Below are positions 1 to 64,000 of a stretch of DNA of 64,000 nucleotides, in pieces; the stretch's first letter is position 1, and every line of letters starts with the position of its first letter. The notes under the pieces were generated by a model. The model searched no databases and had not been told where the DNA came from. It worked only from the letters and a program-made list of their open reading frames with translations. The position numbers and the translations under genes are program-made. This DNA comes from Allobosea sp. Leaf344 (GTDB taxonomy: Bacteria > Pseudomonadota > Alphaproteobacteria > Rhizobiales > Beijerinckiaceae), in contig NZ_LMRT01000001.1 in assembly GCF_001426225.1 (NCBI RefSeq), forward strand, positions 276,648 through 340,647, read 5' to 3'.

Positions 1-615
1 CGCCTCTCTCGCCAGCCGCGTCACCCGCGCCCAGTCGCGCGCTGCCACCGCATCCGTCGGGACCAGCCAGGAGCCGCCGACGCAGATCACCTGGCCGAGC
101 GCGAGGTAATCGGCGAGGTTGTTCAGGCCGACGCCGCCGGTGGGGCAGAATTGCAGCTGCGGGAACGGCCCCGACAGCGCCTTGATGGCGGAGACGCCCC
201 CGGCCTGTTCGGCGGGGAAGAATTTGCAATGCAGCCGCCCGGCCGCGACCGCGCGCATGCAGTCCGACGCGGTGGCGACACCCGGCAGCCAGGGCAGGCC
301 GGCTTCCTTCAGCGCCGCGTCGACCGTCTCGCTGAAGCCGGGGCTGACCACCGCCTGTGCGCCGGCCTCCTTCACCTGCAGCACCTGCTCGGGCGTGACG
401 ACCGTGCCGGCCACGGCCAGCGCCTCCGGCACCTGGCGGGCGATGGCCTCCAGCGCGGCGAGTCCGGCGGGCCGCCGCAGCGTGACCTCGACGATGTCGA
501 TGCCGCCCTCGACCAGCGCGCGCGCGAGATCGACGGCGAGCGCCGCATCCTCGATCACCACGACCGGCACGACGCCGCAGGCCTTCAGGCGAGCGATCAC
601 GGCTGTTTCGTCCAT
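1..615 (-). CDS. eda: KDPG aldolase (2-dehydro-3-deoxyphosphogluconate aldolase), 3' end cut by window
   Basis: Class I aldolase of the Entner-Doudoroff pathway; cleaves 2-keto-3-deoxy-6-phosphogluconate to pyruvate and glyceraldehyde-3-phosphate in the cytoplasm. The ATG at 613-615 opens 205 codons that reach the window edge without a stop, so only a few residues are missing against a usual length of about 205-215. Visible family motifs are EVTLR (catalytic Glu region), VAGTVVTPEQV and HCKFFPAE, which holds the Schiff-base lysine, followed by the PTGGVGLNN phosphate-binding loop. It lies 53 bp downstream of pgl on the same strand and is probably co-transcribed with zwf-pgl. Identification rests on motifs and pathway context. 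Confidence 0.93.
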   Translation of the reverse strand, partial: MDETAVIARLKACGVVPVVVIEDAALAVDLARALVEGGIDIVEVTLRRPAGLAALEAIARQVPEALAVAGTVVTPEQVLQVKEAGAQAVVSPGFSETVDAALKEAGLPWLPGVATASDCMRAVAAGRLHCKFFPAEQAGGVSAIKALSGPFPQLQFCPTGGVGLNNLADYLALGQVICVGGSWLVPTDAVAARDWARVTRLAREA

Positions 616-668
616 GGCGGTTCTCATTTCAGGCGGTTCGCGGGGCTGCGGATCGGTGCGCCCCGTCT

Positions 669-1361
669 CTAGCGCCTGCCCCAATAGACGTCGAGGCCCT
701 GCGGCCGGCGCAGCAGGAGATCGATCGGCAGCGGCCTCGTACGCTCCGCGGCCGCGGCGAGCACGGCCTGTTTGGCCTCCCCCGAGATCAGCAGCCCCGC
801 CCAGCGCGCCTCCAGGAGCCGGCCGGGCGACAAGGAGAGCCGCGGGGCATGGCCGTCCGGCCGCGCGATGGCGACGCCGCTATCGGGGCAGTCCGGCTCG
901 AGCGCGGGGTCGCCGGGAAAGAGCGAGGCGATATGGCCGTCGGCCCCCATGCCGCTGACCAGGATGTCGAGCGTCGGCAGGGTGGCGATATGGGCGCAGA
1001 GTGCCGAAGCCGCGGCTTCCAGATCGCTGCCATAGCCGTGGAAGGAGACGAAGCCGCAGCGCCCCTCGCCGAGCGGGCGGAACCGCTCCCGCAGCATGCG
1101 CTCGTTGGAGGCGGCGTCCTCCGGCGCGACGAAGCGCTCATCGGTGGGCATCAGCGTGACGCGGCCCCAATCGAGCGGCACCTCGCCCAGCGTCTCCAGG
1201 AAATGCCGGGGGCTGGTGCCGCCGGGGACGGCGAGGAGCACGCGCGCCTGCCGATCGAGCAGCGCCCGGATGCGGACGCCGACGCTTTCGGAGAGCGCCT
1301 CGCAGGCCCCTTCCAGCGTGTCGAAGCGAAACCAGGCGGTGGGACCGGCCGGCGCCATCAC
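669..1361 (-). CDS. pgl: 6-phosphogluconolactonase
   Basis: Hydrolyses 6-phosphogluconolactone to 6-phosphogluconate, the step after glucose-6-phosphate dehydrogenase. The 230-residue product is the usual size for the NagB/6PGL fold. It shows GGTSPRHF near the N-terminus, PTDERFVAPEDAASNERML in the middle and GMGADGHIASLFPG, which carries the catalytic Asp/His of the family. The ATG overlaps the zwf stop by 4 bp (ATGA), indicating translational coupling. zwf, pgl and eda all read leftward, so it sits in the middle of a carbohydrate oxidation operon. Confidence 0.95.
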   Translation of the reverse strand: MMAPAGPTAWFRFDTLEGACEALSESVGVRIRALLDRQARVLLAVPGGTSPRHFLETLGEVPLDWGRVTLMPTDERFVAPEDAASNERMLRERFRPLGEGRCGFVSFHGYGSDLEAAASALCAHIATLPTLDILVSGMGADGHIASLFPGDPALEPDCPDSGVAIARPDGHAPRLSLSPGRLLEARWAGLLISGEAKQAVLAAAAERTRPLPIDLLLRRPQGLDVYWGRR

Positions 1362-2863
1362 AGCATCTCCGGATCGGCCCAGGAGCGGCCGTCGCGTTCG
1401 ATCAGGCCGATCGCCTGGGACGGGCCCCAGGAGCCGGCGGCGTAGCGATGCGGCTGCGGCGAGAATTCACGCCAGCCGGCCAGGATCGGGTCGACCCAGG
1501 CCCAGGCCTGCTCGACCTCGTCGCGGCGCATGAACAGGGTCTGGTCGCCGCGGATGACGTCGGTCAGCAGGCGCTCATAGGCGTCGGGGGTGCGCACGTC
1601 GAAGGCGGTCTCGTAACGCAGATCGAGCTGGCGCGGCACGATCTTGAGGCGGCCGGAGCCCGGCACCTTCATCATCAGCTGCAATTGCACCCCGTCATTC
1701 GGCTGCAGCCTTATCACCAGCCTGTTGGCGTCGAGCCTGTCGCAGCCGGGGCCGCTGCCGAAGATCGAATGCGGCACCGGCTTGAAGGTGACGGCGATCT
1801 CGGAATAGCGCTGCGCCATGCGCTTGCCGGAGCGCAGATAGATCGGCACCCCGGCCCAGCGCCAGGTGTCGATCTCGCAGCGGATCGCCACGAAGGTCTC
1901 GGTGTTGGAGGCGTGTCCGAGCTCCTCGGCATAGCCGCGCACGCGCTGCCCGTCGCTCTGGCCGGCGCCATATTGCCCGCGCACCGTGTGGCGCTGGACA
2001 TCGGGGCCGACGATCGGGCGCAACGCCTTCAGCACGCGCACCTTCTCGTCGCGCACGGCATCGGCCTCGAGCATGTTGGGCGGCTCGATGGCGAAGAGGC
2101 AGAGCAGCTGCATGACGTGGTTCTGCACCATGTCGCGCATATGCCCGGCCTTGTCGTAATAGCCGGCGCGGCTTTCCAGCCCCACGGTCTCGGCCACCGT
2201 GATCTGGACGTTGTCGATGTCGCGGCTGGACCAGGAGCGCTCGAACAGCGTGTTGGCGAAGCGCAGCACCAGCAGGTTCTGGACCGTTTCCTTGCCGAGA
2301 TAATGATCGATCCGGTAGGTGCGGCTCTCGGGCAGGATGCGGGCCACCGCGTCGTTGATCTCGCGGGCGGAGGCGAGATCGCGCCCCAGCGGCTTTTCCA
2401 GGATGACGCGCGAGGTCGGCGTCAGGATATCGGCCTTGGCGAGGTTCTCGCAGATCGGGATGAACAGGTCGGGCGGCGTCGAGAGATAGAAGGACCGCAC
2501 ACGCTCCGACTGGCCGAGCGCCTGCTTCAGCGCGGCGAAGCTCTCCGGCTGCAGCGCATCGGCCTGGACCATGGTCAGGCGGCGCAGAAAGGCCTCGATC
2601 TCATCCGCGGCGAGATTGTCTTGGGCGAGCCGCTCGGCGATCTGGTTCGGCAGCCCCGTCACATCCTCGCTCTTGCGCACGATGGCGAGGATGCGGCTGT
2701 CCTCGGGCAGCACGCCCTCCTGATTGCGCTGGGCCAGAGCGGGAAACAGCTTGCGCAAGGCGAGATCGCCGCTCGCGCCGAAGATCACCAGATCGAAAGG
2801 CGGCACGGGCGTGCGCTGCGGCGCAGCCTCGGGACGGATGATGCGATCGGCGATGGCGTCCAT
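1358..2863 (-). CDS. zwf: glucose-6-phosphate 1-dehydrogenase
   Basis: Oxidises glucose-6-phosphate to 6-phosphogluconolactone with NAD(P)+, feeding the Entner-Doudoroff and pentose phosphate routes. The N-terminal dinucleotide fold has GASGDLALRKLFPAL and the active site has RIDHYLGKETVQN. I start at the ATG at 2863 (product begins MDAIADR), giving 501 residues, close to the family norm. An open frame continues upstream to 3025, but that stretch is low-complexity, Arg/Ala-rich and unlike the family. The pgl start overlaps its stop. A 112-bp spacer separates it from the upstream ABC transporter gene and presumably holds its promoter, though I see no clear -35/-10. Confidence 0.95.
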   Translation of the reverse strand: MDAIADRIIRPEAAPQRTPVPPFDLVIFGASGDLALRKLFPALAQRNQEGVLPEDSRILAIVRKSEDVTGLPNQIAERLAQDNLAADEIEAFLRRLTMVQADALQPESFAALKQALGQSERVRSFYLSTPPDLFIPICENLAKADILTPTSRVILEKPLGRDLASAREINDAVARILPESRTYRIDHYLGKETVQNLLVLRFANTLFERSWSSRDIDNVQITVAETVGLESRAGYYDKAGHMRDMVQNHVMQLLCLFAIEPPNMLEADAVRDEKVRVLKALRPIVGPDVQRHTVRGQYGAGQSDGQRVRGYAEELGHASNTETFVAIRCEIDTWRWAGVPIYLRSGKRMAQRYSEIAVTFKPVPHSIFGSGPGCDRLDANRLVIRLQPNDGVQLQLMMKVPGSGRLKIVPRQLDLRYETAFDVRTPDAYERLLTDVIRGDQTLFMRRDEVEQAWAWVDPILAGWREFSPQPHRYAAGSWGPSQAIGLIERDGRSWADPEML

Positions 2864-2975
2864 GGGCGGGGCGTCTTTCGTCTGGCGAGAAGCGCAGGGC
2901 ACCTCCCTGCGACTCGCGCCATCATGACGCGCTTTTGCGGAAACATCACGACGCTCCGCGCGCGGGGCGTGCGCC

Positions 2976-3728
2976 TCATCCCGCGCGCTTGAAGCCTTCG
3001 CTGGCGACCAGCAGCTGGCGGGCATAATCGGTCTGCGGATTGCGCGCCGCCAGCGTCTGCGCCGTCATCTCCTCGACGCCGCGGCCGAACTGCATGACGA
3101 GCAGGCGCTCGCACATATGGGCGACGACCGCGAGATCGTGGCTGACCAGAATGTAGGTGAGGTTGCGCTGCCGGCGCAGGCTGGTCAGCAGGTTCAGCAC
3201 CTCGGCCTGGATCGAGACGTCGAGCGCCGAGGTCGGCTCGTCCAGCAGCAGGATGCTCGGCTCCAGCACGAGCGCCCTGGCGATGGCGACGCGCTGGCGC
3301 TGGCCGCCGGAGAGCTGGTGCGGATAGCGGAAGCGGAAGGAGGGCGGCAGGCCGACATCGGCCATGGCGCGGCCGATCCGGGCTTCCGCATCGCCGATGC
3401 CATGGATGGTCAGCGGCTCGGCCAGCGCGTCATCTACGGTCTTCTTCGGATGAAGCGAGCCATAGGGATCCTGGAAGACCATCTGAACGGCGCGGTGGAA
3501 CGCCTTGTCGCGCTGCCGCGGCTGGCTCTTGCCGAGGATCGCGACCTCGCCGCTCCAGTCGCGGTTGAGGCCGGCCAGCACCCGCAGCACGGTGGATTTG
3601 CCGGAGCCGGATTCGCCGACGATGCCGAAGCTCTCGCCCGGCTGGACCGAGAGCGACAGGTCCTTGACCACGTGATTATCGGCGAAGGAGACGTTCAGCC
3701 TCTCGGTGGCGATCGCGGGGCCGGTCAT
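2976..3728 (-). CDS. oligopeptide/dipeptide ABC transporter ATP-binding protein (DppF-like)
   Basis: Second ATPase of a family 5 peptide/nickel-type ABC importer. The 250-residue product has Walker A GESGSGKST, signature LSGGQRQR, Walker B ILLLDEPTSALD and the switch histidine in LVSHDLAVV. The ATG at 3728 is chosen because homology begins directly after it (product MTGPAIATERLNVSF); the open frame upstream is an out-of-family extension overlapping the DppD-like gene. It is the last gene of a five-gene leftward cluster (binding protein, two permeases, two ATPases). The substrate (peptide, or another solute such as glutathione) cannot be read from sequence. Confidence 0.9.
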   Translation of the reverse strand: MTGPAIATERLNVSFADNHVVKDLSLSVQPGESFGIVGESGSGKSTVLRVLAGLNRDWSGEVAILGKSQPRQRDKAFHRAVQMVFQDPYGSLHPKKTVDDALAEPLTIHGIGDAEARIGRAMADVGLPPSFRFRYPHQLSGGQRQRVAIARALVLEPSILLLDEPTSALDVSIQAEVLNLLTSLRRQRNLTYILVSHDLAVVAHMCERLLVMQFGRGVEEMTAQTLAARNPQTDYARQLLVASEGFKRAG

Positions 3729-3849
3729 CGCATTGCACTTTCGCTCGTGTCGGCCCGCCCTCCGAGCGGGAGGCGAAGCCATGGTCCCGAAACGACCTCG
3801 GGCCGCCGGGCGCGGCACGGGCGGGGAGCCGCGGCGGGTTCGGTCTGGT

Positions 3850-4737
3850 TCAGGCCAGCCATGCGGGGTCGCGCTCCAATGTGGCGAGCTTCGCCTTGGG
3901 GTGGTCGAGATCCGGCAGGCAGCCGAGCAGCCCGAGCGTATAGGGGTGGCGGCGGGCCCGCGCCGACTCATCCGCCAGTTCGGCGGCCGGCAGGGTCTCC
4001 ATCGCCTTGCCGCCATACATGACGATGACGCGGTCGCAGAAGGACTGCACCAGATGCAGGTCGTGGCTGATGAAGATCAGGCCCATGCCGCGGCTGGTGA
4101 CGAGATCGTCGAGGATCTTCAGCACCTGCAGCTGGACCGTGACGTCGAGCGCCGAGGTCGGCTCGTCGGCGATCAGGATGTCGGGCTCGGCGATCAGCAT
4201 CATCGCGATCATCACGCGCTGGCCCATGCCGCCGGAGACCTCGTGCGGGTAGAGATCATAGACCCGGGCCGGCTCGCGGATCTGCACCGCCTCGAGCATG
4301 CCGAGGCTGCGCTCCTTCGCCTCGCGCGCACTCGCCTTGTGATGGACGCGATAGGCCTCGGCGATCTGCGATCCGACCGTCTGGACCGGGTTCAGCGAGA
4401 ATTTCGGATCCTGCATCACCATGGAGATGTGGCGCCCGCGCAGCTTGCGGCGGCTGCGCCTGTCCATGGTCAGCAAGTCCTGGCCGCGATAGACCATACG
4501 GTCGGCCAGCACCTCGCCCGGCGGCGGGATGAGGTCGAGAATGGCGCGGCCGGTCATCGACTTGCCGGAGCCGGATTCGCCGACGATGCCGAGGCGCTCG
4601 CGGCCGAGCGTGAAGGACAGGCCGCGCACCGCCCGCACGATTCCCGTCGGCGTGTGGAAATTGACCCGGAGATTGTCGAGTTCGAGCAGAGGCTGTTCGG
4701 TCATGGCCGACGAGAGAGGGGGTGTCGGGTGCATCAT
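3850..4737 (-). CDS. oligopeptide/dipeptide ABC transporter ATP-binding protein (DppD-like)
   Basis: First ATPase of the peptide-type importer, 295 residues. It has Walker A GESGSGKSM, VSGGMGQRVM as the signature loop, Walker B ILIADEPTSALD and the H-loop FISHDL. Two starts compete: ATG 4737 is preceded by GAGGTGAGC (a strong ribosome binding site) and sits right against the stop of the upstream permease, whereas ATG 4704 (product MTEQPLLEL) has no visible site. I use 4737. A 121-bp spacer with a GC-rich inverted repeat separates it from the DppF-like gene downstream. Confidence 0.9.
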   Translation of the reverse strand: MMHPTPPLSSAMTEQPLLELDNLRVNFHTPTGIVRAVRGLSFTLGRERLGIVGESGSGKSMTGRAILDLIPPPGEVLADRMVYRGQDLLTMDRRSRRKLRGRHISMVMQDPKFSLNPVQTVGSQIAEAYRVHHKASAREAKERSLGMLEAVQIREPARVYDLYPHEVSGGMGQRVMIAMMLIAEPDILIADEPTSALDVTVQLQVLKILDDLVTSRGMGLIFISHDLHLVQSFCDRVIVMYGGKAMETLPAAELADESARARRHPYTLGLLGCLPDLDHPKAKLATLERDPAWLA

Positions 4738-4739
4738 GC

Positions 4740-5630
4740 TCACCTCGCATCCATGACGTCGCGCAGGCCGTCGCCGAGCAGGTTGAAGCCGAGGGCGACG
4801 ATGCAGATCGCGACGCCCGGGAAGGTCGCGACCCACCATTGATCGAAGATCTGCTCGCGCCCGGCGGAGATCATCGCGCCCCATTCCGGAATCGGCGGCT
4901 GCGCACCCAGCCCGAGGAAGCCGAGACCGGCGGCGGTGAGGATGATGCCGGCCATGTCCAGCGTGGTGCGCACGATCAGCGAGGGCAGGCAGAGCGGCAC
5001 CACATGTTTCCAGACGATGCGCCATTGCGAGGCGCCTTGCAGCCGCACCGCGGCGATGTAGTCCTGCTGGCGGATGATCAGCGTCTCGGCGCGGGCGACG
5101 CGCGCATAGGGCGGCCAAGCGGTGATCGCGATGGCGATGACGGCGTTCTCCAGCCCCGGCCCCAGCGCCGCGACGAAAGCCAGCGCCAGGACGAGGCGGG
5201 GAAAGGCGAGGAAGATGTCGGTGACCCGCATCAGCGCCCTGTCGACCCAGCCGCCGAGATAGCCCGAGGTCGCGCCGATCAGCAGGCCGACCGGGCCGAC
5301 CATGATCACCACCATGATGACGATGACCAGCGTGACGCGGGCGCCGTGGACGATGCGGCTGAAGATGTCGCGCCCGAGCGAATCCGTGCCGAACCAATTG
5401 ACGGCGGAGGGCGGCATCAGCCGGCGGTCGAGGTTCTGCGCCAGCGGGTCGAAGGGCGCGATCAGCGGCGCGAAGGCGGCGACGAGCAGCAGCGCGACGA
5501 CGATGCCGAGGCCGATCACCGCCAGGCGGTTGCGGCGGAAGGCGAGCCATTGCCGGTAGAGCTGGCCGAGCCTGGCCTGGCGGCGCGACTGCGGGGAATC
5601 GGTGGTGAGGTACTCGGTCCAGGTGGTCAT
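4740..5630 (-). CDS. peptide ABC transporter permease (DppC-like)
   Basis: Inner-membrane permease of the importer, 296 residues with about six hydrophobic segments. The first is FRRNRLAVIGLGIVVALLLV near residues 32-51, and an N-terminal cytoplasmic stretch precedes it, as usual for DppC/OppC. The BPD permease coupling loop is seen as EAA-type ARAETLIIRQQDYIAAVRLQGA. LTAAGLGFLGLGAQPPIPEWG is a strongly conserved C-terminal hallmark of this subfamily. It begins 4 bp after the DppB-like gene and ends 2 bp before the DppD-like gene, so the three are translated from one message. Confidence 0.92.
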   Translation of the reverse strand: MTTWTEYLTTDSPQSRRQARLGQLYRQWLAFRRNRLAVIGLGIVVALLLVAAFAPLIAPFDPLAQNLDRRLMPPSAVNWFGTDSLGRDIFSRIVHGARVTLVIVIMVVIMVGPVGLLIGATSGYLGGWVDRALMRVTDIFLAFPRLVLALAFVAALGPGLENAVIAIAITAWPPYARVARAETLIIRQQDYIAAVRLQGASQWRIVWKHVVPLCLPSLIVRTTLDMAGIILTAAGLGFLGLGAQPPIPEWGAMISAGREQIFDQWWVATFPGVAICIVALGFNLLGDGLRDVMDAR

Positions 5631-5634
5631 GGCC

Positions 5635-6696
<1,062 letters not shown>

Positions 6697-6784
6697 CACG
6701 CAACCACTTCGTCTCGTCTCGGGAGGTCTGTGTCCGTCTCGAACGCCCGCCGGCCCGGCCTCTCGCCGCCGGCGGCCGCCCAAA

Positions 6785-6818
6785 GCAAAAACCCGCCACG
6801 TCCGCGGGACGTGGCGGG
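6785..6818 (-). terminator. hairpin plus T-run between binding-protein gene and permease genes
   Basis: A perfect 12-bp stem (arms 6792-6803 and 6807-6818, 3-nt loop) is followed on the minus strand by TTTTTGC. It lies 20 bp after the stop of the binding-protein gene and about 90 bp before the DppB-like start. A partial Rho-independent terminator or mRNA-stabilising stem here would make binding protein in excess over membrane components, a common arrangement in ABC importers. Confidence 0.85.
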
Positions 6819-6837
6819 GGCTCGTTCGGAGCCGGTC

Positions 6838-8427
6838 TCAGTTCTTCGCGATCGGCGCGTAGAAATTGGTGTCGGAGCTCGGCCCGATCGCCCAGCCGCT
6901 CACGCCCTTGCGCAGCGCCGACACCTCGACCTGCTGGAACATGATGACGAAGGGCGAGACCTTCTGATGCTCGCGCTGCAGCGTGCCATAGGTGGCGGCG
7001 CGCTTGGCGGCGTCGGATTCCAGCACGGCGGCCTGGGTGACCTTGGTCATGTCCGGGATGTCCCAGGCATTGCGCCAGGCCAGCGTCTTCGACTTGGCAT
7101 CCTCGCCATTGTTCTCGTTGATGGCGAAGGTCTCGGCATTGGTGTGCGGATCGAGATAATCCGGGCCCCACTGCCCGATATAGATGTCATGGGTGCGGGC
7201 GCGGTACTTGGTCAGGGTCTGCTTGCCGTCGCCGGGGATCAGCTCGAGCTTGATGCCGGCCTGGGCCCAGCTCGACTGGATCGCCTGGGCGATGTCGGTG
7301 ATCGGGTTCACCGAGCGGACATCCATGGTGACGGTGAAGCCGTTGGGATAGCCGGCCTTGGTGAGCAGCTCCTTGGCCTTGGCGGGATCGAATTTGTAGG
7401 GCTTGTCGTCGATGGCGCCCAGGAAACCCTTCGGCAGGAAGGATTCATGGTGCTTGTAGGTGCCCTCGACGATGTTGCGCTCGATCGCGGTGTAATCCAC
7501 CAGCCACTTCATCGCCTCGCGCACTTCAGGCTTGGCGAAATGCGGGTTCTTGGTGTTGAGGCCGAGATAGAGGATGTAGCCCTTGTCGCCCTGCACGATC
7601 TGGATGTCGGCCTTGTCCTTCACCGCGGCGAGCTGGTCCTTGGAGAGGTTGCGGGCGATGTCGACATCGCCCTTCTCCAGCAGCAGGCGCTGCGAGGCCG
7701 GCTCGGCGACGTGGCGGACGATGACGCGCTTGTTCTTCGGCGCGCCCTTGTACCAGCTCTCATTGGCCTCGAGCGCATATTGCTCGTTGGGACGATAGGC
7801 GCGGACCTTGTAGGCGCCGGAGCCGGCGGAGTTCAGCTTCAGCCAGGCATTGCCGAAATCGCCGTCCTTCTCATTGGCCTTGACCAGCTTGGAATCGACG
7901 ATCGAGGCGACGCCGGAGGTCAGGCAGTTGAGGAAGAAGGTCGGGGCGAAGGGCTTGGAGACGGTGATGACGACGGTGCCGTCATCGGTGGCCTTCACCT
8001 TCTCCAGCACGTTCTCCTTGGTGAAGCCGAACTGGGCGAGGATGAAGCCCGGCGACTTGTTGAGGGTCACGGCGCGCTGGAAGGAATAGACCACATCGGC
8101 CGCGGTCAGCGCATTGCCGGAGTGGAATTTCAGGTTGGGGCGCAGCTTGAAGGTGTAGGTCAGATTGTCGGGGCTGACCGTCCAGCTCGCGGCGAGCTCG
8201 CCGACCAGCGCGTTGCCCTTGGCCAGATCGACGCCGATGAGCTTGTCATAGACGTTCGCGCCGACCTCGACGCCCGAGAACTCGAAGGCCTCGGCCGGGT
8301 CGAGCGAGATGATGTCGTCGATCTGCTTGGCCATCACGACCGTGTCCTTCGGCGTCTGGGCGACGACCGAGGACGCCATCAACGCCGCGAAGGCGGAGAC
8401 CGTGAGCATTTTTGCGAATTGACGCAT
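6838..8427 (-). CDS. ABC transporter substrate-binding protein, family 5 (peptide-type)
   Basis: Periplasmic solute receptor for the adjacent importer, 529 residues, the normal size for SBP family 5. The N-terminus (MRQFAKMLTVSAFAALMASS then VVAQ) is a Sec signal peptide with a likely cleavage after VVAQ. Family features include FKLRPNLKFHSGNALTAADVVYS and ERNIVEGTY. I chose ATG 8427 because GGGGAA lies just upstream; an in-frame ATG at 8439 has no binding site. It is the first gene of the importer operon and diverges from the transglutaminase operon across a 252-bp intergenic region. Confidence 0.92.
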   Translation of the reverse strand: MRQFAKMLTVSAFAALMASSVVAQTPKDTVVMAKQIDDIISLDPAEAFEFSGVEVGANVYDKLIGVDLAKGNALVGELAASWTVSPDNLTYTFKLRPNLKFHSGNALTAADVVYSFQRAVTLNKSPGFILAQFGFTKENVLEKVKATDDGTVVITVSKPFAPTFFLNCLTSGVASIVDSKLVKANEKDGDFGNAWLKLNSAGSGAYKVRAYRPNEQYALEANESWYKGAPKNKRVIVRHVAEPASQRLLLEKGDVDIARNLSKDQLAAVKDKADIQIVQGDKGYILYLGLNTKNPHFAKPEVREAMKWLVDYTAIERNIVEGTYKHHESFLPKGFLGAIDDKPYKFDPAKAKELLTKAGYPNGFTVTMDVRSVNPITDIAQAIQSSWAQAGIKLELIPGDGKQTLTKYRARTHDIYIGQWGPDYLDPHTNAETFAINENNGEDAKSKTLAWRNAWDIPDMTKVTQAAVLESDAAKRAATYGTLQREHQKVSPFVIMFQQVEVSALRKGVSGWAIGPSSDTNFYAPIAKN

Positions 8428-8679
8428 GGAATTCCCCATTATCTGTCCGGCGGCCGTACTCGGCCGTCGATCGCGGCAATGTGGAACCAGACATGCCGTG
8501 GAGTCCAGCGCTACCATGGCGTTTCCGGGCGAGATCCTCGTCAAATGCTCATTTCTTGCGCAGCTGGCGTCGTGGCGGGCGCGGCCTTGCGCAAGGTTGT
8601 GCTTTGCGCGGGGGAAGTGCCTCGCTAACCTGAGGCCAGCCGGCGCCCCGCCGCGTGCAAACGAGCAGGTGTCAGACCC

Positions 8680-11600
8680 TTGGCCATCATCGCTGCGCTG
8701 AACCATGTCACGCACTACACCTATGATCGCCCGGTCACCCTCGGCCCGCAGATCATCCGGCTGCGGCCCGCCCCGCATTGCCGCGCCGCGATCAAGAGCT
8801 ATTCGCTGAAGGTCACGCCGGCCGAGCATTTCGTGAACTGGCAGCAGGATCCGAGCGGCAACTGGCTGGCGCGCTATGTTTTTCCGGAGCCGGTGCGGGA
8901 ATTCCGCATCGAGGTCGACCTGATCACCGAATTGTCGATCATCAACCCCTTCGACTTCTTCGTCGAGACCGAGGCCGAGAGCTTTCCCTTCCATTACCCC
9001 GACGAGCTCAGGGCGGAGCTCGCGCCCTATCTGGTGACCGAGCCGCCCGGCGAGCTTCTGACCGGCTATCTCCGCGACCTGCCGCGCGACCAGAGCAACA
9101 CCGTCAATTTCATCGTCGATCTCAATGCGCGGCTGGCGCGGCACGTCGCCTATGGGATCCGCATGGAGCCCGGCGTGCAGGAGCCCGAGCACACGCTCGC
9201 CATCCGCTCCGGCTCCTGCCGCGACACCAGCTGGCTGCTGGTGCAGATCCTGCGTCATCTCGGCCTCGCGGCGCGCTTCGTCTCCGGCTATCTGATCCAG
9301 ATGAAGGCGGATATCGCGCCGCTGGAAGGCCCTGCCGGGACCGACAAGGATTTCACCGACCTGCATGCCTGGGCCGAGGTCTACATCCCCGGCGCCGGCT
9401 GGATCGGCCTCGATCCGACCTCCGGCCTGCTGACGGGCGAGGGCCATCTGCCGCTGGCGGCGACGCCGCATTACCGCTCCGCCGCACCGGTTTCGGGCGT
9501 GGCGAGCTATGCGGAGACGAAGTTCGACTTCCATATGAGCGTGGCGCGCGTGCACGAGGTGCCGCGCATCACCCTGCCCTTCTCCGACGAATCCTGGACG
9601 CAGCTCGATGCGCTGGGCGAGCGCGTCGAGGCCGATCTGGCGGCGCAGGACGTCCGGCTGACGATGGGCGGAGAGCCGACCTTCGTCTCGATCGACGACC
9701 AGACCGGCGAGGAGTGGAACATCGCCGCCGTCGGGCCGACCAAGCGCCAGCGCGCCGACGTGCTGATCCGCCGCCTGCGCGAGCGCTTCGCGCCGGGCGG
9801 CATGCTGCATTACGGCCAGGGCAAATGGTATCCCGGCGAGAGCCTGCCGCGCTGGGCCTTCGCGCTGTACTGGCGCCAGGACGGCGAGCCGATCTGGCGC
9901 GACGCGGCGCTGATCGCGCGCGAACCGGGGACGCCGACGGGGCGCGATCTCGAGCTGGAAGCCGGCGCCACCATGGCGGAGGCGGAGGCGCTGGCGGAGG
10001 GGCTGTCGGAGAAGCTCGGCCTCGGCGCGGATTACGTGCTGCCGGCCTATGAGGATACCGGCTACTGGCTGCTTAAGGAGGCCCAGCTCCCGGACAATGT
10101 CGATCCGCTGGATCCGCGCCTCGCCGATCCGGAAGAGCGGGCGCGGATGCAGCAGGTCTTCCAGCTCGGGCTCGGCAAGCCGCGCGGCTATGTCATCCCG
10201 GTGCAGCGCTGGCAGAGCCAGGCGCAGGATCGCCGCTGGCGCTCCGAGAAATGGACGCTGCGCCGCGGCCGGCTGTTCCTGGTACCGGGCGATTCCCCGG
10301 TCGGCTACCGCCTGCCGCTGGGCTCGCTGCCGGTGGTGCCGAAGGCGGAATATCCGCATATCCACCCGCAGGACCCGATGGAGCCGCGCGGGCCGCTGCC
10401 CACCGGCGGCCAGACCGCCAGCCCCGGTTTTCAGGCCCCGCGCGGCGGCGTGGCGCAGGACGGGTCGATGGAGCCCGGATCGGCTCCGTCAGGAGTATCC
10501 ATGGCGGCGGTTTCCGCGCCCGCGCCGCAGGTCGAGGGTGCGGTGACGGGCGAGCCGCGCCCCCACCAGCTCTCCCGCAGCGTCGAGACGGCCGGGCCGG
10601 GGGCCCAGGACCGGACGGAGCAGGAGATCGGCGGCGAGCATGTGCGCACCGCGATCAGCCTGGAAATCCGCGACAATGTGCTCTGCGTCTTCCTGCCCCC
10701 GGTCGAGCGGCTGGAGGATTATCTCGATCTCGTCGCCAGCGTCGAGCAGGTGGCGCGCGAGCGCGGGCAGCCGGTGCATATCGAGGGCTATCCGCCGCCG
10801 CATGATCCGCGCCTGAACGTCGTCAAGGTCACGCCCGATCCCGGGGTAATCGAGGTCAACATCCACCCTGCCCGCTCCTGGCGCGAGGCGGTGGAGATCA
10901 CCCGCGGCGTTTATGAGGAAGCCCGCCAGGCCAGGCTCTGTGCCGAGAAATTCATGGTCGACGGCCGCCACACCGGCACGGGCGGCGGCAATCACGTCGT
11001 GCTCGGCGGGGTGACGCCGCCGGATTCGCCCTTCCTGCGCCGGCCGGACCTGCTGAAGAGCATCATCCTCTACTGGAACCGCCATCCGGCGCTGTCCTAC
11101 ATGTTCTCCGGGCTGTTCATCGGCCCGACGAGCCAGGCGCCGCGCATCGACGAGGCGCGGCAGGACCAGCTCTACGAGCTCGAGATCGCGCTGGCGCAGG
11201 TGCCGGGGCCGCTGCAGGGCACGATCCCGCTCTGGCTGGTCGACCGGCTGTTCCGCAACCTGCTGGTCGACGTCTCCGGCAACACCCATCGCACCGAGAT
11301 CTGCATCGACAAGCTGTATTCGCCCGACGGGCCGACGGGGCGGCTCGGGCTGATCGAGTTCCGCGGCTTCGAGATGCCGCCGGACGCGAGGATGAGCCTG
11401 GCGCAGCAATTGCTGGTGCGGGCGCTGATCGCCTGGTTCTGGCGCGAGCCGCAGGAGGGCAAGCTGGTGCGCTGGGGCACCAGCCTGCATGACCGCTTCA
11501 TGCTGCCGGAGCTGGTCTGGCAGGATTTCCAGGATGTGCTGGGCGATCTCGCGCGCGCCGGCTACGCCTTCGATCCCGCCTGGTTCGAGGCGCAGCACGA

Positions 11601-12156
11601 ATTCCGCTTCCCCTTCTTCGGCAGGGTCGAGCATGGCGGGGTGGCGCTGGAACTGCGCCAGGCGCTCGAACCCTGGCATGTGCTGGGCGAGGAAGGGGCG
11701 ATCGGCGGCACCGTGCGCTATGTCGACAGCTCGGTCGAACGGCTGCAGGTCAAGGCCAGCGGCTTCGTGCCCGGCCGCCACATCATCACCTGCAACGGAC
11801 GGCGCCTGCCGATGACCGGCATCGGCCGCGGCGGCGAGGCGGTGGCGGGCCTGCGCTTCAAGGCCTGGCAGCCGGCCTCCGGGCTGCACCCGACCATCCC
11901 GGTGCATGCGCCGCTGACCTTCGACATCGTCGACAGCTGGGTCGGCCGCTCGCTCGGCGGATGCGTCTATCATGTCGCCCATCCCGGCGGGCGCAATTAC
12001 GAGACACCGCCTGTGAATTCCTACGAAGCGGAGGCGCGACGGCTCGCGCGTTTCGAGGCGATCGGTCATAGTCCCGGCGCGCTGGCGATTCCGCCGGAAG
12101 AGCGCAGCGCCGAGTTCCCGCTGACGCTGGATCTGCGGCGCCCCATCGGAGTCTAG
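8680..12156 (+). CDS. transglutaminase / DUF2126 putative amidoligase fusion
   Basis: 1158-residue cytoplasmic protein. Residues 1-290 are a bacterial transglutaminase module with an intact Cys180 (SGSCRD), His229 (LHAWAEVY) and Asp245 (GLDPTSG) triad. After a Pro/Gly-rich linker around residues 565-640 follows the DUF2126 region, classified in Pfam as a putative amidoligase. The only in-frame start at the homology boundary is TTG 8680, as the nearby ATG is out of frame. The next two genes encode an ATP-grasp/alpha-E protein and a second transglutaminase. Comparative genomics has predicted that such sets make or modify peptides; no substrate is known to me. There is no signal peptide. Confidence 0.9.
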
Positions 12157-12164
12157 ACCCGCGC

Positions 12165-14687
12165 ATGGCGCTACAGGGCCGATCACCGTCGATGCGCGTC
12201 AGGACGGAGCGGCGCAACGCGCTGCTGGGCGGCTATCGCCCGCTGGCCGGCGCCTATGACGAGCTGATGGCGCCGGACGGGACGGTGCGCCCGCAATGGG
12301 AGCCGTTCCTGGCGGAATGGAGCAGCCTGTCGCAGGACGAGCTCGGCCAGCGCTTCGGCCTGGCGGACCGGCATGTCCGCGACACCGGCGTCTCCTATCG
12401 CGTGCATGGCGATCTCGACGAGCGCGACCCGCTGGCCGGGGAGCGCCCCTGGCCGCTGAGCCATGTGCCGCTGGTGCTGACCGGGGCGGAGTGGCAGACG
12501 ATCGCGGCCGGGGTGGCGCAACGGGCGCAGCTGCTCTCGGCCCTGCTCGACGACATCTACGGCAAGGGCGCCACCATCGGCGAGGGGCTGCTGCCGGCCG
12601 CGGTGGTCAGCGGCAGCCCGGATTATCTGCGGCCCCTGCAGGGCGCGCCGAGCGGCGGCGCGCTGCAGCTCTACGCCGCCGATCTCGGCCGCGGCCCGGA
12701 TGGGCGCTGGTGGGTGCTGGGGGACCGGACGCAGGCGCCCTCGGGCACCGGCTATGCGCTGGAGAACCGGCTGGCGCTGGCCCGCGCCTTCCCGGATCTG
12801 TTCCGCACCATGAATGTCGAGCGGCTGGCGGCCTTCTTCCAGTCCTTTCGCGCCGGCCTCGTCTCCCGTTCGCGCAGGGTCGAGCCGCGGATCTGCCTGC
12901 TGACCCCGGGACCGCTCAACGAGAGCTATTTCGAGCAGGCCTATCTCGCCCGCTATCTCGGCTTCCTGCTCGTCGAGGGCGGCGACCTGATGATGCGGGA
13001 CGGGCGGGTGCATGTGCGCACCATCGCCGGTCCCAAGCGCGCCGACGTGATCTGGCGTCGCATCGACGGGGATTTCGCCGATCCTCTGGAGCTGAACGCC
13101 CGCTCGGCGCTGGGCGTCGCCGGTCTGGTCGAGGCGGTGCGCCAGGGCAATGTCCATATCGCCAACGGCCTCGGCTCGGGCGTGGTGGAATCGCGGGCGC
13201 TGCTCGGCTTCCTCCCGCGGATCGGCCAGAAGCTGCTCGACGAGGCCCTGATCCTGCCCAATGTCGCGACCTGGTGGTGCGGACAGGCGCGCGAAAGGGA
13301 GATCGTGCTCGACCGGCTCGACGAGATGAGCATCGCTCCCGCCTTCCGCTCGGCCGGCGGCGGCCGCGACGGCCAGCCGGTGCTGGCGGGGGAGCTCGAC
13401 CGGCCGGAGCGCGAGGCGCTGCGGGCACGGATCGCGGCCAGGGGCATGGATTATGTCGGGCAGGAGGTGGTGCGGCTCTCCACCATGCCGGTCTATGAGA
13501 ACGGGCATCTGCGGCCGCATCCGGTGACTTTGCGCGTCTTCGCGGCGGCGACACCCGATGGCTGGAAGGTGATGCCCGGCGGGTTCTGCCGCATCTCCGA
13601 CGATGCCGATGCCCGCGCCGTGATCATGCGCAGCGGCGTGCGGTCCAGCGATGTCTGGGTGATCTCCGACGCGCCTGTCGAGCCGATGAGCCTGCTGCCG
13701 ACGGCGGACCGGATCAGCATCCGCCGGGTGGTGGGCACTTTGCCGAGCCGCGCCGCGGATAATCTGTTCTGGCTCGGCCGCTATCTCGAGCGCACGGAGG
13801 CGACGTTGCGCCTGGTGCGCGCGCTGCTCGGCCGGCTGCTCGACGCCGACGACGCCTCGCCCGGGCGCAGCGACACGCTGCGCCGGCTGGTCAACCTGCT
13901 CACCGCCTGGGGCGCGGCGCCGGGCGGCAAGGGCCAGAGCCCGGCGCTGCAGGCGGCGGTGGCGCTGCATGATGTCGAGCATTACGGCTCCGCCCATGCC
14001 ACCGTCCGCGAGGCGCGCCGCACGGCCTCGGTGATCCGCGAGCGGCTGTCGGTCGATGCCTGGCGGCTGTTCGGCGATCTGCAGGGCCAGCTGACGCTGG
14101 AGCCCGGGCTGCAGCCGAGCGAGGGCGAAGCCTATGAAATCGCCGACAGGGCGCTGAAATCCCTCGCCGCCTTCTCCGGGCTGAGCCAGGAGAACATGGT
14201 CCGGGGCGCGGGCTGGCGCTTCCTCGACATCGGGCGGCGGATCGAGCGCGGCATCGCCACCTGCCGCTTCGCGCGGCATTTCGCGGAAGCGACGGCGCCG
14301 ACGGACGGGCTCGACGCGCTGCTCGACCTGACGGATTCGCAGATCACCTATCGCTCGCGCTATCTGCTGGGCGCGAGCCTGCAGCCGGTGCTCGATCTGG
14401 TGATGCTCGACCCCTATAATCCGCGTTCCGTCGCCTTCCAGATCGACCGGCTGGAGACCGAGATCGCGCAGCTGCCCTCGCTCGCCGATGACGGCATGCT
14501 GGAGGCGCCGCGCCGCCTCGCGCTGAAGCTCGCGACGGAATGCCGGACGGCGGAGGCCGGGCGGCTCGACCGCACCAGCATCCTGCTGTTCGAACAGTTG
14601 CTGATGGGGCTGTCGAGCGCCGTCGCCGACCGCTATTTCCTGCAGAGCGCGGCGCCCGAGACCTCGCGGATGATGGGGATCGCGTGA
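12165..14687 (+). CDS. circularly permuted ATP-grasp / alpha-E domain fusion protein
   Basis: 840 residues. The N-terminal ~500 residues are a circularly permuted type 2 ATP-grasp domain (YEQAYLARYLGFLLVEGGDL type core, VHIANGLGSGVVESRAL, QVEVVRLSTMP-like segment), predicted to form amide bonds using ATP. From about residue 520 (NLFWLGRYLERTEATLRLVR) it is an alpha-E helical domain of unknown function. In other genomes the two parts are often separate genes. It begins 8 bp after the DUF2126 gene and its TGA overlaps the GTG of the next gene. Start uncertain: ATG 12165 or ATG 12192; neither has a clear ribosome binding site. Confidence 0.88.
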   Translation: MALQGRSPSMRVRTERRNALLGGYRPLAGAYDELMAPDGTVRPQWEPFLAEWSSLSQDELGQRFGLADRHVRDTGVSYRVHGDLDERDPLAGERPWPLSHVPLVLTGAEWQTIAAGVAQRAQLLSALLDDIYGKGATIGEGLLPAAVVSGSPDYLRPLQGAPSGGALQLYAADLGRGPDGRWWVLGDRTQAPSGTGYALENRLALARAFPDLFRTMNVERLAAFFQSFRAGLVSRSRRVEPRICLLTPGPLNESYFEQAYLARYLGFLLVEGGDLMMRDGRVHVRTIAGPKRADVIWRRIDGDFADPLELNARSALGVAGLVEAVRQGNVHIANGLGSGVVESRALLGFLPRIGQKLLDEALILPNVATWWCGQAREREIVLDRLDEMSIAPAFRSAGGGRDGQPVLAGELDRPEREALRARIAARGMDYVGQEVVRLSTMPVYENGHLRPHPVTLRVFAAATPDGWKVMPGGFCRISDDADARAVIMRSGVRSSDVWVISDAPVEPMSLLPTADRISIRRVVGTLPSRAADNLFWLGRYLERTEATLRLVRALLGRLLDADDASPGRSDTLRRLVNLLTAWGAAPGGKGQSPALQAAVALHDVEHYGSAHATVREARRTASVIRERLSVDAWRLFGDLQGQLTLEPGLQPSEGEAYEIADRALKSLAAFSGLSQENMVRGAGWRFLDIGRRIERGIATCRFARHFAEATAPTDGLDALLDLTDSQITYRSRYLLGASLQPVLDLVMLDPYNPRSVAFQIDRLETEIAQLPSLADDGMLEAPRRLALKLATECRTAEAGRLDRTSILLFEQLLMGLSSAVADRYFLQSAAPETSRMMGIA

Positions 14688-15562
14688 TCTACGACGTCCG
14701 CCACGTCACCACCTATGGCTATTCCCGGCCGGTGCCCTTCGCGCGCTGCCTGCTGCGGCTGCTGCCGCGCGGCGATGGCGGCCAGAGCGTGCAGAAGAGC
14801 GAGCTCGTGGTGACCCCGCGCCCGGTCGAGCGGATCGACAATATCTGCTTCTTCGGCAACCGCATGACGACGATCACGATCGCCAAGCCGCATCGCGATC
14901 TCAAGGTCGAGATGCGGGCGCGGGTCACCGTCAACCGCCCGGCCCCGCCCTTCCCCGGCCTGACCCGGCATTGGGAGGAGGTCGCGGCGCTGGCGCTGGC
15001 ATCGGGCAGCCTGGCTCCGGATTCGCCGGTGCATCACCTGTTCCCCAGCCGGCTGGTGCCGCAGGTCGAGCCGGTGGTCGCCTATGCCCGCGAGAGCTTC
15101 CCGCCGCGGCGGCCCGTGCTGGAGGCCGCCAGCGAGCTGATGCGCCGGATCCGCAGCGATTTCACCTATGATCCCGACGCGACCGAGGTCTCGACGCCCC
15201 TGGCCGAGGCCTTCGCCAACCGGCACGGTGTCTGCCAGGATTTCGCGCATATCATGATCGCCGGCCTGCGCGGGCTCGGCCTGCCGGCCGCCTATGTCAG
15301 CGGCTATATCCGGACGATCCCGCCCGAGGGGCAGAAGCGGCTGGAAGGCGCCGATGCCAGCCATGCCTGGGTGATGCTGTGGTGCGGGCCGGAGACCGGC
15401 TGGGTCGGGCTCGACCCGACCAACGACATCATCGTCGCCGACGACCATATCGTCACGGCGTTCGGCCGCGACTATGCCGATGTCTCGCCGCTCGACGGCG
15501 TGCTGGTCGGCCCCGGCTCTCAGAAGATCGGCATCGCCGTCGACGTCATCCCGATCGGCTGA
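14684..15562 (+). CDS. transglutaminase-like cysteine protease family protein
   Basis: 292 residues, starting with a GTG that overlaps the stop of the ATP-grasp gene (GTGA). It has the bacterial transglutaminase N-terminal domain (IYDVRHVTTYGYSRPVPF) and the core with Cys184 (HGVCQDFAH), His227 (SHAWVMLW) and Asp244 (GLDPTND). The fold usually acts as a peptidase or amidase in bacteria. Third gene of the predicted peptide-modification operon, and translationally coupled to it. Cytoplasmic, with no signal or membrane segment. Confidence 0.9.
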   Translation: MIYDVRHVTTYGYSRPVPFARCLLRLLPRGDGGQSVQKSELVVTPRPVERIDNICFFGNRMTTITIAKPHRDLKVEMRARVTVNRPAPPFPGLTRHWEEVAALALASGSLAPDSPVHHLFPSRLVPQVEPVVAYARESFPPRRPVLEAASELMRRIRSDFTYDPDATEVSTPLAEAFANRHGVCQDFAHIMIAGLRGLGLPAAYVSGYIRTIPPEGQKRLEGADASHAWVMLWCGPETGWVGLDPTNDIIVADDHIVTAFGRDYADVSPLDGVLVGPGSQKIGIAVDVIPIG

Positions 15563-15579
15563 CGTCCCCCGCCCCGTAA

Positions 15580-16845
<1,266 letters not shown>

Positions 16846-16904
16846 GGGAGACGTGACGGCGTCACATCGCATCGACTATTTTCGCTCATCGAGGAGGAGG
16901 CGCC

Positions 16905-17203
16905 ATGCGCGGCACGATCGAGCTCGAGGAGGATGATGAGGCTTTCGTGACAAGCCTTGTCGCGGTCGGGCGCTACGAATCCCCCGATGCGGTCATCCAG
17001 CAGGCCGTCAAGCTGGTGCGACTCAGGAAGAACGACGCGCCGAGTTGCATGCTGCGATCGCGCGCGGGGTCGCGGATGCCGATGCCGGCCGCGTCACGCC
17101 AGCCGAAGAGGTCTTCGCCAAGCTGATCGCAAAGTATCAATCGATGGCTCAGGCTCAAGAAAAACGGACCGCGCCCGGAGGCGCGGCCCGCTCGCAATAC
17201 TGA
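16905..17203 (+). pseudogene. frameshifted ParD/CopG-like antitoxin remnant
   Basis: The ATG at 16905, behind GAGGAGGAGG, opens MRGTIELEEDDEAFVTSLVAVGRYESPDAVIQQAV-type sequence (read in pieces), the N-terminal ribbon-helix-helix of ParD-like antitoxins. After about 17022-17032 the frame degenerates into SCMLRSRAGSRMP. The -1 frame instead continues as EERRAELHAAIARGVADAD and then GRVTPAEEVFAKLIAKY, the expected antitoxin C-terminus, running to a TGA at 17201. A single lost G in the run before GAAGAAC explains the shift. No ParE-like toxin follows; the next gene is convergent. I read it as a decayed orphan antitoxin; a sequencing error is the alternative. Confidence 0.65.
17157..17188 (-). 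terminator. Rho-independent terminator of the aldehyde dehydrogenase gene
   Basis: The GC stem (arms 17169-17175 and 17180-17186, loop CGGA) is followed on the minus strand by CCGTTTTTCTT. It lies about 25 bp beyond the stop of the leftward aldehyde dehydrogenase gene and overlaps the end of the antitoxin remnant. Confidence 0.8.
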
Positions 17204-17210
17204 CCTCTGT

Positions 17211-18656
17211 TCACGCCAGCGTATAGGCCGTCTTCACCGTGGTGTAGAACTCCTTGGCGTAGGCGCCCTGCTCGCGCGGGCCGTAGCTCGAGCCTTTCCG
17301 GCCGCCGAAAGGCACGTGGTAGTCGACGCCCGCCGTGGCGAGGTTGACCATCACCATGCCGGCCTCGGCGTTGCGCTTGAAATGCGTCGCATGCTTCAGC
17401 GAGGTCGTGCAGATGCCGGAGGACAGGCCGAATTCGGTGTCGTTGGCGATGGCGAGCGCCTCGTCATAATCCTTGACGCGGATGATGTTGGCGACGGGGC
17501 CGAACACCTCCTCGCGGGAGATGCGCATGCTGTTCGTCGTCTCCGTGAACAGCGCCGGCTGGAGGTAGAAGCCGGGCGTCTCGCGGTTCAGCAACTCGCC
17601 GCCCCAGACCAGCTTGCCGCCCTCGTCCTTGGCGATCTGGATGTATTTCAGGTCCTGGTCGAGCTGGCTCTGGTCGACCACTGGGCCGATATGGGTGCCG
17701 GCCTTCAGCGCATCGTCGACGACGACGCCCTTCAGACGCTCGATGCAGGCCTCGACGAAGCGGTCATGGATGCCCTGCTGAACGATCAGCCGCGAGGAGG
17801 CGGTGCAGCGCTGCCCGGTCGAGAAGAAGGCGCCGGTGACGGCCGCCTCGACCGCGACCTTGAGATCGGCGTCGTCGAGCACGACGAGCGGGTTCTTGCC
17901 GCCCATTTCGAGCTGGACCTTCTTCATCGGCGAGGAGGCGATGCAGGCCTCCGCCACCTTGCGGCCGGTCGCGACCGAGCCGGTGAAGGAAATCGCGTGG
18001 ACGTCCTTGTGCTGCAGCAGCGCCTGGCCGACCACGGAGCCGCGACCCATCACCAGATTGAGCACGCCCTTGGGCAGGCCGGCGCGCTGAATGATGTCGA
18101 CCAGCGCCCAGGCCGAGCCGGGAACCAGATCGGCCGGCTTGATGACCACGCAGTTTCCGTAAGCGAGCGCAGGCGCGATCTTCCAGGCCGGGATCGCGAT
18201 CGGGAAGTTCCACGGCGTGATCATGCCGACGATGCCGACGGGCTCGCGGGTCATCTCGACACCGACGCCCGGGCGCACGGAGGGCACGGTCTCGCCGGAG
18301 AGGCGCAGGCACTCGCCGGCGAAGAAGGCGAAGATCTGCCCGGCGCGGCCGGCCTCGCCGATGCCCTCGGCCAGGGTCTTGCCCTCCTCGCGGGACAACA
18401 GGCGGCCGAGTTCCTCCTTGCGGGCCAGGATCTCGTCGGAGGCCTTCTTCAGGATCTCGTAGCGCTCCTGCGGCCCGCTGCGGCTCCAGCCCGGAAAGGC
18501 CGCCTTGGCCGCGGCGACCGCGTTGTTCAAATCCTCGACCGCGCCCTGCGCATATTCGCCGACGACGTCATTGGTGTTGGAGGGGTTGATGTTGCGCGAG
18601 GCATTGCCGGCGCCGGCCCATTCGCCGGCGATCAGGTTCTTGAACATCTCGGTCAT
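17211..18656 (-). CDS. NAD(P)-dependent aldehyde dehydrogenase (possibly 2-oxoglutarate semialdehyde type)
   Basis: 481-residue ALDH superfamily enzyme oxidising an aldehyde to its acid. Key residues visible are Asn150 (TPWNFP), the general base Glu250 (LEMGGKNP) and the nucleophile Cys284 (STGQRCTASS), plus SFTGSVATGR for cofactor binding. The whole protein, including FKNLIAGEW, NPSNTNDVVGEYAQ and the end FGGRKGSSYGPREQG, resembles rhizobial enzymes annotated as 2,5-dioxovalerate dehydrogenase, but the substrate is not proven by sequence. Monocistronic, with its own terminator; upstream spacer 18657-18780 carries no obvious operator. Confidence 0.9.
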   Translation of the reverse strand: MTEMFKNLIAGEWAGAGNASRNINPSNTNDVVGEYAQGAVEDLNNAVAAAKAAFPGWSRSGPQERYEILKKASDEILARKEELGRLLSREEGKTLAEGIGEAGRAGQIFAFFAGECLRLSGETVPSVRPGVGVEMTREPVGIVGMITPWNFPIAIPAWKIAPALAYGNCVVIKPADLVPGSAWALVDIIQRAGLPKGVLNLVMGRGSVVGQALLQHKDVHAISFTGSVATGRKVAEACIASSPMKKVQLEMGGKNPLVVLDDADLKVAVEAAVTGAFFSTGQRCTASSRLIVQQGIHDRFVEACIERLKGVVVDDALKAGTHIGPVVDQSQLDQDLKYIQIAKDEGGKLVWGGELLNRETPGFYLQPALFTETTNSMRISREEVFGPVANIIRVKDYDEALAIANDTEFGLSSGICTTSLKHATHFKRNAEAGMVMVNLATAGVDYHVPFGGRKGSSYGPREQGAYAKEFYTTVKTAYTLA

Positions 18657-18780
18657 CGCGACCTCCCTTGATCTGTCTTTGATCGGGTGGTGTTAGCGTC
18701 TTCAGCACTGAATGGCCACTGCGCGGAGATCATGCGCGGCAAGACGGCACGGGTCGACGCGCGCCCCCCGGCTGCTTAGC

Positions 18781-19434
18781 TCAGAACTCGGCGTCGAGCT
18801 CCTCGACATCGTCGGGCTCGGCCTTGGCGTCGGCGATCCAGCGCTCGAGATCCGGCCATTGCGCGATCATCCGGCAATAGGCCCGGCTGGCCGCGTCGAG
18901 CGGCACGTCATAGGTCAGGAAGCGCATGCAGACGGGCGCATACATCGCATCGGCCATGCTGCGCTCGCCGAACAGATAGGGGCCGCCATAGCGGGTCAGG
19001 CAATCGCGCCAGATCTCGGTGACCCGGTCGATATCGGCCTGGGCGCCGGCCCAGATCTTGAAGCCGGGGTAATGGGCCTTCAGGTTCATCGGCAGGGCCG
19101 AGCGCAGATTGGCGAAGCCGGAATGCATCTCGCCCGAGACGGCGCGACAATGGGAGCGGGCCTTCCGCTCCAGCGGCAGCAGACCCGCCGCCGGATAGGT
19201 CTCGTCGAGATAGGCGGCGATCGCCAGCGTATCCCAGACCTCGACATCGCCGTCGATCAGGCACGGCACCAGGAAGGACGGCGACAGCAGCAGCAGCTCC
19301 GCCCGGGCCGAGGGATCATCCGACGCCAGCTGTCGCTCCTCCACCTCCAGCCCGGCCATGCGGCAGAGCAGCCAGCCGCGCAGCGACCAGGAGGAGTAGT
19401 TCTTGCTGCTGATCGTCAGGCTGGCCCGGGGCAT
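18781..19434 (-). CDS. glutathione S-transferase family protein
   Basis: 217 residues. The N-terminal thioredoxin-like domain starts SSKNYSSWSLRGWLL, a pattern common to a proteobacterial GST subgroup in which Ser/Tyr of this segment contacts glutathione. VEVWDTLAIAAYLDETYP is the gamma-glutamyl binding ES/DT region, and an all-helical C-terminal domain follows. Substrate unknown. It diverges from phaZ; a 16-bp perfect palindrome lies between them. Confidence 0.88.
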   Translation of the reverse strand: MPRASLTISSKNYSSWSLRGWLLCRMAGLEVEERQLASDDPSARAELLLLSPSFLVPCLIDGDVEVWDTLAIAAYLDETYPAAGLLPLERKARSHCRAVSGEMHSGFANLRSALPMNLKAHYPGFKIWAGAQADIDRVTEIWRDCLTRYGGPYLFGERSMADAMYAPVCMRFLTYDVPLDAASRAYCRMIAQWPDLERWIADAKAEPDDVEELDAEF

Positions 19435-19487
19435 GAGGTTCGATCCGATGAGAGGACCGAGCGTAGCAAGAGCTGTTCCACGAGCGA

Positions 19488-19503
19488 TTTGTTCTAGAAC
19501 AAA
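19488..19503. promoter_or_regulatory. perfect 16-bp palindrome between GST and phaZ
   Basis: TTTGTTCTAGAACAAA is fully self-complementary and lies 53 bp upstream of the GST start and 90 bp upstream of phaZ. Size and symmetry fit a dimeric repressor operator. The regulator is not identifiable; no regulator gene is adjacent. Confidence 0.5.
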
Positions 19504-19593
19504 CTTGCGTCAGCCCCGTATTGCGGTGCACCATGACGCAGGGGCGTGGCACGCGCCCGGATGATCGGTTGCCCGTGACGAGGCCGTCTCCCG

Positions 19594-20808
19594 ATGCTTT
19601 ACGCCGCCTATCAGGCCCAGTCCGACCTCATCAATCCCGCCCGCGTGCTGGCGCATGCGGCGCTTTCGGCGCTCGGCAGCCGCGCCATGAGCGGCCAGCC
19701 GCTCGATCTGCGCGCCACGGCGGCCGCCTGCGAGATGATCAGCCGCGCGAGGCTGACGCATGAGCGGCCGGATTACCGGATCAGGACCGCGCCCGACGGC
19801 GATGGCGAGATCGCGGTCGGCGAGGAGGTGGCGCTCGCCGGTGCCTTCGGCGATCTGCTGCGCTTCCGCAAGGAGGCGCAGTCGGCCCAGGCCAAGGTGC
19901 TGGTGGTGGCGCCGCTGTCGGGCCATTTCTCGACGCTGCTGCGCGGCACGGTGGCGACGCTGCTGCGCGACCACGACGTCTACATCACCGACTGGCACAA
20001 TGCGCGCGACGTCAGCCTGGAGGCGGGCGGCTTCGGCTATGATGATTATGTCGACACGCTGATCGCCTTCATCGAGGCGCTGGGGCCGGAGACGCATGTC
20101 GTCGCGGTGTGCCAGCCCTGCGTCCAGGTGCTCACCGCCGTGGCGGTGATGGCGCAGGCCGGGCATCCCGACCAGCCGCGCAGCATGACTCTGATGGCGG
20201 GGCCGGTCGATACGCGCATCAACCCCACGGCGGTCAACAGGCTGGCGGTGGCCAAGCCGATCGACTGGTTCCGGGAGAGGCTGATCGCCACGGTGCCGCG
20301 CCGCTATGCCGGGGCCGGACGGGAGGTCTATCCCGGCTTCGTCCAGCTCAACGCCTTCGTGGCGATGAACCTGACCCGGCATGTCCATGCCCATATCGAC
20401 CTGTTCACCTGCCTCGCCACCGGCGACGACGAGCAGGCCGCGATCATCAAGAGCTTCTATGACGAGTATTTCGCCGTGCTCGACCTGCCGGCCGAGTTCT
20501 ACCTGGAAACCGTGCAATGGATCTTCCAGGAGGCGCGGCTCGCCGCCGGGACGCTGCGCTATCGCGGCGAGACGGTCGATTGCAGGGCGATCCGGCGGAC
20601 CGCCCTGCTCACCGTCGAGGGCGAGCGCGACGACATCTGCGCGCTCGGGCAGACGGCGGCGGCTCACGATCTCTGCAGCGGGTTGAAGCCGTTCCGCAAG
20701 AGACACCACATGCAGGCCGGCGTCGGCCATTACGGGGTGTTCTCGGGCCGGAAATGGGACGGGCAGGTCTATCCGATCGTCCGCAACATGATCCTCGCCA
20801 ACAGCTGA
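19594..20808 (+). CDS. phaZ: intracellular polyhydroxyalkanoate (PHB) depolymerase
   Basis: 404-residue alpha/beta-hydrolase that degrades intracellular PHB granules to hydroxybutyrate units. It matches the PhaZ intracellular family from its N-terminus (MLYAAYQAQSDL) through the nucleophile region VVAVCQPC, in which Cys173 replaces the usual serine, as in Cupriavidus-type PhaZ. The C-terminal depolymerase domain includes FLxAxQWIFQEARLAAGT-like sequence and ends HYGVFSGRKW. ACGAGGCC upstream of the ATG is a fair binding site. The gene converges on a 50-residue membrane protein gene with a 3-bp gap. Confidence 0.92.
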   Translation: MLYAAYQAQSDLINPARVLAHAALSALGSRAMSGQPLDLRATAAACEMISRARLTHERPDYRIRTAPDGDGEIAVGEEVALAGAFGDLLRFRKEAQSAQAKVLVVAPLSGHFSTLLRGTVATLLRDHDVYITDWHNARDVSLEAGGFGYDDYVDTLIAFIEALGPETHVVAVCQPCVQVLTAVAVMAQAGHPDQPRSMTLMAGPVDTRINPTAVNRLAVAKPIDWFRERLIATVPRRYAGAGREVYPGFVQLNAFVAMNLTRHVHAHIDLFTCLATGDDEQAAIIKSFYDEYFAVLDLPAEFYLETVQWIFQEARLAAGTLRYRGETVDCRAIRRTALLTVEGERDDICALGQTAAAHDLCSGLKPFRKRHHMQAGVGHYGVFSGRKWDGQVYPIVRNMILANS

Positions 20809-20811
20809 GGC

Positions 20812-20964
20812 TCAGTTTTCCTTGATGGAGAGGCCGTTCTTGCCGACCGAGATTTCGACGCCCTCGGGCTGCTTCTTCTCTTCATAGAGCGCATAGCCGG
20901 TCACGGCGAGGCCGCCGACGAGAAGGATGACGAGGCCGACAAGGAGGTTGCGGGACGCGAGCAT
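20812..20964 (-). CDS. 50-residue single-pass membrane protein
   Basis: The ATG at 20964 opens MLASRNLLVGLVILLVGGLA, a signal-anchor or signal peptide of about 20 hydrophobic residues, then a short charged tail (ALYEEKKQPEGVEISVGKNG) ending KEN. CAGGA lies upstream. No function is recognised; similar small proteins are widespread in Rhizobiales. An exact GGAAC-N16-CGTT promoter (21032-21008) precedes it at an ideal distance, which supports both its reality and stress induction. Confidence 0.75.
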   Translation of the reverse strand: MLASRNLLVGLVILLVGGLAVTGYALYEEKKQPEGVEISVGKNGLSIKEN

Positions 20965-21007
20965 GGGATGTCCTGAGATGCCGTCGCGTCAGGCGCGACG
21001 CGCAGAC

Positions 21008-21032
21008 AACGCAGTCCCCGCCCAGCGGTTCC
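21008..21032 (-). promoter_or_regulatory. EcfG-type general stress promoter (GGAAC-N16-CGTT)
   Basis: On the minus strand GGAAC (21032-21028) is separated by 16 bp from CGTT (21011-21008). The pattern equals the alphaproteobacterial EcfG sigma consensus and lies 43 bp upstream of the small membrane protein ATG. Confidence 0.75.
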
Positions 21033-21043
21033 GCTGCGGTGCA

Positions 21044-21460
21044 TCATTCTGCTGCGACGCCGAACCAGCGTGTCGCGATATAGAGCCCGCCGGCGGCGCT
21101 GACGGCGGTCAGGACCGTGCCCCAGGCCAGATCGGTCAGCGCCACCGAGACCGGAAACCCGCGCAGCGTCGAGAGATTGGTGATGTCGTAGGTGCCATAG
21201 GCGAGGACGCCGAGCCCTGCCCCCGCCAGCAGCGCGGCGAGAACGCTGCCGCTCGCCAGATTGGGGAGGATCGCGAACCAGGCGATGCCGGCGACATAGA
21301 CGAGGTAGAACAACGCGGCGATGCCGAGCCGCGGCTCGGGCAGCAGCAGATCCCCCATGCGGGCGACATAGAATTCGCGGGCCACATATTTCAGCCAGAG
21401 CAGGTCGAGCGGGAACAGGATCAGCGCCGTCGCAGCGTAGATCAGCAGGAAACGCGTCAT
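21044..21460 (-). CDS. DUF2177 family membrane protein
   Basis: 138 residues with about four transmembrane helices: residues 3-22, 45-66, 70-90 and 112-132. The motif PLDLLWLKYVAREFY near the N-terminus and GTYDITNLSTLRGFP are typical of DUF2177, a family without known function. Its ATG overlaps the PAP2 stop by 4 bp (ATGA), so it is the last gene of an operon with a lipid kinase-like protein and a phosphatase and may act in the envelope. Also GC-typical and without a signal peptide. Confidence 0.85.
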   Translation of the reverse strand: MTRFLLIYAATALILFPLDLLWLKYVAREFYVARMGDLLLPEPRLGIAALFYLVYVAGIAWFAILPNLASGSVLAALLAGAGLGVLAYGTYDITNLSTLRGFPVSVALTDLAWGTVLTAVSAAGGLYIATRWFGVAAE

Positions 21461-22173
21461 GCGGGCTCGTCCTTCGGCTCCGGCGGCACGGAACCGCCCA
21501 GCCTGTCTACGTGGCCCTGCTCGTCCCGGATCTCCTGGCTGACCATGCTGCGGCCGAGCCAGGCGACGGAGAGGCTGGCCCAGGTCATTCCGAGCAGCCA
21601 GCCGGCCAAAACGTCCGTCGGCCAGTGCACGCCGAGATAGACCCGGCTCGCCCCGATCAGGACGATGACGCTCCAGGCTATCACGTAGCAGAGCCTGGTG
21701 ATGTGCCGGCGCTTCACCGCCAGGCCGACGAAACCCGCGATGCAGAGCAGCGTCACCGCCGAGAGAAAGGCGTGCCCGCTCGGGAAGCTCGCGGTGAAGG
21801 TCAGCGCGGCATGCTCCACGATGTCCGGCCGCTCGCGGCCGATCAGGATCTTCAGCCAGGTGCTGGCCAGGGTCGCCGCCAGCACGCTGACCAGCAGCCC
21901 GACCGCCAGGCGCGGATGGCGGCATTGCCACAGCACGAGGCTCGCGGTGATCATCATCAGCCCCAGCCCGGTGAAGCTGCCGAGCGCCGTGACGTCCCGC
22001 ACCGCCTCCCGCAGCCAGAGCGGGCCGATCGGCATGGAGGGATTGCCGGTCTCGCGCAGCATCAGCACGAGCCCGGTGTCGAAGGCGAAGCTGTTGCCGG
22101 TGGCGATGAAGATCGCCAGGCCGAGAAATCCGCAGGCCGCGGCGAGCGGCAGGAGAAAGCGTCGCGAGGCCAT
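21457..22173 (-). CDS. PAP2-superfamily phosphatase (membrane lipid phosphatase)
   Basis: 238 residues, six membrane helices. It has all three PAP2 motifs: K-x6-RP (KILIGRERPD), PSGH (SFPSGHAF, catalytic His) and SR-x5-H-x3-D (SRVYLGVHWPTD). Such enzymes dephosphorylate phosphatidate, undecaprenyl pyrophosphate or related lipids on the periplasmic side. It follows the diacylglycerol kinase-like gene by 2 bp, suggesting opposing lipid phosphorylation and dephosphorylation, but the lipid is not evident. Confidence 0.92.
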   Translation of the reverse strand: MASRRFLLPLAAACGFLGLAIFIATGNSFAFDTGLVLMLRETGNPSMPIGPLWLREAVRDVTALGSFTGLGLMMITASLVLWQCRHPRLAVGLLVSVLAATLASTWLKILIGRERPDIVEHAALTFTASFPSGHAFLSAVTLLCIAGFVGLAVKRRHITRLCYVIAWSVIVLIGASRVYLGVHWPTDVLAGWLLGMTWASLSVAWLGRSMVSQEIRDEQGHVDRLGGSVPPEPKDEPA

Positions 22174-22175
22174 GG

Positions 22176-23075
22176 CTAGAGGTTAGGCTCCCGGGCGGCG
22201 ATGACCGTCACGGCGCGGGGCAGCAGCCGGTAGGAGAGCGCCCCGCCGCGGCGCTCGACCTCGCCGTCGAAGGTGATGTGCCCGCGGCGCTTGTCGCGCC
22301 GGCGCAAGGTCACCTCCGGCGTGGTGAAGGAGACGAGCTCGGGCGAGTCGCGCCAGCCGCCGGTCACCACCGAAAGCGCGGCCTTGCAGCGCGACCAGAG
22401 CCCGCCGGCATTGAGGATGTGGACTTCGAAGACCCCGCCGGCGAGATCGCTGCGCCGCCATTCAGCGCCGTCGAAGCTGTTGATGGTGACGAGGACGGCG
22501 TCGGCCTCGACCTGGCGGCGCTCATCCTCCACCAGGATCTCGACGGTGATCGCGCGGGTGAACAGGATCGAGCGCACGCTGGCGACCAGGAACGCCGCGG
22601 CCCGGCTGAAGGGGAAGCGCCGGCGGGCATGCTCCCGCTCGCGTGCCATCAGGCTGAAGAAGCCCATGCCGGACAGGGAGTGGAACATCTGGTCATTGAC
22701 CCGGCCGATATCCAGCTCGACCGGACGGCCGGTGCAGAGCGCCTCGATCTGCCGCTCCAGCGTGCCGTAGAGCCCGAGATCGCGGCCGAGCACGTTGACC
22801 GTTCCCAGCGGGAGGATGCCGACCGGGCGGTGCGCCTCGAGCAGGATGGGCAGGACGCCGTTGATCGTGCCGTCGCCGCCGGCGATGACGGGGACGGCGT
22901 CCTGATCGGCGATGGCCAGCGCCAGGGCCGAGTGCAGCTCCTTGGGGCTGACCAGCCTTACGTCTGCGGTGCAACCATGGCTGGCGAAAGCCTCGGCCAC
23001 CCGGGTCGCGAAGGCGGCCTGCCCGAGCTCCAGCACGGTTCCGGCACGCGCATTGACGACGATGACGTGGCGCAT
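22176..23075 (-). CDS. diacylglycerol/lipid kinase family protein
   Basis: 299 residues of the DAGK catalytic family. VNARAGT and the glycine-rich nucleotide loop AGGDGTINGVL followed by LPLGTVNVLGRDLG are diagnostic. The C-terminal half is the beta-rich lipid-binding domain, including HITFDGEVERR. I take ATG 23075 (product MRHVIVVNARAG); the upstream in-frame extension is unrelated. First of the DGK-PAP2-DUF2177 set and 34 bp downstream of a transglutaminase-like gene. Likely phosphorylates diacylglycerol or a related lipid at the membrane. Confidence 0.9.
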   Translation of the reverse strand: MRHVIVVNARAGTVLELGQAAFATRVAEAFASHGCTADVRLVSPKELHSALALAIADQDAVPVIAGGDGTINGVLPILLEAHRPVGILPLGTVNVLGRDLGLYGTLERQIEALCTGRPVELDIGRVNDQMFHSLSGMGFFSLMAREREHARRRFPFSRAAAFLVASVRSILFTRAITVEILVEDERRQVEADAVLVTINSFDGAEWRRSDLAGGVFEVHILNAGGLWSRCKAALSVVTGGWRDSPELVSFTTPEVTLRRRDKRRGHITFDGEVERRGGALSYRLLPRAVTVIAAREPNL

Positions 23076-23109
23076 TTTGTGGTGCCGAACTCGCTTGTAA
23101 GCATTGAAA

Positions 23110-24000
23110 TCAGGATAGAGCCATCTGACGCGGCCAGCTTGAAGCCTGCATCGCAATATTAGCAGGATGCGTGGCGGTTTCGATCTCCTCCGTCACCACC
23201 TCGAAGGCGCCGAGCTGGTGCGGACCGAAGGACGAGACCATCGCCACATCGGTCGCGTCGCGCCCGCGCGCGATCACGATGCGTCCGATGCGCGGCGTAT
23301 TGTGACGCGCGTCGAACGTGTACCAGCGGCGGCCGAGATAAACCTCGAACCAAGCGTTGAAATCCATCGGCGCCGGGTTGGGCGGAACGCCGATATCGCC
23401 GAGATAGCCGTTGCAGTAGCGCGCCGGGATGTTCATGCAGCGGCAGAGCGCCACGGCGAGATGCGCGAAGTCGCGGCAGACGCCGACGCGTTCCTCGAAG
23501 GCCTCGGCGGCGGTGCGGGTGCTGCGCGCGAAATGATAGCCGAAGGTCAGGTGGTTGTGGACGAAGTCGACGATCGCCTGGACGCGCTTCCAGCCCGGCT
23601 CGATCTGGCCGAACAGGTTCCAGGCGGTGCCCGACAGCTTGTCCGTTTCGCAATAGCGGCTGCCGAGGAGGTAGACCAGCGCCTCGTTTGGCAGCTGCGA
23701 GGGCGGCACCTCCCGCGCCTCGGGGGCGACCGGATCGGGCTCGCCGCTGTCATGGGCGACGCCTTCCGACTGCAGCAGCACGCCGCCCGCCGGAGCGAGG
23801 ATGCGGCGGCAGATATTGCCGAACTGGTCGAGATACTGGTCGACCTGCACGGGGCGCGCGGGATCACGCAGGGATTTCACCAGCATCTCGTCCGGCCGCA
23901 CCAGATCGAGCCGGCGCGAGGGGTGAACATCGAGCAGGGTGACCATCGGCAGTTCCTGCTGGCAATGGATCTCGATGCGGTAGCCGTAGCGGATCTGCAT
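23110..24000 (-). CDS. transglutaminase-fold protein with His replaced by Asn
   Basis: 296 residues. The core contains Cys175 (VGVCRDFAHLA) and Asp230 (YTFDARHNTPRIGR), but the position of the catalytic His is Asn215 (MDFNAWFEVYLG). My recollection is that this proteobacterial subgroup often has Ser or Asn there, so it may have a changed mechanism or none. ATG 24000 is preceded by GGGAGAA. It heads the operon with DGK, PAP2 and DUF2177. It is a different subfamily from the two transglutaminases at 8.7-15.6 kb. Confidence 0.85.
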   Translation of the reverse strand: MQIRYGYRIEIHCQQELPMVTLLDVHPSRRLDLVRPDEMLVKSLRDPARPVQVDQYLDQFGNICRRILAPAGGVLLQSEGVAHDSGEPDPVAPEAREVPPSQLPNEALVYLLGSRYCETDKLSGTAWNLFGQIEPGWKRVQAIVDFVHNHLTFGYHFARSTRTAAEAFEERVGVCRDFAHLAVALCRCMNIPARYCNGYLGDIGVPPNPAPMDFNAWFEVYLGRRWYTFDARHNTPRIGRIVIARGRDATDVAMVSSFGPHQLGAFEVVTEEIETATHPANIAMQASSWPRQMALS

Positions 24001-24101
24001 GGATGTTCTCCCGGACCAGTCGCTCCCTTCAGCGGGCGACCATGAGATTTCGCCCGTCTGGGCATTTAGGCGGTGAAATCGAGGCGCGTTCGCGACGTCC
24101 T

Positions 24102-24138
24102 TCACAAAAAGAAGATGCGGGCCTTTTGGGCCCGCATC
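24102..24138 (-). terminator. Rho-independent terminator after the PRC-barrel gene
   Basis: A 10-bp perfect stem (24114-24123 with 24129-24138) is followed on the minus strand by TTCTTTTTG. It separates the PRC-barrel gene from the downstream transglutaminase-fold operon. Confidence 0.88.
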
Positions 24139-24200
24139 TCGCCGTCACGACGATTCGGCTGGGGGGATAGCAACCGCCGCGACCTGCTTCGGGCACGGCC

Positions 24201-24590
24201 TCACATCCAATAGGGCATCGTGCCGTAATAATCGTGGACGCGCGTGCCGTAGCCGCGATCGTTCCAGTCTGGCTCGCCGGCGCTGTCATACATCGGCGCC
24301 GCCTCGAGCTTGTCCTTGGTCAGCGGCACGACATAGCCACCGCGCTGGGTGTCGTAGTCGAGCACGCTCCACGGCACCGGATGGTATTTTTCGCCGATGC
24401 CGAGAAAGCCACCGAACGACATGATGGCGTAGGCGACCTTGCCGGTGCGCTTGTCGAGCATCACGTCGTAGATTTCGCCAAGATGCTCGCCGGCGGTGTT
24501 GTAGACGTCCGTTCCGGCCACACGCGCCCCGGCGATCAGCGGGTTCGGCGAGCTGGTCATGGTCTGACCCGTCATGGTCTGAGCTGTCAT
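24201..24590 (-). CDS. PRC-barrel domain protein
   Basis: 129 residues. After an N-terminal TMTGQTMTSS stretch the PRC-barrel fold covers residues ~20-100 (VYNTAGEHLGEIYDVMLDKRTGKVAYA, PVPWSVLDYD). PRC-barrel proteins of this alphaproteobacterial type are small, soluble, often stress-induced and of unknown role. GAGGAGA precedes the ATG at 24590. An exact GGAAC-N16-CGTT promoter lies upstream, and the gene ends in a strong terminator, so it is a single-gene stress unit. Confidence 0.9.
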   Translation of the reverse strand: MTAQTMTGQTMTSSPNPLIAGARVAGTDVYNTAGEHLGEIYDVMLDKRTGKVAYAIMSFGGFLGIGEKYHPVPWSVLDYDTQRGGYVVPLTKDKLEAAPMYDSAGEPDWNDRGYGTRVHDYYGTMPYWM

Positions 24591-24636
24591 AGCGGTCTCC
24601 TCATGAGGCGGCGTTTCCACCGCCTGGTCCCCGATC

Positions 24637-24661
24637 AACGTGATGCCGCTCGCAAGGTTCC
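24637..24661 (-). promoter_or_regulatory. EcfG-type promoter of the PRC-barrel gene
   Basis: Minus-strand GGAAC (24661-24657), 16-bp spacer, CGTT (24640-24637): an exact consensus, 46 bp before the ATG. Confidence 0.8.
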
Positions 24662-24747
24662 GCGGAAAACGCGCGGTCCGAGTGCCGCAGCGATCATGAC
24701 GGGGACGCGGCGCGGGGATGCCTCGCGGTCGCCTTCGGCACGGCGCC

Positions 24748-24772
24748 GGAACTTTCGCGACGGCAAGCTGTT
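24748..24772 (+). promoter_or_regulatory. EcfG-like promoter of the glycine-zipper lipoprotein gene
   Basis: GGAAC (24748-24752), 16-bp spacer, TGTT (24769-24772), one mismatch in the -10; 51 bp before the ATG at 24824 and divergent from the PRC-barrel promoter. Confidence 0.55.
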
Positions 24773-24823
24773 TACCGGCACACGCGGCTGCGGCCGACGG
24801 GTCAATTGCCAAGGAGAGTAGCA

Positions 24824-25087
24824 ATGAAGAAGTTCATCATCGTCGCCGCAATGGCCGCCTCGCTCGGCGCCTGCACCCAGCGCGAACAGAATGCCGGCAC
24901 CGGGGCGCTGATCGGCGCCGGCACGGGCGCCGTGATCGGCGGCCTCGCCACCGGACGCGCCGGCGGTGCTCTGGCTGGTGCTGCGATCGGCGGCGCCGGC
25001 GGCGCGATCATCGGCTCGGCCGCGACGCCCGACCGGATCTGCTACGGCCGCGACGAATATGGCCGCCGCGTTCGCTACTCCTGCTGA
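24824..25087 (+). CDS. glycine-zipper lipoprotein
   Basis: 87 residues. MKKFIIVAAMAASLGAC is a lipoprotein signal with lipobox LGAC (Cys17). The body has repeated GxxxG runs (GALIGAGTGAVIGGLATG, GGALAGAAIGGAGGAI), a glycine-zipper membrane-associated domain, and the short tail DRICYGRDEYGRRVRYSC holds two further cysteines. AAGGAGAG precedes the ATG. Likely an outer-membrane-associated stress lipoprotein; exact role unknown. It ends in a strong terminator. Confidence 0.88.
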   Translation: MKKFIIVAAMAASLGACTQREQNAGTGALIGAGTGAVIGGLATGRAGGALAGAAIGGAGGAIIGSAATPDRICYGRDEYGRRVRYSC

Positions 25088-25112
25088 TCGACACCCGATC
25101 GGTGGATGAAAG

Positions 25113-25146
25113 AGCCCGTCTTCCGCAAGGAGGGCGGGCTTTTTTC
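25113..25146 (+). terminator. Rho-independent terminator
   Basis: A 12-bp stem (25113-25124 with 25129-25140, including G-T pairs) with loop GCAA, followed by a run of T to 25146; 25 bp after the lipoprotein stop. Confidence 0.92.
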
Positions 25147-25195
25147 ATGAGTGAGCCCTATGCCGGTCCGTCGCGCGCGCAGCGGCGCCGCCGGC

Positions 25196-25951
25196 TCAGA
25201 CCTCGCCATAGGGCCCGAAGCGCCCGACGAAGCGATGTTCGGCACCGGGATAGAGCAGCCGCACGGCGGTAACCGGGTCCTGCTGGTTCCAGGTGCGCCG
25301 CTCGATCAGCAGGCAGGGCGTCCCCGCCGGAATGGCCAGGCGCTGCGCATCCGGCGCCTCGGCCGCCACCGCGCTGATCGCGTGCTCGGCCTGCGACCAC
25401 AGACTGTTCTGCAGCAGCCAGTCGCCCGGCGGGACCGCGCCGAAATCCTGTCCGCCCGCGGCGGGCACGCTGGCGAGATGGATGACGCGCTCCTCCAGCA
25501 CATGCGGCTGGCCGTCGCTGAAATGCAGGGTCACGAGATGGCAGACCTGATCCGAGCGCGCCAGGCCGAAGCGCGCCGCGACCTCCGCCGTCGCCTTGCC
25601 GTCGCGTCGCGACAGGATCCGGTAGCTGTGGCTCTTGCCGCGCTTGCGCACCTCCTCCGGGATCGAGAGGATGTTGAGCATGGCATAGGTGGTCGGGGGG
25701 CTCGCGACGATGGTGCCCGAGCGCCGGCGGCGGGTGATGAGGCCCTCCCGCGCGAGCTGCACCAGCGCGCGATGGACCGTCATGCGCGACGCGCCGAGCT
25801 GCTCCATCAGCGCATGCTCCGGCGGCACGGACGTCCCCGGCGGCCAGGCGCCGCCGAGGATGAGATCGCGGATCGCCCGGCGGATCTGGTCATAGAGCGG
25901 CCCTGCCCCGTCGAGGCGGACATCGCCGAGATTGGTTTCGCCTGTCGCCAT
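25196..25951 (-). CDS. hutC: histidine utilisation repressor (GntR/HutC family)
   Basis: 251 residues. The N-terminal GntR winged helix (PLYDQIRRAIRDLILGGAWPPGT, EHALMEQLGASRMTVHRAL) binds DNA, and the C-terminal UTRA domain senses the inducer, urocanate in characterised HutC proteins. ATG 25951 is used; an in-frame GTG at 25963 is also possible. It starts about 30 bp after hutF on the same strand, so hutF and hutC share a message that diverges from hutIHGU. Its likely operators are the TGCATATGCA palindromes at 27373-27384 and 36888-36900. Confidence 0.93.
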   Translation of the reverse strand: MATGETNLGDVRLDGAGPLYDQIRRAIRDLILGGAWPPGTSVPPEHALMEQLGASRMTVHRALVQLAREGLITRRRRSGTIVASPPTTYAMLNILSIPEEVRKRGKSHSYRILSRRDGKATAEVAARFGLARSDQVCHLVTLHFSDGQPHVLEERVIHLASVPAAGGQDFGAVPPGDWLLQNSLWSQAEHAISAVAAEAPDAQRLAIPAGTPCLLIERRTWNQQDPVTAVRLLYPGAEHRFVGRFGPYGEV

Positions 25952-25981
25952 CGCCCTCAGCACGGTTCGACCATCACCGCC

Positions 25982-27355
25982 TCATGACAGCAGCTTGCGC
26001 ATCACCGTCGCGAAACGGCCGCGCACGGCCTCGCGGCGATGATGGCGGCCCTCGCCGACCAGCTTGCGCCCGCCGATGAAGACAGTGCTCAGCGGTAGTG
26101 CATTGCCGGCAAAGACCGCGCTGTCCAGCGCGATCTCGCCGCTCTTGCCGAGCAGCGCCGGATGGTCGGGATCGAGCGTCACCAGATCGGCGCGGCAGCC
26201 GGGCGCGATCCGCCCGATGGCGCGGCCGCAGGCCTGGGCGCCGCCTGCGCAGGCCTGCTGCCAGAGCGCGACGCCGGTCGATGTGCCGGGCGGGGCCAGC
26301 AGCGCCCGGCCGCGATCGCGCAGGCGCTGCGAATACTCCAGCTGGCGCAGTTCGGAGCCGGCGTCGATCTGGATGTTGGAATCGCTGCCGATGCCGAAGC
26401 GTCCCGCCGCCTCGCGATAGCGCACGCCGTCGAAGATCCCGTCGCCGAGGCTGGATTCGGTGATCGGGCACAGGCCCGCGACCGCGCCGCTGCGGGCGAT
26501 CGCGTCCCGCTCCTCGCCGCTCAGATGGGTCGCGTGGATCAGGCACCAGCGCTGGTCCAGCGCGACATGGTCCAGCAGCAGTTCGACGGGCCTGCGCCCG
26601 GTCAGCGCCCGGCTGTCCTCGACCTCGCGCAGCTGCTCGGCCACATGGATATGCAGCGGACAGTCCGGGTCGAGGCCGGCGAGCCAGGCGAGATCCTCGG
26701 TCGCGACCGCGCGCAGCGAATGCGGCGCGAGCCCGAGCCGGGCATCGTCCAGCGGAGCGATCGCCAGGCGGCTCGCCTCGACGAGCCGCTGATAGCCATC
26801 GCGATCGTTGAGGAAGCGGCGCTGGCCCTGGGCGGGGGCCGCCTGTCCGAAATTGCCGAAGCGGTAGAGCACCGGCAGCAGGGTCAGCCCCAGCCCGGTT
26901 TCCGCGGCGGCACTGGCGATGGCCTGCGCCATGGCGGCCCGCTCCGCATAGGGCCGCCCCTGCGGATCGTGATGCAGGTAATGAAACTCGGCGAGTGCGG
27001 TGAAACCACCCTCGATCATCTCGACGAAGGCCTGCGCGGCTAGCGCCTGCACATCTTCCGGGTCCAGCCGATCCAGGAAGCGATACATCACCTCACGCCA
27101 GGTCCAGAAGGAATCGGTGCCCTCGCCGCGGCGCTCGGCCAGCCCGGCCATGCCGCGCTGGAAGGCATGGCTGTGCAGGTTCGGCATGCCGGGCAGCGTC
27201 AGGCCGCGCAGCCGCTCCGCGCCGGGCGCCGGCGCGGCGTCCGTGGCGAGATCGGTGATGATCCCGCCCGCGATCCGCAGGGTGACGTCTCTCCGGATCC
27301 CGTCCGGCAGCAGCGCCTCGTCGAGATGAAGTGTCAGCTCCCCGGGAGAGGCCAT
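25982..27355 (-). CDS. hutF: formimidoylglutamate deiminase
   Basis: Zn-dependent amidohydrolase converting N-formimidoyl-L-glutamate to N-formyl-L-glutamate plus ammonia. 457 residues; metal ligands NLHSHAFQRGMAG, then HIHVAEQ and HATHLS, and a GSDSNIQIDA segment that is typical of HutF. ATG 27355 has AAGGGG 6 bp upstream; the TTG at 27361 is badly spaced. Together with hutG it defines the two-step deiminase/deformylase branch rather than direct HutG formiminoglutamase. Confidence 0.95.
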   Translation of the reverse strand: MASPGELTLHLDEALLPDGIRRDVTLRIAGGIITDLATDAAPAPGAERLRGLTLPGMPNLHSHAFQRGMAGLAERRGEGTDSFWTWREVMYRFLDRLDPEDVQALAAQAFVEMIEGGFTALAEFHYLHHDPQGRPYAERAAMAQAIASAAAETGLGLTLLPVLYRFGNFGQAAPAQGQRRFLNDRDGYQRLVEASRLAIAPLDDARLGLAPHSLRAVATEDLAWLAGLDPDCPLHIHVAEQLREVEDSRALTGRRPVELLLDHVALDQRWCLIHATHLSGEERDAIARSGAVAGLCPITESSLGDGIFDGVRYREAAGRFGIGSDSNIQIDAGSELRQLEYSQRLRDRGRALLAPPGTSTGVALWQQACAGGAQACGRAIGRIAPGCRADLVTLDPDHPALLGKSGEIALDSAVFAGNALPLSTVFIGGRKLVGEGRHHRREAVRGRFATVMRKLLS

Positions 27356-27372
27356 CCGCAACCCCTTGTCAT

Positions 27373-27384
27373 TTGCATATGCAA
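27373..27384. promoter_or_regulatory. candidate HutC operator in hutF/hutI intergenic region
   Basis: Perfect 12-bp palindrome TTGCATATGCAA in the 75-bp divergent hutF-hutI spacer. The 13-mer TGCATATGCAATT (27374-27386) recurs at 36888-36900 upstream of an ABC importer operon. Short AT-centred palindromes are usual for HutC-type GntR regulators. Confidence 0.65.
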
Positions 27385-27430
27385 TTGGCTAGCATAGTCG
27401 CGGCTCCGGGATTGTCGAGAGGAAAGCGGC

Positions 27431-28663
27431 GTGGCGGAAGAGCGGGACGGGCCATTGGTCTGCGACAGGCTGTGGACGCAGGCGCGGCTGGCGACGATGG
27501 CCGCCGATGCGGCGGCGCCCTATGGCGCGATCGAAGACGGCGTCGTCGCCTGCCGCGGCGGGCGGATCCTCTATGCCGGGCCGCGCAGCGAAGCCCCGGC
27601 CTTCGACGCCGTGGAGACCATCGCCTGCGACGGACGCTGGATCACGCCGGGGCTGATCGACTGCCACACCCATCTCGTCTATGGCGGCGACCGCGCCCAT
27701 GAATTCGAGCTTCGCCTGAACGGCGCGAGCTATGAGGAGATCGCGCGCGCCGGGGGCGGGATCCTCTCCACCGTCGCTGCGACGCGGGCGGCGAGCCAGG
27801 ACGCCCTCTTCGCCAGCGCCGACCGCCGCCTCGCCGCGCTGATGGCGGAGGGGGTCACCACCGTCGAGATCAAATCCGGCTACGGGCTGGCGCGGGAGGC
27901 GGAGGTCAAGCAGCTCGAAGTGGCGCGGCGCATCGGGCGGGACCGGCCGGTCCGGGTCCGCACCACCTTCCTCGGGGCGCATGCGACGCCGCCTGAATTC
28001 AAGGGCCGCTCGGGCGAGTATATCGCCGAGGTCGCCGGGCCGATGCTGGACGAGATCGCGAAGAAGGGGCTGGCCGACGCGGTCGACGTGTTCTGCGAAG
28101 GCATCGCCTTCTCGCCGGAGGAGACGGCCCGCGTCTTCGCCGCGGCCAAAGCCAAGGGGCTCGCGGTCAAGATCCATGCCGAACAGCTCTCCAATCTCGG
28201 CGGAGCGGCGCTGGCCGCCGAACATGGCGCGCTCTCGGCCGATCATCTCGAATATCTCGACGAGGCCGGCGTGCTGGCCATGGCCGAGGCCGGGACGGTG
28301 GCCGTCATCCTGCCCGGCGCCTTCTATTTCCTGCGCGAGACGCAGATGCCGCCGATCGCTTTGCTGCGCCGCCATGGCGTGCCGATCGCGCTCGCGACGG
28401 ACGCCAATCCCGGCTCCTCGCCGCTGACCTCGCCTCTGCTTGTGATGAACATGGCCTGCACGCTCTTTCGCCTGACGCCGGAGGAGGCGCTGGCGGGGCT
28501 GACGCGCCATGCCGCGCAGGCGCTGGGCCTCGGCGCCGAGATCGGCACGCTGGAGCGGGGCAAGGCCTGCGACCTCGCGATCTGGGAGATCGAGCGGCCG
28601 GCGGAGCTCGCCTACCGCATCGGCTTCAACCCGCTTCACACCCGCATCTGGAACGGCACATGA
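27431..28663 (+). CDS. hutI: imidazolonepropionase
   Basis: Amidohydrolase converting 4-imidazolone-5-propionate to N-formimidoyl-L-glutamate. 410 residues, the normal size. Metal-binding [10 protein letters not shown], substrate-side segment [16 protein letters not shown] and DANPGSSP are present. Start is GTG 27431 with GAGAGGAAA upstream; no ATG fits the homology. First gene of hutI-hutH-hutG-hutU, divergent from hutF-hutC, and its stop overlaps the hutH start. Confidence 0.95.
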
Positions 28664-30189
28664 CGGCGATCCCCCTGACACCCGGTGCAGCCGACCTGCT
28701 CGATTGGCGCGCGATCCTGAACGGCGCCAGCGTGACCCTCGATGCCGACAGCCGGGAGATCGCACAGGCGCAGCGGATCGTCGACGACATCGTCGCCGCC
28801 GGCACCGTGACCTATGGCGTCAATACCGGCTTCGGCAAGCTCGCCAGCGTGCGCATCGCCGATGCCGATCTGGCGACGCTGCAACGCAATCTCATCCTGT
28901 CCCATGCTGTCGGCACCGGCTCGGCGCTGCCCGACGGGGTGGTGCGGCTGATCCTGGCGATGAAGGCGGCGAGCCTGGCGCGCGGCGCCTCCGGCGTGCG
29001 CCCGGAGGTGGTGCGCGCGCTCGTCGGAGCGCTGAGCGCCGACGCGCTGCCGGTGATCCCGGCCAAGGGCTCGGTCGGAGCCTCGGGCGATCTCGCGCCG
29101 CTCGCCCATCTGACCGCGGCGCTGATGGGGGTCGGCGAGATCAGGCTGAAAGGCGAGACAAGGCCCGCAGGCGCTGCGCTGGCCGCGATCGGCCAGGCGC
29201 CGCTGTCGCTCGGCGCCAAGGAAGGCCTCGCCTTGATCAACGGCACCCAGGTCTCGACCGCTCTGGCGCTGGCCGGTCTCGCCGAGATCGCCCGCGTGTT
29301 CGACGCGGCGCTTGTGGCCGGCGCGCTCTCCGTCGATGCGCTGAAGGGCTCCGACACGCCCTTCGATCCGCGCATCCAGACCCTGCGGGGACAGCCGGGC
29401 CAGATCCGCGTCGCGGCGATCCTGCGCGAGCTGATCGCGCATAGCGAGATCCGCGACAGCCATCGCTTCGGCGACAGCAAGGTGCAGGACCCCTATTCGC
29501 TGCGCTGCCAGCCGCAGGTGATGGGCGCGGTGCGGGATCTCCTCGCAAACGCCGCCACGACCCTGCGGATCGAGGCCAATGCGGTGACCGACAATCCGCT
29601 GGTGCTGGGCCCGAGCGAGATCGTCTCGGGCGGGAATTTCCATGCCGAGCCGGTCGCCTTCGCGGCGGACATGCTGGCGATCGGCCTGTGCGAGATCGGC
29701 AATCTGTCGGAGCGGCGCATGGCCCTGCTGGTCGACCCGGTGATGAGCGGGCTGCCGCCCTTCCTGGCCCGCGATGCCGGGCTCAATTCCGGCTTCATGA
29801 TCGCCCAGGTCACGGCTGCCGCCCTGGCCTCCGAGAACAAGCAGAAGGCCTATCCGGCCTCGGTCGACACGATCCCCACCTCGGCGAACCAGGAGGACCA
29901 TGTCTCGATGGCGACGCATGGCGCCTATCGCCTGCTGGACATGGCCCGCAACGCCGCCAGCATCGTCGCGGTGGAGCTGATGGCGGCCGCGGAAGCGATC
30001 GAGCATCACCGCCCCCTGAAGACCAGCCCCCTGCTGGAGCCGGTGCTGGCGCTGCTGCGCAGCCGCATCGCGCCGCTCACCGAGGATCGCTATCTCGCGC
30101 CCGACCTCGCGGCGGCGACCGAGCTGGTGCTGAGCGGGGCCGTCGGCCGCGCGGCCGGGCTCGATACCCTGGCGGAGTTCGGCGCGTGA
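28660..30189 (+). CDS. hutH: histidine ammonia-lyase
   Basis: Deaminates L-histidine to trans-urocanate, the first step of the pathway. 509 residues. The MIO prosthetic group forms from Ala141-Ser142-Gly143 in [14 protein letters not shown]; the catalytic Tyr lies in [22 protein letters not shown] and NQEDHVSM are further family hallmarks. Its ATG overlaps the hutI stop by 4 bp and its TGA overlaps the hutG GTG. Confidence 0.97.
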
Positions 30190-31022
30190 CGGCGCCAGAC
30201 ACCCTGCCGCACGCCCTGCCGGCGGCCGTCAGCGTCTCGCGGGGCTCCTCCCCGCTGATCCTGTCCATGCCGCATCCCGGCACCGGGTTGCCTACCGAGG
30301 TCGCGGCCGCCCTCACCCCACGCGGCCTGGCGCTCGAGGATACCGACTGGCACATGCGCCGTCTCTACGATTTTGCCGCGGGGTTCGCGCCGACGATCGT
30401 CGAGGCCGGGCTGTCGCGCTATGTGATCGACCTCAACCGCGACCCGTCCGGCGCCTCGCTCTATCCCGGCCAGGCGACGACTGAGCTGGTCCCGACGACG
30501 ACCTTCGACGGCGCGCCGATCTGGACCGGGCCGCTGGCCGAGGAGGAGATCGCACGCCGGCGGGCCGCCTATTTCGAGCCCTATCATGCAGCCCTCGCGG
30601 CGGAGATCGAGCGCATCAGAGCGGAGCATGGCTGGTGCCTGCTCTGGGACTGCCACTCGATCAAATCGGTGATCCCGCGCCTGTTCGAGGGAACGCTGCC
30701 GACGCTCAATCTCGGCACCAATTCCGGCGCGAGCTGCGCCGGCCCGGTGGCCGCGGCGGCCGAACGGGCCATGGCCGCCACGGGGCTGAGCTGCGTCGCC
30801 AATGGCCGCTTCAAGGGCGGCTGGATCACGCGGCATTACGGCCGGCCGGAGCAGCATGTCCATGCGATCCAGATGGAGATCGCGCTGTCGGCCTATCTCG
30901 CGGCGGAAGCGCCGCCCTGGCGCTTCGACGCGGCGAGGGCGTCGACATTGCAGGCCGCCCTGTCCCGCATCATCGAAGCCGCGCTCGACGCCGCAGCCCT
31001 TCACGAACGGAGCCGTCCATGA
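30186..31022 (+). CDS. hutG: N-formylglutamate deformylase
   Basis: Hydrolyses N-formylglutamate to glutamate and formate, the last step. 278 residues of the FGase family: [28 protein letters not shown] and [11 protein letters not shown] are visible. GTG start overlapping the hutH stop. Context fixes this as the deformylase type (with hutF present) rather than arginase-type HutG. Coupled to hutU by a 4-bp overlap. Confidence 0.95.
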
Positions 31023-32689
31023 CCCGCATCGACAATAGCCGCGTCATCCGCAGCCCGCGCGGTAGCAGCCTCTCGGCCAAATCCTGGCTGACCGAGGCGC
31101 CCTTGCGCATGCTGATGAACAATCTCGATCCGGACGTGGCGGAAAAGCCCGGCGAACTCGTGGTCTATGGCGGCATCGGCCGCGCCGCCCGCAGCTGGGA
31201 GGATTTCGACAGGATCTGCGCCGCGCTGCGCTCGCTCGAGGCCGATGAGACGCTGCTGGTCCAGTCCGGCAAGCCAGCCGGCATCTTCAGGACCCATCCG
31301 GACGCGCCCCGCGTGCTGATCGCCAATTCGAATCTCGTCCCGGCCTATGCGAATTGGGAGCATTTCCACGAGCTCGATCGGCGCGGGCTGATGATGTACG
31401 GCCAGATGACGGCCGGCTCCTGGATCTATATCGGTACGCAGGGCATCGTTCAGGGCACCTACGAGACCTTCGTCGAGGTCGGCCGGCAGCATTATGGCGG
31501 CTCGCTCAAGGGCAAATGGATCCTGACCGGCGGCCTGGGCGGGATGGGGGGCGCGCAGCCCTTGGCCGCGACCATGGCCGGCGCCTCGATGATCGCGGTG
31601 GAGTGCAAGCCCTCCTCGATCGAGTTCAGGCTCCGCACCGGCTATCTCGACGAGAAGGCCGGCAGTATCGACGAGGCGCTGGCGATCGTCGAGGCCGCGC
31701 ATGCGAAGGGCAAGCCGGTCTCCGTCGGCGTGCTCGGCAACGCGGCCGAGGTGTTCCCCGACATGGTCCGGCGCGGCATCAGGCCCGATGTCGTCACCGA
31801 CCAGACCTCCGCCCATGACCCGCTGAACGGCTATCTCCCGGCCGGCTGGACGCTGGAAATGTGGGACGAGCGCCGCGAGCGCGATCCGGCCGGCACGATC
31901 GAGGCCGCCAAGCGCTCGATGGCCGATCACGTGCGCGCCATGCTGGACTTCCACCGCATGGGCGTGCCGACCCTGGATTACGGCAACAACATCCGCCAGA
32001 TGGCGAAGGATATGGGGGTCGCCGACGCCTTCGATTTCCCCGGCTTCGTGCCCGCCTATATCCGCCCGCTCTTCTGCCGTGGCATCGGCCCGTTCCGCTG
32101 GGCGGCGCTGTCGGGGGATCCCGAGGACATCTACCGCACCGACCAGCGCGTGAAGGAGCTGATGCCGGACGATGCGCATCTGCATAATTGGCTCGACATG
32201 GCGCGCGAGCGAATCCAGTTCCAGGGGCTGCCGGCGCGCATCTGCTGGGTCGGGCTCGGCGATCGCCACCGGCTCGGCCTCGCCTTCAACGAGATGGTGG
32301 CCAAGGGCGAATTGAAGGCGCCGGTGGTGATCGGCCGCGACCATCTGGATGCGGGCTCCGTCGCCTCGCCCAACCGCGAGACCGAGGCGATGAAGGACGG
32401 TTCGGACGCCGTCTCGGACTGGCCGCTGCTCAATGCGCTGCTCAACACAGCGGGCGGCGCGACCTGGGTCTCGCTGCATCATGGCGGCGGCGTCGGCATG
32501 GGTTATTCCCAGCATTCCGGCGTCGTCATCGTCGCCGACGGCACGCCGGAAGCGGCGAGGCGGCTGGAGCGCGTGCTCTGGAACGACCCGGCGACCGGCG
32601 TGATGCGCCATGCCGACGCCGGCTACGACATCGCCAGGGATTGCGCCCGCGACAAGGGCCTGCGCCTGCCCGGTCTCGACATCGGCTGA
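31019..32689 (+). CDS. hutU: urocanate hydratase (urocanase)
   Basis: NAD+-dependent hydration of urocanate to imidazolonepropionate. 556 residues, the exact family size. The N-terminus has [19 protein letters not shown], the NAD-binding region has [19 protein letters not shown], and the active-site block is [14 protein letters not shown] with the C-terminal [15 protein letters not shown]. Its ATG overlaps the hutG stop. Downstream, a short GC hairpin (32702-32718) without a T-run sits in the convergent gap to the next gene. Confidence 0.97.
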
Positions 32690-32793
32690 CGACGTGCAGC
32701 GCCCGGCGCCGCGCCGGGGACCGGATCGGCGGTCCGATCGGTCGGCGCTCGCGCCTGTCCGGCGCGATGCCTGGCATCGCCGCCGGGGCTCGT

Positions 32794-33915
32794 TCAGTCC
32801 CTGGCGGCGTTGAGGGCGATGGCGGGCGGCGGCGCGCCATTGCCGGCGACGACGACGAGACGCTTCACCTCGCCGCGCAAAAACGCCTTCAGGAAGCGGT
32901 CATAGTCGCGGATCGAGACGCAGCCATTGGAATCGCCGCGCGGGCCGAGCAGATAGGGATGCAGCAGCAGACCGGCGCGGCCATAGATCGCGCCGCTGCC
33001 GCCGACGGGATGTAGGCGGACGGCGCGGTGGCCGTGAAACAGCGCCTCGCGCTCGGTCAGATTATAGACATGCGGCGGCGTCGCGCCATGCATGCGGACA
33101 TGGACGTAGCGGGGGTCGTCCATCTTGTCGCCGAGGCCGGAATGCGCCTCGAGCCGCTCGCCATTCGGCATGTAGAGCGTGCGGGCGCTGATGTCGTAGA
33201 CCGCCGTGGCGGCGGCCGTGGTCGGCGGCGGGGTGATCAGCGGGCTCAGCCTGGTGCCGCGGCCGCGATCGACGACATCATCCTGTGGCGCCGCATAGGC
33301 CAGCGCCGTTCCCGGCTGCTGCTGCGGCATGCCGAACAGCTTCTGGAAGAAGTTGCGGTTGTCCTCCGGCACGGGCGCGACGGCAGCGGCGCGGCCGCGG
33401 CGCGCGGGCGCACCGGTCGCGACGCGCGGCTCGGCAGCCTCCAGCGGACGCAATCCCGCCGGGCGGGGGATCGGCAGCGGCGCGATGGCGGTCTGCGGCC
33501 CCTGCGGCAAGGCGGGCTGGGCGGTGGCGGCCAGCGGCGCGGCCGGGAGCGGCGGCAGCGGCAGCACGGCGACATTGTCGGGGCGATCGGCGGAGGCGGC
33601 CGCGGCTTGCTCGGGTTTCGGCGGGGTCGCCTGCGGGCGCCATGCCGCCAGAGGGCCGTTCGCGCCGAAGCCGAGCGGTGCTTGGCCGAGCGAATGCGCC
33701 GGGTTCAGGAGAGCGCTGTGCGGGTTCGCGGCGGGCTGGGCCGTGGCGACGGTCGCGGAGGGTTCGGCTGCCGGCAGCCAGCGGCTGGCCGCGGCGAAAC
33801 CCGCCAATGCCGTGACCAGGAGGCCTATCGCGAAGAGGGGCGTCTTCCGTCTGCGCCGGCGGCGCAGGCGCAGTTGCGGCTCCCCATACGGGTCGCTGTC
33901 GATCCGGTCACTCAT
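32794..33915 (-). CDS. DUF2778 (Tlde1-type L,D-transpeptidase-like) membrane-anchored protein
   Basis: 373 residues. A basic patch (RLRRRRRRK, residues ~17-25) precedes one membrane anchor (FAIGLLVTALAGFAAAS), then a long Ala/Pro-rich linker (~residues 45-210) crosses the periplasm. The C-terminal ~130 residues are DUF2778, which Pfam links to the T6SS effector Tlde1 with an L,D-transpeptidase-like fold: His319 (LLHPYLLGP), Ser329 and Cys332 (DSNGCVSI). This suggests action on peptidoglycan peptides. No T6SS genes or immunity gene are nearby, so a housekeeping cell-wall role is more likely than a secreted toxin. Convergent to hutU. Confidence 0.82.
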   Translation of the reverse strand: MSDRIDSDPYGEPQLRLRRRRRRKTPLFAIGLLVTALAGFAAASRWLPAAEPSATVATAQPAANPHSALLNPAHSLGQAPLGFGANGPLAAWRPQATPPKPEQAAAASADRPDNVAVLPLPPLPAAPLAATAQPALPQGPQTAIAPLPIPRPAGLRPLEAAEPRVATGAPARRGRAAAVAPVPEDNRNFFQKLFGMPQQQPGTALAYAAPQDDVVDRGRGTRLSPLITPPPTTAAATAVYDISARTLYMPNGERLEAHSGLGDKMDDPRYVHVRMHGATPPHVYNLTEREALFHGHRAVRLHPVGGSGAIYGRAGLLLHPYLLGPRGDSNGCVSIRDYDRFLKAFLRGEVKRLVVVAGNGAPPPAIALNAARD

Positions 33916-34054
33916 GCCATACCCACGCTACGCAACACCGCCGCTTATCCCGGCCTCGGCCGGGCGGAGCGGCGAACTCTGTCGCCATCCATTGGGGCAG
34001 TGCTTGGTTAACCGACGGTGTAGGCGCCGTGAAAAATCGCCGTCATCTGCGAAG

Positions 34055-34852
34055 TCAGTGGCCTTCGGCCGCCAATACGGCCTCGACCCTGATTTCCTCG
34101 ACCAGCCGCTCCTTCAGCGCCACGAAGGCGGGGCTGGTCTTGATGGTATAAGGCCGGGGATGCGGCAGGTCCACGGGGATATCCGCCTTGATGCGTCCGG
34201 GGCGCGCGCTCATCACCACCACGCGCGAGCCGACGAAGATCGCCTCCTCGATGTCGTGGGTGACGAAGAGCACCGTCTTCTGCTCGCGCTCCCAGATGCC
34301 GAGCAGCATCTCCTGCATCAGGGCGCGGGTCTGGTTGTCGAGCGCGCCGAAGGGCTCGTCGAGCAGCAGGATCTTCGGGTCGTTGGCGAGGGCGCGCGCG
34401 ATCGCCGTGCGCTGCTGCATGCCTCCCGAGAGCTGCCGGGGGAAATGGTCGACGAAGCCGGACAGGCCGACGCGGCTGGCCCAGTCGCGCGCGATGTCGA
34501 GACGCTGGCGCTCGCCGACGCCCTTCTCGCGCAGCCCGAATGCGATGTTCTCGATCACCGTCAGCCAGGGAAACAGCGTATAGCTCTGGAAGACGAAGCC
34601 GCGATCGGCCCCGGGGCCTTTCACCTCCGCCCCATCGAGCATGATGCGGCCCTCGGTCGCCCGTTCCAGCCCGCCGATGATGCGCAGCAGCGTCGATTTC
34701 CCGCAGCCCGACGGGCCGAGGATGGTGATGAAGTCGTTGTCGCCGACACTGAGCGAGGTCGGCATCAGCGCGCGCGTCGGCTGGCCGCCGCGCTGGGCGG
34801 GAAAGATCTTCCCGACCTTCTCGATGATCAGCTTGCTCACGTTCTGGCCCAC
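34055..34852 (-). CDS. NitT/TauT-family ABC transporter ATP-binding protein
   Basis: 265 residues; Walker A GPSGCGKST, signature LSGGMQQR, Walker B LLLDEPFGALD and FVTHDIEEA, the pattern of SsuB/TauB/NrtD-type ATPases. It overlaps the permease gene end by 16 bp and reads leftward with a permease and a binding protein. An HutC-like site upstream of the operon suggests histidine or a histidine-derived substrate, which is inference. Confidence 0.92.
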   Translation of the reverse strand: MGQNVSKLIIEKVGKIFPAQRGGQPTRALMPTSLSVGDNDFITILGPSGCGKSTLLRIIGGLERATEGRIMLDGAEVKGPGADRGFVFQSYTLFPWLTVIENIAFGLREKGVGERQRLDIARDWASRVGLSGFVDHFPRQLSGGMQQRTAIARALANDPKILLLDEPFGALDNQTRALMQEMLLGIWEREQKTVLFVTHDIEEAIFVGSRVVVMSARPGRIKADIPVDLPHPRPYTIKTSPAFVALKERLVEEIRVEAVLAAEGH

Positions 34853-35610
34853 GGAAACAGGCGCTGGTTGACCGCCTTGAACAGGAAATCGGAGATCAGG
34901 CCGATCAGCCCGATGACGATGATGCCGAAGATGATCTGCCCCGTATTGAGCAGGGCCTGGCTGTCGGTGATCATATGGCCGATGCCGGAGGAGGAGCCGA
35001 TCAGCTCGGCCACGATGACATAGGTCCAGGCCCAGCCGAGCACGAGGCGGAAGATTTCGGCGATCTCCGGCGCGGCGTTGGGCAGGAGCACCCGGCGGAC
35101 GACGGAGGTGTCGCTGGCGCCGAGCGTATAGGCGGCGTCGACGAGATCGCGGCGGATCGATCCGACCGCGACGGCGATCATCAGGATCAGCTGGAAGACC
35201 GAGCCGATGAAGATCACCAGCAGCTTCTGCGCCTCGCCGATGCCGGCCCAGAGGATCAGCAGCGGGATGAAGGCCGAGGCCGGGAGATAGCGGGCGAAGG
35301 AGACGAAGGGCTCGAGAAAGGCCTCGATCGGCTTGTAGGCGCCCATCAGGATGCCGAGCGGCAGAGCGACGAGCACGGCCAGGATGAAACCGCCGACGAC
35401 GCGCCAGATGGTCATGCCGATATCGAAGGCGAAGCCGTAGCGGACGAGGAGATTATAGCCCTCCGCCACCATGGTGAGGGGATCGGCCAGGAACAGGCGC
35501 TGGACGAAGCCGCCGAAGGTCGCGATCGACCAGAGCGCGACGAACAGCGCGAAGAAGGCGAGCCCGTAGGCGATGCGGGCCGCTGCCGGAACGGGCTGGA
35601 GGGGTTTCAT
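34837..35610 (-). CDS. NitT/TauT-family ABC transporter permease
   Basis: 257 residues and about six membrane helices; coupling loop DAAYTLGASDTSVVRRVLLPNAAPEI. ATG 35610 (product MKPLQPVPAAAR) is chosen because the in-frame extension upstream runs through a hairpin repeat and is not protein-like. It lies 214 bp downstream of the binding-protein gene, across that repeat, and overlaps the ATPase gene. Confidence 0.92.
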   Translation of the reverse strand: MKPLQPVPAAARIAYGLAFFALFVALWSIATFGGFVQRLFLADPLTMVAEGYNLLVRYGFAFDIGMTIWRVVGGFILAVLVALPLGILMGAYKPIEAFLEPFVSFARYLPASAFIPLLILWAGIGEAQKLLVIFIGSVFQLILMIAVAVGSIRRDLVDAAYTLGASDTSVVRRVLLPNAAPEIAEIFRLVLGWAWTYVIVAELIGSSSGIGHMITDSQALLNTGQIIFGIIVIGLIGLISDFLFKAVNQRLFPWART

Positions 35611-35642
35611 GACATAGTCGCTGACGAGAGGAAGCGCGGGAT

Positions 35643-35788
35643 CCCCTCTCCTGTCAGGAGAGGGGTAGCGGTGAGGTGTCGGCCCCTGGACCGGTGACGC
35701 GCCGAATACGAAGCGAGGCCGCGGTGAGCTCACGGCCGAAGCGTCGATCGGCCCACCCCTCACCCTGCCCTCTCCCTACGGGAGAGGG
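35643..35788. repeat. REP-like double hairpin element inside ABC operon
   Basis: Two palindromes, CCCCTCTCC(TGTC)AGGAGAGGGG at 35643-35665 and CCCTCTCCC(TAC)GGGAGAGGG at 35768-35788, share the CCCTCTCC/GGAGAGGG arms in mirrored order, with GGTGAGG and CCTCACC in between. They look like a dispersed intergenic mosaic element of Rhizobiales. It lies between binding-protein and permease genes of one operon. Confidence 0.6.
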
Positions 35789-35824
35789 TTCCCTGCGCCT
35801 CGTTCGGTTGCGACCGAGGTCAGT

Positions 35825-36787
35825 TCACTTCGCCGCGACGTATTCCGTCTCGACCAGCGAAGCCAGATCCGGCTTGGACTTGATCAGGCCGATCTCGAGC
35901 AGGAGATCGGCCGCCTTGGCCGAGAAGGCCTGCCAATCGCCGGCGAAGAACTTGCGGTTACCCTCCGCATCCGCCCATTTCAGGAACGCGGCCGATTTGC
36001 CGAATTGCTCGGCCGACTGCTTCACATCGGCGCCCATGATGCCGAAGGCCTTGTCCTTCTCCTTGCCGATCATCTCGATCGCCTCGAAATAGCTCTTGGT
36101 GAGCGCCGCGGCTGCCGCGTCATTGGCCGCGAGGAAGGCCGGGGTGCAGCCGAATGTGTCCATCACCATCGGATAGTCCAAGGTGGTGGCGATGATCTTG
36201 CCCGCATCGGGCTTCTCGCGCACGGCCGAGAGATAGGGCTCATAGGTCATGGCCGCGTCGTTCTGCCCGGCGATGAAGGCCTGGGCGGCGGGGCCCGGCT
36301 CCATATTGACCACCGTCACGTCCTTCACCGACATGCCGTTCTCCTTCAGCATCCAGGCGAGGGCGAAATAGGGCGAGGTGCCGGGCGCCGAGGCCGCGAC
36401 GGTCTTGCCCTTGAGGTCCTTGATCGAGGCGGTGGCGTTGCGCGTCACCATGCCGTCGGCGCCATAGCTCTTGTCGAGCTGGAAGATCTGCTTGGTCTTG
36501 ATCCCGGCCGCGTCCCAGACGATCCAGGTCTCGACGGTGGTGGCGGCGCATTGGATGTCGCCGGAAGCGATGGCGAGGTGGCGGTCCTTCTGCGGGATCT
36601 TCTTGATCGTCACATCGAGCCCGTTCTTCGCGAAGATCCCGGCCTCCTTGGCCAGGACGAGCGGCGCGAAGCCGGTCCAGCCGGAAATGCCGATATTCAC
36701 CTTGGTCTGGGCCTGCGCGGCCCCCGCCGCGAGGAGGCCGGCGAGGCCGATGCCGGCCAGAGCTGCTATGCGCTTCGATGCGATCAT
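35825..36787 (-). CDS. NitT/TauT-family ABC substrate-binding protein
   Basis: 320 residues. MIASKRIAALAGIGLAGLLA then AGAAQAQ is a Sec signal peptide with cleavage after AQA. The mature protein begins TKVNIGISGWTGFAPLVLAKEAG, typical of the NMT1/SsuA-like class, with AASAPGTSPYFALAW in the hinge region. ATG 36787 chosen by the signal peptide. First gene of the importer; TGCATATGCAATT lies 100 bp upstream. The ligand cannot be assigned from sequence; the HutC-like site and position beside the hut genes hint at histidine, urocanate or a related compound. Confidence 0.9.
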   Translation of the reverse strand: MIASKRIAALAGIGLAGLLAAGAAQAQTKVNIGISGWTGFAPLVLAKEAGIFAKNGLDVTIKKIPQKDRHLAIASGDIQCAATTVETWIVWDAAGIKTKQIFQLDKSYGADGMVTRNATASIKDLKGKTVAASAPGTSPYFALAWMLKENGMSVKDVTVVNMEPGPAAQAFIAGQNDAAMTYEPYLSAVREKPDAGKIIATTLDYPMVMDTFGCTPAFLAANDAAAAALTKSYFEAIEMIGKEKDKAFGIMGADVKQSAEQFGKSAAFLKWADAEGNRKFFAGDWQAFSAKAADLLLEIGLIKSKPDLASLVETEYVAAK

Positions 36788-36887
36788 GACGGAACCCTTC
36801 CCTCTGCGATTCTTCCGTTTGCCACGTCGCCGGAGAGGACGCAGCCCGTCCAGCGACAATGCAACCTTCGTTCCAAGGCAGGTTAAA

Positions 36888-36900
36888 TGCATATGCAATT
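36888..36900. promoter_or_regulatory. second TGCATATGCAATT site, candidate HutC operator
   Basis: Identical 13-mer to 27374-27386 in the hutF/hutI spacer; the core TGCATATGCA (36888-36897) is a perfect palindrome. It is 100 bp upstream of the importer's binding-protein ATG. Confidence 0.6.
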
Positions 36901-37156
36901 ACGTCAAGCGCCGATCGGGGTTTTCGGGGTGCCGCGGGTTCGATTAGACCATTGATCGCTGCGATTACAGGCCGGCCGCTGCCGTGCTCCGTATAATTCC
37001 TGTCCGGAATGACATCGAAAAATAAAACACTTCATAAATGAAGTTATTACTGGGCGGCTTTACTCATGTCATCGGCGATTCCATACCGCCGGAAAGCCAG
37101 CGTGGCTCAGCCGCGAATGCTGTTATCAAGCACTTCAGACAAGACAGGTTCAGAAT
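36901..37156. other. AT-rich intergenic stretch, no gene recognised
   Basis: Together with 36788-36900 this leaves 369 bp without a gene between the importer and the broken ORF at 37157. From about 36990 the base composition drops far below the rest of the window. A short inverted repeat ACTTCA-TAAA-TGAAGT lies at 37029-37044. I see no RNA gene or transposase fragment. Confidence 0.5.
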
Positions 37157-37411
37157 ATGATACAAAACATCCGTAATATAGGCGACATATTTACGTTCAT
37201 CGCCTATCTAAACGAAACGAAAATCAGATTTACTCCGGATTGCCAGAGAGATGATTATATCATGATCGTTTGCGGCGGCGCTTGTGTCAGAATCGAGATT
37301 GAATAGGGACGCGACAATATTGGATATTCGGTTTTTCGCGGATCGGAATCTATCGAGACCGACATCACGATTCTTCAAACGATCCTCGAAGACTCGGCCA
37401 TGTCCGACTGA
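37157..37411 (+). pseudogene. 84-codon AT-rich ORF interrupted by one TAG (possible immunity-like protein)
   Basis: The ATG at 37157 opens MIQNIRNIGDIFTFIAYLNE, continues IRFTPDCQRDDYIMIV and CVRIEIE, then TAG (37304-37306), and the same frame runs on as GRDNIGYSVFRGSESIETD and LQTILEDSAMSD to a TGA at 37409. The combined pattern (AYLNE, QRDDYIMI, YSVFRGSESIETD) resembles from memory a family of ~90-residue orphan proteins found near polymorphic toxins, but I cannot name it. Codon use is AT-rich, unlike all neighbours, implying transfer. One nonsense mutation (or recoding) splits it. No toxin gene is next to it. Confidence 0.5.
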
Positions 37412-37515
37412 GATAATGGCAAAAAGCTTTGCAGAATTTTGTCTCTTGACCGGCTTGGGATAATCGGACTGGCTTGGCCGTCGGCGCATGGCCGATTCAA
37501 TCAGCCTGAGAGTTT

Positions 37516-39075
37516 ATGATGAACGGCGCCGACCGCCTTTGCGACACGCTCCTCGTCAACGAGGTCGATGTCTGCTTCGCCAATCCCGGCACATCCGAGA
37601 TGCATTTCGTCGCGGCGCTCGACCGCAAGCCGGAGATGCGCTGCGTGCTCGGCCTGTTCGAGGGGGTGGTGACGGGCGCCGCCGACGGCTATGCCCGCAT
37701 GGCCGACAAGCCGGCGGCGACGCTGCTGCATTGCGGCCCCGGCATGGCCAATGCGCTGGCCAATATGCACAATGCCCGGCGCGCCCGCACGCCGATGATC
37801 AATGTCGTCGGCGACCATGCGACCTACCACCTCGTCCATGACGCGCCGCTGACCAGCGACATCGAGAGCCTGGCCCGGCCGATGTCGCATTTCGTCCGCC
37901 GCATCGCGACGCCCGAGGATGTCGGCCCGGCGATCGGCGAGGCCTATGCCGCCTCGCTGTCGCTGCCCGGCGTCACCACCGTGATCCTGCCCGCCGATTG
38001 CGCCTGGGGCAGCGTCGAGCCGGCACAATTGGCCCCGACCAGCGTTCCGGCCGCGAAGACGGTCGATCAGGCGACGGTGAAGGCCGTGGCCGAGGCGCTG
38101 CGCAAGCATGGCGGGCGCGCCGCCTTCATCATGACCGGCTCCTCGCTGCGGGCCGGGCCAATGGAGATGACGGCGCGGATCTGCGCCACGACCGGCTGCC
38201 GCATGATCGGGCAGATGTCGAATGGCCGCATCGAACGCGGTCTCGGTCGCGTCGCCCTGCCGAAAGTGCCCTACCCGATCGACATCGCGCTCGGCCAGCT
38301 CAAGGATCTCGACCTGATCGTGCTGGTCGGCTCGCAGGTTCCGGTCGGCTTCTTCGCCTATCCCGGCAAGCCCGGGCGGTTGATCCACGACAGCTGCGCG
38401 GTGATGACCCTGGCCGAGCCGGGCGACGATCTGCCAGGCGCGATCGCGGCGCTGGCCGAGGAGCTCGGGGCGACGAAGACGGCGCCGACCCTGATCGCCC
38501 GGCCTCTGCCCGATCAGGGCGCGCTGCCCGGGGGCGCGCTCGACGCCGACAAGGTCTGCACCATCGTCTCGCGGCTGATGCCGGAAAACTGCATCATCTG
38601 CGATGAATCCGTGTCCTCAGGCCGCGTCTTCTACCAGCAATGCCATACGGCGCCGCAGCACGACTATATCCAGCTCACCGGCGGGGCGATCGGCGAAGGG
38701 ATCCCGCTCGCGATCGGCGCGGCGGTGGCCTGCCCCGACCGCAAGGTCATCGGCATGCAGGCGGACGGCTCCGGCATGTATACGGTGCAGGGGCTGTGGA
38801 CGCAGGCGCGCGAGAACCTCGATGTGGTCACCGTGGTCTTCGCCAATCGCACCTATGCGATCCTGCATGGCGAGATGCGCGCCGTCGGCGTCAATGATTT
38901 CGGCCGCAACGCCAAGCTGATGCTCAATCTCGACGAGCCGGCGCTGGACTGGGTCGGGATGGCGCGCGGCATGGGCGTAGAAGCGGCCCGTGCCACCACG
39001 GCCGAGGAATTCACCGATCTGTTCAAGGCCGCGCTCGCCCGCAAGGGGCCGTTCCTGATCGAAGCGGTGATCTGA
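37516..39075 (+). CDS. ThDP-dependent enzyme, acetolactate synthase large-subunit-like
   Basis: 519 residues of the pyruvate oxidase/decarboxylase superfamily. The N-terminal pyrimidine domain holds the activating Glu in LFEGVVTGAADGYARM, the middle domain is reduced, and the C-terminal PP domain has ADGSGMYTVQGLWTQAREN with a downstream FANRTYAIL in place of the GDG-x-NN motif. Lack of a neighbouring ilvN-type regulatory subunit and shorter length than IlvB (about 560-590) argue against biosynthetic acetolactate synthase; a 2-oxoacid decarboxylase or aromatic 2-oxoacid enzyme is possible. Adjacent ATG 37519 is an alternative start. GC content is normal, unlike the island just upstream. Confidence 0.85.
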   Translation: MMNGADRLCDTLLVNEVDVCFANPGTSEMHFVAALDRKPEMRCVLGLFEGVVTGAADGYARMADKPAATLLHCGPGMANALANMHNARRARTPMINVVGDHATYHLVHDAPLTSDIESLARPMSHFVRRIATPEDVGPAIGEAYAASLSLPGVTTVILPADCAWGSVEPAQLAPTSVPAAKTVDQATVKAVAEALRKHGGRAAFIMTGSSLRAGPMEMTARICATTGCRMIGQMSNGRIERGLGRVALPKVPYPIDIALGQLKDLDLIVLVGSQVPVGFFAYPGKPGRLIHDSCAVMTLAEPGDDLPGAIAALAEELGATKTAPTLIARPLPDQGALPGGALDADKVCTIVSRLMPENCIICDESVSSGRVFYQQCHTAPQHDYIQLTGGAIGEGIPLAIGAAVACPDRKVIGMQADGSGMYTVQGLWTQARENLDVVTVVFANRTYAILHGEMRAVGVNDFGRNAKLMLNLDEPALDWVGMARGMGVEAARATTAEEFTDLFKAALARKGPFLIEAVI

Positions 39076-39207
39076 GCGAGGTTTCGCCGGCGTGAGCTGC
39101 GGCCCGGATCGTTTCCGTACCCGCAACTCACGGCCACCCGTCCCCTTTGCGGAAGCGTTTGCCAGCCGTGAGGCCAGCGGTCCCGGACGGCCCGCGGCGT
39201 TCCCGTC

Positions 39208-40248
39208 CTAGCGGAACCCCTCCAGAAACGCGTCGAGGCAGCCGCCGATCGCCTCGATGGCGTAGCCGCCTTCCTGCACGACCAGGGTCGGCAGCCCAAA
39301 ACCCTTCACGCGGGCGCCGATCGCGCCGAAATCCGCCGTCTCCAGCTTCAGCACGCCGATCGGATCGTCCTTATGCGCGTCGTAGCCGAGCGCCACGACC
39401 AGGACCTCCGCGCCGAATTCGCGGATCGCCCGGCCGGCGCGGTCGATGGCCGCGTTCATCTCATGCCCGGCGGCGCCATGCGGCAGCGGCAGGTTGAGAT
39501 TGCAGCCTTCGCCGGGGCCGTTGCCGCGCTCATCCTCATAACCCGTGAAGAAGGGGTAGTAATTCGCCGGGTCGGCATGGATCGAGACCGTCAGCACATC
39601 GTCGCGGCAATAGAAGATCTGCTGGGTGCCGTCGCCATGATGGGCGTCGACGTCGAGAATGGCGACCTTGCCGAAGCCCTGGCGCAGGCGCTGCGCGGCG
39701 ATCGCCGTGTTGTTGACATAGCAGAAGCCGGAGGCGCGGTCGGCGCGGGCATGATGGCCCGAGGGGCGGCAGAGCGCATAGACCGCACGCTCCCCCGCCA
39801 GCAGCGCATCGGCGCCGGCCACCGCGGTCTGCGCCGAGCGCAGCGTCGATATCCAGCAATGCTCGCCGACGGGCACCGAGAGATCGCCGAGATACCAGCC
39901 GAGCTGCCCCATCAGCCCTGTCGGCCGGCAGGGAGGGCGCATCGCCTCGTCGGTCCTGCCGCTCCAATAGGGGAAGGTGTTGGGCCAGGCTTCGGGGCCG
40001 CGCTCCGGCAGTTCGAGCCAGCGCTGCCAGACGTTCTGGAGGAAATCGACGAATTCGGCGCTGTGCACGCCCAGGATCGGCTCCACCCCGCTATCGGCCG
40101 GCTGCTCCGGCCTGACGCCATGGCGGTCGAGCGCGGCGAGCAGCTGCGCCGTGCGCTCCGGCAGGTCCTTGGGCGCGACGATCTGGCCGAACCGCATATA
40201 TTGCTGGGGATCGTGGAGCGACTGGTCCGGATGATAGAAGGCGCGCAT
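39208..40248 (-). CDS. histone deacetylase-family amidohydrolase (acetylpolyamine amidohydrolase-like)
   Basis: 346 residues. Zinc and catalytic residues of class II-type deacetylases are present: RPSGHHA (His pair), DVDAHHGDGTQ (Asp/His ligands), LGYDAHKDDP (Asp ligand) and QEGGYA. MRAFYHPDQSLHDPQQYM at the N-terminus is typical of bacterial acetylpolyamine amidohydrolases, which deacetylate polyamines. Gene stands alone; the 132-bp gap to the convergent ThDP gene has no clear terminator. Confidence 0.9.
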   Translation of the reverse strand: MRAFYHPDQSLHDPQQYMRFGQIVAPKDLPERTAQLLAALDRHGVRPEQPADSGVEPILGVHSAEFVDFLQNVWQRWLELPERGPEAWPNTFPYWSGRTDEAMRPPCRPTGLMGQLGWYLGDLSVPVGEHCWISTLRSAQTAVAGADALLAGERAVYALCRPSGHHARADRASGFCYVNNTAIAAQRLRQGFGKVAILDVDAHHGDGTQQIFYCRDDVLTVSIHADPANYYPFFTGYEDERGNGPGEGCNLNLPLPHGAAGHEMNAAIDRAGRAIREFGAEVLVVALGYDAHKDDPIGVLKLETADFGAIGARVKGFGLPTLVVQEGGYAIEAIGGCLDAFLEGFR

Positions 40249-40376
40249 GGTTCGGCTTCGTCCCTTGTTTGGCGATGTCAGGCTAGCAAAGCCTGCAGCC
40301 TCGCGTCACGCCGGCGTCACGCCGCCCTCCCCTGCGCTGAAAGCGGCCGCCGATACCGGACCTCTCGCTCGGTGAG

Positions 40377-40979
40377 CTAGCGCGCCGCCACCAGCAAGGT
40401 CAGCTCCCGGGCGAGCGCGCGGGTCTCGAAGCGGCCGGGACGGTACCAGTCGATCGAGCCGTTCATCGCGCCGAGCAGGAAATAGCGCAGCGTTTCCGGC
40501 GCTCTTTCGGGCGCGAGCGTGCGGCTCTCCTGCAATTCGGCGATGAAGCCGCGCCAGACCTCGTCATAGAGGCGGCGGGTCAGCCTGACGCTTTCGGGCA
40601 CCGTCACCGCCCCGAAGGCGAAGGCGCGGATGCTGGCGCTGGTATAATCTCCATGGTCGTGCAGCGCCGTGAGATGGGCGTGGATCGCCGCCTCGAGGCG
40701 CTGACGGGGCTGCGCGCCGGCCGTCGCGGCCAGCGCCGCCACCACCGCCTCATGCACGAAGCGCACGCCGTCATTGGCGACCGCCTCGACGATCTCCTCC
40801 TTCGACGCGAAATGGTGGTAGAGGCTGGCCTTGCGGATGCCGACCGCCTCGGCGATCTCGCGCAACGTGGTCTGGTGATAGCCGCCCTGGCGCAGCAGCC
40901 GCGCTGCCATATCGAGGATCAGCCGGCGCGAACCGCCGCCGGCGGCCTCGCGGGCCGGCCTGTCGACCGCGACGCTCAC
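40377..40979 (-). CDS. TetR-family transcriptional regulator
   Basis: 200 residues. N-terminal HTH: ILDMAARLLRQGGYHQTTLREIAEAVGIRKASLYHHFASKEEI read in pieces (helix-turn-helix IAEAVGIRKASLYHHF). The C-terminal domain would bind an acyl-CoA-type ligand judging by context. Its GTG start overlaps the TGA of the acyl-CoA dehydrogenase (GTGA), so both are one operon, and it probably controls the divergent dehydrogenase/carboxylase promoters through the palindrome at 42194-42211. Confidence 0.92.
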   Translation of the reverse strand: MSVAVDRPAREAAGGGSRRLILDMAARLLRQGGYHQTTLREIAEAVGIRKASLYHHFASKEEIVEAVANDGVRFVHEAVVAALAATAGAQPRQRLEAAIHAHLTALHDHGDYTSASIRAFAFGAVTVPESVRLTRRLYDEVWRGFIAELQESRTLAPERAPETLRYFLLGAMNGSIDWYRPGRFETRALARELTLLVAAR

Positions 40980-42154
40980 AGCCGCTTCGCCACCTCTTCC
41001 AGCATCACCTCGGTGGCGCCGCCGCCTATCGCCTGGACGCGGGCGTCGCGGGTCATGCGCTCGATCGCGCTCTCGCGCATATAGCCCATGCCGCCATGGA
41101 ACTGCAGGCAGGCATACATGACTTCGTTGACCAGCTCGCCGCAATAGGCCTTGACCATCGAGACCTCGCGCGTCGCGTCGAAGCCCTGCGCATCGAGCCA
41201 GGCGGCGTGGTAGACGAGCTGGCGTCCGGCCTCGACCCTGGCGGCGAGCATGGCGAGCTTCTGGCGGATGACCTGCTTGTCCCAGAGCGTCGCGCCGAAA
41301 GCCTTGCGCGTCCGGACATAGTCCAGCGTCAGCTCGATCGCCGCCTGCGCCTCGCCCATCGCCATCGCGCCGATCACGGTGCGCTCGTTCTGGAAATTGC
41401 TCATGATGGCGTAGAAACCGCGCCCCTCCTGGCCGAGCAGATTCTCGGCCGGGATCCGGCAATCCTCGAAGACCAGCTCGGCGGTGTCGGAGGAGCGCCA
41501 GCCATGCTTGTCGAGCTCGCGCGCGACGCGGAAGCCCGGCGTGCCCTTCTCGACCAGGAAGATCGAGACCGATTGCGAGGGCTTGGCGGAGAGATCGGTC
41601 TTGGCCGCGACGCAGTAGAGATCGGCATGGACGCCGTTGGTGATGTAGACCTTGGCGCCGTTCAGCACATAGGAGTCGCCCTCGCGCCGCGCGGTGGTGC
41701 GGATGCCCTTCACATCCGAGCCGGCATCGGGCTCGGTGACCGCGACCGCGACGATCTTCTCGCCGGCGATGATGCCCGGCATGTGCGCGTCGCGCTGGGC
41801 CTTGCTGCCGCCATTGGCGATATGCACCGACGCCATGTCGGTATGGACCAGCGCGGTGATCGCGACGCCCGAGAAGGTCGAGCGGCCGAGCTCCTCGGCC
41901 AGGATCACGGTCGCCATCGTATCGAGTTCGGAGCCGCCATATTCGGCGGGGTAGCGGATGCCGAGGAAGCCGAGCTCGCCCATGCGCCTGAGCAGCGCGC
42001 GCGGCACGAAGCCCTGCTCCTCCCAAGCTAGCGCATGCGGCTTGATCTCGGTCTCGACGAAGCGGCGGAGCTGGTCGCGCAGCGCCTCATGCTCCTCGGT
42101 GAAATAGGGGGAGCGACGGGCGCCGCCGCTATCGAGCCTCTCCACTGCCGACAT
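40976..42154 (-). CDS. acyl-CoA dehydrogenase
   Basis: 392-residue flavoenzyme of the ACAD family introducing a 2,3-double bond into an acyl-CoA. It has VAVTEPDAGSDVKGIRT (FAD/substrate loop), YITNGVHADLY, and the C-terminal LQFHGGMGYMRE with the FAD site. The catalytic Glu near QAIGGGATEVMLEEVAKRL is the usual C-terminal position in some subfamilies. Its divergent partner genes encode a biotin carboxylase pair, as in leucine/isovalerate (liu) or acyclic terpene (atu) pathways, so the substrate may be a branched acyl-CoA. Confidence 0.92.
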   Translation of the reverse strand: MSAVERLDSGGARRSPYFTEEHEALRDQLRRFVETEIKPHALAWEEQGFVPRALLRRMGELGFLGIRYPAEYGGSELDTMATVILAEELGRSTFSGVAITALVHTDMASVHIANGGSKAQRDAHMPGIIAGEKIVAVAVTEPDAGSDVKGIRTTARREGDSYVLNGAKVYITNGVHADLYCVAAKTDLSAKPSQSVSIFLVEKGTPGFRVARELDKHGWRSSDTAELVFEDCRIPAENLLGQEGRGFYAIMSNFQNERTVIGAMAMGEAQAAIELTLDYVRTRKAFGATLWDKQVIRQKLAMLAARVEAGRQLVYHAAWLDAQGFDATREVSMVKAYCGELVNEVMYACLQFHGGMGYMRESAIERMTRDARVQAIGGGATEVMLEEVAKRL

Positions 42155-42193
42155 GATGACCTCCGCGCTTGACCGCAGGCATTGGAACCGCCT

Positions 42194-42211
42194 ACCTAAC
42201 GGACGGTAGGT
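42194..42211. promoter_or_regulatory. candidate TetR operator upstream of acyl-CoA dehydrogenase
   Basis: Imperfect palindrome ACCTAACGGACGGTAGGT, arms ACCTA/TAGGT exact with inner CG/CG matches, 40 bp upstream of the dehydrogenase ATG and 126 bp upstream of the carboxylase start. Style matches TetR sites that overlap autoregulated promoters. Confidence 0.5.
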
Positions 42212-42232
42212 GAATTTCCGGACAGGTTCAAG

Positions 42233-42315
42233 CCGTCATTGCGAGCGCAGCGAAGCAATCCAGGAGCCAGGGGCTCGCCATCGCCTGGGTTGCTTCGCTG
42301 CGCTCGCAATGACGG
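42233..42315. repeat. 83-bp near-perfect inverted repeat element
   Basis: Arms of 26 perfectly paired bases (42233-42258 and 42290-42315; core CATTGCGAGCGCAGCGAAGC), extended by about five more imperfect pairs, around a ~25-nt centre. This arm sequence resembles a short palindromic repeat I recall as common in intergenic regions of many bacteria. It is only 21 bp before the carboxylase ATG, so any transcript crossing it forms a very long hairpin near the ribosome binding site. Confidence 0.85.
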
Positions 42316-42336
42316 TGCAGGGAGCGAGGCGGCACG

Positions 42337-43911
42337 ATGACGGCAGAAGCACAGGTCCCCACCGCCCCGCCCCCGCTCGACGCGATGATCGCCACATTGC
42401 GGGAGCGCCATGCGCTGGTCGCGGCCGGCGGCGGCGAGCGGATGAAGGAGCGGCATGAGGGGCGCGGCAAGGTGATGGTGCGCCAGCGCATCGACCTGCT
42501 GCTCGACCCGCAGACGCCTTTCCTGGAATTGTCGCCTCTGGCGGCCTGGGGGCTCTACCGCAACGAGGTGCCCGGTGCCGGCATCGTCACGGGCATCGGC
42601 ATGGTCAGCGGCCGGGCCTGCATGCTGATCGCCAACGACGCCACGGTGAAAGGCGGCTCCTTCTTCGCCGAGACGGTGCGCAAGCATCTGCGCGCCCAGG
42701 AGATTGCGGAGGAGCATCGCCTGCCCTGCCTCTATCTCGTCGATTGCGGCGGCGCCTTCCTGCCGGAGCAGGACCGCGTCTTCCCCGATCGCGATCATTT
42801 CGGCGGCGCCTTCTACAATCAGTGCCGGATGTCGGCGGCGGGGATCTCGCAGATCTCGCTGGTCTTCGGCGGCTGCACGGCGGGCGGGGCCTATATCCCG
42901 GCGCTGTCGGACGAGGTGATCATGGTCAAGGGCACCGGCCGGATCCATCTCGGCGGGCCGCCGATCGTCAAGGCCGCGATCCACGAGATCGTCGATGGCG
43001 AGACGCTCGGCGGCGCCGAGATGCATACGCAGGTCTCCGGCGTGGCCGATCACCTCGTGCTGGACGAGCGCGAGGGGCTGGCCAAGCTGCGCGAGATCGT
43101 CGCCTCGCTCGGCGAGACCGGGCGGCTCGCCCCGCCCAGCCGTGAGCCCGCCCCGCCGCTCTTCGACGCGGCGGAGCTGACCGAGATCGTGCCGACCGAT
43201 CTGCGCCGGCCCTATGACGTGCGCGAGGTGATCGCCCGCATGGTCGACGGCAGCGCCTTCAATGCCTTCAAGCCGGATTACGGCGCCACGCTGGTCTGCG
43301 GCTTCGCCCATATCCATGGCTATCCCGTCGGCATCATCGCCAATAACGGCGTGCTCTTCTCGGAAGCGGCGGTGAAGGGCGCGCATTTCATCGAGCTCTG
43401 CGACCAGCGCCAGATCCCGCTGCTGTTTCTGCAGAACATCACCGGCTTCATGGTCGGGACCGAGGCCGAGCGCGGCGGCATCGCCAAGCATTCGGCGAAA
43501 CTCGTCTATGCCGTCTCGAACGCGCGCGTGCCGAAATATACGGTGCTGATCGGCGGCTCCTATGGCGCCGGCAATTACGGCATGTGCGGGCGCGGCTTCC
43601 GCCCGCGCTTCCTGTTCTCCTGGCCCAATGCGCGCATCGCGACGATGAGCCCGGAGGTCGCGGCCAATGTGGTGACGGATCTGCGCCGCCAATCGCTCAA
43701 GGGTGCCGCCGACGAGGCCGCGATCGCCGCGCTCGACGCGACGACCCGGGCGCAGTTCGAGGCGCAGAGCGACCCCTATTACGCGACGGCGCGGCTCTGG
43801 GACGACGGCATCATCGAGCCGGCGCAGACGCGTGACGTGATCGGGCTATGCCTCGCGCTGGCGGCGGGCGAGCCGCGCGATCCCAGCCCCCGCCCCGTCT
43901 ATCGGATGTGA
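42337..43911 (+). CDS. acyl-CoA carboxylase carboxyltransferase (beta) subunit
   Basis: 524 residues of the crotonase-fold carboxyltransferase family (MCC/GCC/PCC beta). [19 protein letters not shown], the acyl-CoA pocket [16 protein letters not shown] and the biotin-side [16 protein letters not shown] are clear. The last motif and [19 protein letters not shown] resemble 3-methylcrotonyl-/geranyl-CoA carboxylases more than propionyl-CoA carboxylase. The adjacent alpha subunit starts 8 bp downstream. No hydratase or lyase gene is adjacent, so the substrate stays open. GGGAG precedes the ATG. Confidence 0.9.
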
Positions 43912-43919
43912 TCGCCGCG

Positions 43920-45911
43920 ATGTTCGACACGATCCTGATCGCCAATCGCGGCGAAATCGCCTGCCGCATCATCCGGACCTGCCGGCGCATGGGCATCCGC
44001 ACCGTGGCGGTGCATTCCGAGGCGGATCGCGAGGCGCTGCATGTGCGGCTGGCCGACCGCGCCATCGCCATCGGCCCCGCACCGGCGCGCGACAGCTATC
44101 TCAGGGCCGACCGCATCATCGAGGCCGCGCTGGCGAGCGGGGCGCAGGCCATCCATCCCGGCTATGGCTTCCTGTCGGAAAGGCTGGATCTGATCGCCGC
44201 CTGCGACGCCCATGGCCTGGTCTTCATCGGCCCCTCGGCGGCGGCGATCGACGCGATGGGCGACAAGATCCGCTCGAAGCAGATCGCGCGCCAGGCCGGG
44301 GTGCCGGGCGTGCCGGGCTACGACGGCGCCGACCAGGCGCCGGAGGTGCTGCGCCGCGAGGCGCTGGCGATCGGCCTGCCGGTGATGGTGAAGGCCTCCG
44401 CCGGCGGCGGCGGCAAGGGCATCCGCAAGGTCGAGCACCAGCACGAGCTCGACGGCGCGATCCTGGCGGCCGCGCGCGAGGCCGAGGCCGCCTTCGGCGA
44501 CGGGCGGCTGCTGATCGAGAAATTCGTGAGCCGGCCGCGCCATGTCGAGGTCCAGATCGCGGGAGACCGGCATGGCCGGATCGTGCATCTCTACGAGCGC
44601 GACTGCTCGGTGCAGCGGGCCAATCAGAAGCTGTTGGAGGAGGCGCCCGCGCCGAACCTGTCGGATGCGGCCCGCGCGGCGCTGCACGAGAATGCGCTGC
44701 GCCTGTCGCGGGCGATCGCCTATGACAATCTCGGCACGGTGGAATTCCTGGTCGATGCGGCGACGCAGGAGGTGTTCTTCCTCGAGATGAACACACGGCT
44801 TCAGGTCGAGCATCCCGTCACGGAAGCCATCACCGGGCTCGATCTGGTGGAATGGCAGATCCGCATCGCAGCCGGCGAACCGCTGCCGCTCGCGCAGGAC
44901 GAGATCCGCTGCACCGGCCATGCGATCGAGGCGCGGATCACCGCCGAACGGGCCGAGGAGGGTTTTCGGCCCGATACAGGTCGCATCAGGCTCTGGCACG
45001 CGCCGGAGGGGCTGCGTCTCGACAGCGGCGTGACGGAGGGCTCGACCGTCTCGCCGCATTACGATTCGCTGCTCGCCAAGCTGATCGCGCATGCGCCGGA
45101 CCGGGCCGGAGCCGTGCGCAAGCTGGCGGCCGGGCTGGACGAGATGGCGGTGCTGGGCCTTGGCACGGTCCGGCCCTTTCTCGCCGATTCCTTGCGCCAG
45201 CCCGCTTTCGCCGAGGGGCGGGCGACGACGCTGTTCATTCGCGAGACCTGGCCGGAAGGCTGGCGGCCCGAGCCCTGCGACGCCGCGTCCCGCAATGCGG
45301 TGGCCGCCGCGATCTGGCTCGCGGAGCGTGCCGGGCCTCGGGCGAGCGGGCCCTGGGGCAGCCTCGGCGGCTTTCGCCTGCTGGCGCCGGCCGGCCCCGT
45401 CGCCACCGCCCATCTCGCGGTGATGGCGGAGGGCGGCGAGGCGCTGCTGCGGGTCGAGAGCCATGACGGGTTCCTGCGCATCCGCGACGGCGACGCGACC
45501 CATGAGGTGGCGGTGACCGGGAGCGGGCGCGGCGCCTGGTCGGTGGTGATCGACGGCGCCCGCTCGCGGGCCTTCGCGGCGCTGGATCCGGCCGGGCTGT
45601 TCCTCGCCCATGGCGGGTTCGAGGGCCATGTCGGGCTGTCCCTGGCGGTCGAACGTGCGGCGGCCGCGCGCAGCGGCGGGTCCGCGGGTGGCGATGCGGT
45701 CAGGGCCGCGATGCCCGGCACGCTGTCGGCGCTGCATGTCGCGCCGGGCGATCATGTCGAGGCCGGCCAGGTCGTGGCGGTGCTCGAATCGATGAAGCTG
45801 TTCATCGAGCTCAAGAGCCCCGCCACCGGCATCGTCTCGAAGCTCGGCGCCCGCGCCGGCGCGACCGTCGCGGCCGGCGATGTGCTGGTGGCGATCGAGC
45901 CCGCGCCCTGA
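43920..45911 (+). CDS. acyl-CoA carboxylase biotin carboxylase/BCCP (alpha) subunit
   Basis: 663 residues. Biotin carboxylase domain (residues 1-450): FDTILIANRGEIACRII, ATP loop KASAGGGGKGIRKV, LEMNTRLQVEHPVTE. A middle BT-type domain follows, and the C-terminal biotinyl domain carries Lys626 in LESMKLF. The enzyme carboxylates biotin with ATP and bicarbonate for transfer by the beta subunit. ATG 43920 chosen because homology begins there. It ends 1 bp before the stop of the convergent MFS gene. Confidence 0.93.
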   Translation: MFDTILIANRGEIACRIIRTCRRMGIRTVAVHSEADREALHVRLADRAIAIGPAPARDSYLRADRIIEAALASGAQAIHPGYGFLSERLDLIAACDAHGLVFIGPSAAAIDAMGDKIRSKQIARQAGVPGVPGYDGADQAPEVLRREALAIGLPVMVKASAGGGGKGIRKVEHQHELDGAILAAAREAEAAFGDGRLLIEKFVSRPRHVEVQIAGDRHGRIVHLYERDCSVQRANQKLLEEAPAPNLSDAARAALHENALRLSRAIAYDNLGTVEFLVDAATQEVFFLEMNTRLQVEHPVTEAITGLDLVEWQIRIAAGEPLPLAQDEIRCTGHAIEARITAERAEEGFRPDTGRIRLWHAPEGLRLDSGVTEGSTVSPHYDSLLAKLIAHAPDRAGAVRKLAAGLDEMAVLGLGTVRPFLADSLRQPAFAEGRATTLFIRETWPEGWRPEPCDAASRNAVAAAIWLAERAGPRASGPWGSLGGFRLLAPAGPVATAHLAVMAEGGEALLRVESHDGFLRIRDGDATHEVAVTGSGRGAWSVVIDGARSRAFAALDPAGLFLAHGGFEGHVGLSLAVERAAAARSGGSAGGDAVRAAMPGTLSALHVAPGDHVEAGQVVAVLESMKLFIELKSPATGIVSKLGARAGATVAAGDVLVAIEPAP

Positions 45912-45912
45912 C

Positions 45913-47442
45913 TCAGTGCGGTGCGGCCTTGGCGTCGCGCAGCACGGTCAAGGCGAGCACGGCGCAGAACAGCATGGCGAGGATCGACAGCGCCGCGACG
46001 GCATGGAACCCGCCCATGAAGGCCGCCCTCGCCGTCGCCAGCACGGGTGCCGCCTGGTCCGGCGCCATCTGCCCCGCCGCCGAGAGCGCGCCGCCCAATG
46101 TCGCGCGGGCCCCGGCCAGCGCTTCCGGACTCGTGCCCGGCATCGCGACCTCGCTCATCCGGCTGCGATAGATTGCGGTGCCGAGGCTGCCGAGAATGGC
46201 GACGCCCAGCGCGCCGCCGAGCTCGGCGCTGGTTTCGGACATGGCGGAGGCCGCGCCGGCGCGTTCGGGCGGGGCCGATCCGACGACCAGCCCCGTCGTC
46301 AAGGCGATCACCGGCGTGAAGCCGACGGAGAAGACGATCGAGGCCGAGACGATCTGCAGCAGGCTCGGCGCGAAGCTGAGCCAGACGAAGCCGAGCGCGG
46401 CCACGCCCATGCCGCCGGCGATCAGCCGCGCCGTCGGGATGCGGGCCGCCAGCGCCGGGGTGACGAAGGAGCAGAGCGTGAAGGCGATCGAGGAGGGCAG
46501 CGACCACAGCCCGGCCTCCAGCGGCGAAAGCCCCGCCACGAGCTGCAGATATTGCGCGAAGAAGATGAAGCTGCCGAACATGAACATGATGCTCGACAAG
46601 TTGATCGCCAGCGAGGCGCTGAGCGCCGGGATCCTGAACAGCGCCATGTCGATCATCGGATCGGCGAGGCGGTTCTGCCTCCGGACGAAGAGGACGACGA
46701 GCGCCAGCCCGAGCCCGATCGCCGCCAGGCTCGTCGGCCCCATGCCGAACTCGGCGATCTTCTTCACGCCATAGATGATGCAGAGCATCGCGGCGAGCGA
46801 GAGCAGCGCGCTGGCGATATCGAGCCGCCCGGCCTTCGGGTCCCTGTATTCCGGCAGCAGCGCCGGGCCGATCAGCAGCAGCAGGACCATCGGCGGGACG
46901 GCGACCAGGAAGACTGAGCCCCAGAAGAAATACTCGATCAGCACCCCGCCGACGACCGGGCCGATGATGCCGCCGGCCGAAAAGGCGGCGATCCACATCG
47001 AGATGGCGAAGGTCCGCTCCTTCTCGTCGGTGAACATCACCGTGATCAGCGACAGCGTCGAGGGGGCGAGCGTCGCGCCGGCGATGCCGAGCACCGCCCG
47101 CATCAGGATCAGCATCTCGGCGCTGGCCGAGAAGGCGGCGACGATGGAGGCGAGCCCGAAAGCGCAGGCGCCGATCATCAGCAGCTTGCGCCGGCCGATC
47201 CTGTCGCCGAGCGTGCCCATCGTCATCAGGAAGCCGGCGACCATGAAGCCGTAGATGTCGATGATCCAGAGCAGCTGGCTGGCGCTCGGCTTCAGCTCGC
47301 GCGTCAACGTCGGCACCGCCAGGTTCAGCACCGTCAGATCCATCGAATAGATCATGCAGGGCAGCGCGAGCACGCCCAGCCCGATCCATTCGCGGCGCGT
47401 CGCCAAGCGTGGCGCCGCCTGCTCCATCGTCTCACCCGTCAA
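45913..47442 (-). CDS. MFS efflux transporter, DHA2 family (14 TMS)
   Basis: 509 residues with about 14 hydrophobic segments. MDLTVLNLAVPTLTREL in TM1, the loop MTMGTLGDRIGRRK (motif A) and ISMWIAAFSAGGIIGPVVGGVLIEYFFW (motif C, read in two parts) place it with QacA/EmrB/SmvA-type drug-proton antiporters. The start may be TTG 47442, which has GGGAGAG at good spacing, or ATG 47427. Its substrate is unknown. It lies 24 bp downstream of the sigma factor gene on the same strand, so it may belong to the same transcript. Confidence 0.9.
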   Translation of the reverse strand: MTGETMEQAAPRLATRREWIGLGVLALPCMIYSMDLTVLNLAVPTLTRELKPSASQLLWIIDIYGFMVAGFLMTMGTLGDRIGRRKLLMIGACAFGLASIVAAFSASAEMLILMRAVLGIAGATLAPSTLSLITVMFTDEKERTFAISMWIAAFSAGGIIGPVVGGVLIEYFFWGSVFLVAVPPMVLLLLIGPALLPEYRDPKAGRLDIASALLSLAAMLCIIYGVKKIAEFGMGPTSLAAIGLGLALVVLFVRRQNRLADPMIDMALFRIPALSASLAINLSSIMFMFGSFIFFAQYLQLVAGLSPLEAGLWSLPSSIAFTLCSFVTPALAARIPTARLIAGGMGVAALGFVWLSFAPSLLQIVSASIVFSVGFTPVIALTTGLVVGSAPPERAGAASAMSETSAELGGALGVAILGSLGTAIYRSRMSEVAMPGTSPEALAGARATLGGALSAAGQMAPDQAAPVLATARAAFMGGFHAVAALSILAMLFCAVLALTVLRDAKAAPH

Positions 47443-47466
47443 CTCGGTCTCTCCCTGCGATGCGCG

Positions 47467-48714
47467 TCACGAGGCCGGCCGGTCTAGCCGGTCGATGTGA
47501 CGCCTGATGTCGGCAGCCTCGGCTGCCGACCCTGCCAGCGCGATGGCGCGGTTGAACGCCTCGCGCGCTTCCGCGGCCCGGCCGCATTGGCCGAGAAAGG
47601 CGCCGCGCGCCCCGTGGAAATAGAAATATCCCGAGAGCCGGCCCGCGAGAGGCTCGATCAGCGCGAGTCCGGCCTCGGGCCCTTCGAGCTTGGCCACCGC
47701 CACCGCCCGGTTCAAGGTCACCACCGGCGAGGGCTGCATGCGTTCCAGCGCCGCATAGAGCTGCGCGATGCCGGCCCAATCCGTCGCCTCCGCCCGCTCC
47801 GCCCGCGCATGCAGCGCCGCGATCGCTGCCTGGATCTGATAGGGCCCGGGACGCTGGTGGCGCAGCGCCTTGTCGACCAGGGCCAGGGCCTCGTCGATCG
47901 CCGCCCTGTCCCAGAGCGAGCGGTCCTGGTCCTCCAGGCTGACGGCCTGGCCCTGAGCATCGAAGCGGGCGCGCAGCCGCGATTGCTGCAGCAGCATCAG
48001 CGCCAGCAGCGCCAGGATCTCCGGCTCGGCCGGGAAGAGCCGCACCAGCAGCCTCGTCAGGCGGATCGCTTCCTCGGACAGGGCCGCGCGGGCGCTCGCC
48101 ATGGCCGAGCCGGCGGTATAGCCCTCGTTGAACAGCAGATAGAGCATGGCGGCGACGGCACCCAGCCGCTCGGCCCGCTCGATCGCGCCCGGCGTCTCGA
48201 AGCCGATGCCGCCCTGTCCGATCCGCGCCTTGGCCCTTGTGATGCGCTGTTCCATGGCGCTCTCGCCGACCAGGAAGGCGCGCGCGATCTCGGCCACCGA
48301 AAGCCCCGAGACGATGCGCAAGGCGAGCGCCACCTGCTGCGTCGCCGGCAGATCGGGGTGGCAGCAGATGAACATCAGCCGGAGGATATCGTCGCGATAG
48401 GCGGCGCCGTCGAGCCGCTCGACCGTCTCGGCCTCGGCATCGCCGGTCTCCGACAAAGCCTCCTCGGGCGGCAGCGCCGTCTCGCGCCGCGTCCGCCGCA
48501 GCAGGTCCACCGCCGCATTGCGACCGACGAAGATCAGCCAGGCGGCGGCGTCGCGCGGCGGCCCCTTCTCCGGCCAATGCCGCAGGGCGCGCAGGCTGGC
48601 CTCCTGGAAAGCCTCCTCCGCCAGTTCGATATCGCGGAAATGGCGCAGCAGCGCGCTCATCGCCTGAGGGCGGGCCGAGATCAATGCGGCGTGCAACCAG
48701 GCGAGATCGCTCAT
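47467..48714 (-). CDS. ECF sigma factor, ECF42-type with C-terminal TPR-like domain
   Basis: 415 residues, much longer than simple ECFs. Sigma2: ALLRHFRDIELAEEAFQEASLRALRHWPE; sigma4: PATQQVALALRIVSGLSVAEIARAFLVGESAMEQRITRAK. The long helical C-terminus (FNEGYTAGSA, DRSLWDRAAIDEAL, LNRAVAVAKLEGPEAGLALI) is characteristic of the ECF42 group, which uses this domain instead of an anti-sigma factor. ECF42 genes lie next to DGPF (YCII-like) genes, as here, 12 bp downstream of one. Confidence 0.9.
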   Translation of the reverse strand: MSDLAWLHAALISARPQAMSALLRHFRDIELAEEAFQEASLRALRHWPEKGPPRDAAAWLIFVGRNAAVDLLRRTRRETALPPEEALSETGDAEAETVERLDGAAYRDDILRLMFICCHPDLPATQQVALALRIVSGLSVAEIARAFLVGESAMEQRITRAKARIGQGGIGFETPGAIERAERLGAVAAMLYLLFNEGYTAGSAMASARAALSEEAIRLTRLLVRLFPAEPEILALLALMLLQQSRLRARFDAQGQAVSLEDQDRSLWDRAAIDEALALVDKALRHQRPGPYQIQAAIAALHARAERAEATDWAGIAQLYAALERMQPSPVVTLNRAVAVAKLEGPEAGLALIEPLAGRLSGYFYFHGARGAFLGQCGRAAEAREAFNRAIALAGSAAEAADIRRHIDRLDRPAS

Positions 48715-48726
48715 CGCCAGCCCCCA

Positions 48727-49107
48727 TCAACCCTGCTGCAGGCTCGGCGGAACCGGGTTCAGCACGGCGATCGGCCGGATCTCGAAGGCGCCGCCGGAGC
48801 CGCAGGCCTGCGCCATCTCGCGGGCGGTCTCGATCGCCTCCTCGAGCGAGGCGCAATCCACGACGAAGAACCCGAGAAGCTGCTCCTTGGTCTCGGCGAA
48901 GGGCCCGTCCAGCACCACCGCCTCGGCCCCCTTGCGAAGCGTCACGGCGGCGGTCGTCGGCATCAGCCGCGCTACCGGGCCGAGCTTGCCTTGCGCCGCC
49001 AGCTTCTGCTGGACCGCGGCGAGATCGGCCATCACCGCCGCCTCCTTCTCCTTCGGCCAGGCGCAGACGGCGTCCTCGTTGTCGTAGCAGAGCATGGCGT
49101 AGAGCAT
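48727..49107 (-). CDS. YCII-related DGPF-domain protein
   Basis: 126 residues. VLDGPFAETKEQLLGFFVVDC contains the DGPF motif typical of proteins paired with ECF42 sigma factors; MLYAMLCYDNEDAV is the first strand of the ferredoxin-like fold. Function unknown; in studied systems DGPF genes are the direct targets of ECF42. The promoter candidate TGTCGG-N17-CGTC ends 24 bp before the ATG. Confidence 0.92.
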   Translation of the reverse strand: MLYAMLCYDNEDAVCAWPKEKEAAVMADLAAVQQKLAAQGKLGPVARLMPTTAAVTLRKGAEAVVLDGPFAETKEQLLGFFVVDCASLEEAIETAREMAQACGSGGAFEIRPIAVLNPVPPSLQQG

Positions 49108-49130
49108 CGCATTTCCCTTTCAATCCTGAA

Positions 49131-49157
49131 GACGCGGCAGACTGCACCGGGCCGACA
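49131..49157 (-). promoter_or_regulatory. candidate ECF42 promoter of DGPF-sigma operon
   Basis: Minus strand TGTCGG (49157-49152), 17-bp spacer, CGTC (49134-49131). TGTCGA-type -35 and CGTC-like -10 elements are what I recall for ECF42 targets. Same spacing and bases as the divergent site at 49201-49227. Confidence 0.65.
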
Positions 49158-49200
49158 TTTGCGAGAAGAAAAAATCCCGTACAATTTTTTGAGCGGCCGA

Positions 49201-49227
49201 TGTCGGGAGCCATGCGGCCCGTCCGTC
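49201..49227 (+). promoter_or_regulatory. candidate ECF42 promoter of DUF1428-VOC operon
   Basis: Plus strand TGTCGG (49201-49206), 17-bp spacer, CGTC (49224-49227), 84 bp before the DUF1428 ATG. The 43 bp between the two divergent sites are AT-rich. A TGTCA-N5-TGACA palindrome at 49256-49270 lies downstream in the leader. Confidence 0.6.
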
Positions 49228-49311
49228 CTAGGGGCGTCGTGCTGCAGCAGGCTGGTGTCAAAATCTGACAGCACAGCCTTTCATGATTGCAGCCAGCTGG
49301 AGGAGGATTGA

Positions 49312-49665
49312 ATGGCTTATGTGGATGGATTTGTGGTCGCCGTCCCGAAGGCGAATCTGGAGAGCTATCGCGAGATGGCGCAGCTCGCCGGCTCCGTCTG
49401 GATGGAGCATGGCGCCGTCTCCTATGTCGAATGCGTCGGCGACGACGTGCCCTATGGCGAACTGACCTCCTTCCCGCGCGCCGTGCAGGCGAAGGAGGAT
49501 GAGACGGTCTTCTTTTCCTGGATCACCTATGCCTCGCGCGCCGATCGCGACGCGATCAATGCCAAGGTGATGGCCGACGAGCGGCTGAAGGGGATGATGG
49601 GTTCGAACGTCTTCGACGGGAAGCGCATGATCTTCGGCGGTTTCCAGACCTTCGTCGAGCTGTGA
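49312..49665 (+). CDS. DUF1428 family protein (YbaA-like)
   Basis: 117 residues, dimeric alpha-beta barrel fold. MAYVDGFVVAVPKANLESYR, HGAVSYVECVGDDVPYGELTSF and FSWITYASRADRDAINAKVM are the DUF1428 blocks. No enzymatic role is known. GGAGGAGG precedes the ATG. Pairs with a VOC gene 10 bp downstream; both are common companions of ECF sigma genes of this class. Confidence 0.92.
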   Translation: MAYVDGFVVAVPKANLESYREMAQLAGSVWMEHGAVSYVECVGDDVPYGELTSFPRAVQAKEDETVFFSWITYASRADRDAINAKVMADERLKGMMGSNVFDGKRMIFGGFQTFVEL

Positions 49666-49675
49666 GGAGCGCGTC

Positions 49676-50176
49676 ATGACCGAGCCTCTGCGGGGCGTGC
49701 CGGAGGGCATGCACAGCGTCACCCCTCACCTGATCTGCGCCGGCGCGGCCGATGCGATCGACTTCTATGTCCGGGCCTTCGGCGCGACCGAGATCGCCCG
49801 GATGCCGGGTCCCGACGGCAAGCTGATGCATGCCGCCGTCAGCATCCTCGGCTCGACCGTGATGCTGTTCGACGAGATGCCGGAATGGGGCGCGCTCGGG
49901 CCGAAGGCCCTGAAGGGCTCGCCGGTGACCATCCATCTGTTCTGCGACGACGTCGACAGCTTCTTCGCCAGGGCGATCGAGGCCGGCGGCACGGTGATCA
50001 TGCCGGTCGCCGACATGTTCTGGGGCGATCGCTACGGCAAGCTGGAGGATCCGTTCGGCCATCACTGGTCGGTTGCGACGCAGCTGCGCAAGCTGACGCC
50101 CGAGGAGATCCGGGAGAACATGATGAAGATGGGCGGCATGCCCTGCCCGGAAGCGACGCAGCCGCAGCACGCCTGA
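49676..50176 (+). CDS. VOC family protein (PhnB/glyoxalase-like)
   Basis: 166 residues, vicinal oxygen chelate fold: HSVTPHLICAGAADAIDFYVRAFGATEIARM, then DEMPEWGALGPKALKG and DPFGHHWSVAT. The pattern is of the PhnB-like group, function undetermined. GAGGAG upstream of the ATG. Second gene of the DUF1428 operon, hence a likely ECF42 target. Confidence 0.9.
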   Translation: MTEPLRGVPEGMHSVTPHLICAGAADAIDFYVRAFGATEIARMPGPDGKLMHAAVSILGSTVMLFDEMPEWGALGPKALKGSPVTIHLFCDDVDSFFARAIEAGGTVIMPVADMFWGDRYGKLEDPFGHHWSVATQLRKLTPEEIRENMMKMGGMPCPEATQPQHA

Positions 50177-50187
50177 TCGCCCGGCCG

Positions 50188-50212
50188 GGAACTCCCGCGC
50201 TCCACCCGCGTC
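50188..50212 (+). promoter_or_regulatory. EcfG-like promoter of the DUF1236 gene
   Basis: GGAAC (50188-50192), 16-bp spacer, CGTC (50209-50212), one mismatch to CGTT; 35 bp before the ATG. The -35 lies within an 11-bp inverted repeat (50186-50196 with 50224-50234) that could form a leader hairpin. Confidence 0.5.
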
Positions 50213-50247
50213 TTAAGGCCGGGGGGAGTTCCCGATAGGAGACGACC

Positions 50248-50559
50248 ATGAAGATGCTTGTTCTCGCTGCCGGCGCCGTGTTGCTGAGCGCTCCCGCCCT
50301 CGCCCAGAGCAGCACGACGACCACCACCACCATCACCACCGAGCAGACCGGCAAGGTCCGCTCCTATGTGATGAAGGAGAAGCCGGAATCGGTGAAGATC
50401 ACCAAGGAGGTCTCGGTCGGCGCCGAGCTGCCCAACGAGGTGCAGCTGCGGACGCTGCCGGCCGATGTCGGCGTATCCGAGTACAGCTACACCGTGGTGA
50501 ACGGCCAGACCGTGCTGGTCGAGCCGCGCACCCGCAAGATCGTCAAGATCATCGAGTGA
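50248..50559 (+). CDS. DUF1236 periplasmic protein
   Basis: 103 residues. MKMLVLAAGAVLLSAPALAQ is a Sec signal, followed by a Thr/Ser-rich stretch (SSTTTTTTITTEQ) and one DUF1236 domain with EYSYTVVNGQTVLVEPRTRKIV. DUF1236 proteins are small secreted proteins of Rhizobiales without known function. Preceded by an EcfG-like promoter, so probably stress-induced. Confidence 0.9.
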   Translation: MKMLVLAAGAVLLSAPALAQSSTTTTTTITTEQTGKVRSYVMKEKPESVKITKEVSVGAELPNEVQLRTLPADVGVSEYSYTVVNGQTVLVEPRTRKIVKIIE

Positions 50560-50633
50560 TCGGCCGGTCCCGCTGATCGACGAGCCAGCCCAGCCCTGCC
50601 TATGCGGCGGGGCTGGCACGGCCGCGACACGTC

Positions 50634-50885
50634 TCAGGTGTCGGACTGGGTGACGCCGAATTTCTGCATCAGCTGCGTCCGGTCCATGCAGGAGACGTCA
50701 TAGGTCACCGCGCGCCCCTTGAAATCCTGACGCTTGGCGAAGTCCCTGGTCATCGCGCTGGTGACGTCGTCGATCTGCGCCTCGCAGATCGCCGCGGTCG
50801 TGAACTCCATCCGGCTGAGATGGGATGACTGACACAGGGGTTCACCAGAGACGCAGGCCACCACAACCATCGTAAACGCGTCCAT
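50634..50885 (-). CDS. hypothetical 83-residue cysteine-containing protein
   Basis: Start ATG 50885 with GGAGG 7 bp upstream. The N-terminus MDAFTMVVVACVSGEPLCQ is mildly hydrophobic and may be a poor signal peptide or anchor; four cysteines at about residues 11, 18, 34 and 66 could form two disulphides. It recalls small rhizobial secreted proteins, but I recognise no named family. It ends 75 bp from the DUF1236 stop (convergent). Confidence 0.65.
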   Translation of the reverse strand: MDAFTMVVVACVSGEPLCQSSHLSRMEFTTAAICEAQIDDVTSAMTRDFAKRQDFKGRAVTYDVSCMDRTQLMQKFGVTQSDT

Positions 50886-51078
50886 ATCGCGCCTCCGCTT
50901 CATGAGCTTCCGTCACGAAGGCTGCATCGACATGGTTAATGCGGGGTTAAGCCGGTGGAGCCATGCAGTGTCGGTAAATGGCCGCCGCAACCGGGGCACG
51001 GAGCAAAACCGGCGATTTCGCGTTTGTCAGACAGCGCCGCCCCGGGCGGCTGAATCATCCAAAGTCGAGGTCCGACAT

Positions 51079-51957
51079 ATGCAGAGAGACGGGATCCACG
51101 AGATTCGTCCGATCGCGCCGATCGCCCTGCCCGACAGCGTCAAGCCGGGGCCGGTCGGGCCGCGTCCGAAGATCATGTCGATGAACCCCGCGGACCTTTC
51201 GATCGATGCCAGCTACCAGCGGGATATTTCGCGACGTTCGCTGAAACTGATCCAGAAGCTGGTCAAGGAATGGGATTGGCGACGCTACAACGTGCCGGTC
51301 GTGACGAAGGTCGGCAATTCCTGGCACATCATCGATGGCCAGCACACCGCCATCGCGGCCGTCACGCATGGCGGCATCGGCGAGATCGACGTGCTGGTGG
51401 TCGAGGCCGAGGAAGGCGAGGACCGGGCGCGCGCCTTCATCGGGCACAACAAGGATCGGGTGCCGATCACCACCACCCAGCTGTTCTTCGCGGCCGCCGC
51501 CAGCGGCGACGACGATGCGCTGACCGCCCAGCAGGTCTGCGAGCGCGCCGGCGCGACGATCCTGCGCAATCCCACCCCGGGGCGCGCCTTCCGGCCCGGC
51601 GAGCTGATCGCGGTCTCGGCCCTCGTCTCCCTGATCCGCCGCCGCTCGGCGATGCGGGCACGGGTGGTGATCGAGACGCTGGTGCAGGCGCAGATGGCGC
51701 CGATCAGCGCCGAATGGATCGTGGCCATCGACACCGTGCTGCATGACGAGAATTTCGGCGATGTCGAGCCCGAGACCGTGCTCGCGACGCTGAAGCGCTA
51801 TGGTTCGACGCTGCAGGCCAAGAGCACGGAGCTCGCTCTGGCGAAGAAGCTGCGGCGGTCGCGGGCGCTGGCGATCGTCGTCTACCAGCACGCGCGAAAG
51901 AAGCGCGGCGGCCGGAGCGATCAGGACGGCGCGGCCGAGCAGAACGAAAGCGTCTGA
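51079..51957 (+). CDS. ParB/Srx-fold N-terminal domain protein (stand-alone)
   Basis: 292 residues. Residues ~30-115 form a ParB N-terminal-like domain: SIDASYQRDISRRSLKLIQ, WDWRRYNVPVVTK and WHIIDGQHTAIAAV, close to the ERR-x-GHRR-type nucleotide-binding segment but with GQHT. ATG 51079 with GAGG upstream is used. No ParA partner or parS-like repeat is next to it, so it is unlikely to be the chromosomal segregation ParB; such proteins are also found in phages and mobile islands. Function unknown. Confidence 0.75.
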   Translation: MQRDGIHEIRPIAPIALPDSVKPGPVGPRPKIMSMNPADLSIDASYQRDISRRSLKLIQKLVKEWDWRRYNVPVVTKVGNSWHIIDGQHTAIAAVTHGGIGEIDVLVVEAEEGEDRARAFIGHNKDRVPITTTQLFFAAAASGDDDALTAQQVCERAGATILRNPTPGRAFRPGELIAVSALVSLIRRRSAMRARVVIETLVQAQMAPISAEWIVAIDTVLHDENFGDVEPETVLATLKRYGSTLQAKSTELALAKKLRRSRALAIVVYQHARKKRGGRSDQDGAAEQNESV

Positions 51958-52026
51958 GCCGCACCGCCCGAGGACATCAGCAGGCACCGGCGCGCTCGCG
52001 CTCCGGTGCCGCAGGCGGCGCGTCGC

Positions 52027-52878
52027 TCAGGACCCGACGATCGTGCCGCCATTGGGGTGCAGCACCTGTCCCGACATGTAGGACGCCTCCTCGCTCGCGA
52101 GGAAGACATGGCAGGAGGCGACCTCATTGGGCTGGCCGGGCCGCTTCATCGGCGATTGCGCGCCATGCTTCGCCACCCGCTCGGGCTCGAAGGAGGCGGG
52201 GATGAGCGGGGTCCAGATCGGTCCCGGCGCAACGGCATTGACCCGGATCTTGCGGTCCGCCAGCGCCTTGGCGAGCGAGCGGGTGAAGGCGACGATGGCG
52301 CCGCGTGTCGCGGCATAGTCGATCAGCGTGTCATTGCCCTGATAGGCGGTGACCGAGGTCGTGTTGACGATCGCCGCACCCTCCTTCATCTGGCGCAGCG
52401 CCGCCTTGGTCATGTAGAAGTAGCCGAAGACATTGGTCCGGAAGGTGCGTTCGAGCTGTTCCGCCGGAATTTCGAGCGGCGTCTCGACAGTGTGCTGTTC
52501 GGCGGCGTTGTTCACGAGAATGTCGATGCGCCCGAAGGCGGAGACGGTCTCGTCGACGACGCGCTGGCAGAAGGCTTCGTCGCCGATATCGCCGGCGAAG
52601 CGGATGGCCTTGCGCCCCTCCGCCTCGACCAGCCGGACCGTTTCGGCCGCATCCTCCTCCTCGTCGAGATAGGCGATCGCGATATCCGCGCCCTCGCGCG
52701 CCATGCCGACGGCGACCGCCCGGCCGATGCCGCTGTCGCCGCCGGTGATCAGGGCGACCTTATCCGCCAGCCGATCCGCACCCCTGAAGCGGGGCTCGAA
52801 ATCCGGGCGCGGCGTCATCTGCGCCTCGCTGCCGGGCTGGTGATCCTGGGATTGCGGGGGATTTTGTGTGTCGGCCAT
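52027..52878 (-). CDS. SDR family oxidoreductase (YghA/stress SDR-like) with Lys to Arg in active site
   Basis: 283 residues. A charged N-terminal extension precedes the Rossmann motif TGGDSGIGRAV (residues ~45-55). NNAAEQ is present, with catalytic Ser175 (NTTSVTAYQG) and Tyr188 (IDYAATR), but the invariant Lys of YxxxK is Arg192. The protein otherwise matches stress-induced SDRs annotated as glucose/ribitol dehydrogenase or YghA. The change may reduce or alter activity. ATG 52878 chosen by homology start. Confidence 0.88.
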   Translation of the reverse strand: MADTQNPPQSQDHQPGSEAQMTPRPDFEPRFRGADRLADKVALITGGDSGIGRAVAVGMAREGADIAIAYLDEEEDAAETVRLVEAEGRKAIRFAGDIGDEAFCQRVVDETVSAFGRIDILVNNAAEQHTVETPLEIPAEQLERTFRTNVFGYFYMTKAALRQMKEGAAIVNTTSVTAYQGNDTLIDYAATRGAIVAFTRSLAKALADRKIRVNAVAPGPIWTPLIPASFEPERVAKHGAQSPMKRPGQPNEVASCHVFLASEEASYMSGQVLHPNGGTIVGS

Positions 52879-53185
52879 GGCAGCCTCGTCTGCAAAGGGT
52901 GATGCGCCTGGGCGCGGGCGGCGAAGGCGCGCCGGCCACCACCGGGCCGGCCGATGCGTCATCCGCCGGTGGAGGGGGCCGGCTGCTGCGGCTGGGCGCC
53001 GGTCTGGGCCGGAGCCGAGCGGTTGCCGCTGGCGCCAGTGGCCAGGGGCCCCCAGATCATCGCGACGGCGAGGCACGGCGCGATCGCATCCTCGGCGCTC
53101 GGCGAATTGGCGGGCCCTCTTTGCTTGCGGTTGCGGGCGCCCCTCGGAAGGGGCGCCCGTTCATCGGCGAGATAGAGTAGCCGGC
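52879..53185. other. 307-bp intergenic region with a perfect GC hairpin
   Basis: No gene seen. It holds an 11-bp perfect stem (53134-53144 with 53149-53159, loop CGGA) without a T-run, 27 bp beyond the stop of the glycine-zipper stress gene; it may be a Rho-type or transcript-end stem. The promoter of the SDR gene should also be here but no clear elements are visible. Confidence 0.5.
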
Positions 53186-53782
53186 TCAGATCTGGCCGGT
53201 ACGGCCATAGGGCATGCGGTCGCGCGGATAGGGCTCGGCCGCCGGGTCGAAGCCGGACCAGCCCTCGCGACGCCACTCGTCGCGATGGGTCGAGACGTCG
53301 AGGCTGGCGCCGGCGTCGAGAGCCGTCGCCGCCCGCTGTTCCGACATCTCGTCGGTGCGGACCGAGACGAGCGAGCCGCCGCGGCGGACGCTCTCGGCAT
53401 AGGTCTCGGCATCCTCCCGCGACATGCCGGTCTCGGTCATGGCGCCGATCAGGCCGCCGGCCGCGCCACCGACGATGGCGCCTGTCGCCGCTCCGGCCGC
53501 CGTCGAGGCGAGCCAGCCGGCCGCGACCACCGGACCGATGCCGGGGATCGCCATCAGGCCGAGCCCGGCCAGCAGGCCGGCGCCGGCGCCGAGAGCCCCG
53601 CCGACAGCGGCGCCGCCGGCGGCGTCATCGGCGACCTCGCTGTCGGTCCCGGGCTCGCCACGGGCGTGCTGGTGACCGATCAGGCTGATCTGGGTGTCGG
53701 AGAATCCGGCTTCCTTCAGGCGGCGAACGGCCGCTTCCGCATCGGAATAACGGTCATAGACACGGGTAATGGTACGGTTCAT
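53186..53782 (-). CDS. general stress protein with YflT-like domain and glycine-zipper core
   Basis: 198 residues. N-terminal TRVYDRYSDAEAAVRRLKEAGF is the YflT (heat-induced stress) domain start. A Gly/Ala-rich GxxxG core (~residues 55-115) follows, perhaps membrane-inserting, then a second ferredoxin-like part (EDAETYAESVRRGGSLVSVRT) and a charged tail. Found 11 bp after a secreted protein gene on the same strand. Widespread in alphaproteobacteria near stress genes, with no known activity. Confidence 0.87.
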   Translation of the reverse strand: MNRTITRVYDRYSDAEAAVRRLKEAGFSDTQISLIGHQHARGEPGTDSEVADDAAGGAAVGGALGAGAGLLAGLGLMAIPGIGPVVAAGWLASTAAGAATGAIVGGAAGGLIGAMTETGMSREDAETYAESVRRGGSLVSVRTDEMSEQRAATALDAGASLDVSTHRDEWRREGWSGFDPAAEPYPRDRMPYGRTGQI

Positions 53783-53793
53783 GGCGAGGGATC

Positions 53794-54099
53794 CTAATTG
53801 CTGATGGAGATGTTGCCGCGGTAATCCACCGCGACGTTGCGCATGGCACCGTCCTTTTCGGCCTGGCCACGCCAGATACCGTCCTCGCCCTTGGCCAGTT
53901 TGCCGGGGTTGCCGTAGCCATTGTCACGGAGGCGGGCACGGGCCTGTTCCTCGGTGAAGCTGTTGGCGCCGGGCAGAGGCGCCTGTCCATCGACGCCGGG
54001 ACGCGGCGAGGGGAGCGGCGAGGTGGTGCTCGTCTGGGCGAGAACGCCGGGTGCGAGCAGGATGCTCGCCAGGCCTGCCGCAAGTATTGTGGTCTTCAT
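53794..54099 (-). CDS. secreted PepSY-like small protein
   Basis: 101 residues. MKTTILAAGLASILLAPGVL then AQ is a Sec signal. A Pro/Ser-rich segment and a C-terminal module follow (SFTEEQARARLRDNGYGN, GIWRGQAEKDG, VAVDYRGNIS) with the look of a PepSY-type fold. GGAGGTCACG precedes the ATG. The promoter candidate at 54153-54129 and the 11-bp spacing to the YflT gene make a two-gene stress operon. Function unknown. Confidence 0.82.
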   Translation of the reverse strand: MKTTILAAGLASILLAPGVLAQTSTTSPLPSPRPGVDGQAPLPGANSFTEEQARARLRDNGYGNPGKLAKGEDGIWRGQAEKDGAMRNVAVDYRGNISISN

Positions 54100-54128
54100 C
54101 GTGACCTCCGATGGTTGCATGAGGTGAC

Positions 54129-54153
54129 AACCGCCCGGACTCGCAGGAGTTCC
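54129..54153 (-). promoter_or_regulatory. EcfG-like promoter of the PepSY-like/YflT operon
   Basis: Minus strand GGAAC (54153-54149), 16-bp spacer, GGTT (54132-54129), one mismatch to CGTT; 29 bp before the ATG. Confidence 0.55.
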
Positions 54154-54228
54154 GCTCAGATTTCCCCAGCGTTGCGCGTCAAAGCTTTGAAGAATCACAG
54201 GGCGCAGCCCTCGCGCAGCCGCGGCTGC

Positions 54229-54253
54229 GGAACCAGAGCCGAGCCGGCATGTT
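54229..54253 (+). promoter_or_regulatory. EcfG-like promoter of the alpha/beta-hydrolase gene
   Basis: GGAAC (54229-54233), 16-bp spacer, TGTT (54250-54253); 29 bp before the ATG at 54283 and divergent from the site at 54153-54129. Confidence 0.5.
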
Positions 54254-54282
54254 GACGAACGACCAGCAGGCGGAGACCCGCA

Positions 54283-55254
54283 ATGAGCAGGACCGACAGC
54301 CCGAGCCCCGCCATGCCCAAGCTGCCGCCCGCCGTCGAGGGTGCGGTCAGCGAGATCGATTTCCAGGCGCATCGGCTGCGGCTCTACCAGAACGGGTCCG
54401 GCGCTCCGCTGCTCCTGCTGCACAGCATCAATGCGGCGGCATCGGTCTATGAGGTGCGCCCGATCTTCCACCACATGGCGCGGCATCGGCAGGTCTTCGC
54501 GCTCGACCTGCCCGGCTTCGGCGGCTCCTCGCGCCTGCGCGACGACTACACCATCGCGTTCTATACGCGCGCCGTCATCGCCGCGGCGGAGCATGTCCGG
54601 CAGATCGCGGGGAGCGGGCCGATCGCCGTGCTCGGCCTGTCGCTGACCTGCGAATTCATCGCCCGCGCGGCGCTGGCCCGCCCGGACCTCTTCGCGCAGC
54701 TGATCTTCGTCACGCCGACGGGTTTCGAACATGGCGCGCAGAAGCGGCGCGCCGGCGGGGCGCAGGGTCGTGCGATACCGGGGCTGGAGGCGGCGCTGAC
54801 GGTCGGCCTCTGGCGCGATGCCCTCTACAAGGCGCTGGTCAGCCGGCCCAGCATCCGGTTTTTCCTGAAGCGCACCTTCGGCTCCAGCGACGTCGATCCC
54901 GGCCTGATCGACTATGCCCATGCCAGCGCGCACCAGCCCGACGCCGCCTTCGCGCCCCTCGCCTTCGCCTCGGGGAAACTATTCTCCGGCGATGTGCGGA
55001 CGCTGTACGAGGCGCTGCGGCTGCCGGTCTGGCTGGCGCATGGCACCAAGGGCGCCTTCGCCGATTTCGCCCAGGCGGGCTGGGTGGAGCAGCGGGAGAA
55101 TTGGCGCCGCAGCGCCTTCGACACCGGCGCCTTTCCGCATTTCCAGGCACCGGAGCGCTTCTTCGCCGAACTCGAAACCGTGCTGGCGGACAGCGCGCGC
55201 ACTGATGAATCACCCGGCCGCGCGACGCTGCGAATGGTGGGCGGAACCGGCTGA
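54283..55254 (+). CDS. alpha/beta-fold hydrolase
   Basis: 323 residues. Oxyanion segment LLLLHSINAAAS, LDLPGFGGS, nucleophile elbow VLGLSLTCEF with Ser120 and Thr in place of the final Gly of GxSxG. The usual acid position after strand 7 (AHGTKGAFADF) has Ala where related proteins have Asp, so the acid may be displaced; His appears in FPHFQAPERF. GGAG 8 bp before the ATG. An EcfG-like promoter precedes it. Substrate unknown; possibly an esterase or a stress-linked hydrolase. Confidence 0.83.
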   Translation: MSRTDSPSPAMPKLPPAVEGAVSEIDFQAHRLRLYQNGSGAPLLLLHSINAAASVYEVRPIFHHMARHRQVFALDLPGFGGSSRLRDDYTIAFYTRAVIAAAEHVRQIAGSGPIAVLGLSLTCEFIARAALARPDLFAQLIFVTPTGFEHGAQKRRAGGAQGRAIPGLEAALTVGLWRDALYKALVSRPSIRFFLKRTFGSSDVDPGLIDYAHASAHQPDAAFAPLAFASGKLFSGDVRTLYEALRLPVWLAHGTKGAFADFAQAGWVEQRENWRRSAFDTGAFPHFQAPERFFAELETVLADSARTDESPGRATLRMVGGTG

Positions 55255-55325
55255 GGCGACGCAACTCTTGCCCGACACCGGCGTTGCAGGGGCATGTGCG
55301 GCTGGGACAACAGCAGGAGAACGCC

Positions 55326-55850
55326 ATGAACCGACGCCAGACCCTGAGCGCCCTCAGCCTCGCCGCGATCGCGGCACCGAGCTTCGCTCTCGCCCAGGCC
55401 AGTGACCAGAACCGCCCCTCCGCCGCGGAGGGCGAGCACATCACCGCCACTCTCGACGCCGGAAAGATGACGCTGGAGGCCAGCCGCGTCGCGCTGTCGA
55501 AAGCGACCGATCCGGCGATCAAGCGCTTCGCGCAGCTCGAGGCCGCGGAACAGGAAACCATCGCCGAAGTGTTCTCGAGCCGCGTCGAGCGCTCGCAGAA
55601 CGCGCCGCCCAAGGTCGATGCCGATGCCAAATCCGCTATCGACAGCGTCCACGCCCAGCAGGCCGGGCCGGCCTTCGACAAGGCCTATCTCGCCGGGCAG
55701 ATGGAGGGGCATCGCAAGCTGCTCGCGATCCAGGAGGCCTATCTCTCCAATGGCCGCGATCCGCGCCAGCGCGGTCTCGCCATGCTGATGCGCGGGCATA
55801 TCAAGGAGCACATCCTCGAGCTGGAAGTGCTGCAGAAGGACATGGCGTAA
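55326..55850 (+). CDS. DUF4142 family secreted protein
   Basis: 174 residues. MNRRQTLSALSLAAIAAPSF then ALAQ is a Tat-like/Sec signal (RR near the N-terminus, uncommon for this family). The remainder is helical DUF4142: EGEHITATLDAGKMTLEASRVAL, AIKRFAQLEAAEQETIAEVF, ending HIKEHILELEVLQKDMA. DUF4142 proteins are periplasmic, ferritin-like helical bundles without proven activity. AGGAGAA precedes the ATG; next gene starts 5 bp downstream. Confidence 0.88.
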   Translation: MNRRQTLSALSLAAIAAPSFALAQASDQNRPSAAEGEHITATLDAGKMTLEASRVALSKATDPAIKRFAQLEAAEQETIAEVFSSRVERSQNAPPKVDADAKSAIDSVHAQQAGPAFDKAYLAGQMEGHRKLLAIQEAYLSNGRDPRQRGLAMLMRGHIKEHILELEVLQKDMA

Positions 55851-55855
55851 GTGCG

Positions 55856-56368
55856 ATGGCCGGGGCGCTGGCGCTGAGGGCGGAAGAGCTCGTCGCGCGC
55901 CTCGAGCAGCGCGGGCTGCTGATCGCCACGGCCGAATCCTGCACGGCGGGCCGGTTGGCCGCCCTGTTGGCGGATGCGCCCGGCGCCTCCGCCGTGCTGG
56001 ATGGCGGTTTCATCACCTATACCAAGCAAGCCAAGCAGGTCCTGCTCGGCGTCCCGGAGGAGAGCCTCTCGACGCCGGGCGGGGCGGTCACGCCCGATGT
56101 CGCACGGGCCATGGCGGCCGGGGCGCTGTCGCGCAGCAACGCGACGCTCGCCGTGGCGCTGACGGGGGTGCTCGGCCCGGCCTGCGACGAGGACGATAAT
56201 CCGGTCGGGCGTCTCGACATCGCCTGCGCCTGGGAGGGCGGGACCCGCCATCGCCGCCACGAGCTCGGCGAGGCCGAGCATGACAGGCTGACGGAGAAGG
56301 CGCTCGACGCCGCCCTGACGCTTCTCGACGAGACGCTCGACACCATGGCCGCATCGCGCGGCCGCTAG
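55856..56368 (+). CDS. pncC: CinA C-terminal domain protein (nicotinamide-nucleotide amidohydrolase-like)
   Basis: 170 residues covering only the CinA C-terminal (PncC) domain: TAESCTAGRLAALLADAPGAS, GGFITYTKQAKQVLLGV, VALTGVLGPACDEDDNPVG. PncC deamidates NMN in NAD+ recycling. The loop TGVLGPACDEDD differs from the usual TGVAGPGG, as in a divergent subgroup, so enzymatic activity is inferred only. Second gene after DUF4142 with a 5-bp gap. Confidence 0.83.
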   Translation: MAGALALRAEELVARLEQRGLLIATAESCTAGRLAALLADAPGASAVLDGGFITYTKQAKQVLLGVPEESLSTPGGAVTPDVARAMAAGALSRSNATLAVALTGVLGPACDEDDNPVGRLDIACAWEGGTRHRRHELGEAEHDRLTEKALDAALTLLDETLDTMAASRGR

Positions 56369-56401
56369 CCGAATCCGAAGGCCGATCGCGCAAGACCCGA
56401 G

Positions 56402-56426
56402 GGAACCCCTCGGGCCAAAGGCCGTT
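56402..56426 (+). promoter_or_regulatory. EcfG-type promoter of the SnoaL/NTF2-like gene
   Basis: GGAAC (56402-56406), 16-bp spacer, CGTT (56423-56426): exact consensus, 24 bp before the ATG. A small stem (CCCGAGG/CCTCGGG) covers the -35 and may also end the pncC transcript. Confidence 0.78.
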
Positions 56427-56450
56427 GCCGAGGGAAAGGGAGCACAATCG

Positions 56451-56819
56451 ATGGAAGATCAGCAGATCTGGGATTTCGAAGAAGGACTTTGGACCGGCGA
56501 TGCCGATCATTACCGCGAGCTGATCGATCAGGACTGCCTGATGGTGCTTCCCGCCCCGCCCTTCGTCTTCACCGGTTCGGAGGCGATCGCCGCCGTCTCG
56601 GATACGCCTCGCTGGAGCAGCGTCGCGCTGTCGGAGAAATCGGTGACCCGGCCGCAGGAGGGGCTGATCGTGATCGCCTACAAGGCCGAGGCTCGCAAGG
56701 ACGATGACGAGAGCTACAGCGCGCATTGCACCTCCGTGCTGCGGCGGCTGGATCACGGAAAATGGCGCGTGGTGCAGCATCAGCAGACGCCGCCGATGAT
56801 CGCGCCGGCGAAAAGCTGA
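56451..56819 (+). CDS. DUF4440/NTF2-like small protein
   Basis: 122 residues of the SnoaL/DUF4440 cone fold: IWDFEEGLWTGDADHYREL, DQDCLMVLPAPPFVFTGSEAI, CTSVLRRLDHGKWRVVQHQQT. The fold supports binding or light catalysis of small hydrophobic ligands; here the role is unknown. AGGGAAAGGGAG upstream of the ATG. Preceded by an exact EcfG-type promoter, so stress-induced is likely. Confidence 0.88.
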   Translation: MEDQQIWDFEEGLWTGDADHYRELIDQDCLMVLPAPPFVFTGSEAIAAVSDTPRWSSVALSEKSVTRPQEGLIVIAYKAEARKDDDESYSAHCTSVLRRLDHGKWRVVQHQQTPPMIAPAKS

Positions 56820-57016
56820 GCGACCGGCCGTTTCGGTAGCGTCAGGCCGGCGGCAGCCGCGGCGATCCCGTTTCCTTCCAGTCGGCAAGGCTGCGTTAAG
56901 GGCGCGGCCAGCGCATGCCCGCATCGACATGGACGTGACGCGGTATTCCGTGCGAGGAATGCCGCGTCGAGGCGAGGCGATGACCTCGGCTCTCTCGCGA
57001 TCCGGGAACGATTCGT

Positions 57017-57376
57017 ATGCTGAATGACAAGGCCATCCTGGTCGTCGAAGACGAGCCCATGATCGCCATGATGCTGGATGATTTCCTCACCGATCTCGGC
57101 TGCCGGGTCATCGGCCCGGCCGGGAATCTCGGTCAGGCGCATGAGCTGTTGAACGCGCATGGTTGCGACGCGGCCATCGTCGATTTGAACCTGAACGGCA
57201 CGATGGCGCAGCCTCTGATCGAGATCCTTCGCAAGCAGGGCGTCCCGGTCATCGTCGCGAGCGGCTATGGCAGCGCCACTTCGGGCCTGCCGGACGGGTG
57301 CCGCGTGGTCGCGAAACCCTATGCGATCCAGCATGTCGAGGAGGCGCTGCGCGCCTGTTTCAGCGACCGACCCTGA
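57017..57376 (+). CDS. single-domain response regulator
   Basis: 119 residues, only a receiver domain. Acid pocket Glu11-Asp12-Glu13 (VVEDEP), phosphoacceptor Asp56 (AAIVDLNLNG), Ser82 (IVASGYG) and Lys100 (VVAKPYA). No output domain, so it acts as a phosphate relay or sink. It converges on the hybrid histidine kinase gene with a 20-bp gap, which suggests that this kinase is its partner. Confidence 0.93.
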   Translation: MLNDKAILVVEDEPMIAMMLDDFLTDLGCRVIGPAGNLGQAHELLNAHGCDAAIVDLNLNGTMAQPLIEILRKQGVPVIVASGYGSATSGLPDGCRVVAKPYAIQHVEEALRACFSDRP

Positions 57377-57396
57377 GGGCCCGGCGGGACGCTGGC

Positions 57397-60345
57397 TCAG
57401 CTCTCATCCTGTCGCACCCGCCGCTTGCCGCGTATCGCCATACGCAGGATGCGCGAGAGATCCTCGACGGCGTAAGGCTTCTGCAGCAGCTCGAAGCCAT
57501 GCCGCCCCTCCTCCGCGAGGACGTGGCTGTATCCGGAGGTGAGGACGACGGGCAGGCCGGGGTGTCGCCGCCTGATCTCCAGACCGAGTTCGACCCCGCT
57601 GATCCCCGGCATCACCACATCCGAGAAGACGGCGTCGAAGCCGTCGGTCTCGGACAGGAGCCGCAGCGCCTCGTCGCCATTGGCGGCCCAGGTCGTGACG
57701 TAGCCGAGATCGCCGAGAAGCTGCGTCGAGAAGGTGCCGACATCGACATTGTCCTCGACGACCAGGATCCGCTGGCCGCCGCCGCCGCTGATCACGCCCG
57801 GCCGGGAGGGCTCGGCATCGCCCGGCTGGAGCGCCTCGCGTTCGACGCGCGGCAGATAGAGGGTGAAGCGTGAACCGGAGCCGAGCTCGCTGTCGACGTC
57901 GATATCCCCGCCGGATTGTTTGGCGAAGCCGAACACCTGCGAGAGCCCGAGGCCCGTCCCCTTGCCGACACCCTTGGTGGTGTAGAAAGGCTCGAAGATC
58001 TGCATGAGCTTTTCCGAGGGGATGCCGGCGCCGGTATCCTCCAGCGACACGGCGACGAATGCCCCCGTTCCGCCGGCATGGCCGCGAATCGGCGGCATGC
58101 GCTCCAGTTTCTCGACCGAGATCGTCAGCCGGCCCTCGCCATCCATCGCGTCGCGGGCATTCACCGCCATGTTGACGAGCGCGGTCTCGAACTGGCTGAC
58201 ATCCGCCTCGACGAAGCAATCCTCCGCCCGCACGTCGGAGACGATCTCGATGCGCGCTCCGACGATGCTGCGCAGCATTTCGGTGACCGCGCTGACCCGC
58301 ACCGAGGGGTCGAAGATCTCGGGCTTCAGCGGCTGTCGACGGGCGAAGGCCAGGAGCTGCCCGGTCAGTTTCGCGGCCCGGTCGACCGTGTCGGAGATGG
58401 CGTCGACATAGCGCCGCCGCCTGTCCTCCGCGAGGTTGGGCTTGCGCAGCAGATCGGTGGAGCTCTTGATGATCGTCAGCAGGTTGTTGAAATCATGGGC
58501 GACACCGCCCGTCAGCTGGCCGACGGCCTCCATCTTCTGCGCCTGGCGCAGCGCTTCCTCGGCCTTGGCCCGCTCCGCCACCTCATCCGCGACGCGGCGC
58601 TCCAGCGTATCGTTGAGGTCCCGGATGCGCTCCTCGATCGCCTTGCGCTCCGTGACGTCGACGGCCGTGCCGAGCAGGCGCACGCAGCGATCATCGACGA
58701 AGACACCACGGCCTTTCGCCGCCACCCAGCGGATGATCCCGTCATCCCTGCCGATCGTCCGGTATTCGACATCGTAGAGCGCCCGGCGTGCCGGATCGGC
58801 CGCTCCGGCATAGGCGGCGGCGGTGGCCTCGCGGTCGTCCGGATGGAGCCCGTCGTAGAAATCCCGCATCGACACGCTGACATCGGGCGAGATCCCGAAC
58901 ATCGCCTTCACATTCGGCGGCCAGATCAGCTTGTCCTCGATCGGGTCGACGTCCCAGAAGCCGATATCGGCGTGCTCGATCGCCAGCCGCAGACGCTCTT
59001 CGCTCTCGCGCAGGCGCGCCTCTGCACCGACCCGCTCGACATGGGACCAGCAGCGCTCGGCGACGGTCCCGACGAGGTCGAGCTCATCCTCCTGCCAGTC
59101 CCGCGGCTGATCCTGATGCACCGCCATCATCGCCGCCAGACGCCCGGCCTTCACCAGCGGGCAGCAGATGATCGCGCGGATCCCGATCGCCTCGAACATC
59201 TCGCGGCCTTCGCCGGGGGGAAGCTCGGCGCCGACGTCGCGGATGACGAGCATCTGCCCGCCGCGCATGGCGGAAGCGGCCTTCGCCCCGAAGAGATCGA
59301 GGCTGTAGGTCCCGGCCGAGGATGCGACACCGGGCGCCACGTAATCATTGCGGATGACGAAGCCGTCATTGTCGTCATCGACATCGGCATAGGCGCAGCG
59401 CGAGGCGCCCAGCCGTCGCGCCAGGATCGTGGCGGCCGCCAGCATCGCCTCCTCAGCATCGGCGGAATTGCGCATCGCCTCGTCGAGGTCGCCCAGCAGA
59501 CGCAGCCTGGCCTCGCTCTTCCGGAGCGCCTCCTCCACGCCCTTGCGCCGGGTGATGTCGGAGGAGATGCCGGCAATGCGCAAGGCCGTGCCGTCCGCGG
59601 CGTAATCCGGCCGGCCGCGGACGGCGATCCAGCGCGTCTCGCCGGTCTCCGGCAGCACCACCCGATACTCCGTCTCGTAATCCTCGCGCGCGGTGACGGC
59701 TCGCCGGACCGCTTCCGAGCGCGGGGCGCGATCGTCCGGATGAATGAGCCGGCTCAGCTCCGCATTGGTGAAGGGCGCGCCTGGCGCCAGCCCGAAGCTC
59801 GCTTTGTAGAGGTCCGAAGCGGTCAGGGTGAAATCCTTGAGATCGAGCTCCCAGGCGCCCATGCCGCCGGCTTCCAGGGCGAAGCGCAGGCGCTCCTCCC
59901 CCGCACGGAGGGCTTCCAGCCGCGCCCGCGCCTCATATTGTCGCCGCCTGCCCCGGATCGCCGCGCTGACGAGGCTGACGAGCGTGGTCGGGTGGAAGGG
60001 GCGCTCGATGAAGGAGGCGTTGCCCAGCACGTCGAGATAACGGCGCGCGGCCGGGTTCCGCTCGATCCCACCGCCCTGGCTGGTCAGGACGATGAAGGGC
60101 ATGTCCGACCATTCCGGCTGTCCGGCGATCCACCTGGCCAGCGGGTGCAGATCCGCCGTCGTCAGCGCCTCCTCCGTGAGCAGGACGAGGCCGGCGCCGG
60201 CGTCGAGTTCGGCGAGAACCCGGGGCAGCGAGGGGATGGCCTCGGCCGCCATCCCGGCTTCGCCGAGCATCGCGACGGCGATGGCCGCGTCCCGGCCGCG
60301 GGGTGCCAGGACGAGGACGCGCTCCGAAAGCGTCGAGCGTTTCAC
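57397..60345 (-). CDS. hybrid sensor histidine kinase (pseudo-REC, PAS, GAF, PAS, HisKA, HATPase, REC)
   Basis: 982 residues, no membrane segments, so cytoplasmic. Residues 1-130 look like a receiver without the phosphoacceptor Asp (VLLTEEAL). PAS ~150-270, GAF ~285-435, PAS ~445-570, coiled segment, HisKA with His617 ([11 protein letters not shown]), N-box NARDAMD, G-boxes DTGAGIP and [10 protein letters not shown], then a full receiver with Asp909 (VFSDVVMPG). Its ATG overlaps the stop of the upstream KaiC-like gene (ATGA), tying the kinase to KaiC output. The signal is unknown; PAS/GAF suggest light, redox or small molecule sensing. Confidence 0.92.
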
Positions 60346-61832
60346 GGGTCTGCGGCCCGCATCACCTGCGCGCCATCGTCGACCAGCGTCGGCACGCCGC
60401 GCAGCACCCCCTGGAAATTGACCAGCGGCTCGCCCAGCGTGATCCCGCGGCCGTCGATGCGGAACTCGCGGATCGTGTCCTCATGCGCGCCCGTGCGCTT
60501 CTTGACGACGGAGATCGCACGCCGGACCCGGCCCAGCGCCTCGAAATAGCGCAGGAGGATCACGGTGTCGGCGAGATAGGTCACGTCGACCGGCGATTTC
60601 ATGTCGCCGACGAGCCCGTGCTGGGCCACCGTGAGGAAGGTGGTGGCGCCCTGCCTGTTGAGATATTGCAGCAATTCGTGGATGTGCAGGACCAGCGCCT
60701 GCTCATGCGGCATGGCCGCCTGATAGCCGTTGAGGCTGTCCACGACCACCGTCTTGACCCGATGCGCCTCGACCGAGCGGCGCACGCGTTCGGTGAATTC
60801 CCCGGGGCTCAGCTCCGCGGCGTCGACCTGCTCCACGAACAGGCTGCCCCCGTCGATCATGCCCTGTAGGTCGATGCCGAGATTTTTCGCCCGGTCGAAC
60901 AGCAGCCCGAGCTCCTCGTCGAAGACGAAGAGCGCCGCCTTCTCGCCGCGACCCACGGCCCCCTGGATGAAGGTGAGGGTCAACAGCGATTTGCCCGTAC
61001 CCGCGGGGCCGAGGATCAGAACGCTCGATCCGCGCTCGACACCGCCGCCCAGAAGCGCGTCCAGCTCCGGCAGATCGCTCGTGACGACGTCCCGCGCAAT
61101 CCGCGTCTTGTGCTCCGCCGAGACCAGGCGCGGGAAGACGCGAACGCCGCCGGTGAGGATGGCGAAGTCGTGGTAGCCGCCGCGATAGCGCCGCCCGCGA
61201 TATTTGCCGACGCGCAGGCGCCGCCGGTCGCCGCCATATTCGGGCGATGTCTCCTCCAGCCGGATCACCCCATGGGCGACGCTGTGGACGGTCTTGTCGT
61301 TGACGTCGGTGGTGAGGTCGTCGAGCATCAGCACCGTCGCGCCCTGCTTGGCGAAATAATGCTTCAGAGCCAGGATCTGGCGCCGGTAGCGCAGCGAGCT
61401 CTGCGCGAGCAGCCGGATCTCGGACAGGCTGTCGAGGACGACGCGATCGGGCTTCGCCCGCTCGAAGGCCTCGAAGATGCGCTTGGTCGTCTCTCCCAAT
61501 TCGAGGTCGGAGGAGTACAGCAGGCTCTGCTGCTGGTCCTCGTCGAGCAAGGTCTCGGGCGGGACGAGTTCGAAGATGTCGATGCCGGTGAGATCCCAGC
61601 CATGCGAGGTCGCGCCGGCGCGCAGCTCCTCCTCCGTCTCGGCGAGGGTGATGTAGAGCGAACGCTCGCCCGCGCGCGCACCGGCGATCAGGAACTGGAT
61701 CGAGACCGTCGTCTTGCCCGTCCCCGGATTGCCTTCCAGCAGGAAGAGACGGCGTCGCTCCAGCCCTCCGCCGAGCACGTCATCCAGCCCGACGACGCCG
61801 GTCATGGCCTGACTGTCCAACTGCTTCGTCAC
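60342..61832 (-). CDS. KaiC-like double-RecA ATPase
   Basis: 496 residues with two RecA domains: CI Walker A GNPGTGKTT (34-42) and CII Walker A GPAGTGKSL. The catalytic Glu pair is AE in CI (ITLAETEEE) and DE in CII (VFDEELGLL). The KaiC Ser/Thr phosphosite segment reads VTYLADTVILLRYFE, so Ser-Thr becomes Thr-Tyr. I start at GTG 61832 (product MTKQLDSQAMTGVVG), which has GAGG at good spacing; ATG 61880 and GTG 61904 further upstream lack a binding site. Operon with the hybrid kinase, no kaiB. Likely a KaiC homologue in stress or light signalling rather than a full clock. Confidence 0.9.
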   Translation of the reverse strand: MTKQLDSQAMTGVVGLDDVLGGGLERRRLFLLEGNPGTGKTTVSIQFLIAGARAGERSLYITLAETEEELRAGATSHGWDLTGIDIFELVPPETLLDEDQQQSLLYSSDLELGETTKRIFEAFERAKPDRVVLDSLSEIRLLAQSSLRYRRQILALKHYFAKQGATVLMLDDLTTDVNDKTVHSVAHGVIRLEETSPEYGGDRRRLRVGKYRGRRYRGGYHDFAILTGGVRVFPRLVSAEHKTRIARDVVTSDLPELDALLGGGVERGSSVLILGPAGTGKSLLTLTFIQGAVGRGEKAALFVFDEELGLLFDRAKNLGIDLQGMIDGGSLFVEQVDAAELSPGEFTERVRRSVEAHRVKTVVVDSLNGYQAAMPHEQALVLHIHELLQYLNRQGATTFLTVAQHGLVGDMKSPVDVTYLADTVILLRYFEALGRVRRAISVVKKRTGAHEDTIREFRIDGRGITLGEPLVNFQGVLRGVPTLVDDGAQVMRAADP

Positions 61833-61988
61833 GCGGGGCCTCGCATCGATCCAGAACGTCTTACCGAACGAAGCAACCATAAATATGTTGCGCCGGCAGA
61901 ACACGCTTTTTCGAGAGCGATGCTCTTGCTGCGTATGGGCCGGCGCCGTTGTTTGCGCATCGGCCGAAATGTGTGGTGGCGCGGATCG

Positions 61989-62513
61989 TCAGAGCATGCG
62001 GCGCAGCAGATGGCGCTTGCCGCTGGCTCGATGAGCCAAGGCGAAGGATGCGTGGCCGAGCGCGAGCGCGAGCAGGGCGAAGCCCAGCCAATAGTGCAGG
62101 AGATCGGCGGGTGCCTCGAGCCAGGCGATCCGCTCGGATCGCCCCGGCATGACGCGCAGGCCGAAGACCGAGAAAGGCTTGCCCGAGCCGAACTGGCGCA
62201 GCAGGGCGATCGCGGGAATGAAGAGCATCAGCCCGTAGAGCAGGGCGTGGCCGAAGCCCGCGGCGCGGTCCGCCAGCCCGTGGCGTATCGGTCGGCGCTC
62301 GCGGTTGATGAGCGCCCAGCCGGCCCGAAGGATCACCAGGACGAACAGCACCGCACCGAGCTCCAGATGCCGGCCGCCGACGAAGCGCGTCACGGCCGTG
62401 TCGCCGATGCCGACATAGAGCAGCGCGCCGGCAAATTGCCAGAAGAGCAGCAGCGCCATCAGCCAATGCAGGAAGCGGCTCACCAGGCCGTAGGATTCGG
62501 CCGTATCGCGCAA
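61989..62513 (-). CDS. cytochrome b561 family protein
   Basis: 174 residues, four membrane helices with heme-ligand histidines in SRFLHWLMALLLFW, GGRHLELGAV and LLHYWLGFALL. Family members move electrons from quinol in the inner membrane. It lies 156 bp downstream of the KaiC-like gene on the same strand. No partner cytochrome or YceI-type gene is adjacent. Confidence 0.9.
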   Translation of the reverse strand: MRDTAESYGLVSRFLHWLMALLLFWQFAGALLYVGIGDTAVTRFVGGRHLELGAVLFVLVILRAGWALINRERRPIRHGLADRAAGFGHALLYGLMLFIPAIALLRQFGSGKPFSVFGLRVMPGRSERIAWLEAPADLLHYWLGFALLALALGHASFALAHRASGKRHLLRRML

Positions 62514-62644
62514 TCGTGAAATCGGCCCTCTCCTCCGGTGTTCATCCGGCGCTCTCGCCGCTTTTTCAGGTTGTTCCCGAATATAGCGCGCGATCGGCCC
62601 GCGATCAGGTCTTCATGTGCTCCGTCGCGACCAACCCACCAGCT

Positions 62645-62669
62645 GGAACATCCAGGGGCGGAGGCTGTT
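62645..62669 (+). promoter_or_regulatory. EcfG-like promoter of the GT4 gene
   Basis: GGAAC (62645-62649), 16-bp spacer, TGTT (62666-62669); 50 bp before the ATG at 62720. One mismatch in the -10. Confidence 0.5.
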
Positions 62670-62719
62670 GCAATTTCCGTCCGCCATGGCGGGCATTTGT
62701 CACCCACTTCGCCAACGCG

Positions 62720-63880
62720 ATGTCGGTCGGGCGGGTCGAGCCGGTGTCGAGCGCGCCGGATCGCCGGTCGCAAGACACGCCTGCACGATCGGAGCGACCG
62801 TTGCGTATTGGTATCATCGCTCATCTCAAACATGCCATCCGCGAGCCCTTCGCCGGCGGGCTCGAAATGCACACCGCGCAATTGCAGGCGCTGCTGCGCA
62901 GCCGCGGCCATGAGGTCACGCTGTTCGCCTCGCTGCGCTCCGAGCCGGAAGAGCATGTCGAGGCGATCTGCGAGGAGACCTCGCTCGCCGATGTCGGCTG
63001 CGACGAAGCGCCGGACAAGGCCTTCTTCCTCGAGCACCACGCCTATCTCTCGCTGATGAACGGGCTGCGGCACCGCGACTTCGACATCATCCACAATAAC
63101 TCGCTGCATTACCTGCCGGTCGCGATGGCGGACGTCCTGCCGATGCCGATGGTGACGACGCTGCATACCCCGCCCTTCGCCTGGCTCGAAAGCGGGGTGC
63201 GGCTGTGCAAGGCGCCGCATGCGAGCTTCGTGGCGGTCTCGGACTCGATCAGGCGGTCCTGGGGGCGGATCGCACCGATCGAGCATGTCGTGATGAACGG
63301 CATCGATCTCGACCGCTTCGCCTTCGCGGCCGCCCCGGCGCCGGAGCCCTATCTCGTCTGGTACGGGCGCATCGTCCCCGAAAAGGGTCTGCACCATGCG
63401 ATCGCGGCGGCGGCGCTGATCGGGGCGGCGCTGCATATCGCCGGGCCGATCTCCGACAGGGATTATTTCGACCAGATGATCGCGCCGCGGCTGAGCGGCA
63501 GGATCCGCTATCTCGGCCATCTCTCGCATGGCGAGCTCGCCAGGGTCGTCGCCGGAGCGCGCGCCTTCCTGTGCACGCCCTGCTGGGAGGAGCCCTATGG
63601 GCTCGTCGTCGCCGAGGCGCTGGCCTGCGGCGTGCCGGTCGCGGCCTTCGCGCGCGGCGCCATCCCGGAACTGCTGACGGAGCGCTGCGGGGTCCTGGCG
63701 GCACCCGACGATCCGGCCTCGCTCGCCAGCGCGGCACTCGCCGCGCAGGCGCTCGACCGTCGCGATTGCCGGGCGCATGCGGCAAGCTTCTGCGATGCCG
63801 AGCGGATGATCGACGAGTACGAGACGCTCTATGCCGAGATGATCGCGGGGACGAAGCGCCCGGCGGCGCAGGCGGCCTGA
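62720..63880 (+). CDS. glycosyltransferase family 4 protein
   Basis: 386 residues of the GT-B fold. RIGIIAHLKHAIREPFAGGLEMHTA is the N-terminal donor-site start (GGLEMH typical of GT4), HNNSLHYLPVAMAD and TTLHTPPFAWLES follow, and the C-terminal EPYGLVVAEALACGVPVAAF is the E-x7-E nucleotide-sugar motif. ATG 62720 gives a short N-terminal leader; the open frame upstream is not family-like. The acceptor is unknown. It is followed at once by a GT2 gene, so an exopolysaccharide or glycan cluster probably continues to the right. Confidence 0.9.
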   Translation: MSVGRVEPVSSAPDRRSQDTPARSERPLRIGIIAHLKHAIREPFAGGLEMHTAQLQALLRSRGHEVTLFASLRSEPEEHVEAICEETSLADVGCDEAPDKAFFLEHHAYLSLMNGLRHRDFDIIHNNSLHYLPVAMADVLPMPMVTTLHTPPFAWLESGVRLCKAPHASFVAVSDSIRRSWGRIAPIEHVVMNGIDLDRFAFAAAPAPEPYLVWYGRIVPEKGLHHAIAAAALIGAALHIAGPISDRDYFDQMIAPRLSGRIRYLGHLSHGELARVVAGARAFLCTPCWEEPYGLVVAEALACGVPVAAFARGAIPELLTERCGVLAAPDDPASLASAALAAQALDRRDCRAHAASFCDAERMIDEYETLYAEMIAGTKRPAAQAA

Positions 63881-63881
63881 G

Positions 63882-64000
63882 ATGCGCGAGCTGCGCGAGG
63901 ATGGCGGGTCGGCCGCGAGCCGCGTCGCGCGCCGCGCCGTCTGCGTCTGCGTGCCGGCGCGCGACGAGGAGGAGCGGTTGCCGCGCCTGCTCGCGGCGCT
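63882..64000 (+). CDS. glycosyltransferase family 2, 5' part (cut by window)
   Basis: ATG 63882 directly follows the GT4 stop. The 39 visible residues include VCVCVPARDEEERLPRLLAAL, the N-terminal beta strand and loop of GT2 (GT-A) enzymes (VPARDEE, donor-binding). Truncated by the window edge, so its length and acceptor are unknown; same operon as the GT4. Confidence 0.7.
   Translation, partial: MRELREDGGSAASRVARRAVCVCVPARDEEERLPRLLAA

Follow-up and report, generated by a model that had tools for sequence, protein, structure and literature searches.

The window analysed here, a stretch of 64,000 nucleotides from Allobosea sp. Leaf344, carries repeated pairs of short words upstream of its genes that resemble the -35 and -10 elements of promoters read by EcfG (ECF15), the sigma factor of the alphaproteobacterial general stress response (GSR). 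This raises the question of whether the pairs form a regulon, which of them belong to it, and which sigma factor would read them. The GSR/EcfG system is already well known in alphaproteobacteria; a literature search found no published description of the GSR regulon of Bosea. In all likelihood the window is part of a Bosea-group GSR regulon, with predicted EcfG-directed promoters of the form GGAAC-N16/17-NGTT.

Promoter-like sites and the genes behind them

A scan of the window allowing at most one mismatch to GGAAC-N16-CGTT returned 13 sites. Eight had been listed in an earlier note, and the scan recovered each of them in place, three exact and five with a single mismatch in the -10 word. The additional five (38022+, 51000+, 54391-, 55261+ and 61867-) have their mismatch in the -35 and were missing from that list because GGAAC was required there. 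The eight sites and one of the additional five are as follows:

21008..21032, minus strand: EcfG-type promoter, exact GGAAC-N16-CGTT; -10 ends 43 bp 5' of the gene for a 50-aa membrane protein
24637..24661, minus strand: EcfG-type promoter, exact GGAAC-N16-CGTT; -10 ends 46 bp 5' of the PRC-barrel gene, divergent from the 24748 site
24748..24772, plus strand: EcfG-type promoter, GGAAC-N16-TGTT; -10 ends 51 bp 5' of the glycine-zipper gene
50188..50212, plus strand: EcfG-type promoter, probably weak or decayed, GGAAC-N16-CGTC; the site ends 35 bp 5' of the DUF1236 gene, with the -35 beginning 60 bp 5'
54129..54153, minus strand: EcfG-type promoter, GGAAC-N16-GGTT; -10 ends 29 bp 5' of the PepSY-like/YflT-like operon
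54229..54253, plus strand: EcfG-type promoter, GGAAC-N16-TGTT; -10 ends 29 bp 5' of the alpha/beta hydrolase gene
55261..55285, plus strand: candidate promoter, GCAAC-N16-CGTT; -10 ends 40 bp 5' of the DUF4142 gene
56402..56426, plus strand: EcfG-type promoter, exact GGAAC-N16-CGTT; -10 ends 24 bp 5' of the NTF2/SnoaL-like gene
62645..62669, plus strand: unproven candidate, GGAAC-N16-TGTT; 5' of a group 1 glycosyltransferase gene

The distance to the start codon had been put at 24-51 bp, which holds for seven of the eight sites; the eighth, 62645+, is ambiguous, because its gene has two candidate starts, an ATG at 62720 (50 bp) and the caller-preferred start at 62801 (131 bp). Gene starts were taken from a custom simple gene caller, and those of plasmid pNBC550, discussed below, from the PLSDB gene table, which is incomplete.

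The -10 variants TGTT, GGTT and CGTC had all been described as one-mismatch versions of the motif. The first -10 base varies almost freely, which makes TGTT and GGTT normal variants rather than defects; CGTC at 50188, by contrast, breaks the GTT shared by the searched variants. This site, 62645 with its ambiguous start codon, and 55261 with its GCAAC are the weaker members of the set. In the available text on Sphingopyxis granuli, GCAAC ranks among the top two -35 boxes of GSR promoters by frequency (PMC7083833). Some sites overlap a GCAAC or GGAAC site on the opposite strand. A bidirectional promoter of the form GGAAC-N16-NGTTCC, a sequence that matches the motif on both strands, was considered and rejected, as CC or GC follows NGTT in just 17% of the sites of this genome (n = 47) and 9% of those of relatives (n = 89), with no enrichment. 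An extended -35, GGAACYTT, was likewise rejected as a general feature: it is clear in relatives (n = 89), where T reaches 0.75 at the second base after GGAAC and 0.60 at the third, but absent from the own-genome set (n = 47), and is treated as particular to those relatives' promoter sets.

The genes behind the sites are listed below:

20812..20964, minus strand: protein of 50 aa, its sequence showing a single hydrophobic stretch
24201..24590, minus strand: PRC-barrel protein (PF05239, E 6.7e-18)
24824..25087, plus strand: glycine-zipper protein, 87 aa (PF13488, E 2.4e-07)
50248..50559, plus strand: DUF1236 protein (PF06823, E 4.5e-21)
53186..53782, minus strand: YflT-like general stress protein (PF11181, E 1.8e-08), second gene of a presumed operon
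53794..54099, minus strand: PepSY-like protein, 101 aa; many of its listed plasmid relatives are annotated as PepSY domain-containing
54283..55254, plus strand: alpha/beta hydrolase (PF00561, E 5.3e-13)
55326..55850, plus strand: DUF4142 protein (PF13628, E 1.5e-15)
56451..56819, plus strand: SnoaL/DUF4440 NTF2-like protein (PF14534, E 3.4e-08)

Neither the 50-aa protein nor the PepSY-like protein has a match in Pfam or NCBIfam. The former was matched in 51 of 61 genomes, its own included, two of these matches being weak.

Conservation of the element in relatives

A footprint was defined as GSAAC-N16/17-NRTT within 220 bp upstream of a gene, scored in the best 29 genus loci per search. It was present at all 29 loci for the 50-aa protein gene (21008 site), the PRC-barrel gene (24637; 17 with N16, 12 with N17) and the PepSY-like gene (54129; 9 with N16, 20 with N17), and at 28 of 29 for the glycine-zipper gene (24748). 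The N16 spacer of the earlier note is therefore used, though not as the sole spacing, N17 being used too. Beyond its first 3 bases the spacer is only 27-48% identical among relatives. When the two words were set at other spacers (9 to 23), at most 5 of 29 loci gave a match, except N22 for the PepSY-like gene (13/29). For DUF1236 (50188), the nine closest relatives share 57-67% identity, and 8 of them have GGAAC-N16/17-NGTT beginning 59-67 bp upstream of the start. The alpha/beta hydrolase has one clear orthologue (50% identity, L111) among the 60 relatives searched, in which GGAAC-N16-CGTT begins 60 bp upstream of the start. The element is thus kept while its flanks diverge at five window genes, and it is kept in the one orthologue of a sixth.

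These results leave some room for a narrower reading, tentative and compatible with the EcfG explanation, in which the conserved subset alone (21008, 24637, 24748, 54129 and 54229) would work and 50188, 55261, 56402 and 62645 would be decayed or accidental. The CGTC at 50188 fits such a reading, yet the -35 of this site is positioned where that of its close relatives stands. Sites 56402 and 62645 are both without a footprint, in the former case because a search of 60 genus genomes gave no relative of the SnoaL gene at E 0.001; 56402 is nevertheless an exact match 24 bp from its start codon. For DUF4142 (55261), where 27 of the best 29 loci gave an alignment, GSAAC-N16/17-NRTT was found in just 2 of the 8 closest relatives and not in the other 6, whereas 15 of 19 more distant relatives have the site; conservation of this promoter is doubtful. 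Were the narrower reading correct, it would reduce the number of EcfG promoters in the window without replacing EcfG as their reader.

The cognate regulators

The genome encodes phyR, nepR and ecfG side by side. PhyR matches the solved chains 4g97 (E 8.4e-92) and 4qic, which is named PhyR (E 2.2e-88), and scores above the cut-off of NF006623. NepR was identified by PF18557, above the Pfam cut-off; against the NCBIfam NepR model it reaches 30.3 bits, below the cut-off of 100. The solved chain closest to EcfG is 5uxx, an RNA polymerase sigma factor (E 2.2e-56). The nepR-ecfG operon has an EcfG-type promoter of its own, GGAAC-N16-CATT, and two relatives, chosen for the site clusters seen in them, have CGTT and TGTT as the -10 in the same place. 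By analogy with known systems, stress would lead a sensor kinase to phosphorylate PhyR, and phosphorylated PhyR would capture the anti-sigma factor NepR. EcfG freed from NepR by this partner switching would then guide RNA polymerase to the GGAAC-N16/17-NGTT promoters, from whose predicted start sites small envelope, secreted and stress genes would be transcribed in an EcfG-dependent manner.

It is improbable that the sites are real ECF promoters read by another factor, either an EcfG paralogue or a different user of a GGAAC -35. EcfG paralogues are reported, in the sections available, to be common in alphaproteobacteria (PMC3892343, PMC4814048), and a DUF6596-domain ECF-type sigma factor is encoded in the window itself (47467-48714); against this, the EcfG motif is reported, as far as the available text goes, to be GGAAC with CGTT or GTT so spaced, and the nepR-ecfG operon itself bears it. 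A paralogue would hardly change the EcfG reading, since those of Methylobacterium are described in the accessible part of the literature as recognising similar promoters.

Spacer preference and placement across the genome

The count of the one-mismatch motif in the window is only modestly raised, 13 sites against 7.85 in shuffled sequence, with at least 13 in 4 of 100 shuffles. The constant 16-bp spacer had been offered as an argument against chance; by itself it is uninformative, because N16 was what had been searched for, and it became an argument once the spacer was varied. All 7 matches to GGAAC-N16-NGTT in the window are intergenic and at most 150 bp upstream of a called start, as against none of the 11 matches at 12 other spacers (10 to 22). 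A 400-kb sample taken outside the window in the same genome had 3 of 5 matches with N16, 3 of 6 with N17 and 4 of 35 with the other 11 spacers in such upstream positions.

A lack of genome-wide enrichment, which the earlier note had named as grounds for refutation, was not what the counts showed: there are 60 exact matches with N16 and 23 with N17, compared with 126 at 11 other spacers together, or about 11.5 each; one total in this comparison comes from a variable-gap search, which may count overlaps unlike the fixed-gap searches. As for placement, 41 of the 60 exact N16 sites lie outside called genes with a start on their own strand no more than 150 bp away, 3 of these 41 overlapping the end of a gene, and 7 of the 60 fall inside called genes, so some matches are due to chance. 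On contig C1, upstream positions are held by 12 of 16 N16 and 6 of 7 N17 matches and by 1 of 31 off-spacer matches (31 examined among the 40 listed for this contig). Both the preferred 16/17-bp spacing of GGAAC and a CGTT-like -10 and the location of sites upstream of genes and outside coding sequence are thus as in EcfG (ECF15) regulons. The regulon had been called scattered; the sites instead cluster, with 14 neighbouring gaps of at most 5 kb where 4.0 are expected (reached in 0 of 2000 simulations). The 400-kb sample has zero exact N16 sites, where an even spread of the 60 would predict about 5.5. Pfam searches, which covered 30 of the 41 genes downstream of exact sites and another 3 of them that lie in the window, identified Ku, an isoamylase/GlgX-like enzyme, DUF3597, Crp-like, PNPOx-like and PRC-barrel proteins.

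Chance, by which short words at a fixed distance would be frequent at 68.5% G+C and those near genes picked out, is very unlikely for the set as a whole: besides the shuffle counts and intragenic sites above, it can point to a reversed-word control that the exact motif exceeded in only 35 of 61 genomes and not in the other 26, a poor null, as its word content differs, for which shifted spacers were relied on instead, and both the varied-spacer tests and the footprints at N16/17 speak against it. Individually, 62645 and 55261 may still be chance matches. The spacer preference and upstream placement, the regulator locus and the element kept in relatives together support the earlier attribution to EcfG, and make it very probable that most sites in the window are EcfG promoters, with N16 or N17.

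An operon with plasmid relatives

The less ordinary part of this regulon is the operon of the PepSY-like and YflT-like genes (53186-54099), which has relatives on rhizobial plasmids of several genera. The PepSY-like protein has matches in 263 plasmid records, none reaching 80% query coverage. Among 9 records read of the 263 (40 listed), 7 copies have the same promoter and those of Mesorhizobium terrae and Rhizobium etli 8C-3 lack it, and the gene after PepSY is annotated as a general stress protein in four. A 100-kb stretch of the Bosea plasmid pNBC550 has 16 upstream GGAAC-N16/17-NGTT sites against 5 at 11 other spacers. Contig C2 of the relative G039 has 18,165 bases identical to this plasmid, which belongs to Bosea sp. 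NBC_00550. Because these relatives sit on plasmids with the same promoter, some target genes may be portable, and the operon may have moved between replicons. It is an even question whether the regulon of Bosea and other Hyphomicrobiales is modular, with a chromosomal core and portable plasmid operons that carry their own EcfG promoter and use the EcfG of the host. If portable, the plasmid operon would offer stress genes a way to join a regulon with a promoter, but no regulator, of their own.

Comparison with known systems

The sites provide a candidate EcfG target list, with many small proteins of unknown function, for a genus in which no published GSR regulon was found. Their fixed GGAAC and GTT, combined with a drifting first -10 base and a spacer of 16 or 17 bp, form a natural series on the tolerance of an ECF sigma factor. 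As in the EcfG (ECF15) regulons of Sphingopyxis granuli, Sphingomonas melonis, Rhizobium etli and Methylobacterium extorquens, so far as the available portions of those reports describe them, phyR, nepR and ecfG lie side by side, the -35 is GGAAC, the -10 is CGTT with TGTT, GGTT and CATT also used, and the targets include PRC-barrel, Ku, GlgX and many proteins of uncharacterised function. The available text on S. granuli likewise places an EcfG-type promoter on nepR-ecfG, and the regulon content here resembles the EcfG target table for S. melonis, as far as that source was accessible (PMC6599016). Unlike in those regulons, related promoters in the genus Bosea use N16 or N17 depending on the genome, and the sites are clustered. 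In Sinorhizobium meliloti, SMa and SMb loci belong by naming convention to pSymA and pSymB. The genes dependent on its EcfG-type factor RpoE2 include SMa and SMb loci in the part of the report available (PMC3616915), so there is precedent for EcfG-type targets on large plasmids; what differs here is that plasmids of several genera carry the PepSY-like and YflT-like genes together with a promoter of their own.

EcfG-type sites in the window

All eight EcfG-type sites (a GGAAC −35, a 16-nt spacer and a CGTT-like −10) that the earlier note had claimed were found in the window sequence and are confirmed as real; a ninth candidate, at 55261 and with a GCAAC −35, was added later. Their interpretation as promoters of EcfG, the sigma factor of the general stress response (GSR), is supported, the EcfG regulon as a system being already known. 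The reported distance of 24–51 bp to a start codon holds for seven of the eight in our own gene calls; for 62645 the start is ambiguous (50 bp away if at 62720, 131 bp if at 62801). The candidate promoters are as follows:

21008 (−), 50-aa protein gene; strong candidate
24637 (−), PRC-barrel gene; strong candidate
24748 (+), glycine-zipper gene; strong candidate
50188 (+), DUF1236 gene; weak candidate
54129 (−), PepSY and YflT-like genes; strong candidate
54229 (+), alpha/beta hydrolase gene; good candidate
55261 (+), DUF4142 gene; weak candidate
56402 (+), SnoaL gene; good candidate
62645 (+); weak candidate

In the DUF1236 promoter region (50187–50233), a 10-bp inverted pair flanks the −10, with GGGAACTCCC at 50187–50196, which includes the −35, and GGGAGTTCCC at 50224–50233; it may form a hairpin or an operator.

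Chance occurrence and the spacer

With up to one mismatch, the motif has 13 matches in the window versus 7.85 in shuffled sequences, and 13 or more were reached in 4 of 100 shuffles, an excess that argues only weakly against chance. Because the earlier note had fixed the spacer at 16 nt, the spacer itself was varied. In the window, none of the seven matches to GGAAC-N16-NGTT falls inside a called gene, and each is followed within 150 bp by a start on its own strand; of the 11 matches at the 12 other spacers between 10 and 22 nt, none is placed in this way. Elsewhere in the genome, sampled as 20 stretches of 20 kb (400 kb), 3/5 matches with N16, 3/6 with N17 and 4/35 with the other 11 spacers are so placed. 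The genome-wide enrichment check proposed earlier was run on the whole genome (4.35 Mb, 15 contigs), where exact GGAAC-Nx-CGTT occurs 60 times with N16 and 23 times with N17, versus 126 times over the 11 other spacers (209 in total for N10–N22), and it does not refute the proposal. The 60 exact N16 sites comprise 50 that are intergenic, three that overlap a gene end and seven within a called gene, and 41 are both outside a called gene and within 150 bp of a start. On contig C1, which holds the window at 276648–340647, such placement is seen for 12/16 N16 and 6/7 N17 sites, versus one of the 31 off-spacer matches examined. The 60 sites are also clustered, with 14 gaps between neighbours that do not exceed 5 kb versus 4.0 expected (0 of 2,000 simulations). 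Counting against the signal, the 400-kb sample contains no exact N16 site, and the exact motif outnumbers its reversed words in only 35 of 61 genomes.

Conservation in the genus

Sixty genus genomes were searched for relatives of seven window proteins, at most 29 loci were read for each, and GSAAC-N16/17-NRTT was scored within 220 bp upstream of the gene. The element precedes the 50-aa gene in 29/29 loci, the PRC-barrel gene in 29/29 (17 N16, 12 N17), the PepSY gene in 29/29 (9 N16, 20 N17) and the glycine-zipper gene in 28/29, the last taken from upstream regions at the PRC-barrel loci. Other spacers in the same regions give at most 5/29, except N22 for PepSY (13/29). Identity of the −35 and −10 words is no evidence here, because the search selected those words; the spacer past its first three bases is just 27–48% identical among relatives, and retention of the element is therefore not explained by recent kinship. 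DUF1236 loci carry a site in 27/29 cases, many being paralogues with the site distant from the assumed start; among the nearest nine relatives it is present in eight, starting 59–67 bp ahead of the start. The sole good orthologue of the alpha/beta hydrolase carries an exact site. For DUF4142, a site occurs in 2/8 nearest relatives, which counts against this candidate, and in 15/19 more distant ones. The SnoaL gene has no relative at E 0.001 in the 60 genomes. Genes at 20.8–25 kb of the window are widespread in the genus, and the hydrolase (54283) and SnoaL (56451) genes are almost restricted to the genome under study.

In six small genus genomes (G025, G030, G033, G040, G046 and G054; 3.2–3.9 Mb), no close PRC-barrel orthologue is present and GGAAC-N16-CGTT is scarce, with counts below the reversed-word control; their stress regulon may be reduced or different. 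Genome G043, the seventh without the orthologue, does not share the low-site pattern.

Regulators, and possible signalling genes in the window

The genome encodes the GSR regulators at a single locus:

C1:1064982–1065086, NepR, anti-sigma factor; above the Pfam and below the NCBIfam cut-off
beside NepR, EcfG-type ECF sigma factor; closest solved relative 5uxx (E 2.2e-56)
beside NepR, PhyR; 4g97 (E 8.4e-92), NCBIfam NF006623 above cut-off

Upstream of nepR-ecfG lies GGAAC-N16-CATT; at the equivalent position, two relatives chosen for their clusters of sites have GGAAC-N16-CGTT (G036) and GGAAC-N16-TGTT (G011). The best supported reading is a PhyR–NepR–EcfG chain: by analogy with the known family, stress would lead to phosphorylation of PhyR, which would capture NepR and free EcfG, and the promoter sequences suggest that freed EcfG would then transcribe from the window promoters.

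Two further gene groups were observed in the window:

47467–49107, a second sigma factor of the ECF type, carrying a DUF6596 domain and adjoining a same-strand 126-aa gene; the two resemble an ECF42-type factor and a DGPF partner
57017–61880, adjoining genes for a single-domain response regulator, a hybrid histidine kinase of 982 aa (PAS/GAF and HisKA) and a KaiC-like ATPase with two domains; possibly a signalling cluster beside stress genes

The PepSY pair and plasmids

The following pair has relatives on plasmids of Sinorhizobium, Agrobacterium, Rhizobium, Mesorhizobium and others:

53186–54099, PepSY-like and YflT-like genes

PepSY matches 263 PLSDB records, over the C-terminal part in most rows listed, and none covers 80% of PepSY. 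Nine plasmid copies were read; gene annotation spans the match in six and is lacking there in three. All six annotated records have a second gene after PepSY (general stress protein in four, hypothetical in two). GGAAC-N16-N[AG]TT lies upstream in 7/9 copies, including a CATT variant in Microvirga with its −35 117 bp ahead of the assumed start, and is absent upstream of the Mesorhizobium terrae and R. etli 8C-3 copies; the 11 spacers other than N16/N17 give three matches in the nine regions. The stretch matching PepSY in Mesorhizobium sp. B1-1-8 is part of a longer gene annotated DUF4142.

Contig C2 of the relative G039 (580,662 bases) shares 18,165 identical bases with plasmid pNBC550 of Bosea sp. 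NBC_00550, which places Bosea within the genus as grouped here. A 100-kb stretch of pNBC550, chosen for its PepSY gene, has 16 N16/N17 sites upstream of starts in its own annotation versus five at 11 other spacers. Two divergent Ku genes lie on this plasmid (L375, a pNBC550 stretch, 4705–6423); in front of one of them an exact GGAAC-N16-CGTT ends 31 bp from the start. The best 40 of 523 plasmid records matching EcfG include no Bosea plasmid, and the plasmid genes may therefore depend on chromosomal EcfG. Plasmid-borne EcfG targets in general are already known; RpoE2-dependent S. meliloti genes include SMa and SMb loci (PMC3616915). Among the open-licence PubMed Central matches listed for Bosea and the GSR, the only paper containing the word Bosea is a duckweed microbiome study; among those listed for PepSY and the GSR, none contains the word PepSY.

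Comparison with known EcfG regulons

Downstream of the exact sites are 41 genes, 33 of which were compared with Pfam. Matches include Ku, an isoamylase/GlgX-like enzyme, a starch/glycogen synthase domain, DUF892, DUF3597, a Crp-like regulator and a PNPOx-like protein, which we take to be the counterpart of general stress protein 26; several small proteins have no Pfam match. The S. melonis EcfG table (PMC6599016) likewise lists Ku, GlgX, DUF3597, PRC-barrel, a catabolite-activator-like protein and general stress protein 26. The promoter words also have parallels: TGTT, CATT and GGTT are frequent substitutes for CGTT in Sphingopyxis granuli, where GGAAC and GCAAC are the two commonest −35 boxes (PMC7083833), and the M. 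extorquens motif is GAAC-N16,17-C/GGTT (PMC4814048).
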